Assembly (NCBI GenBank): GCA_019915015.1
Contig: JAHBBC010000032.1
Coordinates: 186,001 to 250,000, forward strand
Direction of reading: 5' to 3'
DNA: 64,000 nucleotides
From: Auriscalpium vulgare
Lineage: Eukaryota > Basidiomycota > Agaricomycetes > Russulales > Auriscalpiaceae
The translations under genes were made by a program, and so were the position numbers. This document shows positions 1 to 64,000 of the stretch, in pieces. Positions within the stretch are counted from its first letter, which is position 1; the number at the start of each line of letters is the position of its first letter. Under the pieces are notes generated by a model. It saw only the letters and a program-made list of their open reading frames with translations, had not been told where the DNA came from and ran no database searches.

Positions 1-1
1 C

Positions 2-511
2 AGCTTCCTCGGAGAATTTGATCTCCTTCGCCAATCACGCTCCGATGTCCGCCAAGAAGAGGCATGGACCGACCCTGCCCATCGTGACCTCCTCGGGCAG
101 CACCTCGAGCTCCTGCGAGCTCGCGAGGAGCTGCAGCGCTGCGACAATGAGGTTCGGCGTGTCCGTACACATCTTCGCGACGAAGCCGAGGACTATCGCA
201 CTGCCATTGCTCGCAGTGCGTTGTCCGACCCACCGCTTGCTGCAGAACTCACTCGGCGATGGGAGATACGCGGTGCCGTCAATGCAATCCACGAGGTTCG
301 GCTGCAGAAGATTCTCGCTCTGCCCGGATACACCGGGCTCCGTGACTTAGGCACGCGCGTCGGTAGGGTAGCTAGTGGTCCCGGTATCACCCCTGCGCCC
401 GAAGCTGTGCGAGCTGACATAGTTACCGAGCCTATGAGTAGTGAATACGACGAGCGTAGCGCAGAGGATGTGACCGCGTTCGAGGACTTTGTACTTAACA
501 TTACGGACTAG
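2..511 (+). CDS. KDZ-type DNA transposase, C-terminal fragment
   Basis: The open frame enters from the left edge and stops at TAG 509-511, giving about 169 residues. It opens with a segment reading LGEFDLLRQSRSDVR, then an EELQRCDNEVRRVRTHLRDE stretch and a LAAELTRRWEIRGAVN stretch. This Arg/Glu-rich helical tail is what I recognise from the C-terminus of Kyakuja-Dileera-Zisupton (KDZ) transposases of agaricomycetes. The catalytic core lies to the left of the window, so activity cannot be judged. An ATG at 428 is internal and not a start. The call rests on recognition of the tail only. Confidence 0.7.
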   Translation, partial: SFLGEFDLLRQSRSDVRQEEAWTDPAHRDLLGQHLELLRAREELQRCDNEVRRVRTHLRDEAEDYRTAIARSALSDPPLAAELTRRWEIRGAVNAIHEVRLQKILALPGYTGLRDLGTRVGRVASGPGITPAPEAVRADIVTEPMSSEYDERSAEDVTAFEDFVLNITD

Positions 512-1020
512 AAATGCCCCCGGACTCGTAATAATAGCCCTTTCATGCTTTCTGAACAGATGGGAAGCCAAGTGAATTACGTGGGATTATTTGAGAAATT
601 CAAAAAATGCGTGGAGGAGCCTCGGAGGAGCCAGGCACAAGGCAATAACCTGCAAGATCATGATATCGGGGCATGTTCGACACCGATCTGACTCGGGATT
701 TTCGCGTTTCGAGGGTTTCTGGACTGAAAGAAAGCTACCCTAATTTATTTGGAATTTCGGCCCAATTCACAAAATGCAAGGTCGGAGCGAGGAGCTTTCC
801 TAGGCTACTGTACGGCTCGGAAGTCCGAGATACTGTGCATGCAGGTAATAGTCTGATATCGGGGGACCTTGACATAGACAATCAGACTGCTATTAGCTCA
901 CAGACATTGCATGTCACTGAACAGAGGCATCAGTGGACGAGTGCTTGCACACCGAGGTCTGTAATCAAGACTCGGAGGTGGACAAGTCGATAGGCGCGCG
1001 TACCTTGATACCCAACCACC
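512..1020. other. Intergenic stretch, no gene seen
   Basis: About 500 bp between the KDZ tail and the next gene. A short frame at 673-993 has no recognisable content. The 3' end of the KDZ element, including its terminal inverted repeat, should lie here, but its partner is outside the window and I could not place it. Confidence 0.4.
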
Positions 1021-2633
1021 ATGCCGCCGAACTCCATTTTCCTCACTACGGCTCAGGCTCCAGCCCAGGGTCGCTTGTCATACACCCCTGCATCAATCTC
1101 GGATCTTGTCCACCAGCAAGATAGTCGCTTGCGGGCAGCAGAGGCCGCACGGGCTGTCGTGCGAGCTGGCGCACACGCTGACGACCGCCATCACTCGCAC
1201 GTCGCAGGCGGCCTTCACACCGACTTCCTTGCCCTACACAACGCAAAGGTCTCGACGGGGAGGAAGGAGAGCTCTCGGAATGCACTGGTGCAGGATACGT
1301 TGGAGGACGTGTTCGATGGGGTGCGCACAAGTTCACTTTGCTCTGTGGCCTCGCTGATGAACACCAACCAGATCACGACGCTCGACAGAATTGACGGCGG
1401 GTTCACCCTTCTCCTTCGTGTCCCAGGCTTTGCGGCTGCGGGGCCTCCGTCTTCGCCAGAGGAAGTCAACATCCAGGCCTACCTACCCCCGCGCGAACTC
1501 GCTCACCACGACTCTACCCTGGTGCAGCCGGTTTCAACCATCGTCGACATCTTCCGCAACAAAATCGCCTTCCCACACTTCTCTCGAACTCAGGAATACT
1601 GGAAGCGCTCAGGATTGCCTGAGACATCAACCGCATTGCCCGCCGACACCCAGCCCCTTACTCCCTGCCCGGGAGATATCCCCGCGCTGTCAAAGCGCGG
1701 CAGCTCTCTCCTTTCATTCCCTCCAACTGCCATCGAGCCTGCGAGAGGCAATGCCGACGACTCGCAGGACTACGACAAGGACAGCCCTCTCGACTGGAAA
1801 GTAGTTTCCCGCGAGCTCGCCGAGATCGATGCACAGAATGACGGCGCCGTCGCCCGGCCGCAATCTCGTGCCCCAGTCACGCCCGCTCGCACGGAGAAGA
1901 AGACGAAGGCCGAGCTAGAATTCATGGCCATGGGAACACGCCCTCGCCGCCGCCGCAGCAACTCATCTCCGGCCAAGGTCACCAGCACGCCGGCCACCCG
2001 ACAGGTTCCCCTTCCCCTCTACATTGACGACAGCCCCTCCTCCTCTCCTCCTCCATCGCCTCTCCCTCCACCCGTCGCTCGTCGTGCGCCTCCTCCTGCA
2101 GCAAAGCGTGTTCAGGAGATTGGGAAGAAACTCCCGCCAGTCAGTGAGGCTGGGAAGAGTACGCGCCTCGCTGATCGACAGGAAGCTATACCTACGAAGA
2201 CGCCTACTGCCTCATCCAAGGCCGGAGCCCCCTTCCCACCGCCTCCCCAACTGGCGCCTGCCGATGCCGCCATCGGCATCGGCCCTCTCACGGATGCGGC
2301 CATGGATCAATTCGGGCTTGGGGATGAGTACATCCCGCGCTTCCGGGAGCTCATGAATGGGACGCGCAACACTCGCTGGGCCGCCATCATGCAAAGCGAG
2401 AGGTTTGGTTTCTCCGAGCCGCAGGCTCGCGCGATCACTAGCGCCCTGCTCTCCGACGGCAATGGCGGTGTCTTCGACCCTCAGGCTTCGCGGGTACGTC
2501 GGTCATTTATCCTGATTTTGCTTACTTTACTGACTGTTCTCTGAAGTAGATGTGTAGCCCGTGTGCGTACGTGTTTGCCTGCGTCTCGGCTGTTTTGTTC
2601 GCTATCCTTGTCGCTCTGTTTGTCTCCGCGTAG
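1021..2633 (+). CDS. Hypothetical protein, Pro/Ser-rich, with possible hydrophobic tail
   Basis: The ATG at 1021 opens a 491-codon exon to 2493, followed by a GTACGT donor at 2494. I do not recognise the family. The first 200 residues look globular. The middle (about residues 280-420) is basic and Pro/Ser-rich, with an RPRRRRSNSS patch suggesting nuclear targeting. The end again looks folded. The intron has a CTGAC-type branch site and two adjacent acceptors. Splicing at AG 2545-2546 gives an immediate TAG stop. Splicing three bases later, at AG 2548-2549, adds 27 residues from 2550 to 2633 that are almost wholly hydrophobic. The transcript ends before the gene at 2850 on the same strand. Confidence 0.6.
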
Positions 2634-2849
2634 CTGTCCCTGCTCACATGCCGACTGATTTTCTTGAACAATGTACTTTACCATATGTTGTAGTAGTTTG
2701 CATTGCGTAGGCTGTAGTCAGTGTAGTCTGTAAATTTGAGTCACGATCACGTGTATTTACACCTGTATGGCTCGCATCAACCGCGATGCCTTCCTTCCCG
2801 TCTGCCTGCCTCTGCACACGCACCCCGCCCTCCAAATCATATATCTACG

Positions 2850-4633
2850 ATGCCTCGCGAGCCCAAGCACCGCCAAGGTCATCTCCCGCATAAGCCGAAG
2901 GTCAAGATGACAAAAGAAGCTCGCAAGCTCACCACGGAGAAGCGTCAAGATAACGCCGACGCGTACCTCACTGAGCTGGACGCGCTCGCCAGGGACATCA
3001 AAAAGCGCGCAGCAGATGTAGCAACGACACATCACAAAAGGGTGGCGACGGTCGAGACCTCACTACACGTGGGACGGGCTGGGCTCGGCGGAACACACAC
3101 GAAGAATAGTGCCTGGTCCGCCTTTCAGTGGACAGAAGGCCAGAAGGGCCAAGACAGTGAGTAAAAGAAGGTGTTAATATTACATTGTACTCATTTATGT
3201 CACAGGCAATGCCGCGATCCAGGCGCTCTCGAAGAAGCGCTCAGCCGTCTACCGCACGTTGAACGAGGAGGAGAAGGAGGTCTTGAGACTCAAGCATGAA
3301 GAATACAAGAAAACTCGCCTGCATGGCGAGTGGATCACGGCGCGCTCGAAGGCCCAGGACGCGACGCACTTCGTCCACAAGCTAGACGACCATGTAAGCC
3401 CGGAAGTCATGACGTGTACGTGTGCACTCACATACACGCATCCAGGTCAAGGCCCTTCGGGAACGAACCGGTGTCGAAGCGCTCGTCTTCTTCGCGCGCG
3501 GGGATACAAGCATCGCGTTCAAGCCGGCGATGATTGCGACCGAGGGTCTGGCGGATTTCGTGACCCAATGCCTTCGAATGGACTTCCAGGATTTCCTGAC
3601 GCGCCTGGAAGGGTTTGCTGTACAAGGACTGGCAGGTAAGTTATTGGCGACAACGAGCGTGCGATGGCACTGACCGCATGACAGGGAGTGGGAAGGCAAC
3701 TCTTACCACGGTTGAGATGCGTACGGACCTCGGGAAATTTATTGATGATCAATTATGTATGTGCCGCGCGCTATCTTAATCACAGTGTGACTAATGAACC
3801 GCAGCCTCCATTACAGGGACATCGTTAACGTGGAGATTTGGTTCCCACTGGGACATTGTGTCCCTGCACCACGTCCAGATTCAGGGATGGCCGGAAACCA
3901 TCCCGTTCAATTCGCTGAGTCGTGCCGCTCCGGGGAAGACCGATCTCCAAACCCTCAGCAACGCCTGGTACTCGGGCCAGACGCAATGGGTCAGGCTTGA
4001 CGACGCCGCATTCGCTGAAGAGGAGCGCATCCATGCCGAGACGGTTCCGCTGCGGCAGCGGAAGGTCCGCAGCGATAAAGGCAGGCGCAAGGGCCGCGGG
4101 GATGTGCCTGACGTGGAAGAGCCCGTTAAAGGCAAGCGCAAGGGCCCTGCAGACGAGCCTCGACCATCGCCTTCCCCCTCCCCAAATCCCCCGCCTTCCA
4201 GCCAACTTGACGACTCTTCCACGTCGCCGCTCACACCCGGCTCAACCACCGACTCACCTGCCGCAAGCTGCAACGCCTCCGATCAAGTCAACATGCCATT
4301 GGGCATCGCATCGTCCTCGTCCTCGTCCTCACCGTCCTCGTCGTACCCAGCGACTCCTTTCCCGGATACGGACCCTACGGGAGGTTCCCTCCTTGCGTCT
4401 TTGCTTGGCCCGGATGCTCCGCCATTCCCGTCGTACGGAGGAAGTGATTACTACGACGGTACGTCTTTATTTGCATGGCTCGTCTACTCTCACCTCTCAA
4501 CTCTGCAACAGACGACCTCCGTCTTCCCCCTCTCACGGGTCAATACGGTGTCGACGCTCTCCAGCTCCCCTACTACCCTACATCGGCCAATCTCTTTGAT
4601 CCGAACCCGCTGGGCCTCCCTTGGGAAGAGTAG
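2850..4633 (+). CDS. Hypothetical protein with HMG-box-like segment, six exons
   Basis: The exons that keep one frame are 2850-3156, 3206-3393, 3446-3635, 3685-3756, 3805-4458 and 4512-4633. All introns are about 48-53 bp with GT..AG ends. ATG 2850 is the first start on the coding frame; upstream in-frame codons lack an ATG. The N-terminus is very basic. Residues about 90-150 (SAWSAFQW... then LNEEEKEVLRLKHEEYKKTR) resemble the degenerate HMG-box-like proteins common in agaricomycetes. The region after residue 330 is basic and then Pro/Ser-rich, ending in LGLPWEE. A DNA-binding or nuclear role is inference from this resemblance. It follows the 1021-2633 gene on the same strand, so the two may have moved together. 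Confidence 0.65.
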
Positions 4634-5662
4634 GCGTACTTACGGTCATTACTTATTCCCCTCTTCGTTTTCACGCGGCAGTATCGTAGCTTGTGTTGTC
4701 ATGTATCTATCTTGTTACCATAAGGCAGTATAGCGTGCCCTAATCCCCGGCAATGTCATATCTTTCGTCTCGCGACATGTTTGTTGAGTGTCACGTGGGG
4801 GCGCGGCGGCAGCCGACGCTGCCGAGCGCTCCGGCCCCGTTCCGTTGTCCCGTCCCGCTCCCGCTCCCTTCCGCTCCGGGGGATCTGCCGCTGACAGCTG
4901 ACGTCACATTGACAGCTTCTTGATGCTTCTCGGCATCAACGAGATCTCAGGGAAAGGAGGGAAAGCGCTGGGGAGCTATTGTGCACGGTAATGTGCAAAG
5001 GGGGACCGAGTGATTACATGCTTAGATTAGCGCGTCGACACGTACATACACCATGCTATATAAGGCGTGTAGTGTGGGATCGTGAGGTGATTAGCGCGTC
5101 GACACGTACATACACCATGCTATATAAGGCGTGTAGTGTGGGATCGTGAGGTGCTTGATGGCCAGGATTTTGGACTGCAGGAGCCAAATAGCTACTCAGA
5201 TACAAAATATTGGGCGTTGAATCCAACATATGGTATATATAAGCTGTAAGGTGCTTATATGCTGCTTATAGGCATAGGAGGGTTTCCCAGATAAGTTGGG
5301 AGTTGGGACAGAGCTCGAGTGCGACCTAGTTTCCAAAGCTAATATTCTTGAGCTTTGAGGAAGAAGAAGGTAGGAGGTCGACGACGTGCGGTCGAAGACT
5401 ACCCTTTCGCCGATGCTGTTGCCGGGAAATGCTGGCCGGAGACGTCGCGGTGGTGTGGAGCCGACGATACTGGGCGTCGCACTCCCAGCGAGTGGCAGGG
5501 TGTTGCCGTCGAGCCGTTGGAGGAGCCGTTCAGAGAGAGATGGTGAGTCGACGCGTTGAGGCGACATCTGATGTAAAAAGCCGGAAGGCTGCGGCAGCGA
5601 GTCGGCGACACGGTCCCAAATCGAAGAGTTTGTGATACACAACAGGAAATACAAGCATGCGA
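4634..5662. other. Intergenic region holding a tandem repeat
   Basis: This holds the 3' flank of the 2850 gene, a GC-rich stretch near 4800-4880 with repeated cccgctccc-like words, the 64-bp duplication at 5026-5153, and the 3' flank of the Vps68-like gene. Frames at 5196-5654 (-) and 5348-5635 (+) overlap each other and match nothing I know. Confidence 0.5.
5026..5153. repeat. Perfect 64-bp tandem duplication with TATA box
   Basis: Two identical 64-bp units at 5026-5089 and 5090-5153. Each starts ATTAGCGCGTCGACACG and contains CTATATAAGG, a good TATA-box match. No start codon follows closely on the plus strand: the nearest gene reads toward the repeat from the other side. It may be a remnant promoter or part of a larger repeat. 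Confidence 0.9.
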
Positions 5663-6346
5663 TTAGATGGCCAGATTATACTCGTACTCGCCACTGCCGC
5701 TCTGCGCAATCCACAAGATGACCGCCGACAGCATCAGCTCGACGTTCTGGGCCACATTCGCATAGCCATAATAGAGGTACTGCTCCTGATACCCCGCAAG
5801 AATGTACTTGAGCACAAGCAGCGCCTAAATTGCACAATCGCAGTCAGAAGTCTGCGATGCACGCGGCAAGGCGAGGAGACGTACCACGCTGCCCGCGAGG
5901 CCACCCGCCATCAGGGCGAAGCCAACGAACAAGAACAATCTCGCTCGCCACACCGCTCGTGAGTCCCCATACCCCTCGTCTCCACGCACGCGGTCCTTGT
6001 CGATGAGGTTGATCACGATTATGCCAAGGAGCGAATGGATGCCGGGTAGCCAGTCCACGAAGCCGACGTGCACAGGCACGGGGTAGTCCGGCTCGTTGTA
6101 CGGCGGGTGCGCGTGTGCCGAGAGAATGGCAGCATCGAGGAACGTCCAGATTGCCAGGCCAAACTGTGCAGAGGACATATGAGCAGAGTGAGCAGGATAG
6201 GTAGGATAGGGTATGGCACGACGTACGAGGCCACCAGCGAGGTAGACACCAACAGAGCGCCTGTGCTTTCCTAGGGAGATGTTGAGGAAAGGAAATGGGT
6301 TTACACAGACCCGTCGGGGGTCGTAGTCCGAGCGAGGCAGCGACAT
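5663..6346 (-). CDS. Vps68/TMEM50-like membrane protein (UPF0220 family)
   Basis: Three phase-0 exons on the minus strand: 6346-6227, 6163-5885 and 5824-5663, giving 186 residues. The order of features matches the Vps68/TMEM50 family: a short RVCVNPFPFLNISLGKHRR lead, a first membrane helix (GVYLAGGLFGLAIWTF), a VGFVDWLPGIHSLLG loop with a second helix, a charged EGYGDSRAVWRARLF segment, and two more helices. Length fits the family. In yeast Vps68 acts with ESCRT machinery at endosomes and vacuole; the same role here is inferred. It is divergent from the gene at 6901 with about 550 bp between starts. The frame is intact. Confidence 0.85.
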
Positions 6347-6900
6347 GCTCGTCGTTGTTGTTGGACACAGCGTTGAGTAGCGTTGAGCGCAGTCTCCGGA
6401 ATGGCCGCTTACAGGCGTGGGAGCGACCTGCCGCATGCGTTTCTTCCCGGCAACGTCCGAATGGTCCTCCTCGACTGTAAAATTTTGTCACGGTGCTACA
6501 GTCCATCGACCATGGCTGCAAAACCCGACCGCTGCCCGCAAAGTCGTTTGGGAGCCACATCATGCTAGTACCAGTATGTCTCAATGGCGTGACGATTCTC
6601 GTCCTGCCGGAGCCTGGTTTTTCGATCGGACTCTCGATTACGCACTTTGTGTCTTAAGCGGACCGTGGATGTACGCACCTTCCTCTAACGATTATGACCA
6701 AGAGTGTTGGCAGAGTCATGGAAGACGTCAAGGTCAACCATTCTCCTCCAGAGCCCGTGCTTTCCTGGCGTTATTCTGCCTCTGCGTCGCCTCTGAGCAT
6801 GCCATGTGCCCAACGAAGAATGTTCCCCGCTGCCCACTTCACACCCTACCAGCCGCGGGTCTCCTTCTCCTCTCTTGGCTCCGTCTAGCTTGACACAGCG
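6347..6900. promoter_or_regulatory. Shared intergenic region of a divergent pair
   Basis: About 550 bp between the Vps68-like start (6346, minus) and the membrane-protein start (6901, plus), so it must hold both promoters. I see no clear TATA box. Frames crossing it (for example 6417-6893) look like chance. Confidence 0.45.
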
Positions 6901-8160
6901 ATGTGGCTTTCTATCGTCGAAATGGCACCCACCATTGGACTGAGCCCGTTCCCGGAGACGATCTTCCTCGAGACTGTCAAGGGCACTCTGCGACTCTTCA
7001 TCAATCTCACCACGCTTGATACAATCCTTCTCTCGCTAGTCGTGCTGCTAGCGTACACCTCCCCTGTGGCCCGCCCGACGGTACATGCCGTCGTCGGGCT
7101 CATTACCCTCGGCATCGGGATCGAGGTTGCCTCCATCAACATATACGTACTGGTGCGCGTCTTCCTCACATCTCCACCCAGTGGTTGACTGACATTGCGA
7201 CATTTCGTTATAAAAATGCAGGCATGCTCATACCTCTCCCCGGATACCACCCTCAACCCGCTCACCATCGTCATACTCAGCATGCTGAACACCGCGACCC
7301 CCATCCTCACCGACACCGTACTCTTGGGGCACCTGATCTCCAGCGCCGCAGTGCACCAGCCGTCCCGCGTCAAGCTCGCGCTCACCATGTCCGCGCCGGT
7401 GCTCCTGAAAATCTGCCGCCTCGCGAACGCCGTGCTGTACATGATCGACTGCGGGCGCTATGTGTTGACGTCGGTTACGTCGCCAGACGGCATCCCCGAC
7501 GAGTCGATCTTGGTCGACTCCCAGGCGAGGAGCATGCAGATAGCGTGCACGCTGCAGATGATCGATAACATGTACGTTCGCCAAACAGACGTCCTTCCGC
7601 ATTCACTTTGGTGACATGTTTTGCCAGGTACTCTCTGACGATATTCTGGATCGGCATAATGAAAGAGAGACTACTTCCCCACCACCGGAGATGCAAGCCC
7701 ATTTGTCTTAGTAGGGCTTTCTGTGTGAGCTGATACGTCTCTTTGAACAGCCGCGATCGCCTCTCAAAGCCTCGGTGGCATCATCTGGACCGGCGCGTCC
7801 AACTTTGCCGCGCCCCTCCTCCTCGGCGTCGCCCAGCTCGCCACCTCAGCCCTCCTGCCCGACACGAACACCGCCTTTTACATCGAGCAGGTCAAGGTCC
7901 TCCTCAATGTCGCAGGCGCGGGCTCGGCGACGGTCGTTGCAACACTCATGCGCTACCGTGCGCGGGTGCGCTTCGATGTCGGCGAAGCGACGGCGCTGCG
8001 GCCCGCTCTGATGAAGTCATATGCGTCCATGACTAATGGTAAGACGGCTGCGGAGGAAGGGGAAGACGAAGATTATGGGCAGAAGTTCAAGCCGGAGGTG
8101 GTGGATGCGAATGTCACAGCGGAGCAAAGGCAGTTTCATTTGTCGTTCCCTACGCTGTAG
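6901..8160 (+). CDS. Multi-pass membrane protein, unnamed fungal family
   Basis: Exons 6901-7146 (or 7152; two possible phase-0 donors), 7222-7571, 7628-7710 and 7751-8160 keep one frame and give about 362 residues. The last intron is only 40 bp; its donor GTAGGG is the one that restores the frame of the 3' exon. I count about seven hydrophobic stretches (for example FINLTTLDTILLSLVVLLAY, LTIVILSMLNTATPILTDTV, SLTIFWIGIM, IIWTGASNFAAPLLLGV). The tail is acidic and soluble. The layout resembles the large, uncharacterised seven-helix families of basidiomycetes, but I cannot name a domain. The 3' half is duplicated at 25272-25975. Confidence 0.7.
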
Positions 8161-8869
8161 GATCAGTGTGTTATTCGTCTGTTTGATCTAAACTCTGTAA
8201 TATATATTGACATTTGTGGGACCCGTACAGAAGGAGGACGATAATGCGGAGACAACGAACAAGTGCGCAGTAAGCCGTGTTCAAGCCCCCTGTCCTACGA
8301 TGTGGAAGCATCATCTATGCGCGGCATCACCGTGGCCTCCCAACGAGCAACTCGTGGCCCTTCAGCTTCTTGCCCGTGGAAAGCGCAGGCGCATGGGGCG
8401 CAGGACTCTCGCCACTTTGACCGCCTCACTGTCCCGTGTGTGTACACCTGAACGGAGACCGCCTTCACGGCACAGCTCGGGAACTCTGAATTCACCATCG
8501 CGACTTCAAGCTCTTCAAGCTTCTTGAATGCGAATGAACTCGAACAAAGTGTTGAAGACTCGGGCAAGTCATTGCGGCGGGCCGGCCAACGGGAGCCCCG
8601 GGCGGCCGAGAAATCTCATTTTTGATCCTTTCTCAGCCCGCACCCCGCATCGTCACCAAGTCTCCCTCTCACACTGTTTTACAGTCTGCTCATCGCTTCT
8701 AGCTGGAGTATCTGAAAGTGCTCACAGGTTTTGCGGCCGTTACAGGACAAAAGTCTCATAGGACCGACCGCATGGCTAGTTGCGAAGCCTCGAAGCCGCC
8801 GCGCGCAGAACACGTTGCTCCGCTCTGGAAGGGACGGCGACTTGTAATTCTGTACTCTTATGGTTCTTC
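8161..8869. other. 3' flank duplicated in unit 3, no gene seen
   Basis: Non-coding by eye. It aligns, with many substitutions and small gaps, to 25941-26590, so it belongs to the segment copied with the membrane-protein tail. Confidence 0.55.
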
Positions 8870-9490
8870 GCTTGAAGGGTTCTTAGGAGCTGTCCATATT
8901 GCTGGTGCGTACTCGGTACTCCATGGCCGGGCACGCATGATTGACGACCCGCAACAGTCACATCACCGTCATTGAATGGTCAGTCCGCTCGGATCTAAGA
9001 CTTTTGCTATCTGGGGCTCTCTTGTCCTTTCTCTGCGCGGCACTTGACCCCGTCTCGCCAATTTTGGGTCTTCTTCAGCTGCTGCCGAGACGCCATCCAT
9101 GCAAACCGGTGCACGCCATCAGAACATCTCCGGCACGGCACTCACTGTTAGATCTGTTGTCTGTCGCGGGTATTGTCTTTCGAACTGGTCATCAATGGCC
9201 CTACCTGGCGTCTTCTAGACTCCAGACAGCCTTCTCGTTGTCGCGCCAGGGAGCCGAGAACACGGATCGCGGAAGAGACAATAGTGCCAACGACGCCTCT
9301 GATGCGGTCTCCTCGCTTCGACACGAAATTCAGCTTCTGCGAGCCTGCGAGCCGTCGTCTGGTCCTGTTTTGACGGCATCGTCCCTTATATCATTATTGT
9401 ACACTCATGGGTGTGACAACAATACAACTATTACACGGGCGCAGGCACAGCGAGAACAAGGACCCCGAACCTGACCACGAGGAGACAACG
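8870..9490. repeat. R block, copy 1
   Basis: First of five related blocks (others near 16320, 26590, 56860 and 63250). Shared landmarks are a CTATCTGGGGCTCT-like start, TCTCTGCGCGGCACT, a GGGTCTTCTTCAGCTGCTGC segment and a GAACAAGGACCCCGAAC end. No reading frame is kept among copies. Each visible complete copy lies about 0.4-0.7 kb past the 3' end of an X gene, so it marks the left border of the repeating unit. Confidence 0.75.
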
Positions 9491-10029
9491 TGCGCTAGAC
9501 GCTGGGGAAAAGAAAAGCCTTGCGACATCAGTAGCTGAAGATCCAGCGCAGCTTCTTCCCAGCGACGATGGTGTCAGTGCCCTCAGTCAAAGAGCTAGGG
9601 TTATGGGCTGGGCTTCATAGACTTGCATGAGGTGCACGCGAATCATTTGTAAGGGAGCGGCACGCTGGTTTCTCGGAAATCGTTCGAGTACTCATATTTC
9701 GGGCGCCACCTGGTATGCTTAGAGTGGATATCGCTAGATTTACAGGCATACAAGCCGGTACCGTACACCGTAGAAAACAAGATGAAAGCAAGGATAATGA
9801 AAACTTAAAATAGAAGGGAAAGACCGAGCAAATGAAAACGATACAGTAGTTAGTGTCTGTCCTGAGATCACTTTAGAATTTAAAGAACACAAGAGAATGA
9901 GAAAGATGTAGTAGTGTCTGCCCTGAGACAATACGAGAGGATGACGACGTACGCGACTCGGAGCTGCCTGCGTCATTGCGTGTCTTTGGGCTAACTTCTC
10001 GCGATAGCGATACCTGCAGGAGACAGCAC

Positions 10030-12121
10030 TTACCTGAGCCCTATGTCAGAACAAATCACGATACTAATCGCTGTCGTGACCTGAGAGTTTAGACGAGGAG
10101 CAGCCGAGCGTAATAATAGGTAGCAAGCGAGACAGCAGGGCTGTGATGCATCGGTCAGAGAAATGACAAGAAGCATATGAATGACGCGATACACACAGCG
10201 TCTGCGCACAGGTGGGATGGACTCTGCCACTGTCTTCATCTCCTTGTCTTTCATGTCTTCTTTGACCTCCCCGTCTTCTTTGATTTCCCTGTCATCCTCC
10301 TTCTCCGCTTCGGTTGGCGCGTACTGGCTAGGAGCGTCATTCATCGTCGATTCGAGGCTCAAGAGCGTCATTGGTGGGGTTTGGAGGCCTAGCATCGATG
10401 TTGACGTTGGGTGTGACCGAGCGGTGGTGGACTCCGACGCATCGGGCATTGATGGCGCCTGCACGACCATCTGCTCGTTCAACGAAGCCAGCGATGACCC
10501 GCTGGGGTTGTCCAGGCCACGGCCAGGCGTGACTTCTGTGTGCGCAGAAGCGATCAGGAGACTGCTTGTACCACTGGGGAGATCGAAGCACATACCAGAT
10601 ATCGAAGTGGCCGTGCTTGGTGGTGGGGTTATATATGCAGCATCACCGTTGCCGGGGTGAGACACAACCCAGTTCTCGACCCTCCATCGCACGGCAGCCT
10701 GTGCGCGCCGCTGCTGCTCAACACGATCGCGGCTGCGCTGCTCCGATTCAGCCCGTATCCTGGAGCATGCAGATGAGGCTGACGTCTTGGTAACGCAGAA
10801 GAAGTACCACCAACCTTTCAAGGGCTTTGATCTCTTCGAAGAATTGACGTGCGTCACAGAATTCCTTGACGGATGAAAGGTCCGTCGAGCAGTCGACCAC
10901 GGGCATGAAGCGTTCTTTCGGATCATCGAGGCCAAAAAAACTTTCCGCCAACCTCGCAGTAACGTCGCTGAACATCGTCCCGAATTCGTCGCGTACATTG
11001 GCCTGTTTAGCTTGCAGCTCGGTCCGTAGGTGCTCCTCGTCTGGGAGTGGGATTTCCATATCATCGTCGTCGGCACATACAGAGCCAACAAAGTCGGGGG
11101 AGGAGCTGGGTGGAGTGTCCTGCGTATCATCTGGTGATGTGAAATCTGTGGCATCGGACATGCCCGATACGCTGTCAGATACGCCGTCGGGGCCGAGATG
11201 TGTTGGAGGACAAGGTGCAGGAGACTGCATCTTCATGGCGACATCACTAGATGCGGCGTCGGCGAAGTTGGGATGGGTAGGATGCTCTGCCTCGTAGTGC
11301 ACGGACGTGTCGATCCTGCGTATAGTATCGCAATCCTTGGAATTGTCCAGGGTATCCTCCGACAAAGAGATATCTGAGGCACCGGAGTCATCAGAGCTGT
11401 TATTGGGGGAGTACGACATGGTCGATATGTCGTCAGATACGATGTCGGGGCCGAACCGTGTGGGAAAACAAGGTGCGAAAGACTGCATCTTCGCAGCGAC
11501 ATCACTGCTTGGGGCGTCGGCTTGGGTAGTATGACCTGCTTTGTACTGCGCCAACATGCCCAACCTGCGTGAGACATCACGATTCTTGGACTCGGCCAGA
11601 TGGTTTTCGTCTGAATAAGATATTAAAGGGCAGTTGGTATAGTCGTCTTCTCGCGTGCGGATGCGGAGATCCACGCCGGCCATTGTATGGTGGTAGAGGT
11701 TCTCCCATGGCAACGGGGGCGAAGGCCAGAGCCCAGCACGACCAGTGGGGTGGGTTGCAGGCGCTATGGGCACGCACATGGTCTCGTCGACACTGCGAGA
11801 GGGAACTGGCGTGGGAAGGCCTTGGCTGAGAAGCGAGCAGGAGCATCTGTAGTATTTGCGAAAGGGAGATGCTATATCCACAAGCTAATGCCCATCAGAA
11901 ACTGCAGCGGTTGTACGCCAGCATAACGAGCTTACCTCGGCGACGATGCCGACATACTTCTTTGTCACCAGCGCACGAGCCTGCGTTTCGGCGACAGGGT
12001 CGTTCAAGGCCTTGAGAGTGGCGACAGGGTCCAAGGTAAAGACGATATATGCACCGTGTGCAGGTGTGAAGGGTTTCTTGAGCAAACGTCCTTCGGAGCG
12101 GGGATCTGTGTGGGCACTCAT
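10030..12121 (-). CDS. X1: member 1 of the X family, unknown function
   Basis: Exon 1 (12121-11936) is 62 codons, starting MSAHTDPRSEGRLLKK. Exon 2 (11884-10815) is about 357 codons, and exon 3 starts at 10759 and stays open to 10030, possibly with more introns near the end. Conserved points in the family are an FTP.HGAYIVFTLDPVAT segment, LPWENLYHHTM, a LRIRTRE..Y.NCPL segment, an acidic Ser/Asp-rich middle, FCDARQFFEEIKALER, and a basic coiled-coil-like RIRAESEQRSRDR. A Cys-rich CCLACYLLLR patch lies near the end. I see no catalytic motif, signal peptide or homeodomain. Function unknown. It is head to head with Y1, 580 bp apart, and its frame is open through all three exons. Confidence 0.65.
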
Positions 12122-12701
12122 GGTACCGTGTGGGTGGCAACAAGTTAAGATAGTAATCGCATGAGGCGCGTTGATGAACAGTGAGCGGCCGATGCCGGTC
12201 GGGGTTGAAATAAAGAATGCTCCAGGACCCCGGAGCGCCATCGACCAGCATTTCAATTGTCAGGTCCGTCACGGTGACTGCCGGGCTAAGCAGTACTTAC
12301 TTACTGTTGTAATCCGGGGCTGTCACCGTCAAGATTTATCTAGGCGCTCTGCGGAACAAGGCTGCTTGTTGTTCTCTACCCGAAGATACGCACTGAAGAC
12401 GCACTCTATGCGGCACAACACAATTACACACCGTTGCCTGCCAGTGGTCTCTTGGCGCATACAAATGATGTCGCCGCTGCTTCCTGGTGCATCGCCCGTT
12501 GCAAGCAAGACAGTTCTTTCTATTATTTCTGTTCCTAAGCCATTGTTCTCAACCTCAAGACGTGAATCTCTGCAAGGATATAACAGTGTGACGCGTAGAG
12601 CTTCCATAACAGACCTGTATCCAAGTCGTCCTCATTTCCTGGCGCTGGGTCGCCTCTACCACCGAACACCATTCGTACTACCTTCCCTCACTGTTAATAT
12701 C
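12122..12701. promoter_or_regulatory. Bidirectional promoter of the X1/Y1 pair
   Basis: 580 bp between divergent starts. Conserved with units 3 and 4: a GGTGGCAACAAGTTAAGAT block just upstream of the X start (its 5' untranslated side) and a TTATCTAGGCGC block at 12336-12347 (29792-29803 and 59876-59887 in the other units). A further stretch around GAAGATACGCA is shared with unit 3. The conservation of non-coding blocks across diverged copies suggests they are functional. Confidence 0.55.
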
Positions 12702-15430
12702 ATGAACAACGCCCCTACAATACTCCCCACTCCCGGCATATGCGAGCCAGGAAATGCATTCGCATCCGAAGACACAATCCACACTTCGGCCAGGCTGGCC
12801 CTGCACTACCCGATTCGCGTTGACAAGACTTCTACCCCCAAGAAGCAGGACAAGATCAAGCGCAAGGACAGGCCTTTCCTCATTATTTCCCAAGATTTTG
12901 ACCATGACGACACAGTCGTTAACAAAATCTGCGGGATGGCGACATATGGGTCTGCGTTGAATCTGTACACATCCGCTCGTGTTTTCCAGCACTTCAGTGT
13001 ACCCTTGTACCCAAGAGCCCCATCACAACCTGGAGGATTCGTCCTTCGCAGCACGATTGAAGAATGGGACAAAGGCGCAGGTTGGGTCTTCGCGCGCCCA
13101 TATGTAGCATTTAAACCTTTGAAGCACCAGTGGAGGGAGCACGGCGTACCTCTGCAGGTAGCGCACGCTGCAAGGCATCAATTCCGAACAGTCTGCCAAC
13201 AGAAGATGGAGGAATGGGAGACGTTGATGGAAACCCAACAGGCCACGTTGCGCCGGAACTATCACGTACGTTCAGATTTCACCTCTAAAACATCCTGCCT
13301 CTTGATGACACTGACATCGCAGACTGCCATGGCCCTATTATATGAGGTCTGTGCATCGGAATGTCATACCAACCAGCAATCTGATATCGCGTCATCATCC
13401 TCAACAGGATTCTACCCCGGTGAATTCGTCGCCTACCTATAATGCGGCCACCTCAGACGCTGCAAGTCAACCACCAGTGAGTTGATATCACACTGACCTG
13501 ATGACATGGCACCGACAGATAACCTTCCTACATCGGAATTACAGGGACCACACGGTGCTGGAAACCCGTCCAGCTCGGTGATATCTGGCAACTCGGAGGG
13601 CCTAATGTCAAGTACAAGTAACCGCCTGTGGGGCGCTGGCCCCAGCTCGGTGACGTCTAGCAAGTCAGAGGGCCCAATAGCAGGTACAAAAAGCCGCCCA
13701 CCAAGCTTGATAGGCGGTTTATCATATGTCAGTCAATTGCCTTGACGCGCCATCAGTTGCTTGACCGAGGTTTCATAGACAACGCAGAAGAGCAACAAGA
13801 GAAAGGAAAAGGAGCGATGTCCTCCCCGACATCCGAGACGGCCGCCTATGGGACTACTGCTTCGACACCTGCATCTCATCCAGATCAGGGCGCAGGGCTC
13901 CAGCCGACAAGTCCGAGCGCTCCGCGAGACACCAACGAGCTTTCCATTTCACCTGCCGGATCTGCCGCCATAGAGGCTCGCCTGCCCGAGGGGAAGTTGC
14001 CGAGCCTGGCGTACACATCACCGAAGAGCCGGAGGAGACCGGTCAGTGCCAGTTGAATTGTGACATGCACGTGCCTAATCTCGAGAGCACAGATGAACGC
14101 AATCCTGCACGAACGGGGTCAAAGGACAGCGAAAACACGAACTCGTCTGTCATTCGGCATACCCCACCGTTACACTTCGGGTCCGCTACACAATCCGACA
14201 TTCCAGTTGAGACCCTTGTTGAGAAAGGGGAACGCGAGGGCAGCATCTCCGTCAAGGAGTTTTTGTGGAAAATGGTTCCGAAGAAGTTTCGGCGTTCGTC
14301 GAGATGAGTAGATTCTGGAGTGCCGCTGATTGTACTCAGACTCATAGGTTGGGATATATTTGTTCGTACTTATACCGTTCCGTCTGCTCGTATCACTCCT
14401 TGTCCATACGTACGGCGAAAGGCCATGCACGCATCGACCGCGGCTTTCCAAACGGACATGAGCCACTACCGATGTCGCCGTCCCTCATCACTAGTGATGT
14501 CTGGCAAGTCGGATGGCCGAAAAGGAAGGACAAGCATTCGCCCGTGGGTGCCCCCCAGCTCGGTGAGGTCTGGAAAGACAAGGATTCGTCCGCCGGGCGC
14601 TGGTCCCAGCTCGGTGAGGTCTGGAAAGTCGGATAGCCGAAAGGGTAGTACAAGCGTTCGCCCGCGGGGCGCCGGCCCCAGCTCGGTGACGTCTGGCAAG
14701 TCAGAGGGCCTAATAGCAAGTACAAGAAGTCGCCCACCAACCTTGATAGGGAGGATATCACTTGTCAGTCGGTCGTCTTGACGCGCCATCAATTGCTTGA
14801 CTGAGGTTTCATAGACAACACAGAAGAGCACCAAAAGAAAGAAAACGACCCATAAAGAGAGGTGTTTTCCCCGACATCCGAGAATTTCGAGGAGGAAACC
14901 ACGGCAATCACCTGGGACCGGCTGCAAGACGGTAAGATGAGCGGGACATTCAGTTTACAACACCCCGTGCGTGTGAATCTCAAACATATCAGCTTTATGA
15001 CTCACATACCTCTAGAGTTCAACGACATCAATCGCCCAACTCCAAGCAACTGCTCTTCCGGCTCTGGAAGGGATAGGTCAGTTTGTTGGTGCAATACGCC
15101 ACCGCTGATGCTCACCGTGTTTCCAAGCCAATGCAATGACAGCACTACCCCACACAACGACCCCCGTTTCGAATCCAGAAGAGCTTTCGAGTGCGGTCGA
15201 AGTGACCCCTGCAGTCACGGCGTTGACGTCATCCCCGAATTGAGGTCGTGGTTGTAGAGGAGTGTCCGGTAGCAACGTCGCCTCAACCTGATGCAGGTAG
15301 CACCGCTCAAGCCCAGCTCTTCAAGCCTGCCCAGGTGCATGCTAATGATGTCATCGACCCGGAGCCCCAAAATGTGTCGAGGAAGAATGCGAGGAAGGAA
15401 AAGAAAGCCGCGCGCGGTGGCCATCAATAA
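12702..15430 (+). CDS. Y1: member 1 of the Y family, with two 3' cassettes
   Basis: Exon 1 (12702-13265) is 188 codons. It is followed by a micro-exon 13323-13346, exon 13408-13476 and minisatellite exon 13545-13727, all phase 0. The N-terminal domain has RPFLIIS, KICGMATYGSA, ARVFQHFSVPLYPRAPSQPGGF, EEW and LKHQWREHGVPLQV; it faintly recalls a lineage-expanded agaricomycete family without a name. Two alternative ends follow. Cassette 1 (about 13793-14307) matches the end of Y2 and closes with WKMVPKKFRRSS. Cassette 2 (14470-15430) resumes the minisatellite and matches the ends of Y3 and Y4, closing with ARKEKKAARGGHQ. Both ends are strongly basic. Near 15235 cassette 2 has a small deletion that breaks its last exon. 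Which end is used is unknown. Confidence 0.6.
13560..13710 (+). repeat. Coding minisatellite in Y1, first block
   Basis: About two copies of a unit of roughly 72 bp coding for a GAGPSSVTSGKSEG...STSxRP-type repeat of about 24 residues. The same unit recurs at 14490-14760, 31015-31202 and 54989-55110. Confidence 0.8.
14490..14760 (+). repeat. Coding minisatellite in Y1, second block
   Basis: Three to four partly degenerate copies of the 72-bp unit, closest to the Y3 copies at 31015-31202. The block restarts right after the Y2-like cassette, so the cassette appears inserted into a once continuous minisatellite. Confidence 0.75.
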
Positions 15431-15479
15431 TCATCGATCATAGCTCATATATATGAACAAACTGTTGCGGAATGTCGAA

Positions 15480-16319
15480 GTCACCAAAACTTGCACACAC
15501 ACCTTGGGGAATTGATGGCTAGATGAGGCGACCTTGCGCCGCGCGAACGTTGTCATAGCTGATCGTCACCGAGGTGCAAGTACAGCAAGCGACCTGACAG
15601 GGGCAGCACTGTGAGCACTAACCTCGGATGAAGAAGTCATACGCGACGCACTAGTAAGACTGAGACAGACAAAGCTCCGATGCGGCAGAAACTCTTCATT
15701 GGCAGAAAGCATAGAGGAAGTTGTAAGAGCCTCCGATTTAAGTGAAATCACCAACTCACCTTGCAGACGACCGATGTTCCCTCCCGTTGCCTCTGCCCTG
15801 CCTCGCTTTCACCGATTTTTCGCAAGTCTCGCCTCTGACAGCTATGATTCTTGCCCTTGCATACCTGTGCCCTTCAACCGTCAGCATAGTGTGTCTGGTG
15901 ATCAAGATACACGTCACGCACCAAGGTAGAAATCGTCGCAGTGAGGAACGCACACTACCTGGCGTCTTGGCTTGGGCCGCTTGGGGCCGGGAAATATTCG
16001 GTCGACTCCGCGGCAGCTGATCACACGCCCCGGCGGTCCGCATATTTCCCGGCCCGAACACCATCATCACTCATGCACTTGAACCCAATCATCACGCAGG
16101 CATTTCTCGACATCGGCAGAGAGAACGGGAGGCGAGGATATTCTCGATTTGTGAGTCGTGGCTTGCATGTTGCATCAGTTTGACCTTGACTAGTAGCCGG
16201 CACCCATCGTTGCACCTTTGCGGGTCACTGTCAATGAAGCTCGACCTCAGGTTTCCCACCGGTCGCCGCGCGCATAAGGCTGTTGAAGGGGGAAGATCAG
16301 GCTCGTAATTGTGGGTTAT
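15480..16319. repeat. Z block, copy 1 (inter-unit spacer)
   Basis: This spacer aligns with 62550-63210 (landmarks GATGCGGCAGAAA, ACGACCGA.GTTCCCTCCCGTTGC, TTGAACCCAATCATCACGCAGGCAT). Its first 150 bp also match 55920-56060. Short frames on both strands show some shared words (MHLNP.ITQA on plus; GHRYA.ARI.AVRGE on minus) but no model holds in both copies. It may hide a decayed gene; I cannot support one. Confidence 0.5.
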
Positions 16320-16950
16320 TTGCTCTCTAAGGGATCTTAGGAGCTGGGCGATGTGCCTGTACTGTGGTGCGTGCTCGACGGCACGCATGATGGATGGTTG
16401 GCTGACGATTCGCAACAGTCACCTCACCACCACTGAACGCTGGGATGAGCGACTTTTGCTATCTGGGGCTCTTGTCCTTTCTCTGCGCGGCACTGGACCC
16501 TGTATCGCCAATTTTGGGTCTTCTTCAGCTGCTGCCGAGGCGCCATCCCATGTAAACCGGTGCAATCAGAATGCCTCCCGCACGGCGACCATCTGTTGTC
16601 TGTCGCGGTTCTTGTATCTCGATATGGTCAACAATGGTGCTGCCCGGCGTCTTCTAATCTAGACAGCCTTCTCATGTCGCGCCTGCTAGCCGAGAACAAG
16701 GTTCGCGGAAGAGACAATAGCACCAACGCCTCCTCTGATGCGGTCTCCTCGCTTCGACGCGGATGTCAGCTACTGGCTGCTGGGCTCTTCTGGATTTGCC
16801 TCGGGCCGGAGGTGCGTCGTTCGATAATCCTTGTGTCTGGTCGTCCTGTTCTGAAGGCAACGGCCCTTACCTCATCATCGTACACTCAGCGGTGTGATAA
16901 CAATACACGGGCGCAGGCACAACGAGAACAAGGACCCCGAACATGATCAC
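16320..16950. repeat. R block, copy 2
   Basis: Second R block, closest to copy 5 at the right edge. It is followed by about 270 bp (16950-17220) that also match the last 300 bp of the window. Confidence 0.7.
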
Positions 16951-17604
16951 GAAGAGACAATGGCGCAGTAGACGTTGCGAGTCATGGAACACAGCGCCCA
17001 CTAATTTCCCATGCGCCGGTTCTATGGTCGTTAGGCTACTCGGGACCTGGTGCGCCATACTTCGGCGACGAGTTCTGTTCTTTTGTCGTGCATGCACTGC
17101 AGTTGTGGATTGTATATAGATTGTGGACGATAAAAATATAAGAACACAATCATTCGTGTAGTCTCACCGCTGTAGCTCGTTCGCGTAATTCCGAAACACA
17201 CGACTTGTGATGGTGCACACAAATACAATATGGAGTTGTTTTGCTCAGAGTTCCAACCTGATTATGCATTTGATCGTGATGCGTCGACGTCACAGGACAC
17301 GTACCCACACAAAATGTTCACACATGCAATGCTTGGGAGGAAAGATAGGGCACGCAACACTCATATTACAACATGGAGAGCAGAGAAAAAGCTACAGGTC
17401 CAATAAATTGTATAGTAAGAATCGCAGGTATTCAGACAGCAGGATATGTACATGGCAAAGAAAGAAAAGCCCGACGCACGGAATTATGGCTTCTCGGATG
17501 GCACTGTGGGCTCATGCGGTTGCCCTGTCCTCCGTCGACGGGTTGGCATGCGCCGGTATCGCCTTGTCCCTGAGCGCGACGGGCATAAGTTTGAAACCAA
17601 TCAA

Positions 17605-19087
17605 TCAAGGAATGAGCTCACACTTGATAGGGGACTCGGTCTGCGATGTGGATGCGCTATCGTTGATAGTGGTAGAGGCGCTTGCGTCCAGTTGCCGAGG
17701 GACATGCCGAGGGACACATCCCAGCGTTGCGATGGAGAACAATCGCGACACGAGTTCTATGGTCCAACCTGTGAGTCACACGCCCGACAGCTGAACAGAG
17801 GATAATAACGTACTACGCTTGGGATGCTTCGGTGACGGCGTCAGCACTACATCCGGCGTGGACTGATCGGGTTCCGTCGGCGGCACCGCATGGTTAGCCT
17901 CAGTGACAGCAACCTCTTCAAGAACAGCATCGACTGCTGCCGACGTAACGGAAGCCGACGTGACTGGAAGTAAAATGAGCGCAAGGATACATCGAAGGCA
18001 AAGGACATACCAGAGTCTGAGAAATCTAGTTCGTGGCTCAGACGGCGGCGCTCCTCTGACTCGATCATAATCCTATCTATTTGTAAGGCAAAAGCGTTGA
18101 AAATAACGACACATCTTGCTTACCGTCTAATCTCTCGGGCCTCGCGAAGAAAAGAATCGGCAGAAGAGATCTCCAGATCGGAGGTGATGTCCGTGTTGAA
18201 TGTTGCCAAAGGAGCAAACCGATTGTAGGGGCTGTCGTACCCAAATAAATGCTGAGCAAATGGATCACTTTGAATATTGCCTGGAAGAGACCGGGTCTTG
18301 GCCGAACCGCCATCGGAGACAGAGGTGTCACTGTCTGCATTGTTGGAACCGAGCAATCCGGTGGTAGCCGAATTCGATGAGTCGGAGGAGCCTCCCGATA
18401 TGCCAGATGAGCTGTATGCTCTTGACACGAGATATGGGGAGAGGCACGGTTTACCCTGCCTCTCCGGAACGCGCTTCAGGCGAGTCTGAGCTCTGGGATG
18501 CTCTGGATGGGCTGCGAAATAGTTATTGATAGCTTTGCGTCGACGCGAGCCGTCCATCTCGGACCTAAAGAGAACCTCGTCCACGTCATCCGATGTCAGC
18601 ATTGAGCATCCGGTGTAGTCGCCAGGTTGTGTCCGCAGGCGGATACGGATATCTGGTACCGTGTGATGATAGAGATTGGACCAAGGAAGTGGGGGCTGCG
18701 GAGTGACGGACATCCGATCGTCTGGGTGCTTGGATGGACCGATTCCCAGACACATGTCTCGTCGAGGCCGTCAGAAGGATCGGTTGACACCGGGAGCCCT
18801 CGACTGACAATATGGCAGTCGCAGAGGTGGTAAGCGCGTTCCGGAATTGGAAGATCAACATTCTGCATAAAATTGTGAGGATTATGTCCCAAAGATCGCT
18901 GCCTGCTTACAGAAGAAACAAAACCGATGTATACGCTCGTGACGATGGCCTTAGCCTCTTGCGTGGCGATGGGATCCCGCAGGTGCTGCACAGTTGCTTC
19001 GGGATCGAGGGTAATCGCCAAGTATACCCCGGTCGCAGGAGTGAGAGGTTTATAGAGAATGCGGTCTTGGACGGGAGAATCGGCCAT
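17605..19087 (-). CDS. X2: diverged member of the X family
   Basis: Exon 1 is 19087-18911 (59 codons, starting MADSPVQDRILYKP), followed by exon 2 from 18862 downward. It aligns to X1 through LPIPERAYHLCDC..SRGLP, SDGLDET, then LPWSNLYHHTV and RIRLRTQPGDYTGC. Near 18753-18758 one base is missing where X1 reads ACC ATG, which breaks the frame; the matching frame resumes at once. The 3' part appears to use further exons near 18050-18066, 17790-17960 and 17605-17770, with a Pro/Thr-rich tail; these are tentative. It lacks the CCLACYLLLR patch of the others. It is far more diverged from X1 than X3 is. The break could be sequencing error. Confidence 0.5.
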
Positions 19088-19689
19088 GGTGGTGGGGCGA
19101 AAGAGAGTTAGATGGGCCGTTCGGAGCATGCAGCCACACTGCAGGTACTAGTGTCGGAGCTTCAAACGGAATCCGACCTGCGGGCGCTAGTGTGGCACAT
19201 CTCAGTGACTTCAGACTCGGATGAGTCGACGATAATCTTGCTGTGCTCAGATGCTAAGGCGGCGAATTTTGGTGTGAGATGTATCACAGCTGTGCTTGTA
19301 TGACATTCATTATCATCCTACCCTAGTTTTTCGCAGCGCCATCAAACTCGAAGTCACTAGTAAGTATGCCCGAATCCCGATAAGCCGCCAACTGTTGTTC
19401 AGACTTGCCCAGACAGGCAGCTGTTGTTAACCTTCAATAGCCTCCTTTGTACTCCTTGTTTCATGTCGCTGCTCCCCTCCCTTTGTGTCCTCCACTCAAG
19501 CCGGCAGCTGGTTGATGCATCAGGTATGCAACCTTCGTCAATCGTGCCGGCAACTGTTCTCGTTTCCATCAGCCCAAGGAACAACAACACAGCCCCAGGA
19601 AGTGCATCTCTGACTTATAGGATAACTGGATGCATCGGATACAGTACGCCTCAATACGTTCCCCCTCAATTTCTCCTTACATACGACTT
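19088..19689. promoter_or_regulatory. Bidirectional promoter of the X2/Y2 pair
   Basis: 602 bp between divergent starts. The blocks shared by units 1, 3 and 4 are not recognisable here, so this pair may be controlled differently. Confidence 0.4.
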
Positions 19690-21586
19690 ATGCTCTCCCA
19701 TCAGACCACCTCCGACTACTATGTGCCACCGGCTGGCGAACGAAGTCGAGGCAATATTTTTCAAGGCTACGAGTCGGTTCATAGCCCTGCCAAGAAACGC
19801 CTCGGTATAGTCGAGCCAAGCCCATACCCGCTCCGCAAAGAACCACGCCCCTGCCTCATCATGAAGGTCTACAGTCCGGAGACAGACGATTATGTTGAAC
19901 CTACTGTGATTGAAGGTTGTCTCATGACATCTTTCACAAACCGACAGGGTTTGAGGACAACGCGCACCCAACTGGCGAGGGTTTTCCAAGACTTCATACT
20001 CCCTGTCCGTGGAAACTCAGAAACCACTCAAGACGAATTTCAACTCGATACGACAGTCACATGGAACAACGACAAGACGTGGCTTCTCGGGATCAAGTTT
20101 GAGTTAGAGGAAGACCGAGAGCTAGGGAATCAATACACGATTCCGAAGGGCGGACAGCCAGCGCAAGTCCCATGGGGCCATCTCAAAAAAGTCAGGGCGG
20201 AATGCGATGCTCGAAACTCTCAATGGGAGAAAGCAATCATGGACGATCCAACATTTCTAGACAGAATGCGAGACGACTACGAGGTGAGCCAATCCTTCCA
20301 TTAACCATAATCGAGCCATGCAATACTTAATTCTCCTCCCGTCCGGCGGCGGCCAACTCCCAAGAGTAAACAAGACCTGGTTACAAGTCCCTATTGGTCG
20401 GTAAGAGCGCTGCAGCTGGATATATGCCCTGAAATTGATGATGGCAATGTCTGCGGAAGCAGGCCTCTGCACTCCGCAGTAATCCCCCTTCTCAGGTGCG
20501 GGAAGATCAGAATGTCATTTGACGCGTTTGAGTACTGAACACCAACTCTCAGAGAAACTCCATAAAACAATCACTTTCATCCTCTACTCCAGCCGTCAAC
20601 TTTGCCGTACGACTCTCTCGTTCGAACTTGTAAAACTTGAAAAGGCTGATCAACTTGATTTCAGACAAGCCAGCCTTCAATGCCGACAGGGTGGATGCTC
20701 GCGTCTGATCAGGTGAGTCAATGACCCTTTGGACTAGATGGCGGGCTGAGCTCGGACCTCCGCTCATGAACGTCAAGGCTGGACAACAGGGGCTGTCTAC
20801 CCCATCAAGGCTGTCACCGACTGCCCCTGTGATCCGTCCACGGGTTAGTGTACTCACCGAAATTCAAATATCTATGTCAGACTCACCGTGACCTGCTGTC
20901 TGTAGCTCTCGGACGCAGCAACCTCCTCCTACCCTTCGTCGTCATCGTCAGTATCTGGATCCAGCCCTGGTCAGGAATCTTTTTCGTCTCCTGGATCGCT
21001 GTCTCCTTTGGCCGTGGAGTTTAAGCCGCGGGTGCGTACTCATCAGAAGACTCGGGAATTTGTGACACTCACTTATCAAACACACGTCCAGGCCGCCGCC
21101 TACGGGACTCTTACTTCGGCCCCGTCAACGCCTGCATCTCATCAAGATCAGGACGCCGCACGCCAACTGCTCTGGTCGACAAATGCAAGGACGGACGCTC
21201 CGCGACACCTCGACGAGCGTTCTATTTCACCTGCCGGATCTGCCGCCATAGAGGCTCGCCAAGCCGAGGAGAAAGTCGCCGAGCCTAGCGTACAAATCAC
21301 AGAGGAGCCTGTGGAGATCGGTTAGTGGCAATTCAATTGTGACATTCACATGTCTGATCTTGAGAGCATAGATGAACGCAACCCTGCACGAACGGGGTCA
21401 AAGGATAGAGATAACACGAACTCGTCTGCCAGTCGGCATACCCCGCGGTTACACTTCGGGTCCGCTACACAATCCGGCATTCCAGTTGAGACCCGTGTTG
21501 AGAAAGGGGAACGCAAGGGCAGCATCTCCGTTGGGGAGATTTTGTGGAAAATGGTTCCGAAGAAGTTTCGGCGTTCCTCGAAATAA
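19690..21586 (+). CDS. Y2: diverged member of the Y family
   Basis: Exon 1 (19690-20283) is 198 codons with RPCLIMKVYSPETDDYV, CLMTSF, ARVFQDFILPVRG and GHLKKVRAECDAR, each at the place of a Y1 landmark. A donor GTGAGCC follows at 20284. Middle exons between about 20430 and 21050 were not resolved. The end is clear: 21083-21325 (Ser/Thr/Pro-rich, SISPAGSAAIEAR) and 21372-21586 (DERNPARTGSKDRDN... WKMVPKKFRRSSK), nearly the same as cassette 1 of Y1. No minisatellite was seen. A nuclear or nucleic-acid role is suggested only by the basic end. Confidence 0.55.
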
Positions 21587-21589
21587 GTA

Positions 21590-23700
21590 GATTCATAGGT
21601 TGTGATATGATTGTGCGTACTTATACCGTTACGTCTGCTCGTATCACTCCTTGTCCATAAGTACGGCGGGAGGCCATGTACGCATCGACCCGCGGCTTTC
21701 CAAAGGGACGTGAGCCACTACCGAAGTCACCTTCCTGCGCCCCTCATCACTGGCACCGCGTCCTGCGCTCATAAATTGATGGAGCTCGCCAGCCGCCATA
21801 TACCCCTCGCCCGTGCTTCTTGAGGCAACAATGCGCTGTGCGTCGGTCTCCGTGGACAGCGTGGCATAATGTTCGCCTCACCCACCGACGGCATCGGCAC
21901 GATCCTTGGATGAAGAGTGGCGTGGAGTGTGGTCGGCAGAGGAGCTTTCGATCAGCAGAATTGGTGCAGTGGGCATCAGTGGAGGACAGCTGGATCGCTG
22001 CACATCACAGGTATGAGGCGCGTCCGGCTCGACGGGCACACAGCATGGCGTACGCGCATTCGCGAGCTTCGCTGCGCTTTGAGCGCTACCTCGTGGAATG
22101 CACAGCGCGCCTCAGCGAGGGCGATGTCGATGCCCAGCAGTGTGCAGCGTGTCACCCTGGGGAGGACCGAGCGTGGTGCGCGTGGAGAACGATGTGCGTG
22201 CTCAGTGTGGGTAGCATAGGTCCGGGCGGTGTGAGGCAGAGTGGTGCGGTCATCTTGCTGGATACGGTGGATTGAGGAGGCGATAGTGCATACGATGCGG
22301 GGAGGTGGTGGCCCAGCGTTGTCTGAACAATGAAGGGGTCGAGGTGTGTGAGAGACGCAACCTGGGAGAGCAGACTTTTTGAGGGCCCACAGAGATCGTT
22401 TAGATTACTTCGTTATGGGATAGGTGAGATGTGAATCGCGTGCTCGGTCTGGACGATGCGCACGATGAGGACGAAAGCTGTTAAGGGGAACACAGCGATC
22501 TGAACACGAGAATGAAGATATCAGCTCTCCGGTTGGCGGTAGAGTGCGTCGAGGCTGACCTATGTTTCTTGCTACGGGGGTTTCCCCCGTCTCTATGTCA
22601 TTGGTCCTTTGATGAAACCTTGGGGTTCTTTCATCCAGCAACTTTTTACGGCGGTGGTTTGCAATGGGAGTTGGATGGCTGCACTGCAGCCTGGAGGGCG
22701 ATCGCGAGCGAGTTTGGAGGAGTAAATTTGTGGGATAAAGAACAAGCCCTTTGGCTGGCAGCAGTGAAGCGTGAGCGTGGCATTGCCATATAATGTGGCT
22801 GCGCCTGAATGTGGTGCAGAAGAGCACGGCGATAAAGGTGGCCAAGGCAATCATGACGAAGACCACGTCGATATCTGGGACGCCAACACAGCATCCGCGC
22901 TCGTGCTAACAGAGCAAGCAGCGCGAGATTTCGCAAGACTGATATATCGTAGCCCGTGCGTCGTCACTCTCAGAACCATCGGTGAGAGGGCCACTCCATA
23001 TCAGCGGTCCACGAGCTGCGACTGAACACGGGGCGCGCCCTTCGCAATGTCAACTAGCTTCTTTGCGTGCTGCGTCGTGGAGTACAAGCTATAGGGACGC
23101 GTGTCAGCACATCGCACAACAAGAATTGCATGACAGGGCCGACCGGAAATTTATCGCCTCTAACAGCATTGGGAGCTCTTCTCTTCGTCGTCCATCGCGC
23201 TAAACTCTCGAAAAGAACTTGCATGCTTGAGACAAGATGTTTCGCAGGCTGCTGTCAGAGAACGCGGGGCCTGGTTATATCCTAGGATTGGACGCAATTG
23301 GGAGAGGAACGCACGGGAGGTCAAACAGGTGCTCTGGCAGTCATGACCTGCCTACAGGGTGGCCACAATACAACGAGACTCCCTGCGTATTGGTCCTTGC
23401 AGTGCTTGCGATCAGTAGCGATACATAGCGAACATGCCCTGTAGTGGGTTGGCAGAGGTAGAGGTTGATGGCAGCTGAAGCGGGAGTCGGGACTCCGGGA
23501 GTGGGCACAAGCCTTAACCCTAGTGCGGGTTTACTGCCAGCCCTGCCTCTGGAGTCTGGAACTGGAAGTCGTCCAGTGTCCACGCTCACTGCCGCGAGTT
23601 AGGCTATCGATTTCTTCCCGCGCCCTGTCTTCACCTCTTCAGTTCTGCCCTTCTCACTCCCACGTCAAGTCGTAGGATGCGCGCATACGACTCTTCAGGT
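21590..23700. other. Gene-poor stretch after unit 2
   Basis: 21590-21750 still matches the cassette-1 flank of unit 1 (14310-14480). The rest has no frame I trust. On the minus strand, 22405-22936 and 23341-23589 contain hydrophobic runs (VFVMIALATFIAVLFCTTF) that could be remains of a membrane-protein gene, but no exon chain holds. Confidence 0.35.
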
Positions 23701-23799
23701 TGCCTCCATCGTGCGCAAGAAGACAGTCAGCGCGTCAAGAACTCGATTTCGCCTGCGTTTGGCACCGGAAACTTCTCGGCCAGTGTCCGAGCTGTTTCA

Positions 23800-24930
23800 T
23801 GAGCAGATCGAGTACGCTGGGAGTGACCATCGCGCTGGCTAGATCGTGCTTCGTGCTTCGAGTCCTCAGCCAGCCCATCCTCAAGCTCAGCTTTCTCGGG
23901 TCCGCAGCCATCGCGCCAATTGCGCTGACTCTTCCCGTGAAGAACCCTACCGAAGCTGTGGTGCAGGCTGTCGCTGCGCGCGACCAAACTGCGCGGATTC
24001 ATTCTCAAAGAAGCACGGCGTCGCGAAGGCGTATACCACTGTATACCAATGTGCGTGATACGTACGGTTCATACGAAATAGTGAATGACAGCGCGCGCAG
24101 AGTTGCTGGACGACCCAGACATCGACGCCGTCTACAATCCAGTGCGTTTCTCTGTTACGCTTCCCTCCAGCTCAGGCGCTGACGAGGTTGTTAGCTCCCA
24201 AATGAACCTGCACTCATAATGGACTATGAAGGCACTCGCCACAGGCAAGCACGTACTGCCGAGAAGCTTAGCGCGGACACCGCCGACGAGACCCGGAGCA
24301 TGTTCGACTATGCCAAGAAGAAAGGCCTCGTCCTGTTGGAGGCTTCTACCGGTTTGTATCCCTGCCACCACCCTCGTTCTTTGCGCCGTGCTGACTCACG
24401 GGGCGGCGGTGAAGTTTCCACCCCGCAGCGCCGCGCACGAAGGAATTGTCAATCGCGGCGAGCTTGGCACTTTCAAGCAATAAGACACGAAAATTGATCT
24501 CGTGGATATGGGCTGTGAGTCCCTCGCCTCGTTACTGCTACCCACATCAGCTCAGTGCTATGATAGGCTACTCGCTATCCGTCGCTCGCTATCTTTTGCC
24601 CTTTTGACTGCGAGCGCGGATACTTCGTCCGCATTCGCGAGGGCATCACCGCCGCGCTCCTTTTTCCCCAGCCCCGTCCACGGCATCCCTCGGCGATCCG
24701 GCGCCGTCCACTGGTACAGTGTCGGCGCACACCCCCACCTCATGAGCTTCGGGTTTGTCGTACGTGTCGTTTGCACGCGGGGCGAGGTCACGCTGTTAAG
24801 CTCGCAGACACGTCCAGTAGTATGTATGTAACACTCGTCCGCGCGGATAACTGTAGTACTGTCCACGCCCGTCTCGATGCAGTACATATGTGCGACCATG
24901 CTCACGCTATGCGCGCGCTGGTGCGCAAGC
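23800..24930 (+). pseudogene. Decayed Gfo/Idh/MocA-type oxidoreductase
   Basis: Scattered fragments in shifting frames follow the order of a Gfo/Idh/MocA dehydrogenase such as fungal dihydrodiol or D-xylose dehydrogenase-like proteins. They are KNPTEAVVQAVAARDQ then FSKKHGVAKAYTTV (about 23936-24050), LDDPDIDAVYNP (about 24106-24142), WTMKALATGKHVL and SADTADETRSMFDYAKKKGLVLLEA (about 24220-24346), and MDMGC (24502). The first Rossmann GxGxxG part is unclear, and stops and shifts separate the pieces. The true family reads NAD(P)-linked sugar or diol oxidation; this copy cannot be active. Confidence 0.65.
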
Positions 24931-25271
24931 TGCGACGCAACACGATGCCTTCATGGGGAATGCGGGAGCACGTCGACGAAAGTGCTGGCGAGACCCAACG
25001 GGCGTAAGGGAGGACTACGTACAGGACAGGAGGGAAGAAACCCGTACATGCGAGTGGGGAGTGAGAGAGGACAACGTCTCCATGCCACGACCTGGCAGGG
25101 ATATTTGTGCAAGCGCGGGCCTTGGACGCCGGGTCAGCCACGGGTGCGATCGACTCTGCAGTCGAACGCGCCTGTAGCAAGCTGACTGGTACGGAGTCAA
25201 CGATAAAAGCCTTGAACTGCCGCGGTGTCGACAAAATTGCTGAAAAAACTGACTTCAGTGAGCTGGCTACA
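24931..25271. other. Junction between decayed gene and duplicated segment
   Basis: No gene seen. Similarity to the membrane-protein gene begins abruptly at about 25272 (GGCATCCCCGACGAG), which marks the left breakpoint of the copied segment. Confidence 0.4.
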
Positions 25272-25975
25272 GGCATCCCCGACGAGTCGATCTTGGTCGA
25301 CTCCCAGGCGAGGAGCATGCAGATAGCGTGCACGCTGCAGATGATCGATAACATGTACGTTCGCCAAACAGACGTCCTTCCGCATTCACTTTGGTGACAT
25401 GTTTTGCCAGGTACTCTCTGACGATATTCTGGATCGGCATAATGAAAGAGAGACTACTTCCCCACCACCGGAGATGCAAGCCCATTTGCCTTAGTAGGGC
25501 TTTCTGTGTGAGCTGATACGTCTCTCTGAACAGCCGCGATCGCCTCTCAAAGCCTCGGCGGCATCATCTGGACCGGCGCGTCCAACTTTGCCGCGCCCCT
25601 CCTCCTCGGCGTCGCCCAGCTCGCCACCTCAGCCCTCCTGCCCGACACGAACACTGCCTTCTACATCGAGCAGGTCAAGGTCCTCCTCAATGTCGCAGGC
25701 GCGGGCTCGGCGACGGTCGTTGCAACACTCATGCGCTACCGTGCGCGGGTGCGCTTCGATGTCGGCGAAGCGACGGCGCTGCGGCCCGCTCTGATGAAGT
25801 CATATGCGTCCATGACTAATGGTAAGACGACTGCGGAGGAAGGGGAAGACGAAGATTATGGGCAAAAGTTCAAGCGGAGGTGGTGGATGCGAATGTCACA
25901 GGGGAGCAAAGGCAGTTTCATTTGTCGTTCCCTACGCTGTAGGATCAGTGCGCTGTTGGTCTGTTTGATCTAAAC
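25272..25975 (+). pseudogene. 5'-truncated copy of the 6901-8160 membrane-protein gene
   Basis: Matches 7487-8160 through the end of exon 2, both introns and the last two exons, with only about eight differences in roughly 680 bp, mostly transitions at silent or intron sites. It lacks the first 58 percent of the coding region and has no start. Near 25873 one C is missing relative to the parent (at about 8093), which shifts the acidic tail out of frame. Confidence 0.85.
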
Positions 25976-26589
25976 TTTGTAATACATATTGACAGTTGTG
26001 GAACCCCGTACAGAAGGTGGACGATACTGCGGAGCCAGCGCGTGCTCCAGGCCCTTGCCCTACGACGTGAGAATATGATCGATGCGCGGCAACGCCTCCC
26101 GAAGATGCTCTTCACCTTCCTGCCCATCAACGGCAAGCGCATGGAGCGCAGGACTCTCGCCACTTTGACTGCCTTACTGCTCCGTGTGCGACGGAGACGG
26201 TCTTCGCGGCACAGCTCGGAGGCTCTGAGAGCATTCTCGCGACTTCAAGCTCTCCGCACTTCTTGAATCCGAATGAATCTGAACAAAAATGTCGTAGCCT
26301 CGGACAAGTCACCTTCGGAGTTGCGGCGGGCCGCCGAGAAATCTCATTTTTGATCACTTCTCCCGCACCGCATCGTCACCAAGTCTCCCTCTCGCATTGG
26401 AACCGCTCGTAGTGCTTCTAGCTGGAATCCTTGAATTTTCCACTGGTTTCGTGGCCGTTAAATGACAAAAGTCTCATGGGACCGCATGACTAGTTGCAGG
26501 TCGCTCGAATCCTCGAAACCATCGCCGCGCGCATAACATTTGCTCGGCTCTTGAAGACGGCTCCTTGTGTTTATGGATTATTATGGTTC
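25976..26589. other. Diverged flank of the duplicated segment
   Basis: Aligns to 8190-8870 with clearly lower identity than the coding part before it. No gene seen. Confidence 0.5.
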
Positions 26590-27215
26590 TTCGCTTGAAG
26601 GGACGTTACTAAGGAGCTGCACAATGTGCTTGTATTGATGCGTTCTCCAGGGCAACGCATGATGGACAGTCAGCTGAGGACCCGCAACAGTCACGTCACC
26701 GTCATTGAATGGTCGTTTCCACTCTTTTGCTTTCTGGGGCTTTCTTGTCTTTTCTCTGCGCGGCACTAGACCCTGTCTCGCCGGTTTTGGGTCTCCTTCA
26801 GCTACTTCGAAGACGCTACCCATGTAAATCGGTGCAATCAAAATACTTCCCGCACGGCAATCACTATCGGATCTGTTGTTTGTCGGGGTATTGTTTTTCT
26901 AGCTAATCGCTGCCCGGCGTCTTCTACTCCAGACAGCCTTCTGGCGTTGCGCCTACGAGCCGAGAACAAAATCGCGGAAGAGACAATAGGGCCAACCCCT
27001 TCCTCTGATGGGGTCTCCTCGCTTCGACACGGAGGGCGGCTTCTGCTGGCCCCAGGGCTCTGCTATATTGGCTTCGGAGCTCGCAAACTGGCAGCATGCC
27101 GTCGCCTCGCTCGTTCCGCAGGCATCGTCCCTTACCTCGTTATTGTACGTGACAATAATACAACCATTGCACGGGCGCAGGCACAGCGAGAACAAGGACC
27201 CCGAACCTGACCACC
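26590..27215. repeat. R block, copy 3
   Basis: Third R block, closest to copy 1. It lies about 380 bp past the last open codon of X3. Confidence 0.7.
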
Positions 27216-27592
27216 AGGAGACAATCGGACAGTAGACGCCAGGAGAAATTCTTTGCGACATCACTAGCTGGTATCCCAGCGCAGGTTTTCCCACTGCGCG
27301 ACAATAGTAAGAGCCCCTCAATCAAAACGAAGCAAGGCTCCCTTCCGCATGAGTTCGCGTTCATCTCATGCGCGCCAAGAACGCTCGCTTGAGTCTCCGA
27401 AATCGTCCGAATTCTCATGTTTCGGTCGGCATTAATTGATGTGTTCAAAAGTGGACATCGGCAGATCAAGAATTACAGGAAATTAAGCCAATACTGTACA
27501 TCGAAGAAAACAAGGGGAAAAGCAAGCACAATGAAAACTTAAATAGAAGTGAAAAATCGAGCACGAGAGAGTAGTGTCTGTCCTGAGATCAC

Positions 27593-29630
27593 TTATTGAT
27601 AGAATATAAATTTCGAGCGGAGAATGAGAATGATATAGTAGTGTCTGTCTTGAGACGATACGAGAGGATGACGACGTACGCGAGCTGCCTGCGCCAGCGC
27701 GTGTCTTTGGGCTGACTTCCCGCGATAGCGATTCCTGCGGGATAGAGCACTTACCTGAGCCCTAATGCCGTGGCACGAAACCACGATACTAATCGCTGTC
27801 GTGACCTGAACGTTTAGGCGAGGAGCACCCGAGCGTAACAATAGATAGCAAGCGAGACAGCAGGGCTGTGACGCATCGGTCAGAACAATGACAAGGATAA
27901 GAAGGACGGGATACACACATCGTCTGCGCACAGGTGTGTAGGACTCTGAGACTGTCTTGGCGCTCATCTCCTTGTCTTCCTCGTCTTGGACTTCCCTGAC
28001 ATCCTCCTTCTCCGCTTCGGTCGGCGCGTATTGGCTAGGCGCATCATTCAGCGTTGAGTCGAGGCTCAAGAGCGTCATTGGTGGGGTTTGGAGGGCTAGC
28101 GTTGACGCGGTGGTGGACTCAGATAGTACATCGGGCATTGATGGCGTCTGCACTATCCCCTGGTCTTTCAATGGACCCAGATATGACCGGCCGGGGCTGT
28201 CCAAGCCACAACCAAGCGTGAGTTCTGAATGTGCAGAAGCGGTCAGGAAGCCGCTCGCACCAATGGGATTGGAGCACATACCAATCCTTGAATTGACCGC
28301 GCTTGGTGGGGAGGATACACATGCGGCATCCGGAATGACTGTCGCAAACCATGAACAGATCAGATGCTGAGGTGAAAGCCTTCGAAATGTGAACTGAAAG
28401 TTACCGTTGGGGGTTTGAGACGCGACCCATTTCTCGATCTTTCGTCGTGCGGCCTGTGCTCGTGCGCGCAGCTTCTCAACACGATCGCGGCTGCGCTGCT
28501 CCGATTCGGCCCTTATCCTGGGACATGCAGATGAGGCCGACGGTTTAGTAAACGCAGAACAAGAACCACATACCTTTCAAGGGCTTTGATCTCTTCAAAA
28601 AATTGACGTGCGTCACAGAATTCTTTGACGGACGAGATGTCTGTCGAGCAGTCGACCACGGGCATGAAGCGTACTTTCGGATCATCGAGCCCGAAAAAGC
28701 TCTCCCCCAATGTCGCAGTAACGTCGCTGAACGTCTTCCCGACCTCGTCGCATACATTGGCCTGTGCGGCTTTCAGCTCTGCCCGTAGGTGCTCTTCGTC
28801 TGGGAGCTGGAGTCCCATATCATCGTCGTATTTGTCGGCACCTTCAGAGTCAGCAGAGTCGAGGGAGCTGGGTGGAGTGTCCGAGGTATCGTCTGGCGAT
28901 GACATATCTGAGGCACCGGAGTCATAAGAGCGGTCAGAGACGCTGTCGGGGCGAAACGTTTGGGAGAACAAGGTGCGGGTGGCTGGGTCTTCGTAGTGAC
29001 ATCATCACTTGGGGTGTCGGCAAGGTTAGGAAGGTTAGGATGTTCTGCTTGGTACTGCGTAAACATGTCCATCCTGCGTAGGATATCGCGATTCTTGGAA
29101 ATGGCCAGATGGCTTTCGTCTGTATACGATAACAAAGGGCAGTTGGCGTAGTCGCCTTCTCGCGTGCGGATGCGGAGCTGTACATTGGCCATGGTATGGT
29201 GATAGAGGTTCTCCCATGGCAGCGGGGGCGAAGGCTGGAGCCCTACACGACCAGTGGGGTGGGTTGCGGGCGCTATGGGCACGCACATGGCCTCATCGAG
29301 ACCGGTAGAGGGATCTGGCGTGGGAAACCCCTGGCTGAGAAGCGAGCAGGAGCATCTGTGGTGTTTGCGAAAAGGAGATGCTAGTTCCACATTCTAATGC
29401 ACATCAGAAATTGCACCGGCTATCTGCCAGCGAAAGGAAATTACCTCGACGACGATGCCGACATACTTCTTTGTCACCAGCGCACGAGCCTGCGTTTTGG
29501 CGACGGGATCATTCAAGGCCTCGAGGGTGGCGACAGGGTCCAAGGTGAAGACAATATATGCACCGTGTGCAGGCGTGAAAGGTTTTTGGAGTATACGTTC
29601 TTCGAGATAGGGATCTGGGTGGGCAGCCAT
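27593..29630 (-). CDS. X3: member 3 of the X family, one frameshift
   Basis: Exon 1 (29630-29445) is 62 codons as in X1 and X4. Exon 2 starts at 29393 with NVELASPFRKHHRC. The protein follows X1 closely (LPWENLYHHTMANV, RIRTREGDYANCPLLSY, FCDARQFFEEIKALER, CCLACYLLLRSGAPRLN). At about 28955-28970 a single missing base moves the acidic region into another frame, where the X1-like sequence continues. The 3' end is uncertain: the frame stays open to 27593, but a splice site after LNVQ near 27812 may end it sooner. Without the shift the gene would be complete. Confidence 0.6.
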
Positions 29631-30164
29631 AGTACCGTGTGGGTGGCAACAAGTTAAGATTGTAAATCGCAGTAGGCGCGTTGATGAACAGAATGCGGCC
29701 GATGCCGGTCGGGGATTAAACTTCGCTCCAGGCCCCCGGAGCGCCATCCAACCTTTGTACTACTACATAGACTGTTGTATTACTTACAGTTTTATCTAGA
29801 CGCTCTGCGCAACAAGGAAAAACAAGGCTCGTTATTATTCTCTACGCGAAGATACGCAGGGAGCCCACTTTATGCGGTACCATACAATTACACACCGTTG
29901 CCTGGTCTCTTGGCGCATTACAAAGGTTGCGCTACTTCCTGGTGCATCGCCCGTTGCAAGCCAGACAATGATATCTGGTAATTCTGCTCCTAAGCCATTG
30001 TATTCGCTCTGAAGACGTAAATCATCGAGGACGTATTGCGAGAATATAACAGTGTGACGGGTAGAACTTCAATCAGACGTCTCATTTCGTGCGCTGGATC
30101 GCCTCTACCCACCGAAACACCACTCGTACCACATCCTGCATCCCACATCACTGCTGTCGCCATA
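29631..30164. promoter_or_regulatory. Bidirectional promoter of the X3/Y3 pair
   Basis: 534 bp. It holds the GGTGGCAACAAGTTAAGAT block near the X start and TTATCTAGACGC at 29792-29803, both shared with units 1 and 4, plus the ATTACACACCGTTGCCTG stretch shared with unit 1. Confidence 0.55.
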
Positions 30165-31014
30165 ATGCTTCCCACCCCCAGCAGACGCGAGCCAGGAAAC
30201 GTGTTTGCAACCCAAGACACAATCCACACTCCGGCCAGGCTGGCTTTGCATTACTACGATACTTCGACCTCCGCTCAGGACGACACCGAGCACAAAGACC
30301 GACCTGTACTCATTATGTCCCCAGAATGGACAGCTGACAACACAATAATCCACAAGATATGCGGGATGGCGACATATGGGTCTGCAGTGGATCTGGACAC
30401 AACCGCTCGTGTTTTCCAGCACTTCAGCGTACCCTTTTACCCTAGAGCCCCATCGCAACCTGGAGGATTCGTCCTTCACAGCACTATTGAAGAATGGGAG
30501 GGCGGCGGAGGTTGGGTCTTCGCATTCCCGTACGAACCACGTGAACCCTTAAAGCACCAGTGGAGGGAGCGCGGCGTACCCCTCCAGGTAGCGGAAGATG
30601 CCTTGGCTCAGTTCCAATTAGTCTGCAAACACAGAGTAGACGTATGGGAGAATTTGATGAAAACGGAGCAGTCTGCGTTGCGCCAGAACTATCAAGTGCG
30701 TACAGGATTATCTCTTGAAACGTCCTGTCTCTTGATGACGCTGTCATTGCAGGATGCCATGGCCATATTATACGCGAGTGAGGTCTGTGCATCTGAATGT
30801 CACACCAACCATCAAGCTGAGATCTCGTCGCCATTTTGAAACAGAATACACCAGCAAACTCGTCGCCTACAAATAATGCGGCCACCTCAGGCTCTGCTGG
30901 ACAAAGTCAGACTTCAGCGAATTCGAGATACCCAGTGAGTTGATATCACACCCACCTGATGACATGGCACCGACAGATGCCCTTCCTGCGTCGGAATTAC
31001 AGGGATCACGCGGC

Positions 31015-31202
31015 GCTGGGTACCCGTCCAGCTCGGTGATGTCTGGCAAGTCGGATAGCCGAAGAGGAAGCACAATCAATCGTCCGCGGGGCGCTGGTCC
31101 CAGCTCGGTGATGTCTGGAAAGTCGGATAGCCGAAAGGGAAGTACAAGCGTTCGCCCACGGGGCGCTGGCCCCAGCTCGGTAACGTCTGGCAAGTCGGAG
31201 GG
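31015..31202 (+). repeat. Coding minisatellite in Y3, left part
   Basis: Nearly three copies of the 72-bp unit (two unit starts at 31091 and 31163 are exactly 72 bp apart). It ends at the insertion site; the rest of the array lies at 54989-55110. Confidence 0.85.
31198..31202. other. Target-site duplication GAGGG, left copy
   Basis: GAGGG precedes the left LTR and is repeated at 54989-54993 after the right LTR. Five bp is the normal duplication for Ty3/gypsy integrases. Confidence 0.9.
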
Positions 31203-31500
31203 TGTAAGAGGGGCGAACGCGTGTGGGCGCGCAACGCGCTCGTGCAGCGCTTGAGAAGCGCGACACGAGGCTACCGACGCGTGGAGCCAGCGCGTCGGTT
31301 CCCTGTGGCCAACTAGGCTGGCACAGGAGCCTAACAGATTGTTTGTATCTGTTAGGCTGTAGGCATTAGGCCGCGCCTCCTCGCTCTCGTGGAGGCACGA
31401 CTACATCCACTCACTTTTGTACGCATCCATCGTTGCCAATACGAGCACACGGGTCGCGTTCATCCCGAGGGATTGTTAAGTCTATCATCAAGCTATTACA
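31203..31500 (+). repeat. 5' long terminal repeat (298 bp)
   Basis: Identical to 54691-54988 except at position 31390 (T here, A there). It contains four short hairpins in a row: 31247-31261, 31273-31299, 31329-31357 and 31375-31396. The last one is imperfect only in this copy because of the single substitution. Confidence 0.95.
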
Positions 31501-31568
31501 CTTTTTTGAACGCCCACAACAAGTGAGCAAATCGTATTATTTGGTAAACTAACTACGACAAGTACAGT

Positions 31569-34099
31569 ATGCCGAGTGGAAAGAAAACCAGCAATCCCGC
31601 CCGCGGTGGCGGCCCTCGTACCTCCGAGCGGCTCGCCTCCAACAAGGACGGGACGTCCACACCTCCCGTGGACTCTGGACAGACTCAGGAGTCTGGACAG
31701 AGCGTCGATACGATGGCGCCTGACAACGGCCCCATCGTCACCGACAGCGGCAACGCTCCTCCGGAGCAACCGCCTGAGGGCCCCTCAAATCGGGGCGTGT
31801 CCTCACACTCGTCCGTCGACGTCGAGGCAGAACTGAACCGTGGAGAGCAGCGACGGACAGTCGCCCACTCCTCCGCGCATCCCCGCTTCCCGCAAAGGAA
31901 AAGGGGTAGCGTTCGACAACAAGACGAACAGCCCCCCAGTGGTGCCAACCAATCTGGGGAGCGACATCCTGAGGGATGCGCTGGACGACATGTTCGTCCA
32001 GCTCGGTCTGCATGACTCGCAGATCGAAGAAGCGCATCGCACTGCTCAGCAGTCGATGGAGTCCGTGGCCAAAGCCAAGGAATTCTCGCGTATAGTGACA
32101 CAAGGCCTTGACCGCCTGGCCAGCCAATATGGCTTTAGGCAGACGATCAAGGAGGAGGAGGCAGAGATCAACCTCCTCCAGCCTGTCGAGAAGGCTATTG
32201 CCGAGACTGGCAATGAACGTAATGTCGTAAACAACAGTACGGACGCTCCGCACAATAGACAGAGCATTGTCAGCATGACAAATGACAATTCGGCGCCCGT
32301 GCAGGTGTCGAATAAGGATAGCGACGACGAGTCGAAGCCTCCGGCGGCTATGAGAAGCAACGCCAGCATTCCTGCGCCGCGCAGCGGGTTCCGCAAGATC
32401 GCAAGCGAGCAGAACGCACGCGCCGAGCGGCGCGCCGCTGCAATTGCAGGGCTGAAGCCGAGTCGCGACCGCGTCTCGGCAGCGCCCTCGATACGCGAGA
32501 TCTTGTCGGCCTATGACGCCGGCGATGATCGTCCCGACGGGACACCTCTGATTACACAGAGGTCGACGATGGGTTCGTGTCCCATATGTCGTATGCGGCA
32601 GGCCCAAGGCTACCCGCATATGCGAGCATCGGCCCGCATAAAATGACACTACGGGGAGTGAACGAACTCAACCCTACAGGGAACCGCATGAGCGTGCCCA
32701 TAGGAGCCACGTCTCAGCTGCGGCCCCTGCAGCGTATAGTAGAAATGGTCCGCAAGCGAACCACCGAAGCATACGCACTGCCTCCTGGTGTAAAAACCAT
32801 AAAGCAGAACCCACCCACTCCATTTGATGGAGAGGATAATCACCCAAGATGGAGGAGTGGTATCGTCGCTCCTCCGCGTAATGCGGCTGAGCGGAATAAA
32901 CGGCGAGGAGTATGACGCCTACCGTGTCGACTTTGTCGGGCAAAACCTGAGCGGACCAGCCGCCACCTGGTTTCACGACGAGGTCGAGTCCGAGGGACGC
33001 CAGAAGCGTAACTGGACTTTCGAGCAAGTGATAATCGGACTTCACAGCCGATTCATCATGAGCTCGGGGACGCAAGACGCGGTCCGTGCGTTCTACGGCA
33101 CTCGCTACTCGCGCAAGAAGGGAGTTGCTGGCTACTTTAATGAGTTACGCAGCAACTCCGGCCGTCTGGTAGAAATGCCAGACGACTATACGTTCCGACA
33201 ACAGTTCATGAGCGGTCTCCCCACGGAGATCGTTGACCTGATGTTCAAGACGCATAGTGCAAATCTGGACGAACATACGTCCGCCCAGATGCTCGACTTT
33301 GCCCTGAAGTCCGAGTATAGCATTAAACTCGCGCGTGAACACGCCCGAGATTTCCGTCCTTCAATGGAGAGGCCCACTATGGGCCAGCCCGCATTTGCGA
33401 AGGAAAAGGAAAGGACTCGCGCGGTCAGTCGTCAAAGACTCACGACCGTAAGCGAGACTCCCGGCGCCCAGAGCGCAAGGAGTATAAGGAGCGGCCAAAG
33501 GCTCCTCTCCCCGCCGCCGAAAGGCGTTACGAGGGACCCCGTCCCGAGGTGAAAACCTTTAGAGACAAAGGGAAGCCAGGAACGAAGCCTGGCGTGTGTT
33601 TCGCATGCGGGCAGCCAGGCCACTACATGGGCGATGCGGTGTGCCCCAAGAAAGGGGGCCCACGGATGCACGCTGCTCGAGTTGAACACGATAGTGACGA
33701 CCAGAACAGTCCTGGGCGCGAGGATGACCCTGGCGCCCAGAGCGACGACTCCGAACGTGACGATCCGTACGGAAGTCAGTACGAATCTGCGGATGAGTAC
33801 GCAGAGAACCTGGAGAACCAGGCATCCGATGATGAATCGGATGCGGATGGCAGCCCCATCCGCATGCATACGATGCGCATGCATTTCATGCAACTCGTCC
33901 CGCAGGATGAGTTACCAGCGCTTATACCGCTGGATGAACCTCCCGCTCTCGAAGAAGTCGTAACGACTCGGACGAGGAGGCGCCACTCGGGGCGGGACCA
34001 GACGCAATCATCGAGTACCCCGATGATACGCTGATACCCCCAGGAGAAGACCTAGGGGAACGTACTACGGTCCGTCTGCCGAAGGCGACTTCGGTATGA
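31569..34099 (+). pseudogene. gag of the Ty3/gypsy element, several frameshifts
   Basis: The ATG at 31569 starts MPSGKKTSNPARGGGPRTS. The coding content continues to 34099 but changes frame near 31840, 32640, 32873, 33500 and 33960. Landmarks are a capsid-like region (GPAATWFHDEVE, FIMSSGTQDAVRAFY, FRQQFMSGLP, about 32940-33330) and a zinc knuckle of the form CFACGQPGHYMGDAVC (about 33598-33645), whose last spacer is two residues longer than the usual CX2CX4HX4C. The end reads LGERTTVRLPKATSV before a TGA that overlaps the next ATG. Gag would package element RNA in virus-like particles. Confidence 0.75.
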
Positions 34100-36460
34100 C
34101 GTATGCTGAAGCTGTTTCAGCATACCAGCCTGGGGACACCCCGGGCTTCGGCCGAGCGTCTGAAATAGACGCGCAGGTCAGGAATAGTGACCGTCGCCGT
34201 GAATTGGAAGCTTGGTTTCAGCTGCCCCGCGAATTGCGCGATCAGCATGAAGCCCTGCAAGCCGAAGCAACGGCCGCCGCTGGGTACCAGCCTTTGGACC
34301 CGCGGCACCTGGTGGTCAACCCAGGACACGCCTGCTCACATCAGACGATGTGCGCGTCATGTTTCACATACGCGACACATATCCGACGGGCCGAGGACCG
34401 TGGAGACGCAGATCTTCTGCGCGCTCGCAAATATTACGAGGACGCAATAGAAGATCAATTTAACCTAGGCTACAACACCGCGTTGTCAGCCGTATGGTCC
34501 GAACTTAAGATCTTCCGCCCTTCACACACCATGTCCAACGACTGGGTAAAAGGGTACCACGACGCAGAGCGCGCGGTGCACACGATACCTATAAAAAGGT
34601 ATCGTGTAATGAAACCCACAACTCAGGCCGCAGCATCATCAGCTGGACCTGAGAGCGACGACTCAGACTCCGAGCCGCCGCCGCTAGCAGACGAGCCCGC
34701 AAGGGAAAATCCTAGCGCGGACCTTGCCCCAGATGTTCAGGGGGAGGGGACGCACGCTATGCCGCGCAGGCAGCTAGCGCGTGTGGACACGCAAAAGGAA
34801 CTGCGGCTCTTCGCAATGCGCGCGAAGATTCAGCAGGCTAACCTAGTTAGCCCGCCGAAACCCACACAGTGGGTGTACTCAGCGAACATCCGGCGCAACT
34901 CCTCACCAGAAGAGCAGCCGGTACGTGATAATGTGAAGCACCAAGTGCTCGCAGCAATTATCAACGTAGGCAATACGCCAATGTACGCACTGTTTGACAG
35001 CGGCAGTACAACGAATGGGATCAGCATGGATGCTGCCCATGTCGCGAAGCTCGACGTATTCGAACTTCACGCTCCTATGACACTACAATTGGGTGTCATA
35101 GGGAGCAAGTGCCGTATTAACTACGGCACTAACTCTACTGTCACGGTCGGACAGCATGAGGCGCCCGTATACCTCGACGTGGCGAATATCGAGCACTACG
35201 ACGTAATATTGGGCACCCCATTCATGAGTGCCATAAGGTCAAGCTCGATTTCGAGGACCACACTGTGAAAATCGGAAGCAAATCGATCCCCGCAGTGGCC
35301 CTTGACGCCGAGCGCGTACGCGCACAGCAGCGCAAGTCCACAGGACGTGCGCGAGCGGCACACCCTCGAGTGCAAGCCGCACGTCAAGCACCGAAAGATG
35401 ATGACGAATGAAGTGTGTCGGCAGGCTCTATGAGAGTAGAACCTGCCACCACCCGAGGCGCCTCCTCGGCGCCCGGAGCCAGAGCCTCCGGATGTAGGGG
35501 AAGATACGGAAATCGACAAGTTGAGGCAGGCATGGTACGAGCGTACACGGGACGTGATGTGCCCCGTACCGCTCGAACTACCGCCGTTTAGACTAGTCAA
35601 TCACCGATATCGCTGATAGACGAGTTGAATAATCAAACTTTCGCCTCCCACGATGCCCGGATGCTCTCAAGCCACAACTCGCTGAGAAGATCCAGCGCTA
35701 TGAAGCGGCTGGATGGTGGGAACGCCGCGTTGCACGCGAGGCAGCCCCACTCCTGTGCATCCCCAAGAAATCAGGGAAGCTCAGGACTGTTGTCGATGCA
35801 AGGTTACGCAACGACAACACAGAGAAGGATGTAACACCCTTCCCTGACCAGGATCAAATCCGTATGGACGTCGCTCGCGCGAAGTTCCGTACGAAGATCG
35901 ACATGAGCGATGCATACGAACAGATCCGTATCGAGTCGGACGATGTCTGGAAGACAACGTTCGCCACGATCTATGGGACGTTCGTAAGTCTTGTCATGCA
36001 GCAAGGGGACTGCAATGCCCCTGCTACGTTCAAAGACTCATGACTGTAATATTCCAAGACCTCATTGGAATTTACGTTCATGTATATCTTGACGATATAT
36101 TCGTATTCTCCGACTCTATCGAGGAACACGAATCCCACCTGGGGGTGGTGTTCGACCGACTAAGGACGAACCACTTATTCCTGAGCCAGGAAAAGTGCGA
36201 CATATATTCCATGAAAATGGATTGTCTTGGCCATATTGTGGACAAGGACGGACTACACGCTGACTCTGACAAGATGGCGCGCGTCCGTAACTGGCCCGTC
36301 CCTAGAAACCAGGACGATGTCCGTAGATTCCTGGGGCTGGTACAGTATCTGGCACATTTTATGCCAGATGTCACCGCGTACACAACACCCCTCTCGGGGA
36401 TTATGGGACATGGGCGGCCATTCATCTGGGGCCCCTTGCAGCAGCGATGCTTTGAGAGCA
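34096..36460 (+). pseudogene. pol 5' half: protease and reverse transcriptase
   Basis: The ATG at 34096 overlaps the gag stop as ATGA. After a spacer of about 250 residues comes an aspartic protease (ALFDSGSTTNGIS at about 34987-35025; DVILGTPFM at about 35200-35226). Frames shift by one base near 35231. Reverse transcriptase follows: VVDARLRND, a KIDMSDAYEQI motif, QQGDCNAPATF and the YLDD catalytic box near 36090. One base is missing near 36030, where the QRLM motif should be read. The thumb region ends GPLQQRCFESI at 36460, exactly at the nested insertion. Confidence 0.85.
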
Positions 36461-36462
36461 TA
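36461..36462. other. Target-site duplication TA, left copy
   Basis: TA stands on both sides of the nested element (36461-36462 and 49897-49898). Removing the element and one TA restores a continuous pol frame reading FESIRDLACKTPILRP. Confidence 0.85.
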
Positions 36463-36870
36463 CATCTGGAAACCCCCTCCCTCCTTATAAGGTCATATAG
36501 TGTATGCATAAGGTCTTATAATGTCTTACCAAGCTAAGCATCAGCTAAGGTTAGCTCATACTTAGTCAGGCCTTATTGAGGCCTTAATCAGTCTCAATAG
36601 TCCTACAGTAAGCCAACTGTTTTCATGGAGACCCAGCCAGCAGCTCATCATAAGAGCTCAGTAAGATCACAATATGCACACATGGAGAGACACATGACAG
36701 CAAAAAAGAGCCAAACTCAGATCACATTCAACACACTATAAGGCCACAGTAAGCATACAGTGGGGTCCGCACTGTACTCGGTAAGGTGCACCAAAGAACA
36801 AAAAAAGGAGGCCCTGTTGAAGGAAGCCCGCCACCCATGCACCCTCCACCACCACACTATGCGACCCTGC
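36463..36870. repeat. Left end of the Plavaka element with subterminal repeats
   Basis: AT-rich for this region, with repeated words such as ATAAGGTC, CTAAGCATCAGCTAAGG and AGGCCTTA in both directions. Subterminal short repeats of this kind are typical transposase-binding regions in CACTA-like elements. The terminal repeat itself is at 36463-36490. Confidence 0.6.
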
Positions 36871-39503
36871 CTACTCCAAGCCCTCCGAACCAAACTCCTT
36901 GTCGAACGCATCGTTGTCCACCGCATCGCCCTTGAGTTCCAACTGGTCGTCCTCGTCTTCAGTGAGCATGGCATCCTTGCCCGCATTCTTTGACCTACCA
37001 ATCACATCACATTAGTTCCATTTCTGAATAAAGAAGAAGAACGCACGCTAGCGTGTACAGCTTGGCCATGTAGTTGGAGTAGGCGGCAGGGTTCCTTTTC
37101 TTCTGACGGCGTAGGGTGTCCCAGTGCTCCGCATAGACATTGGCAAATGTGTCCGCCTTGAAATCGATCACACTGCCGGCCTTGTGCTGCAGAGCATACG
37201 CAGCAAGGCCTGCATCAATCTGCGCAATATTTCAGCGCAGCGCACACCAATAGACGATAAACGTACGGCGGTCGCCGCCAGGGCGACCATGGCTCTCGGC
37301 AGCTCGGGCTTCTCCTTGTTCTTCGACTTCGCCTCGTACATCTTGCGGGGAAACCTTGGCGAGGCCTTCGGGCCGAAGCAGACCTGGTAGATCAGCTCCG
37401 GGATGGCGGGGTGGCAGAACGGCCTGCCCGTATTAAACTCTAACGTCTGCGGGCAAAGGTCCATGCATATTAGCGCACAGCATCAATAGAGGGGCTGTTA
37501 CTCACAGCCAAGCTCCCGGGAAGATATACAGCCGCCGCTCCGGCTCGCGCGCTTTCTTCATGTTGCGGACATACTTGTGCTCGGGGATCTTTTCGAGCTC
37601 GTAGAGGGGCTTGACGAGGATGTCGGCTGCATCCTTCCATTTCTTGCGGTAATTGGACACACGAGCCAGGGCTATGCCGTCCATGCGGCGCGCATTAGCA
37701 ACGATAAGCACCCAGGGACAGCTGCCACGCACTATCTGTATCATTTGCTTGACGTAGGCCTCGTCCTTCTGCAATCGCTCTGCGATGCCGGCTTTGTCGA
37801 GCTTGACGGCCGCTCGGATGAGCCTTTTTGAAGATGGTCGACACGGCGGTCGGGGTGCGGAAATGCCGTCTCGAAGCATATAGAATAGGGGACCTCATCA
37901 GCGGCTGCGCTGGTGATGACCTCGTGGACGTCCGTCGACTGGTCGCCCAGCGCCATGCGGGTGCCTCGGACGCGCTTGATGTTCGTCGCTGGCGCCCACT
38001 TGCCCTGCTCCGACGGTGCCGCGTCGACGAACCCCTCATCCCACACGTCTGGCCGCGAGGGAGTGCCCTTGAGATCACCCGTGGTACAATAGATTAGCAA
38101 GGTCTGCCAACGAGAGTGCTGCGCGCACTTGCCTCGTCTCGCGCACCACGCGCGTGCTCGCTTCGATCCTTCGTGCCCTTTGATGGTGCCCGAGCGGCTG
38201 CAGCGGAGGAGACGCGCGCATGGTCTCCACGCGCTCTCTCGTCCTCCTGGTCTGATTCATATCCCTGTCCAGTGACATAAGCCCACGCGTCAGTAAGGGT
38301 CGCGCATGCACAGACAGGCGAGCTGTGCTTGCCTCGGTGGTCGACGGATGGGCGGACGACCCGGCGCGCGCGCTATGCGAGTTCGTCGGCGCCGGCGTGC
38401 CCCTCATTGCAGCGTAAGGAGCTTGGCCATCCTTCGTCTTCGGTGTCTGCCCAGCATTGAAGGATATGAGTCAACATGGTCACCCACAGAATGCGGATCA
38501 CAGCGTACCTTGCTGCCCACGGTCGTGCTCACGCTCCCGATGCGCTGTGAATTCGACAACCCCGGCGTGCCCTTGGTGAGAGCGTGGGGCGTCCGGCCCT
38601 CCGTCGTTTTCGGTGCCTGTCCAGCAGTGAGGGATGTCAGTCAACATGGGCTCCATAGAACAAGGCTGCTCGCTACGCGCCTTGCCCGCCGTGCTACCCT
38701 GCTTGTTCTGGGAGTGCGTGCTTTTGCGGGCGTCGCTAGGCTTCGGGGCGTAGTTGAGGTCGAAGTCGGACAAGGCCTCGTCAGCCAGCGCCTGCAGTTC
38801 GACGTCGCGGGCGCTGAGTGGCACAGGAGAGGCGCCGTGTTCCCATTGCGGGACCTAAGTCGCACGACGGTGAGCGTCTGTATGCACAGCGAGAAAAGTT
38901 AACTGACGCCTGCCTTGAACTGTCTATCCACCCTCTTCTTGCGCGGCGCACCGCTCTCATCCTCTTCGCTGGACGGGACGACCCAGACCTCCTCTTTGTC
39001 CCACCCTGCCTCGTCGGCGTCGTTGTCCTCGGCCGAGGACCCTCCTCGCGGGTCGACGTCATCGGCCGGTGTCGACGACCGCCCAGCGTCCGGTCGCCAC
39101 GCAGGGCTGGCGTCGCGGCTGCTGACGCCTTTGGCAGGACAGAGCAGTCGGCTCTCAGTGCCACATTTGTCTATGGATGGCGTGTACGCACCACTCGACG
39201 CGCTAGGCGCCTTGCGACCCTGAGCCGCCTTCGCCTTCTTTGTCGGCGCCGAGGCAATGGTCCCAGCCGTCAGTTGTTCAAGGTCCTCGACATCCGCCGC
39301 GTCGTTGGCGGTGTTTGCCGAGGCTGGCGTGTCTCGTCTCGTTGGTCAGTGCCCATGTCGCCGCAGCCAAAGAAGGGGCACTAACCGTGCTTTTGTTTCT
39401 TGGCAGGTTTAGTCTGCACTGGCGCAGCGCGTGGGCTGCCTCCACGTTCGTTCGCGCGGCGTGGCACCACAGATGTCTTCTCAGCAGCTATACGACGAAG
39501 CAT
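36871..39503 (-). CDS. DUF6532-containing protein carried by the transposon
   Basis: Multi-exon minus-strand gene. The C-terminal half has the DUF6532 layout: an AERLQKDEAYVKQMIQIVRG segment with a KKWKDAADILVKPLY stretch (about 37510-37830), FCHPAIPELIYQVCFGPKA (about 37375-37430), LPRAMVALAATA, DAGLAAYALQHK and NVYAEHWDTLRRQKKRNPAAY. The last exon ends DNDAFDKEFGSEGLE with TAG at 36873-36871. The N-terminal half is charged and low complexity. I take ATG 39503 (MLRRIAAEKTS) as start; ATG 39671 (MSAASALEGPPAKRS) is an alternative first exon that I could not join in frame. The domain is common in agaricomycete genomes near transposons; its function is unknown. Confidence 0.65.
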
Positions 39504-40002
39504 CAGAGTGTGTCACCTGCGCCAGTAGTGAGTTGTTCTTGCCTTTGCTCGTGGGCTTTGACAGACGTTGACCTGTGGCACAGCTCGTTCAGCGCTCTCG
39601 ATCCATCTCGACGGGCGATACTGCTCACTTCTTTTCGCGGGCGGGCCCTCAAGCGCGCTGGCCGCCGACATCTTTTTCCGCGCTATGGTCCGGGAGCGCT
39701 TTTGAGCCGGGGTGAGGTCGGGGTTGGCGGACGACCGCCGAGCCCTCGCAATCCTCGTCGCTGCTCACCGCAGCCTGTCGCTTTTGGGGCATCTTCGCAC
39801 AAGAGCGTGCCGACGGGCGACTTTGCGAAGGGGAAGGGATTAAGAGAGGTGAGCGGTGCGATCTTTTTTTTTATGTCTCTAATGCGTCGATCATCGAGCT
39901 GACTCGGAGCAGGGCTCGTTACGGTGGAAACGCGTGGCACGTCCCTGAATCTCCCCCGCCCGCCGCCCGCAGCTAGCAGCCTCACTCAGCATTCAAGCCT
40001 CC

Positions 40003-43000
40003 ATGCCCCGACGGAGGCCGACTGGCTTGAAGAAACGCAGCCACGCCGGGGAGCGCATACCCTGTGGCGGCTGCAACAAGGCGTTCTGGTCGTCTGGTCT
40101 CAGCAAGCATCTGCGCCAAACGACCGACCCGCGCTGCCTGCAGTATCGCGCCCGCCGCCACGCCTCATCCGACGAGGATGCATCCAGCAGCGACGAATCC
40201 CAGCCGCATGCCGGCCCGTCGGCACGCTCGCGCACCCCCTCGGCGGCTTCCTCAGACATTGACATGGACGATGAATACAGCGACCATCTGCTTGACATTG
40301 ACGAAGGTAAGCCCTTGCTTTCATCTCCGCATGCGTGCTCCCAGACCTTGCCACAATGACAGGAGCGGCTTTGCTGGCGGATATCGCGCCAGGCGCACTC
40401 GACGGGGAATACCTGGGCTGGGGCGACGAAGACGAAGACGAAGTCGCAGCAGCCGCTGCTGCGGCCGGCGCACCCGACGAGCCCCCTGATGACGACGAAT
40501 TTGATGAAGAGGACGACAATGCACTGCGCGACGCACTCGACGGGCATGCTCCAGAAGTCAACGCTGTCTTCTCCCCAGATGCAAACATCCCGGAGGAACC
40601 GGAGCAGGATGTCCCCGAGTTTCCGCTGCTCGACGACGCAGAAGCCGAACTCCTCGAGCAACAGCAACGTATGGCCGACGAAGAAGAGCTCGTACAAGAC
40701 CCGAAGGTCGTTCACTTTGGCGGCCTGGCCGGCGCGCCGCTCGACGAAGAGGCACCCGGCACGTATCACTCGTACCGCGCGACCCTCGACAACACGGGCC
40801 CTGCCAGTCTGTGGGCCCCGTTTCGAAGCAAACTCGAGTGGGAGGTCGCGCGGTGGGCCAAGATGAGGGGGCCGTCCTCGACAGCATTCACCGAGCTGCT
40901 CCAGATCGACGAGGTGCGTACTACTTCTCGATGCCTGGTGCGCTCAGTGTGGTGACTCGTGTGCCATGGCGGCAGGTGCGCGACAAGCTCGGGCTGTCCT
41001 TCAAGACGTCAGCCGAGCTCAATAAGATCGTCGACGAGCAGCTTCCGCCGGCCCCCGAGTTCTCCTGCGAGGAGATCGTCGTAGACGGGGAGACTTATGA
41101 GGTCCACTCACGCGACATCATGGAATGCGTCAAGGAGTTATATGGCAACCCCGAGTTTCTCTCTACGATGAAGTTCGCGCCCGAATCCCACTACGCCGAT
41201 GAGGAGCAGACCGTGCCGGTGTACAGCGAAATGAACACCGGGCGGTGGTGGTACTCAATGCAGGTGCGTCGTAGCCTTTCTCTGCCTATTCGCATGTGTA
41301 TCTAACCCCACCCTAGGCACGGCTTGAGCAAAACACACCTGGCGCAACAGTGGTGCCGCTCATACTCTCATCCGACAAGACTTTAGTCACGCAGTTCCGC
41401 GACAAGTCCGCCTACCCCCTGTACCTCACTATCGGCAATATATCCAAGGATATTCGACGACAGCCTTCCAAACGTGCCCAAATACTCATTGGCTACCTCC
41501 CCACCGCTCGACTCTCCCACATCGCCGACCCCGAGACCCGCCGCCGTGCGACCGCGAACCTGTTCCATGCATGCGTACGCAGAATCACCTCCCCCACCCG
41601 AGCGCACGCATTGTGCGGCATCCCGATGGCCAGCGGAGATGGAGTGGTGCGCCGTTGTCACCCGATCTTCGCGGTGTTCATCGGTGACTATCCGGAGCAA
41701 GTGCTCGTCGCCTGTGTGAAGACCGGGAATGTCCGAAGTGTACAGTCGATTCCACCGAGCTTGGCAACCCCGCCGGCGCGCCACTGCGCAGCATCACTGC
41801 CACACGCGCGGCGCTGAGGACTCTCGAAGACGGGCCCGAGGCGTACATCGAGGCGTGCCGCGTTGCAGGCATCAAGCCCGTTTACCATCCATTCTGGGAG
41901 ATTCTCCCTCACGCGAACGTCTTTCACGCAGTCACACCAGATATCCTCCACCAGCTCTACCAGGGGATGGTCAAGCACCTGCTGTCTTGGCTGATGGACA
42001 CGTTTGGCGCCGCCGAGATCGATGCGCGCTGCAGGCGCCTCCCTCCTAACCACAACGTACGCCTGTTCAAGAACGGGCTCTCCATCTTGTCGCGGGTCTC
42101 AGGACAGGAGCATAAAGACATCTGCCGGATCTTGCTGGGCGTCATCCTCGATCTGGAGCCTCCGGGCGGCGTGCCGGCCATACATGTCGTCCGTGCTGTG
42201 CGCGCCCTTCTCGATTTTCTCTATCTGGCACAATATCCGTCCCACAGCGAGTCCACGTTGAAGTACCTCGAGAAAGCCCTCAAGAGCTTCCATAGCAACA
42301 AGTTCATCTTCGAGCAGCTAGGCATTCGCGAAGGGTTCAACATACCCAAGCTCCACTCCCTGTCCCACTACATTGCCTCCATCCGCGCGTTCGGCACCAC
42401 AGACAACTACAACACCGAAGCGACCGAGCGGCTGCACATAGACTACGCCAAGGACGCCTATCGATCAACCAACCACAAGGACGTGTACCCTCAAATGACG
42501 AAATGGCTCGTGCGCCGGGAGCAAATTCTTCGACACGCCAACTTCGTTTCCTGGAGGATTCAGCGCGCCGCAGAAGTTGCCATAGCACCTGCTGCCCCCA
42601 CCATTCGCCCGCGCGTCCACGTCGCACGCATCCCAAACTTCAAATCGGTTACCTTTGCACAGCTCGGCGTCCGTTACGGGGCCGTGGACTTCCAGGAGGC
42701 TCTCGCCGCTTACATCCTCGAGGAGACGCACCCCGAGTACTCATCTGCCCAGGTCGCCAACTTGGCCACCGGCATGGATCTCACTTTCAAATCGGTCGCC
42801 GCATACAACTCTATCAAATTCTGGTTGGGCGATCCGCAGGAACGCGAGGACGCGCCGGACGTGCGCGATGCAATCCATGCTCGGCCCTCATATCTCGACA
42901 CGAGAGGCCGCGCCGTGCCTGGCCGGTTCGATACCGCACTCGTCAACGTCGCGGACGGAGGCAATTCAACGGTTGCAGGTTCGTTGTGTATATCGGCTGT

Positions 43001-43397
43001 CGCGAGCTTCCCTGACCTATTTGGCTCGCCGCGCACCAGGATATCAAGTAGGCCAGTTCGTGTCATATTCAGCCTGCCGGTGAAGGCGCGCGCGGCCGCG
43101 TTCGCCCCTGGCTACGAGGGCCCCATCCACTTGGCCTATATCGAGTGGTTCACGCCGTTCGCCCCCGCAGCAGAGCCGAATCACCTGATGTATCGAGTGG
43201 GCCGCAAGTATCGGGCTGGTCATCGTAGGCACGCAAGCGTGGTCCCAGTGGAGAGAATTCAGCGTAGCGTCCACCTTATTCCGAGGTTTGGTCTGCATGC
43301 TCCCCGACATTGGACTTCAGCCAATGTCCTTGACAAATGTCATATTTTTTACGTCTCTTCTTTCGTAGATCGGCACACATATATCACAATATACTAG
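40003..43397 (+). pseudogene. Plavaka transposase, one frameshift
   Basis: Exons 40003-40306, 40363-40913, 40976-41263 and 41317-43397 join in frame. The N-terminus has a CGGCNKAFWSSGLSKHLRQT zinc-finger-like motif, followed by an acidic region. The transposase core includes PLILSSDKT, AYPLYLTIGNI.KDIRR, ILIGYLPTARL and then ECPKCTVD in the next frame. After that come ILHQLYQGMVKHL, HLSHYIASI-like HSLSHYIASI, NTEATERLHIDYAKDAYRSTN and WTSANVLDKCHIFYVSSF. This set and its order are those of Plavaka transposases. At 41725-41728 a run of three G stands where four are needed, which breaks the frame just before the CPKC motif. Correct length otherwise. It could be a sequencing error. Confidence 0.85.
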
Positions 43398-43583
43398 CTC
43401 TTTTGTTTGGGATCCTCTGGCTGCCCAGTGCACTCAAGTAAGGCGGCCACAATTGAATTGAATTAGGGCATAAGGCCTGAGAAACGCGATGGCACAGTAA
43501 AGGTAGTGGATGTGAGTTAGGCATAAGGCCAGAGACAACAAGGGAGTGCAGCGAAGACGTGGTAAGTTACGCTGATGGACGAG

Positions 43584-44362
43584 TCACAGGGCTTCCTCCT
43601 CAACGGCTTCATCGAAGCCGATGTGTGCCCCGCCAAAAGGGCTCATGGGCGGCAGGATGTAGGGCGGGGTCGGCGGCTGGACTGGCGGCGGGGTGGAAGG
43701 AGGAGAGCTCCCTCGAGGACGACGGGCGCGCGGGCGCGGCGCGGGAGTGAGGGGCGTGAACGGCACGTCATTGTCCTCGCCGGATAACGTGCCAAGTGCC
43801 GCGATGTGGGAGCTGGGCAATGTGGGGGCCACGCCCGTATGCAGCGGTGGAGATGTAGGGGGAGTACGCAGGCCGATCGACGGCTGCGCGGTGGCGAACA
43901 CAACCGGCGAACTGCCAGCGAATAGGATGGGCGAGTCGCGCTGGGGGATAGAGGGCAGAATGTGGGCGAGGGGGCCGGTAAGAAAGGCGGGGGCAGCCGT
44001 GAAGTGCGTGGGGGTGGGAGCGGCCAGCGTGGGCGCGCTGGAGGCGATGGTGGGCGTGAGGGTGGGCGCGGGGGGGCGGGGACGAGCAGCGGCATGGGTG
44101 CTTCAACGTCTGCGACGACAGGGGCGGCGGCGGGGTCAGGTGGCGGCGCGAAGGTGGGGGTGTGCTCGGCGGCTGGGCCGTGGGCAAAGAGCGGCGTGGC
44201 GCCCGTTGTTGGGAAGGAGTGGAGGGTGCCGGACCACCAGGGTGGTAGCTGAATGGCCTGCCAAACGTAGAGGATGAGTGCGTCAGTAGCACTTCAGTTG
44301 TCTGCCACGCACATAGAACCGGGGGCGCCGAGGAAGATGTTTATATTTGCTTGATGAGCCAT
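43584..44362 (-). pseudogene. Pro/Thr-rich small protein of the Plavaka element
   Basis: The ATG at 44362 starts MAHQANINIFLG; a donor follows at 44312 and an acceptor near 44258. The rest is Pro-, Ala- and Thr-rich and ends GGAHIGFDEAVEEEAL at 43584. The best coding frame changes at the C-rich run near 44070-44085, so a one-base error or deletion is likely there. Family and role unknown. Starts back to back with a plus-strand ATG at 44361 (the two ATGs overlap). Confidence 0.45.
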
Positions 44363-44535
44363 GGTTGCAGCAAGGAAGAGAAAGGCGCCAGACGACGCCA
44401 AGGCAAAGTGGCATCTCGCGGCAGAGCGCGTGGCTGTGCGGGCGCTGACGCGTCGACGGCAAAACTCAATCTTGACCCTCAGCGCTCGCTACACCTTGCT
44501 TGCGCCACCTGCGTCGACTTCCCCACATCCCTACT

Positions 44536-45689
44536 ATGCCCTCGAACACTCTCCATATTTTATTGCCCAGGCCTGGACAGCTCAAGCTCGAATACATTCC
44601 CGAAATCGACCCTGTCACCGGGCAGCCTAGTCCTCTGGTGGGACGCCCGATAAGCCCCGACTGCAACTCCATGCTCACTGCCCCTGCTCTGTCCAGTTCC
44701 TCGAGGTGTCCGGCTGCCAGCTCATAAAACCAGAGCCGCCCGAAGACAACAACCAACCGCAGGCAGGGCAAGATCAGGGGTCAGCGAGCAGCGCCATGAG
44801 AGAGGGGAGAGTCAAGTCCGAGCAACGGTGAGCGCCCCGCACTGGCAATCATGACACCTGCCGACACATTTTCTATTACTGAACTCCTGCGGGCAGGTCT
44901 CTATCGCACTCGCTGTCGGCGCCCCGAAGCATCCATGTCGCCGCCGAGGGCGTGTCAGGCGATCCGCCCGCTACTCCTCGTCGCGAGAGCGCTGCCGAGG
45001 GCGTGTCAGGCGATCCGCCCGCTACTCCTCATCGCGAGAGCGCTGCCCAGGGCGTGTCAGGCGATCCGCCCGCTACTCCGCGTCGCGAGAGCGCCGCTGA
45101 GGGCACGCCAGGCGATCCGCCCGCTACTCCGCGGCGCAAGAGCGACCTATTCGTACTGCCAGACGATGCCTCGCCGGCTCGCGAAGACGCATCAATGCGC
45201 GACAGCAGCCCGTTGGATACCCAGATAGCAGGCACGCAGCTCACCTTCTTCTCGGGCTCCAGCCAGTCGTACACGGAGCCCGACTCGGACGCCATTGATC
45301 CGCTCACCTTCGTGTCCTCGTCGCTGGCCCCATCGTCACCTGAGCAAGTTGCAGACCGCGAGGACTCGCAAGCCTTGGAGGATTCATCCAACTCGCTGAG
45401 TGCAGGCACGCAGTTGAGGTGCGCCGCAATCAACGGACAGCCTCGGCATGCACTGACTTCTAATCAACACCGCAGTGCAGGTCGAGACATGGTCCCCACC
45501 TCGCGGTTGCGCGCGGCATCGCGGCTGCGGACGCCTGTGAGGTATCGCGGTAGTGCCGATGACACGATAGACTCGCCCGTCACTCCCGCCAAGCGACGCC
45601 GCGAGGGCGACCACCCGGACTCCGAGCCCCCGCGCTCCCGGGCCATCCGTGCTCCTACATTCACGGCGAGGTATAGTGTACCTCACTAG
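44536..45689 (+). CDS. Small transposon gene with 17-residue repeats
   Basis: Exons 44536-44637, 44697-44827 and 44897-45689 join in frame and give about 341 residues. A further in-frame 57-bp intron at about 45419-45475, with good branch-site words, may be removed. The start reads MPSNTLHILLPRPGQLKLEYIPEIDP. The middle carries four copies of a 17-residue unit EGVSGDPPATPRRESAA. The end is Ser/Asp-rich, then basic (TPAKRRREGDHP). I know no family. Its place beside the transposase suggests a helper or regulatory role, which is inference. Confidence 0.55.
44943..45150 (+). repeat. 51-bp coding tandem repeat, four copies
   Basis: Four successive 51-bp units starting at about 44943, coding EGVSGDPPATP-RRESAA with few changes. 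The period is a multiple of three, so copy number can change without breaking the frame. Confidence 0.85.
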
Positions 45690-45977
45690 CACCTGCCTTA
45701 TCCAGTAGGGGTTGTTGTCTGCTCTTAGTTAGGTAGCCGAATACTATATCTTGCAATCGAGAAAGCGAGCAAACGAGCAGGGCGGTGTGCGCTCAATGAA
45801 AGACAACACAATGTAATCATATTGGGGCGAGCGGGCAAGGCGTACGGATGACAGAAAGTACACTAAACAGGCCGCGGCGCATGCTAGTAGGATGGCAGGA
45901 GCTACCAGGCAGTTCATTAGCTGCAGAGTAAATGAGCACTTCGAGGACTCCGGACCTGCAAAGTCACAGGCGCACCT

Positions 45978-46383
45978 TTATACTGCCTGGGCTTCTGTCC
46001 CATCGACTTCCGAGGGATCGCCTGCGCGGCTCTGCTGCGCTCCCCTCAGCACGGCCTCGACACCCTGGACCAGGGCGACTGATTCATCGATGGTGACCGA
46101 GGAGCGGGCATTGGCACTGCGCGCGAGGCTGAGGCGCAGGGTGATGGTGCGCACGACGGGTGGGCCGGCGTGGCCCTGGCCTTGAGGAGTCTGCGTTGAG
46201 GGATCCACAGGCGTGTGGGTGCACAGAGCCGTGCCGTTTGGGGTGACGAGCGCATCCAGAGCCTGGACATCGGCCGACAGTCAGCCTATGCACCGAACAT
46301 TAGAGCTTGCTGCGCACCAGGGACCCAATGTCAGGGAGGTCGACTTCAAGGACGATATGCGAGAGGGTGTTTGACTGGGTCAT
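45978..46383 (-). CDS. Small two-exon transposon gene, 116 residues
   Basis: Exon 1 (46383-46318, MTQSNTLSHIVLEVDLPDIG) and exon 2 (46262-45978) join in phase 0. The product has a TITLRLSLARSANARSSVTI segment and an acidic end, with no known domain. It is convergent with the 44536 gene and lies between it and the module array before the TET/JBP gene. Call rests on a clean exon pair only. Confidence 0.45.
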
Positions 46384-46944
46384 CGCAGCGGTAAGTCAAG
46401 AGAGATAAGAGTTCGGGCGTGTGACACGTACCGCGCGTGGTGTCACACTTGAAGCTGGAAGGCGCGTAAGTAGGGAATAAGGGAGCCAAAACGGGCTCTG
46501 CAAACATGCGCGTTCAGCCAGCGCGTTCTAAGCTGAGGGAAAAAGACTCATACCTGCGGGGCGCTGTGCTGTGGGCCGTAGAAGAAGAACTTACCCACTG
46601 TGCACATACAGCGCCAAGATGGCCGCGGCCATAGTGCGCTTGAAGGCCGGTGGCAACGCTGACAGACGCCGTGATCGTCTCTGCAGGAATGCTGCCAGAA
46701 CCCCGCCAGAGCGCAAGCGCCTTCGCCATAAAGCGGCGGTGCGCGTCGCCGTCGCGCCATCCACTGCTGCTCTCCCCCTTCCCCCCCCCCCCCCCCCCCC
46801 CCCGCGCCGCCGCCCACCGCCTCTCGCTGCACAACGCTCCACCTGAGTACTCAAACACCGTCTGAAAACGCGTCAAGGTGCGCGCGACTGTCTCGGGCGG
46901 GTGCACGACGCTCCTCCTGCTTGCCCCGCGCGCCGCAGCCCCAG
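46384..46944. other. GC-rich spacer with a long C tract
   Basis: Contains an uninterrupted run of about 20 C at 46784-46803. Long frames cross it on both strands because GC content suppresses stops; none has recognisable content. Confidence 0.45.
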
Positions 46945-47600
46945 GTGAGCGCTCCTTTGCCCACACGTCCTGCACGGCGCCGATCCCGGCCCTCTCGACG
47001 CGTGGGCTGCCCTGCTGTTGCTCCTGCTCCGCGCTGACGACGCGCCCTCTGCCTCGCACAGGTACATCGCAGCCCAGGCCGACTCTCGCACGTCCGGCGC
47101 GCCCAGCTCGCGGTGAGTGCTGCTTCGCGCGCGCATCTTGCACGGAGCCGATCCCGGCCCCTCTCGACGCGCGCGCTGCTCTGCCCATAGCTGCCCTCTG
47201 TGCTAACGATGCGCGCGTCGCTCCACGCAGGTACATCGCGAGCCAGGCCAACTCTTGCGCGCCCGGCGCGCTGCAGCCCCAGGTGAGCACTCCTCCGCCC
47301 GCGCGCCATGCATGGAGCCGCTCCCGGCCCCTCTCGACGCGTGGGCTGACCTGCTGCCGCCCCTGCCCCACACTGACGCCCCACGCAGGTGAAACGCCGC
47401 CCAGGCCGAACCCTACGCGTCCAGCGCGCTCCTGCCCCCGGTGAGTGCTCCTTTGCGCCCTTGTCTTGCATGGGGCCGACCCCGGCCCCTCTTGACATGC
47501 GCGCTGCTCTCTCTGCGGCTGCTCTTTGTGCTGACCACGCGCCGTCTGCCCCGACCAGGTGCATTGCCTCCAGCCCTTCCAAGACTATGGCTTCGGCCTT
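46945..47600 (+). repeat. Tandem exon/intron modules, about 160-170 bp each
   Basis: Donor-like GTGAG(T/C) sites recur at 46945, 47113, 47283 and 47441 (spacings 168, 170 and 158 bp). Each is followed by a similar intron body with CCC.GGCCCCTCTCGACGCG and then an AG acceptor and a short exon-like piece (about 51-52 bp, GTACATCGC.GCCCAGGCC-like). The last piece runs into the 5' region of the TET/JBP gene. Exon-like pieces are not all multiples of three, so how they are spliced is unclear. Confidence 0.6.
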
Positions 47601-48082
47601 GAAGACGGTAAGCTCGGCACGCTAGCTCTGCGCGCAAGATGTGCTGACGGCCCTGCGCACAAGCAGCTGCGATCACGGAGGCGGTACGGGACGTACGCCG
47701 AAAGGCTCTTGAACGACGCTGTCAAGACCTACGCCGCCGCCGACTTCGACCTCGAGGCCGCACTGGCGGCGTCTGCCCAGGAGCAACGCGACCAGGATGC
47801 CCGAGAGCAGCAGGACGCCGACTCACAGCAGCACGCCCTCCCGGCGCCAGCCCCTTTGCACTCATCCAAGTGCCCCAGCAGTAGCACGCGAGCCACGCCC
47901 GCCCTGCCGCAGGCAGAGCTCGCCTAGCCCAGCCCAGCGCCGCAAGCAGATTGCCCGCCGCCGCCGCCCCGCGCGCCGACGAAGCGTCGCAGCACGCCCA
48001 TTCACGGATTACTCGGCTGCTCCGGCGACGGCGCGAGCGCGCTGAGCACTCCCCTTACGGCCTGCCGCCCGTAACGCCTCGA

Positions 48083-49400
48083 ATGGCCACCGTGTTCGCA
48101 TCTCAGCCCACCCTGCCGACCGCGCAAGACGCAGCTAGCCTGCCAGTTGCGAAGAAGGCCTTCGTGGCGCGGGATGGCGTCCACCCGTCAGCCCTACCCT
48201 ACCTCGGGAAAGAAGTGCCGTTGGAGACGTTCAAGAACGTCCTGAAGTTTGAGGTTAAAAAATGGAACGGAGGGTGCGTGATGACCTGGATGTCCGCCTA
48301 CAGCGTTGCTTACGCCGGCGCTGCAGCCACTGCGAGTCTGTGGTCGATCGAAAGGGCCGAGTGCTCGTGCAGCTCGTGGCACCGCCACGGCACGATCCCT
48401 CCTGGCCGAGCGTCCCTGCTGGGGCTAGCTCGGAGCTGCGGGCGGCAGCGGCGGCGTGTCCCTTCTCGCCCGACCAGCTGCGCCACGCGCGTGGCCGCTA
48501 CCCCGCGCTGTCAGCGGGGTATTCGATGGGAGGAGGCCCTAAGGTACGCCCGCACTTACCCCTGGACGGCACGCTGATGCTAATATGGCCAATCTAGAGG
48601 CCTCACAACGTCAGCTTCTACAATGACGACCAGGCTGCGGTGGCGCAGGGCCTCTTGGACAGCAAAAACGTTGGCCGCATCGTGGGCCTGGGGAGCAGTA
48701 CGTGATCAACTCCGAGCACCGCTTCGTCGACCGACGCTGACGCCCGACGTCTTCAGGTGCTCTGGCTACTTTCAACTACGACACCTTCGACCACTACGGG
48801 CGCGTCCTTCAAGACGTCCGATCGCGACAGCCGGAGCTCCGAGCCCCATTCCACAACAGCGTCTTCCCCACAGTCACGTTCAACTTCGGGCCCCGCGCCG
48901 TCACAGTGCCGCACCGCGATGCGAAGAACGTGCCATACGGCTGGTGCGCCGTGACAGCACTGGGAGACTTCGACTACGAGCGCGGAGGGCACCTCGTGCT
49001 CTGGGACCTGCAGCTTGTCATTGAATTCCCGCCGGGTGCGACAATCCTTCTTCCCTCGGCTCTCATAACACACAGCAACGTTGCCATCCAGCCTGGGGAA
49101 ACCCGCCAGTCCATCACGCAGTTCTGCGCTGGTGCTCTGATGCGGTGGCATGCGTATGGATTTCGCTTGGAAGACACGATGCGTCAACAGGATCCAGCCC
49201 TCGCGCAGGCCTTCGACGACAGCGCCTCTACGAGATGGGTTGAGATGCTAGCGTACTTGCCGACGTGGGATGGGGTTGAGGGGCCATCTGGGCCTGCCTC
49301 CGAGCAGCCTGCGACGCCGGAGCCAGGGCCATCGCGGCGGCCCCCGTCCAACTCGTCGAGCCCTGGAGCGGGGCCATCAGACCTAAAGAGACAAGAGTAG
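48083..49400 (+). CDS. TET/JBP-type 2-oxoglutarate/Fe(II) dioxygenase
   Basis: Exons 48083-48273, 48327-48543, 48598-48697 and 48757-49400 join in frame (383 residues from ATG 48083). More N-terminal exons probably lie at 47559-47930 and upstream. Core landmarks are VLKFEVKKWNGG, VVDRKGRVLV, NVSFYNDDQAAVAQGLLD, then VTVPHRDAKN (HxD iron ligands, about 48912-48920), YGWCAVTALGDFDYERGGHLVLWD, LITHSNV (distal His) and GETRQSITQF (Arg for 2-oxoglutarate). These residues and their spacing match fungal TET/JBP enzymes, which oxidise 5-methylcytosine in DNA. The tail after residue 320 is Pro/Ser-rich. The frame is unbroken and all ligands are present, unlike its transposase neighbour. Activity on mC is inferred from the family. 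Confidence 0.88.
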
Positions 49401-49896
49401 TGGTGTCGGTGCCGACAAATTGCACGCTATAGCATGTGGGGGTTTGGTGGGCGCAGAGCCTGAAGAGTGCGGCGATGGACAACTTGAGTCTTGACAAGTA
49501 AATTACTAGTGTAGTACTATATAAATTCTTGGGACCATGGTAAATGTGAAGTGGTCTGATAAAGGCCTCAGTTGTTTGTAGCTACAGGTGGCCCCCATTG
49601 CCATCCTGTGTCCTGCCAGTGGGTGCCTAGTAGGGGAGGAGCTGTGTCCGCATTTGTCATGGGTGTCTGTCACATGTGACCATGTGTGACTCATATCGTC
49701 TGCTAATACACCCACAGCTTGGATGAGCTCTTGTGTCCTTTGCTGACATCCTTGGAGGCTGAAATTTGGTGCACAGGGTCCTTGGCATGTCTGCTAGCCG
49801 CCCTCAAAATTGCGAGGCCTGATTCCTTCATTTAAAATTCCTGGGGTGGTAAGGTGCTAGTATGTAGCTGGTAAGGACAGGAGGGGTTTCCAGATG
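49401..49896. other. Right end of the Plavaka element
   Basis: No gene seen. Ends in the right terminal inverted repeat (GGGGTTTCCAGATG to 49896). Confidence 0.7.
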
Positions 49897-49898
49897 TA

Positions 49899-52121
49899 CG
49901 CGATCTAGCCTGCAAAACTCCTATCCTCAGGCCAATAGACCCGAGGACAGGAGTGCCCATATGGGTAATATGCGACGCCTCCACCTACGGAGTTGGCGCC
50001 GTATATGGCCAAGGCGATGAATGGCAGACATGTCGTCCTGCAGGATTCATGTCGAAGAAGTTCTCCAACGCACAGAAGAATTACTTCACGTACGAGCAGG
50101 AGACATTGGCGGTGCTAGAAGCACTGGCCAAATGGTCGGATAAGCTGCGAGGAAGACACTTCACAGTCGTCACCGACCACAAGGCCCTCGAATTCTTCGA
50201 GACTCGCGCCAACCTCTCACCACGGCAAGCGCGGTGGTGGGAGTTCCTTGCCACATTCGACAAGGAAATTGTATACGTCTCAGGCGCGTACAATATAGTA
50301 GCCGATGGATTCTCGAGGATATTCAGCGGCACCGGCCCCGATCCGCCAGGCACTGAGTACGTTCGAATGGACGAAGTACTGGATCCAGATCATGACGACC
50401 TGTCTCCGGAACGCGTCCTCGAACTAGCAGCAATCTCTGTCAAAGAGCTGGTTGCAACTCGAGATATCGAGGCCGCTGAGTTGGCACAACATGCGCAACA
50501 ATCAGCGGGGCTGGCCACTGGACAGAACTCCGATGGAGATCAGGCCGTGGACAGCGCCCTACAAGGAGGGCCCTCATTACATGAGATGATCAGCGCAGAC
50601 GTGGATTGGGCCGGACTAGCTCGCTCCACGTACGCACATGACACATTCTTCGCCGACATTCGCGAACACCCAGATAGACACGCAGCGTTTGAAACGCGCG
50701 ATGAACTAATCTGGGTGAAGACGACAGGTGGCGAGTACCGTGTCTGCGTGCCTGACGCGATGGTCGGGAAGCGCAAGTTGCGCGAGATGATTGTGAGCGC
50801 GGCCCACAATATCATCGGGCATCTCGGGGGTCAGCGAACCGCCGAGTATGTGCGCCGATGGTTCTGGTGGCCAGGGCTAGGCAAGCATGTAGACAAGTTC
50901 TGCTTGTCATGCGGAACCTGCCAGACCACCAAAACGCTGAACAAAGCGCCGGCCGGACTTTTGAAAAGCCTGCCAACGCCCGAGCGGCCGTGGTCATCCA
51001 TTGGAATGGACTTCTTCGGCCCGTTCCCTCCGTCTGACGGATATGACTACGTGTGGCTGGTCATAGACCGGTTCACGTCGTTAATCCACTTGGTGCCGAT
51101 TACCACGCGCACCAAGACCACCGAGCTCGCAACACTGTACATGCGCGAGGTGGTACGGCTTCATGGAATCCCAGATTCCATCGTATCCGATAGGGACGCG
51201 AAGTTCACGTCAATATTTTGGCGTGAACTGCACCGGATCACGGGCACAAAATTAACGATGTCGACATCGTTTCACCCGCAGACCGACGGTGCATCTGAGC
51301 GCGCGATACGCACAGTGTCTCAGATTTTGCGGAGCATGGTACGCCCGGACCAATCGGACTGGGTGCGCCATCTGCCGCTCGCTGAGTTTGCCATCAACTC
51401 CAGCGTGAGCGCATCCACCGGATACGCCCCGTTTGAGTTGACGTACGGGTATATGCCACGGATCATAAAATTCCCCGTGGCAAGTACCCCGTACCCTGGC
51501 GTACGAGAATACGCCAGGCACGCACGGGAGAGTCTCGAGCGTGCGCACGACTCCATCATAGAGTCCCGCGTGAAGCAGACGCTCCACGCGAACCGTCGCC
51601 GAAGCGAGGGCGACGAGTACCAGGTCGGTGACCTGGTGTACCTCAGCACGCTTAACCTAAACCTCCCCAAGGGGAGGGCGTTCAAGCTATTGCCGAAGTA
51701 CATCGGGCCCTTCTCGGTGATCGAGGCACGACCCGAGACATCCAACTACAAGCTGGATCTCCCTGAGGAGTTACGGAAACGCCGGATACACCCGACGTTC
51801 CACTCCTCACTGCTGAGGAAGCACGAAGCCAACGACGACGCACTGTTCCCGGGACGGGAGCCCAAAGCCTTTTACGACTTTGGGCGCGCCGACGAGGAGG
51901 AGTGGGTCGTCGACGCGATCGTGGGACACGACTGGAAGGGGAAGACTATCCTCTTCCAGGTTCGATGGGCTTTAGGTGACTACACCTGGGAGCCCATCGA
52001 AAATCTGGACGAGGTGGAGGCCCTCGACCAGTATCTCGCGCTACAAGGAGTAGCGGAGTGGAGGCAGTTGCCAAGGAAGATCGCCGCGCGTAAGGCGGTG
52101 TCTCCTCGGAACCGCCGCTAG
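49899..52121 (+). CDS. pol 3' half: RNase H, integrase and chromodomain
   Basis: Open from the insertion point to TAG at 52119-52121. RNase H comes first: WVICDASTYGVGA, YEQETLAVLEAL, VTDHKAL and VADGFSR carry its acidic residues. The integrase has an HHCC zinc region (HNIIGHLGG ... CLSCGTCQTTK), the DDE core (MDFFGPF, VSDRDAKF, PQTDGASERAIRT) and a GPF module (YIGPFSVIEARPETSNYKLDLP). A chromodomain ends the protein (EWVVDAIVGHDWKGKTILFQVRW, then YTWEPIENL). Chromodomains direct insertion through histone marks. This half has no frame break. It is cut from its 5' half by the Plavaka element. Confidence 0.93.
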   Translation, partial: RDLACKTPILRPIDPRTGVPIWVICDASTYGVGAVYGQGDEWQTCRPAGFMSKKFSNAQKNYFTYEQETLAVLEALAKWSDKLRGRHFTVVTDHKALEFFETRANLSPRQARWWEFLATFDKEIVYVSGAYNIVADGFSRIFSGTGPDPPGTEYVRMDEVLDPDHDDLSPERVLELAAISVKELVATRDIEAAELAQHAQQSAGLATGQNSDGDQAVDSALQGGPSLHEMISADVDWAGLARSTYAHDTFFADIREHPDRHAAFETRDELIWVKTTGGEYRVCVPDAMVGKRKLREMIVSAAHNIIGHLGGQRTAEYVRRWFWWPGLGKHVDKFCLSCGTCQTTKTLNKAPAGLLKSLPTPERPWSSIGMDFFGPFPPSDGYDYVWLVIDRFTSLIHLVPITTRTKTTELATLYMREVVRLHGIPDSIVSDRDAKFTSIFWRELHRITGTKLTMSTSFHPQTDGASERAIRTVSQILRSMVRPDQSDWVRHLPLAEFAINSSVSASTGYAPFELTYGYMPRIIKFPVASTPYPGVREYARHARESLERAHDSIIESRVKQTLHANRRRSEGDEYQVGDLVYLSTLNLNLPKGRAFKLLPKYIGPFSVIEARPETSNYKLDLPEELRKRRIHPTFHSSLLRKHEANDDALFPGREPKAFYDFGRADEEEWVVDAIVGHDWKGKTILFQVRWALGDYTWEPIENLDEVEALDQYLALQGVAEWRQLPRKIAARKAVSPRNRR

Positions 52122-52281
52122 ATCCCGATGGAATCTGCGGCAAATCTGACGCCCGGTTGTCAGATAGCGACAGGCGCCCTGAGGAGATCTCACCAAGTGA
52201 GATCTTCATCTAGGCGCGTGGATGCCTAAAAGGATCTGAAGTGCGCCAACGGCGACTTCAGCACTTTCTGCTACCACCACC

Positions 52282-54624
52282 ATGTCATCCCAGTCGTCCC
52301 GCAACACCGCCCCAATCGTCCCCGCCTCGTCCACTGCTCCCTCCAACCCTGCTGCGCAAGCAGCAGGGCCTCCAGCCCCTACGGGACTGGAGTCGGTGAA
52401 CACTGCGCCGCGCACGGGCTTGCCCGCCGACGCAATGAACACCGAACCTGATGCGCCGCCGCTGTTCGCAGCTACGGGTCCGGCTCTCCCAGGAGTGCCA
52501 AGCGACCCGACCCCCGACGTGCCAGTGCGAGTCCGCATCCCCAACGTCGGGGGACCCCATTGGACCTTCGATGGGGAGAGGTTCCAGTTCAGGCATTCCC
52601 ACAACTGCCTGGTCTGTACCTCCTACGCGCTCCACCTCAACGACGGGTCTTCCAGCTGGGAGCACGCGGAAAACGCGTACGAACGCGCCCGCAACAACCT
52701 CGTCGAAGACGGTATCGACCGCGGCCTCGCCTTCGCAGCGGAATCGGTTGACCGAGTCCGCCGCACGGAGGCAGAGGCACGTCACGAGCTGCAAGACAAG
52801 CTCGATGACGCCCTCGGCTCGCGCGACCGAGCGCGCCAGACCGAGGAGCGCCTCCGTCTCGAACGGAATACGGCGAGAGAACGCGTCTCTACGCTCGAGG
52901 CAGAGCTAGAGACGGTGCAGCGCAAGCTGCACAACTTGACCATCGTCCATGACGAGATGAAGGCCAAGCAAAAGCCCGCGCCTCAGGGACCGCAGGGCCC
53001 TCCACTCTCTGACGAAGAAGAGGAGTACCTCGAAGACTGGGCAGCAGCCGTCGAGGAGTCTGCCCGCGCCGCGAGCGCGAGCGGACCGCCGCCCACCAAA
53101 AAGCGGAAGCGCGCGGCAGCGCCGGCTGCCTCCACCTCCTCCGTGCAGGTTGGAGCACCGTCACCGTTCCCGCACGTACACCCTCCGCCGCCCACGTCCG
53201 CAGGCCGGCAGCCCATTCCGGGGCACCCTAACCGCCGAGGACCGCCCATCACCGGATGGGCAACCTTCGCGCCACGAACTGGCCCGGAGGTAAAGGACTT
53301 GATGCTCGCCGCCGAAGGTGACCTCATCGCTTGGCTGCGAGCAAAGTCCCTCGTCGGTCCCGCCGCGTCCAAACCCTCGGCCACGCGCACACCCGCAGAG
53401 CGCACGCTCTCCGCGCTCTGGCCACGCGTCAAACTGCTCAAGCCGGACGCTGGCACAGGGGGAGGGGTGAGTATGGGCTCGCAACCCATACCCAGCAGCT
53501 CGACGGTCGCGCCGAGCACGCAACCCGCCGCGACTGCAGCCGTGGTGCCACCGCCGGCTGTCATTGCCACTGCGGCACCCAGTTCCACGCCGCAGAAGGC
53601 GTCCAAAGCGTCCAAGGGCAAAGGGAAGGCAGTAGAACGCCCCCCTTCACCCGTAGACGCCGCCGTCGAGCCAGTGGCTCCGGCCAAGAAGGCGAAGAAG
53701 TCCAAAGGAAAGGGAAAGGAGCCCGAGCGCCCTCCCTCGCCGATGGACACCTCTGTGGAGGAACCGGCAGCTAACACTGCCCAGTCCTCCACACAGGAAC
53801 CGACGTATCGCCAAGACGTCGGGGTATGGGTGCGGTACGTGTTCGACCACCCATCCAAGCGACCCCTCGGTGTGCAATTTCGCAACACCCCGGGGATCCC
53901 TGCAGGCTACCCCGAGAGCGCCGCGCTGGACCAACACCTCGCGGTTCGCCGGGCCGGCCCTGCCGGGAGCAACGGAGTCGAGCATCCCCAGCATGAGGAG
54001 TTCGTCCGCATTGCGGAGGAACTGTTCTCCGTGCGCGGGATGTTCGAGGCTCTCATCCGAGACCAACGGTACTCCCGCGCCGCCAATACCCACCCTGTCC
54101 CCTTCACTGGAGACACGCGTCACATGACGCACAGCCAAGTCGCGCATCACTTCGCGCACTGCGGCTACCGCCCCCGGACCGTATCCCTCTCCTACTTGGA
54201 GAATTACGCCGTAGGGCGCCGTAACGAGCTGTTGGGCCGAGACCCTCTCTCGACGGCAGACTGGCCTACCGAACCCACGGTAGCCAGCCTCGTGAAGCGC
54301 TACAGCGCGACACGCCCACTCGTGGACGGGGTGTACATCAACGAATACCCCAACCGCTCGCTCGATCATCGAGCCCCCCTGATCTCAACGACAGGAGGGT
54401 CTACGACGACCGCTGCACCCCTTCCCACCGATGCCCTTGCCACAGCTGGGGAGCCCAGCGCCGCCGACGCCACCGCCGCGCAACGCGGGAGTGACGCCGA
54501 GGTGACTGACGTCGCCTCCTCGGCTGGCGAGGCTGCGGGGCCCACCAACATCGACAACGATGTTGCGATGATGGCGCTCGCAGATGCAGTCCCGCTTCCC
54601 GACTCGTCGGACGGTGAACTGTAG
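52282..54624 (+). CDS. Third ORF of the Ty3/gypsy element, 780 residues, unknown function
   Basis: Intact single-exon frame lying 160 bp after pol and 66 bp before the 3' LTR, where envelope-like genes sit in some elements. It has no signal peptide or membrane helix, so it is not an envelope. Residues about 75-120 contain RIPNVGGPHWTFDGERFQF and a HNCLVCTSYALH motif. About 150-235 is a long Arg/Glu-rich coiled coil (RVRRTEAEARHELQDKLDD). The middle is Pro/Ala-rich with KKRKR and KGKGK patches suggesting nuclear entry. About 510-690 looks folded (VWVRYVFDHPSKRPLG, HMTHSQVAHHFAHCGYRPRT). Possible roles are nucleic-acid binding or particle assembly; neither is shown. Confidence 0.8.
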   Translation: MSSQSSRNTAPIVPASSTAPSNPAAQAAGPPAPTGLESVNTAPRTGLPADAMNTEPDAPPLFAATGPALPGVPSDPTPDVPVRVRIPNVGGPHWTFDGERFQFRHSHNCLVCTSYALHLNDGSSSWEHAENAYERARNNLVEDGIDRGLAFAAESVDRVRRTEAEARHELQDKLDDALGSRDRARQTEERLRLERNTARERVSTLEAELETVQRKLHNLTIVHDEMKAKQKPAPQGPQGPPLSDEEEEYLEDWAAAVEESARAASASGPPPTKKRKRAAAPAASTSSVQVGAPSPFPHVHPPPPTSAGRQPIPGHPNRRGPPITGWATFAPRTGPEVKDLMLAAEGDLIAWLRAKSLVGPAASKPSATRTPAERTLSALWPRVKLLKPDAGTGGGVSMGSQPIPSSSTVAPSTQPAATAAVVPPPAVIATAAPSSTPQKASKASKGKGKAVERPPSPVDAAVEPVAPAKKAKKSKGKGKEPERPPSPMDTSVEEPAANTAQSSTQEPTYRQDVGVWVRYVFDHPSKRPLGVQFRNTPGIPAGYPESAALDQHLAVRRAGPAGSNGVEHPQHEEFVRIAEELFSVRGMFEALIRDQRYSRAANTHPVPFTGDTRHMTHSQVAHHFAHCGYRPRTVSLSYLENYAVGRRNELLGRDPLSTADWPTEPTVASLVKRYSATRPLVDGVYINEYPNRSLDHRAPLISTTGGSTTTAAPLPTDALATAGEPSAADATAAQRGSDAEVTDVASSAGEAAGPTNIDNDVAMMALADAVPLPDSSDGEL

Positions 54625-54678
54625 GCCCGGGAGCGAATAGAAGAGGGGGCGGTTCGTTCAGGAGCCCCTGGCGCGGCT

Positions 54679-54690
54679 CCAGGGGGAGGA
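54679..54690 (+). promoter_or_regulatory. Polypurine tract
   Basis: CCAGGGGGAGGA lies directly before the 3' LTR, the expected site for plus-strand primer formation. Confidence 0.75.
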
Positions 54691-54988
54691 TGTAAGAGGG
54701 GCGAACGCGTGTGGGCGCGCAACGCGCTCGTGCAGCGCTTGAGAAGCGCGACACGAGGCTACCGACGCGTGGAGCCAGCGCGTCGGTTCCCTGTGGCCAA
54801 CTAGGCTGGCACAGGAGCCTAACAGATTGTTTGTATCTGTTAGGCTGTAGGCATTAGGCCGCGCCTCCTCGCTCTCGAGGAGGCACGACTACATCCACTC
54901 ACTTTTGTACGCATCCATCGTTGCCAATACGAGCACACGGGTCGCGTTCATCCCGAGGGATTGTTAAGTCTATCATCAAGCTATTACA
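54691..54988 (+). repeat. 3' long terminal repeat (298 bp)
   Basis: One difference from the 5' copy (A at 54878). Here the GCCTCCTCG/CGAGGAGGC hairpin is perfect, so this copy probably shows the ancestral base at that site. Confidence 0.95.
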
Positions 54989-55802
54989 GAGGGCCCAATA
55001 GCAAGTACAAGCATTCGCCCGCAGTGTGCTGGCCCCAGCTCGGTAACGTCTGGAAAGTCGGGGCAAATAGCAAGTACAAAAAGTCGCCCACCAAGCTTGA
55101 TAGGGAGGATATCAATTGTCAGTCAATCGTCTTGACGCGCCAAAGCTTGACTGAGGTTTCATAGACAGCACAGAAGAATACCAAAAGAAAGGAAAGCGAC
55201 CCGTCAAGAGCGGTGTTCTCCCCGACATCCGACAGCTTCAAGCAGGAAGTCACGAGTATCACCCAGCGGCTGCAAGACGGTGAAAAGAGCGGGGCAATCG
55301 TTGTGGAACACCCCGTGAGTGCGAATCTCAAAACGTATCAGCTTAAAGACTCACGTGCCTCTAGACTCCAGCGACATCAATTGCCGCACTCCTAGCAACT
55401 TTTCCGGCTCTAGAAGACATAGGTCAGTTTGTTGGGGGCGCTATAGACCACCACTGATGCTCACCGTGGTTCAAAGCGAATGCCAATGCAGTTACAGCAG
55501 CGATGACACCACCCGACACAGTGCCCTCCGCTTCAAATCATGAAGAAATTTTTGACAACACGTCCCCCGAAGTGACCCCTGCAGTCGCGGCGTCGAGGTC
55601 ATCTCCGAATGAGGACGTGAGAGAGTGTCCGGTGCCGGTCACAGCAACGTCGCCTCAACCTGATGCAGGTAGCACCGCTCAAGCCCAGGTCTTGCCTACC
55701 CAGGTGCCCGCTATTGCTGACATGGACCCGGAGCCGCAAAAGGTTAGGTCGAGGAAGGCAGCGAGGAAGGAAAAGAAAGCCGCGCGCGGTGGCCATCAAT
55801 GA

Positions 55803-56859
55803 TCATCGATCATAGCTCATGTATCTGAACAAACTGCTGCGGAGGCGTTCAAAATGTCGACGTCACCAACAATTGCACACACACCTTGGGAAAGCTATAG
55901 CTAGATGAGGCGACCTTGCGCCGCGCGAACGTTGTCATAGTCCATCTGCCGATCGTCACCGAGGTGCAAGTACAGCAAGCGACCTGACAGGGGCAGCACT
56001 GTGAGCACTAACCTCGGATGAAGAAGTCATACGCGACGCACTGGTAAGACTAAGACAGACAAAGCTCCGAACAGCGTCTGCGAGTCCGTACACGACGGCT
56101 GGACGCCCGACGGGCCCAACGGCAAGTCGTCCACGTCCAGTCGTCCTTCATATGTCTGGTATCACTGCCGCGTATATCGCATGAAAATCTAGTAGTGGCG
56201 CATTCATTAGTTGGTCATTGTGTGAAGTAAGACGTTTTGACGCACTAGTACTGCAGATAGATAGGCATAGATGTCTAAGCCCGTCATGGTCTCGTAGCCA
56301 CGAGCGTCTGCGCCAGCGGCCTCAGATGTCCAGTTGCCCATCAATGCAATGCTGCACCTTGTTGACAGCACTTCGAGTAGGTTCGCCGAGTGTGTGCAAC
56401 TAGTAAGAGTCTGACGAGTCGTCCACGGCTATGTAGTACAACGCGGTCCGCAATCCGTTCGGCCGGCGTAGTGCCGACCGCCGTGGGCCCGTGGCATCTC
56501 GGCGGCCAATATGACTGAAATTTTCTCAGACCTAACTTCAGCTTCGAGCAGAGTTCGAGTCAAGGCTACAATAATCAGAGCTCTCAGAAGTACTCAAATA
56601 CTGATATATACAATCCCCTTTTTCGACGCTCAGTAGCCCGCCCGTGCCATCGCAGCTCGAGTCCGAGCTCGATCGCTTTCTCGTACTTCGCATCAAAGCA
56701 CCCCTGATGGTCGTTCGTGGTGCGAACCGCCCACCTGTTCGCCGTGCGTCAGCAATGCCTTCATGAGCAGAATAGACCCACGGATTCTCTGCCTGATGTT
56801 CTGAGCTCCGAGTCAGGCTGCCGAGGTCTGGTGCACGCGAGCGTTGATCTGCGCCGCGA
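55803..56859. other. Spacer between unit 3 and unit 4, with partial Z block
   Basis: 55803-56070 matches the start of the Z block after Y1 (15430-15690); the match then stops. 56070-56860 shows no gene. Confidence 0.5.
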
Positions 56860-57390
56860 CTCGTTGAATGGTCAGTCCGCTCGGATGAGAGACATTTGCT
56901 ATCTGGGGCTCTCTTGTCCTTTCTCTGCGCGGCACTTGACCCCGTGTCGCCAATTTTGGGTCTTCTTCAGCTGCTGCCGAGACGCCATCCATGTAAACCG
57001 ATGCAATATCAGAAGATCTCCGGCACGGCAATCACTACTGTCAGATCTGTTCTTTGTCGCGGGTATTGTCTTTCCACCTGGTCATCGATGGTGCTTCCTG
57101 GCGAGCCTTCTCGTTGTCGCGCCAGCGAGCCGAGAACGAGGATCGCGGAAGAGGCAATACTTAGCGCCAACGCCTCGCGGTCTCCTCGCTTTGACAAGGT
57201 ATTCAGCTCCTGCTAGCCCTGCGCTCTGCTGGGTTGGTGGACTAGCAGCGTGCCCTCGTCTGGTCCCGTTCTGAAGGCATCGTCCCTTACCTCATCATTG
57301 TACCCTCAGTGGTTGCGACAATAAAACAACTATTACACAGGCGCAGGCACAAGGACCCCGAACCTGACCACGAGGAGACAACGTGCGTTG
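56860..57390. repeat. R block, copy 4
   Basis: Fourth R block, starting near GAATGGTCAGTCCGCTCGGAT, which copy 1 also has. It is about 460 bp from the end of X4. Confidence 0.7.
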
Positions 57391-57849
57391 ACGCCGGGAG
57401 AAAGCCTTGCGACATCAGTTGCTGACAGCTTCTCCGGATCCCCAGCGAAGGTGGTGCGAGCGTCACATTCAAATGAGCGGGAGTTTATGGACAGTGCTTC
57501 ATGGAATTGCATGGGGTGGACGCGACTCGTTTGGAAGCCTGAACCTGGAGTGGCAGGCTTGCTTCTCGGAAATCGTCCGGGTTCTCATGTTTCGGCAGAC
57601 AATATGGTGTGCTCAGAGTGGAAATCGGCAGATTAACAGTTACAGGTATCAAAGTCAGTACTGTACAAAGATACATTGAAAAGCAAGCGCAGTGAAAACT
57701 TGAAATGGTAGCGAAAGATCGGACACGAGGGAATGAGGATGATTAAATAGTGTCTTTCCTGAGAAGATACGAGAGTATGAGACGGAGATGAGCTGCCTGC
57801 GCCTTTGAGACCCGGGCCCACTTCCCGCAGTAGCGATACCTGCCGGAGA

Positions 57850-59736
57850 GTGCGTGTGCACTACGATACTAATCGCTATCGTGACCTGCACGTTTAGGCG
57901 AGGAACAACCGAGCGTAACAATAGACAGCAGGCGAGACAGCAAGGCTATGACATATCAGTGAGAACAATGAATCGAAGCAGACTAAGGACAAAATACGCA
58001 CAGCGTCTGCGCACAGGTGCGGTGGGCTCCGAACTTGTCTTTTCCGCCTCGGGTGCTTCGTGCTGGCGGAGCGCATCCTTCATCGTCGACCCGAAGCTCC
58101 GAAGAGTCATTTGTGGAGACTGGAGGGCTGGCATAGACGTTGAGGTTGGGATTCGTGGTCGAGCGGTGGTGGACTCGGATACACTGGGCATTTGCACGAC
58201 TCCCTTCTCTATTGAGCTCTGCCTCGAAAGTTCAGGGCTGTCCAAATCACAAGGCGTAACTTCTAAAGGTGTGAAGCAGTAAGGGACAATGCGGAAATCG
58301 ACGATGTGAGCGAAGCACACACCGGTTGTTGAGGTGACCGCGCTTGGTCGTTGTGACACGCATGGGGATTCTACGATGGCTATCATAAACAATGCGCGTC
58401 AGCTATTAGAGATATCACCCAGACACAAAATCTCACGATTCCCGGGGCAACCCAAGTCGTCAGCAGAGAATTGGGCGGTCGTGGCCGCAGCTGGAATTTG
58501 TTCTATGTACTCTAGTCGGTCTTGGCGGCGCTTCTGTTTCTTGTCTTCTGCTTGGTCCCGGATACGCTTCTCCGCCTCCTCCCGTATTCTGAGGGACTAA
58601 AATTAGAGATGCGATTCTGCTAGAAGACAATCACGTACTTGTCGAGCACCTCCATCTCTTCGAAGAATTGACGTGCGTCACAGAATTCCTCTACTGTGGA
58701 GAGGTCCGTCGAGAAATTGACGACTGGCGTGAAGCGGTCTTCCGGGTCGTCGTGCCCAAAGAAATTCTCTGCCATTTTTGTGGCGACATCACCGAACACC
58801 TTCCGTACCTCGTAGGACACGTTGGCCTTTGCGGCGTCTTGCTCCGCTATTAGGTCTCGCTCTTCTCGGAGTTGAAAATCCAGACCGTCGTCCGTTGGTT
58901 TAAAAGCTGCTACGAAGCAGTCAATGACGTCTGGAGACTGAGGAAGCGTGTCCAGTGTGTCACTCGACAATGTGCTGTTGGTGGTATCGAGTTCATCGAC
59001 GCTGTCCGTTCGGAGAACCAACGCACTCGACCCATTGCTATCGGTATCCAGAGATGACACTGCTTCGGCATCCTTTAGGGAAGGTGCGGTTGACCGTCGG
59101 TCGAGGGGTGTATCCAGGCATGGAGCGCAGCTCGAGGCAGGAGTTGGATGATCGGCCGTGTGTCGCGCCTGCAAGGCCATCATACGCCTAACATCGCGGT
59201 TTGTGTAATGAGACAAACGATGTTCATCCGAAATCGATAGCAACGGGCAGTTGTAGTAATCGCCTTCTTGTGTGCGGATGCGGAGATCGAGGTTGAGCAT
59301 GGAATGATGATAAAGGTTATCCCAAGGCAGAGGAGGTGAGGGACTGATTCCCATGCGACCACTGGGGTGCGGGGCTGTCGTTATGGGCACGCACATCGCC
59401 TCGTCGATACCTTCCGAAGGAGACGGAGTAGGAAGCCCTTGGCTGAGAAGTGAACAGGTGCATGTGTGGTATTTGCGATGCGGAGATGCTAGGTCCACAC
59501 CCTGAAATATGTATCAGAAGATTTGACTGGGAATATGGCGGCGATACTACCTGGATGACGATACCAACGTACTTGCTTGTCCTCATTGCGCGCGCCTGTG
59601 CGTCGGCGACCGGGTCTTGTAAGTCCTCGAGAGTGGCGACCGGATCCAAAGTGAAGACTATGTATGCGCAAGCAGCAGGTGTGAAGTACTTTTGCAGCAT
59701 GCGTCCCTCGGAGCGAGGGTCTGGAAGGGAGCTCAT
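57850..59736 (-). CDS. X4: member 4 of the X family
   Basis: Exon 1 (59736-59551) is again 62 codons, starting MSSLPDPRSEGRMLQKYFTP. Exon 2 runs from 59511 to the donor at about 58637. Exon 3 enters at an acceptor near 58596 with KIRIREEAEK-like coding sequence (basic coiled coil), in the same phase as X1. Further exons carry Pro/Ser-rich sequence and the CCLACCLLLRSVVPRLN patch near 57900-57950; the exact 3' end is uncertain. LPWDNLYHHSM, LRIRTQEGDYYNCPLLS and FCDARQFFEEMEVLDK match the family landmarks. No frame break was seen in exons 1-3. If one copy of X is functional, X1 and X4 are the best candidates. Confidence 0.65.
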
Positions 59737-60260
59737 AGTGTCGTGTGGGTGGCAACAAGTCAAGATTGGAATCGCGGAATCGCTAGTTGGGCGTTGATGA
59801 ACACATTCGACGGAGGCCCCCGGTCGGGGTTTGAATTCTTTCCAGGACCCCGGGCGGCCGGCACAGCTACCAGACTTATCTAGACGCGCTCCATGAAAGA
59901 GGCTTGCCTTGTTGTTCTGTCCCCGCATACTGAACTATTAGGAGCAGTCGCGAAGATGCACTGTACGTGGCACAATAGAAGGACATCGCTTTCTTGTCAT
60001 TCAGATGTCTTGGAACATCTGGAACATGCCGTCAAAATCGCTGCATGGCAGCGCACTTCCCGACGCAAACAAAACTGGTCAACAATAGCCATTGTGCTCG
60101 ATTTCAAGGCCCTGCCAGTTGTGGGTGACGCCGGGCGCTGCTCTCGACATATAAAAATGGAACTTCTCAAAACCTTCCTCGGTCAAACAAACTTCCCATT
60201 TGCACGGCGCTGGAACGCCTCTTACTCACCTAGCACCACTCGCCTCGCACAATCGTTAAA
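59737..60260. promoter_or_regulatory. Bidirectional promoter of the X4/Y4 pair
   Basis: 524 bp. It holds GTGGGTGGCAACAAGTCAAG near the X start and TTATCTAGACGC at 59876-59887, as in units 1 and 3. Confidence 0.55.
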
Positions 60261-61880
60261 ATGGACTCCATCCCTTCCTTACTCCCCACTCCCGGCGACC
60301 ACGTCGCAGGAAACGCGTTTGCAATGCACGAGAGCATCCACACTCCTGCCAGGCTAGCCTTGTACTCTTCCGGTGAACGTCTGAGTCTTGCTTCCACCAA
60401 GGCCAGCCTCAACGATCAGGAACACGAACCTCGGCCAGCCCTCATCGTGTGGGAGGACTGGAAAAAAAAAGGTCTATCTTGCGTCACAAAATTTGCACGA
60501 TGGCGACATTCGGGTCCTCAATGAATCTGGATACAACCGCTCTCGTTTTCCAGCACTTCAGCGTACCTCTGTACCCCAGACCTGCATCACAGCAGGGAGG
60601 GTTCGTTCTACGCGCCACAGTCGAAGAATGGGAGAAAGGAAGCCCTGGCTGGATTTTTGCATACCCCTATCGAACACACAACGCTTTCCTTCACCAATGG
60701 ACCGAGTACAGGGTACCTCTCCAGGTGGAGGAGGCTGTTATGGATGCCTTTCTAGATGTCTGCCGGGAGAAGGGGGATGCATGGGATTTGCGGATGAAGA
60801 CGCACAAATATACAAAGCGCAAGGACTACCAGGTGGGTGTCAAGATTGTCTGCCTGTCTCACGCCTCTTGACGGGGCTGCTATCACAGGAATCTAAGAAA
60901 CCGAAGAACCGACAGGCCAATGCTTCCAACGCGGCTTCAGTTTCAAGTGCCGCTGCACCATTAAGTCAAAATGTGACCTCAGAAAGTTCGTCGTGTCCGG
61001 TGAGTTGATACCAACGTTTACCTGAGGCTTTCTCATGTCGTGACCGTAGATACTCGGCGCGGGCCATCCATCCAGCTCAGCACCAAATCTGATGAACGCA
61101 AGCAAGTCGAATGACATACACTCGAGCACGACCACTCTTCCCACGCGCCTTCCAGGAGTTTCAAGACCTTCTGTGAGTTGTTTTGTTGCGCCGCCGGCTT
61201 TCTGGACCTTAAGATACATAGCCGTTACAGGGACAGTCAGGCAACGACGTACGAGCGAGCGTGTCCCCAAAATTCCGGAGTTTTGCGGACGCATTAGTGG
61301 GGAGGACCCAGCAGCTGCCAGATGACGGTGATAAGAGCGCAGAAGTTGGTTCACCAGACCCCGTGAGTACTGATTCAAAACACTTCGTCTTCATTACTCA
61401 CATCGCAGCGCTTGTAGAGTCCACCAACCGTCCAACCTACAGCAACCGCAACTATTCTTGCAGAATCAGGAGGGATAGGTCAGCATATCATTCTAACGAA
61501 CCAATATCATCGCTCACCGGTATCTCAAAGCAAACATTGACGTAGCTACAGCGCTGTCACTAGCCCACCTGGTGCCTTCCGCTTCTCCTCCAGAAGAATT
61601 TCTGAGTGCGTCGGCTGTGCCCAGCGCTGAGGTAGCCCCTGCAGCAGCGGCATTGACGCTATCTCCGGCAGAGGAGGTTCGAGAGATGAATCGGGAGCCG
61701 ATCGCAGCAACCTCGCATCTACCTGATGCGGGGAGTGCTACTCAGGTTTTGCAGGTGCCAGCTGAAGGCGTCATGAACCCAGGACCACTGGAGACATTGT
61801 CGAGAAAGTTGAAGAGAAAGTGGGCCAAGCATATGCGTGGGCGTGGGCGCGGGCGCGGGCGCGGCGGGCCCTCATCATGA
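60261..61880 (+). CDS. Y4: member 4 of the Y family, one homopolymer frameshift
   Basis: The ATG at 60261 starts MDSIPSLLPTPGDHVAGNAF. A run of nine A at about 60462-60470 puts the next part (HKICTMATFGSS, ALVFQHFSVPLYPRPASQQGGF, LHQWTEYRVPLQV) into another frame, ending at the donor near 60832. Later exons start at about 60890 (ESKKPKNRQA), 61051 (ILGAGHPSSS) and 61230 (GQSGNDVRAS). The last exon ends in an RGRGRGRGRGGPSS tail at 61880. There is no minisatellite: the exon at 61051 has just one GAGHPSSS unit at the same place. The basic Arg/Gly end resembles RNA-binding RGG tails, by composition only. Confidence 0.6.
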
Positions 61881-63249
61881 TCCATAGGTCCTACTTGTTC
61901 GCGTATTTACCCCCGAGACGTAAACAAAATTGCTACAAACCCTTCCAGCCCTATAGTGAAACCGAGCACAAATCGAAGAACCGAAATTTGTACGCGTACC
62001 TTAAAATGAACAGCTCCCACAAGGCCCAGTGTAAGTCGACTCTGTGTGGCCTTCTTAGTCCAAACGAAAGCCCATGATGGTGTCCGATGCTTGTGGCGAG
62101 GAGAACATGACGTGTTGCTTATATGACCTAAGGTCTCGCGGGTAGAGCTTGAAGGAGAGGGCGAAATGCAACCTTGTGGCGCGCGCGTTTGGGCCTGCGC
62201 AAACATCGTAACAGGTTGTCAAGATGGGTCGCCTAGATGCATATACACAGCGCGGGTAAGCAGCAAACCGCGTACGCCAGAAGCTGCAGTATTGAAAGGC
62301 ACCGATTGTGCTGGGATCAGTATGTCAAGATCCGATGGTAGAAGAAGGACGGCTGAGGCACCTACGATAAGTACTGTACAATCGTCACGTAGGTTATGGG
62401 GCTTGCTGCAGAGCTGAGCTCATAGTCTCAATGTGGCGAAGGGCAAAAGGGATTTCGGAGGGCCAACGGCATGCGCAGAGACTCTTGAGAAACGCAGAGA
62501 CTCTTGAGAGAGTGAGAGCAACGAGGTAAAACGGCGGCGGCGGCCCGACATGATGCGGCAGAAATACTTCATTGGCAGAAAGTATGGAGGCAGTTGTAAG
62601 AGCCTTCGGTTTGACTGACACCACCAACTCACCTTGCAGACGACCGACGTTCCCTCCCGTTGCTTCTGCCCTGCGCATGCCTCGTTTTCACCTCTTTCTC
62701 CGCAAGTCTCGCCTCTGACAGCTAGGATTCTAGCTCCTGCATACCTGTGCCCTTCAGCCGTCAGTATAGTGTGTCCTCTGATCAAGAAATACGTCACGCA
62801 CCAAGGTAGACATCGTCGCAGCGAGGAACGCACAAGCGTCGGAGGGGTACTTCACCTGGCGGCGGCCATTGGCGGACCGCCGGGGCGTGGGATCAGCTGC
62901 CGCGGCGACCGAATATTTCCCGGCCCAACAGTAACACCATCACTGGCATGCACTTGAATCCAGTCATCACGCAGGCATATCTCGACATTTGCAGAGAGAA
63001 CGGGAGGATACGACTGTCCAGGTTACTCTCGATATGTGAGTCGTGGCTTGCATGTTGCAATAGTTTCACCTTGACTAGTCGCCGGCACACCTTTGCGGTA
63101 TGATCCTAAGCCTGCGAAGGTTGAATCTGTCTACTCTGCCTCAGGGAGACTACTTTGCGGGTCACTGTCGACGAAGCTCGACGTATCACACCGGTCGCCG
63201 CGCGCATAAGGCTCCACAAGGGGCGGATAAGGCTTGTGATTGTGGATTA
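61881..63249. repeat. Spacer after unit 4, including Z block copy 2
   Basis: 61881-62550 has no supported gene; a few hydrophobic minus-strand pieces (62420-62833) are of unclear meaning. 62550-63210 aligns to the Z block at 15700-16250. Confidence 0.45.
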
Positions 63250-64000
63250 TCCGCTGTAAGGGATCTTGGGAGCTGGGCGATGCGCCTGTATTCAAGTTGT
63301 GGTGCGTGCTCGACGGCACACATGATGGACGGTTGGCTGACGGTTCGCAACAGTCACGTCACCACCACTGAACGCTGGGATGAGAAAATTTTGCCATCTG
63401 GGGCTCTTGTCCTTTCTCTGCGCGGCACTGGACCCTGTCTCGCCAATTATGGGTCTTCTTCAGCTGCTGCCGAGGCACCATCCATGTAAACTGGTGCAAT
63501 CAGAATGCCTCCCGCACGGCGACCATCTGTTGTCTGCCGCGCGGTTCTTGTATCTTGATATGGTCACCAATAGTGTGGCTCGGCGTCTTCTAATCTAGAC
63601 AGCCTTCTCATGTCGCGCCTGCTAGCCGAGAACAAGGATCGCGGAAGAAACAATATGATACACAGGCGCAGGCACAGCCGAGAACTAGGACCTCAAACAT
63701 GAGCACGAGGAGACAATGATGCAGTACTAGACGCTGTGTCATGGAACGCAGCGCCCACTAATCCCCCATGTGCTGGTGGTCATTAGGCTACTCGGGACCT
63801 GGCGCGCCATATCTCGACGACGAGTTCTGTCCTTTTTCGTGCATGCACTGCAGTTAGATAGCATATAGATTGTGGACGATAAGAATGGAAGTCTTTCGTG
63901 TGGTCTCACCGCTGTAGCTCGTTCGCGTAATCAATCCTTGGTTCTGCGCGACACGACTCGCGTGGTGCACACAAATAAAAATATGGAGTGTTGTGTTTGC
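63250..64000. repeat. R block, copy 5, and unit-2-like flank at the right edge
   Basis: 63250-63700 is an R block closest to copy 2. 63700-64000 continues to match 16950-17240, the flank that leads into X2. The window ends before any X gene would begin. Confidence 0.65.

Follow-up and report, generated by a model that had tools for sequence, protein, structure and literature searches.

The mating-type HD1/HD2 loci of mushrooms consist of several divergent gene pairs, each on a shared promoter, and a single wtf or Spok spore killer gene encodes both poison and antidote. The literature on wtf genes describes them as diversified by recombination. Tight linkage is the commoner layout among incompatibility systems made of unrelated genes, according to PMC12881547, and at Aspergillus het genes balanced polymorphism reaches no further than several hundred bases to either side of the coding sequence, as stated in PMC11138114. 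Somatic incompatibility in basidiomycetes is poorly understood, and the current models are all ascomycete-derived, according to PMC8229728.

The X and Y genes described here, from Auriscalpium vulgare, a mushroom that probably rots cones, resemble HD1/HD2 pairs in being divergent on a shared promoter, but no homeodomain was found in them and X lies on many contigs. Like wtf and Spok, they form multicopy, fast-changing fungal families, differing from them in that two divergent genes are involved. Compared with the het-type loci of ascomycetes, the array belongs to a basidiomycete, holds tens of copies and encodes different proteins, without a HET, lectin, PII, NLR or gasdermin domain in the Pfam scans run. 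Our favoured reading, held at a little less than even confidence, is that X and Y could be a cognate lock-and-key pair in a fast-diversifying conflict system, most likely of somatic/heterokaryon incompatibility in this Russulales lineage.

The window, meaning the whole 64,000-nt stretch of DNA that was analysed (on contig C32), holds four head-to-head pairs with X on the minus and Y on the plus strand. The four-fold order of R block, X, shared promoter and Y that had been proposed earlier was borne out, with ATG-to-ATG gaps of 524-602 bp and exon 1 of X confirmed at 62, 59, 62 and 62 codons in units 1 to 4. The features are as follows, in window coordinates, with R blocks 2 to 5 located by a genome-wide DNA search with R1 and promoter lengths taken from the ATG positions.

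8913..9480, plus strand: R block 1, downstream of X1, a unit-specific repeat from repeat and genome DNA searches, with no sign of function
10064..12121, minus strand: X1 gene, start codon at 12121; putative MazF-like N-domain (exons 1-2), acidic linker and helix motif; frame stays open to the end of exon 2; C-terminal end conserved near 10067-10141
12122..12701, no strand: shared promoter region of X1/Y1, 580 bp
12702..14307, plus strand: Y1 gene, start codon at 12702; conserved N-domain at 12702-13265; conserved basic C-terminal end near 14176-14304; exon joints beyond the first provisional
16403..16952, plus strand: R block 2
17716..19087, minus strand: X2 gene, start codon at 19087; exon 2 frame broken; 3' end provisional
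19088..19689, no strand: shared promoter region of X2/Y2, 602 bp
19690..21586, plus strand: Y2 gene, start codon at 19690; N-domain at 19690-20301; C-terminal end near 21455-21583
26675..27214, plus strand: R block 3
27789..29630, minus strand: X3 gene, start codon at 29630; acidic linker with frame changes
29631..30164, no strand: shared promoter region of X3/Y3, 534 bp
30165..31158, plus strand: Y3 gene, start codon at 30165; N-domain at 30165-30692; serine-rich repeat part to ~31158; 3' end provisional
56861..57373, plus strand: R block 4
57869..59736, minus strand: X4 gene, start codon at 59736; exon 2 frame stays open
59737..60260, no strand: shared promoter region of X4/Y4, 524 bp
60261..60829, plus strand: Y4 N-domain, start codon at 60261; frame broken between 60464 and 60482
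63338..63708, plus strand: R block 5, of reduced length, preceding pair 5

The fifth pair, which had been predicted from the R block at the right edge, is present just right of the window at C32:251640-252932 (65.6-66.9 kb in window numbering), with X5 exon 1 at C32:251640-251774 on the minus strand and Y5 at C32:252438-252932 on the plus strand. Units 1, 3 and 4 are joined by repeat families D1, D3, D4, D10, D12, D15 and D19 at 62-89% DNA identity, and a second, distant subfamily comprises units 2 and 5, Y2 being ~26% identical to Y1. Of the eight window genes, three carry breaks of frame (in exon 2 of X2, the linker of X3 and the N-domain of Y4), which could be either genuine or assembly indels.

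With R1 as a DNA query against the whole genome, five copies were found, all within the window, and R was therefore rejected as a retrotransposon LTR. Neither Rfam nor a tRNA scan gave any match in the window. Pfam placed integrase/RNase H and Plavaka transposase domains inside the window, and together with the X matches on 15 contigs they might suggest that the X/Y units are domesticated or mobile, carried as cargo by transposons of the region. Nevertheless, the confinement of R to the window, the lack of inverted repeats of at least 60 bases in the repeat search there and the lack of a recombinase domain in the scanned X and Y rows all speak against this, and such an origin is very unlikely.

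X is ordered as an N-domain, an acidic linker and a conserved long helix, with a basic tail in the subfamily that has full-length database models, and its N-domain, a putative MazF-type beta-barrel, gave a fold match to the MazF/PemK/CcdB toxins. In the Y N-domain, Arg-Pro is followed by Thr/Ser 19-29 residues on in 17 of 17 unbroken rows, residues that might correspond to MazF Arg25 and Thr48; in X, neither catalytic residue was assigned. X and Y differ from MazF systems in having no sequence match, in being multi-exon eukaryotic genes with long extensions, and in a partner that was not MazE-like in any search run. The PF02452 profile had zero genome matches at E up to 10 (control PF02452 matches were found in 3 of 14 genomes), and neither X nor Y gave a PemK match when scanned with Pfam. 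The earlier statement that X and Y show no mating-type, allorecognition or killer domain holds: no known domain was found by Pfam in X rows and in Y rows shorter than full-length Y, nor in NCBIfam and PADLOC searches. A PDB sequence search gave no relevant match, and homology between X and Y was unsupported (hhalign probability < 1%).

The divergent layout, the several diverged pairs per locus, the conserved helix and the basic ends of some members would also suit a mating-type-like pair of heterodimerising transcription factors, comparable to HD1/HD2. Mating-type homeodomain genes, one of the analogies raised in the original prediction, found no support and were rejected, because the X and Y rows searched with Pfam (Y at less than full length) gave no homeodomain. 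Since other DNA-binding domains were likewise missing from these rows, and the copy number is far larger and spread over many contigs, a mating-type-like role is extremely improbable.

Hand grouping of the match list gave a genome-wide total of ~80 X loci on 15 contigs, a lower bound, and the X loci of C32 are spread over 135 to 407 kb. As in het-B (Bh/Bp) of Podospora anserina, two genes are tightly linked, and in the searched part of C32 all 18 Y loci have a head-to-head X, yet 26 of the 44 C32 X loci are without Y. The claim that the genes are kept together as strict pairs finds no support, given these lone X. Its companion, that the products work together, is favoured by the complete pairing of Y on C32 and by the correlation between X and Y distance matrices (17 pairs compared, among which X2-X5 and Y2-Y5 are mutual nearest), and on these sequence patterns the X and Y products probably function jointly. 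Paired and lone X are intermixed in the X tree, with 14 label changes against 14.0 in shuffles, and well-supported branches force at least 12 paired/lone changes, no direction being assigned to them. No third partner family was seen beside lone X among the outputs listed, from a comparison that took, for 26 of 31 unpaired X loci, the longest open frames (four at most) in the 2.4 kb upstream. On other contigs, a clear Y match at C36:13000-13589 has no X within ~1.4 kb and is itself broken, and a further Y is located at the end of C84.

The asymmetry between X and Y fits best with a selfish poison-antidote pair (a spore killer or meiotic driver), with Y as poison and X as its antidote; copies would multiply because loss of X is lethal to cells or spores in which the Y product persists. 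The intermixing of paired and lone X, the broken state of the sole clear X-less Y, the degeneration of many copies and the likeness of the X domain to a toxin-family fold point the same way. However, the Y2 and Y3 N-domains are open though X2 and X3 are broken, unless assembly errors or cover by another X account for this, and weak Y matches at C36:58666 and C12:1328024, which have no divergent X nearby among the matches listed, may be intact orphan Y. Such a pair alone also does not predict the old alleles described next. We consider it rather unlikely.

Starting in the C-terminal part of Y2, a segment at 20543..25275 (plus strand) shares 97.4% identity with the one that follows Y5 (C32:253150-257904), whereas the X and Y N-domains of pairs 2 and 5 differ by ~12-30%, which marks cassette boundaries. 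At one place in the comparison of C84 with C32, allele dS of 0.6-0.8 adjoins spacer at 97-100% identity; these divergent alleles within a similar haplotype were seen at X395362 and Y398846, in one contig pair with allelism inferred, and were absent at X384678/Y383598 in the same comparison. Gene conversion from another paralogue was considered as the source of the divergent C84 X, and no closer X was detected, an undetected source being possible. Lineage-specific gene arrays are common, and X and Y might be an ordinary tandem family of this kind with co-expressed pairs and a non-conflict role, such as stress or development, in which gene conversion and unequal crossing over would be the sole causes of divergence. 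dN/dS < 1, the near-identity of several orthologues between strains and of one pair between C84 and C32 would agree with this, but the hyperdivergence beside near-identical spacer is unexpected without balancing selection or undetected import, and we regard an ordinary family as unlikely.

The suggestion of an allorecognition or killer locus is thus supported as a lead, by the allele hyperdivergence at one place, the cassette-like copying and the surplus of lone X. According to the lock-and-key reading, X and Y would be intracellular proteins whose genes share a single bidirectional promoter, X with a MazF/CcdB-like beta-barrel N-domain and Y with a second N-domain that is not recognisably X-related and bears the conserved Arg-Pro and Thr/Ser. 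Matched X would silence Y, and a mismatch upon strain fusion or in a hybrid would release an RNA-cleaving or growth-arresting activity, the target of recognition being non-self nuclei or cytoplasm. New specificities could arise as X or X/Y cassettes are copied among array places, to be maintained by balancing selection. The sequence itself shows the pairing, the divergence of X and Y in step, the surplus of lone X, the hyperdivergent alleles at one place, the cassette boundaries and dN/dS < 1; we infer the physical X-Y interaction, the activity and the recognition phenotype. A more specific proposal, that this two-protein system of ~80 loci on a MazF-like fold serves a mushroom lineage as non-self recognition or spore-killing machinery and derives from a toxin-antitoxin-like pair, with X as neutraliser and Y as RNA-cleaving partner, seems somewhat unlikely.

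Because they matched no known protein family, evolve jointly and show a sharp allele difference at one place, the X/Y pairs are candidate self/non-self genes. If the more specific, toxin-antitoxin-derived proposal is true, a basidiomycete would gain an incompatibility gene system defined at the molecular level, and if the MazF-like fold is right, the pairs would add a further case of a bacterial toxin-type fold in eukaryotic conflict. An array of co-diverging pairs, with old alleles beside near-identical spacer at one place, offers specific genes as candidates and opens somatic incompatibility in basidiomycetes to testing.

The original prediction had been staked on a fifth pair and on homologous pairs in relatives. 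The fifth pair exists, and the relatives gave X only: a word-based protein search returned no Y homologue among 1,597 candidates and found X homologues to be present. In the X tree, the five Artomyces X proteins form a single clade.

Sequence checks of the window bore out the four head-to-head pairs of the original prediction, with X on the minus and Y on the plus strand of a common promoter, in their spacing and their unit-specific R blocks, and genome and profile searches found the foretold fifth pair just past the right edge. Across the genome (51.63 Mb, 96 contigs), the X1 query gave at least 144 exon-level matches, which hand grouping reduced to about 80 loci, spread over 15 contigs, as a lower bound. 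Profile searches of C32:126001-410000 (C32 is contig JAHBBC010000032.1; window position 1 is C32:186001, and loci are named by C32 coordinate) located 44 X loci, from 135 to 407 kb, and 18 Y loci, all 18 of which face an X with domain starts 360-1072 bp apart. At 12 of the 18, a single open frame spans the complete or nearly complete Y N-domain; the other six are broken or partial, and the X partners of some are fragments. On other contigs, a further Y on C12 faces an X, and Y matches on C13, C28 and C84:14547 do so by coordinates, the last across an insertion. The Y at C84:671-1501 sits at a contig end, the frame-broken Y at C36:13000-13589 has no X match up to C36:15000 (about 1.4 kb searched), and, among the matches listed, no divergent X accompanies either of two weak Y matches (C36:58666 and C12:1328024). 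At C32:159968-160788, a head-to-head X/X pair with 552 bp between domain starts stands in place of X/Y.

X is without Y at 26 of the 44 C32 loci. This orphan asymmetry favours a selfish poison-antidote pair, in which Y would be the poison and X the antidote, a reading that we consider unlikely on the whole. A tree built from 42 of the 50 X loci examined and five Artomyces proteins shows paired and lone X thoroughly intermixed, lone copies often being close sisters of paired ones; the paired/lone label changes 14 times, against 14.0 in shuffles, and well-supported branches force at least 12 of these changes. Among the frames listed at 26 of 31 unpaired X loci, no gene family replacing Y was seen.

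The X gene has several exons, and its database models run to 302 and 399-460 residues, besides shorter partial ones. The protein has a conserved N-domain (exons 1-2), a linker of acidic character (pI 4.1-4.3, six models), and a conserved motif and long helix; a basic tail also occurs in five A. vulgare models belonging to one subfamily and is absent from the Artomyces model. No hydrophobic stretch of membrane-spanning strength occurs in six full-length X proteins. Y has a conserved N-domain; in the copies whose C-terminal end could be located, namely Y1, Y2 and the Y at C32:254 kb, that end is basic. A word-based search, one run of which scored the best 8,000 candidates only, found 13 X homologues in A. 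vulgare, five in Artomyces pyxidatus and no others; no Y homologue appeared among 1,597 database candidates, and neither protein had a useful match in Pfam, NCBIfam or PADLOC.

The distance matrices of X and Y are correlated over 17 pairs (0.774; 0 of 20,000 permutations), over 14 pairs after removal of three fragmentary Y, a set that includes one broken Y entered as concatenated pieces (r 0.807; 0 of 20,000), and after thinning to 10 pairs (r 0.42; 141 of 20,000). In 12 of the 17 pairs, the nearest neighbour by X is also the nearest by Y. On the sequences compared, X/Y pairs are passed down as units.

The examined parts of C84 parallel C32:383.6-400 kb in inverted orientation; 3′ of X395362 the two contigs differ in length by about 3 kb. 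The spacer at C84:1801-4200 is 97-100% identical to C32, and an F-box gene has 98% protein identity (dS 0.032), with the region at its start lower, at 86-93% over C84:6801-7551. Within a few hundred bases, DNA identity drops to 76-81% in the X domain and to about 84-86% in Y, with about 75% on the promoter side of Y, and dS is 0.62-0.81 in X and 0.21-0.33 in Y. The closest X to the C84 copy detected in the genome is its positional counterpart, tied with the identical C36 copy of the latter, at 72%. The adjacent pair X384678/Y383598 is 98-100% identical between the two contigs, except for two 200-bp windows at about 94% and an insertion of about 1.2 kb in C84 (13269-14478) near the 5′ end of the Y383598 counterpart, which indicates that the hyperdivergence is local. 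Aspergillus het genes show balanced differences only within several hundred bases on the flanks of the coding sequence (PMC11138114).

Units 2 and 5 have in common a 4.4-kb downstream segment, 96-100% identical per 400-bp window, which starts inside the C-terminal part of Y, and they differ by about 12-19% in X, 20-30% in the Y N-domain and about 27-50% in the promoter, a pattern that appears like the C84/C32 divergence beside near-identical DNA. Sharp-edged X cassettes were also found at X395362 in C36 and at X284441/X300877.

X proteins from another A. vulgare strain match copies here at up to 100%. Seven of these database proteins are encoded on one 53,961-base contig, and five of the seven have counterparts at C32:135-165 kb to which most of their segments are about 94-100% identical, identity being lower where the ungapped matches run into introns; P0011 reaches only about 80-84% against its counterpart, and genome-wide P0016 has no exon matching at more than 82%. 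Against the copies examined, the remaining six A. vulgare X proteins match at 96-100% (two) and 63-88% (four). Within the limits of predicted proteins, the strain comparison fits variation in both presence/absence and alleles.

Given the bidirectional pair, the joint divergence, the lack of a clearly intact Y without X, dN/dS below 1 in both genes, and putative old alleles beside near-identical spacer in one place, X/Y looks as a lock-and-key conflict system would be expected to look. Since old alleles beside near-identical DNA mark balancing selection, we tentatively prefer non-self recognition (somatic or heterokaryon incompatibility) to the poison-antidote reading, and the two could have one biochemistry in common. 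No title in the literature searched, which mostly excluded subscription journals and preprints, pointed to these families. Basidiomycete incompatibility is described as poorly understood in PMC8229728, where limited genetics point to 3-5 loci in each species; the copies found here are far more numerous.

Further features of the window are as follows.
32000-36500: retroelement-like stretch inside the array, judged from reading frames only
49875-52121: retroelement-like stretch inside the array, with RNase H, integrase and chromodomain matches (Pfam)
41688-43397: reading frame for a DNA transposase of Plavaka type (Pfam E 5.6e-25)
44888-45193: 51-base unit repeated in tandem (repeat family D5), within an open frame
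7489-7788 and 25272-25571: 300-base stretches, 99% identical
31197-31496 and 54685-54984: 300-base stretches, 99% identical

The two retroelement-like stretches push units 3 and 4 further apart. Both pairs of 300-base stretches are far more alike than the nearby X/Y genes, which suggests recent exchange between units. Upstream of X266984 (about C32:267.1-267.8 kb), between X copies, lies a frame whose motif we take to be that of a lipoate-protein ligase, so that the array may also contain ordinary genes.
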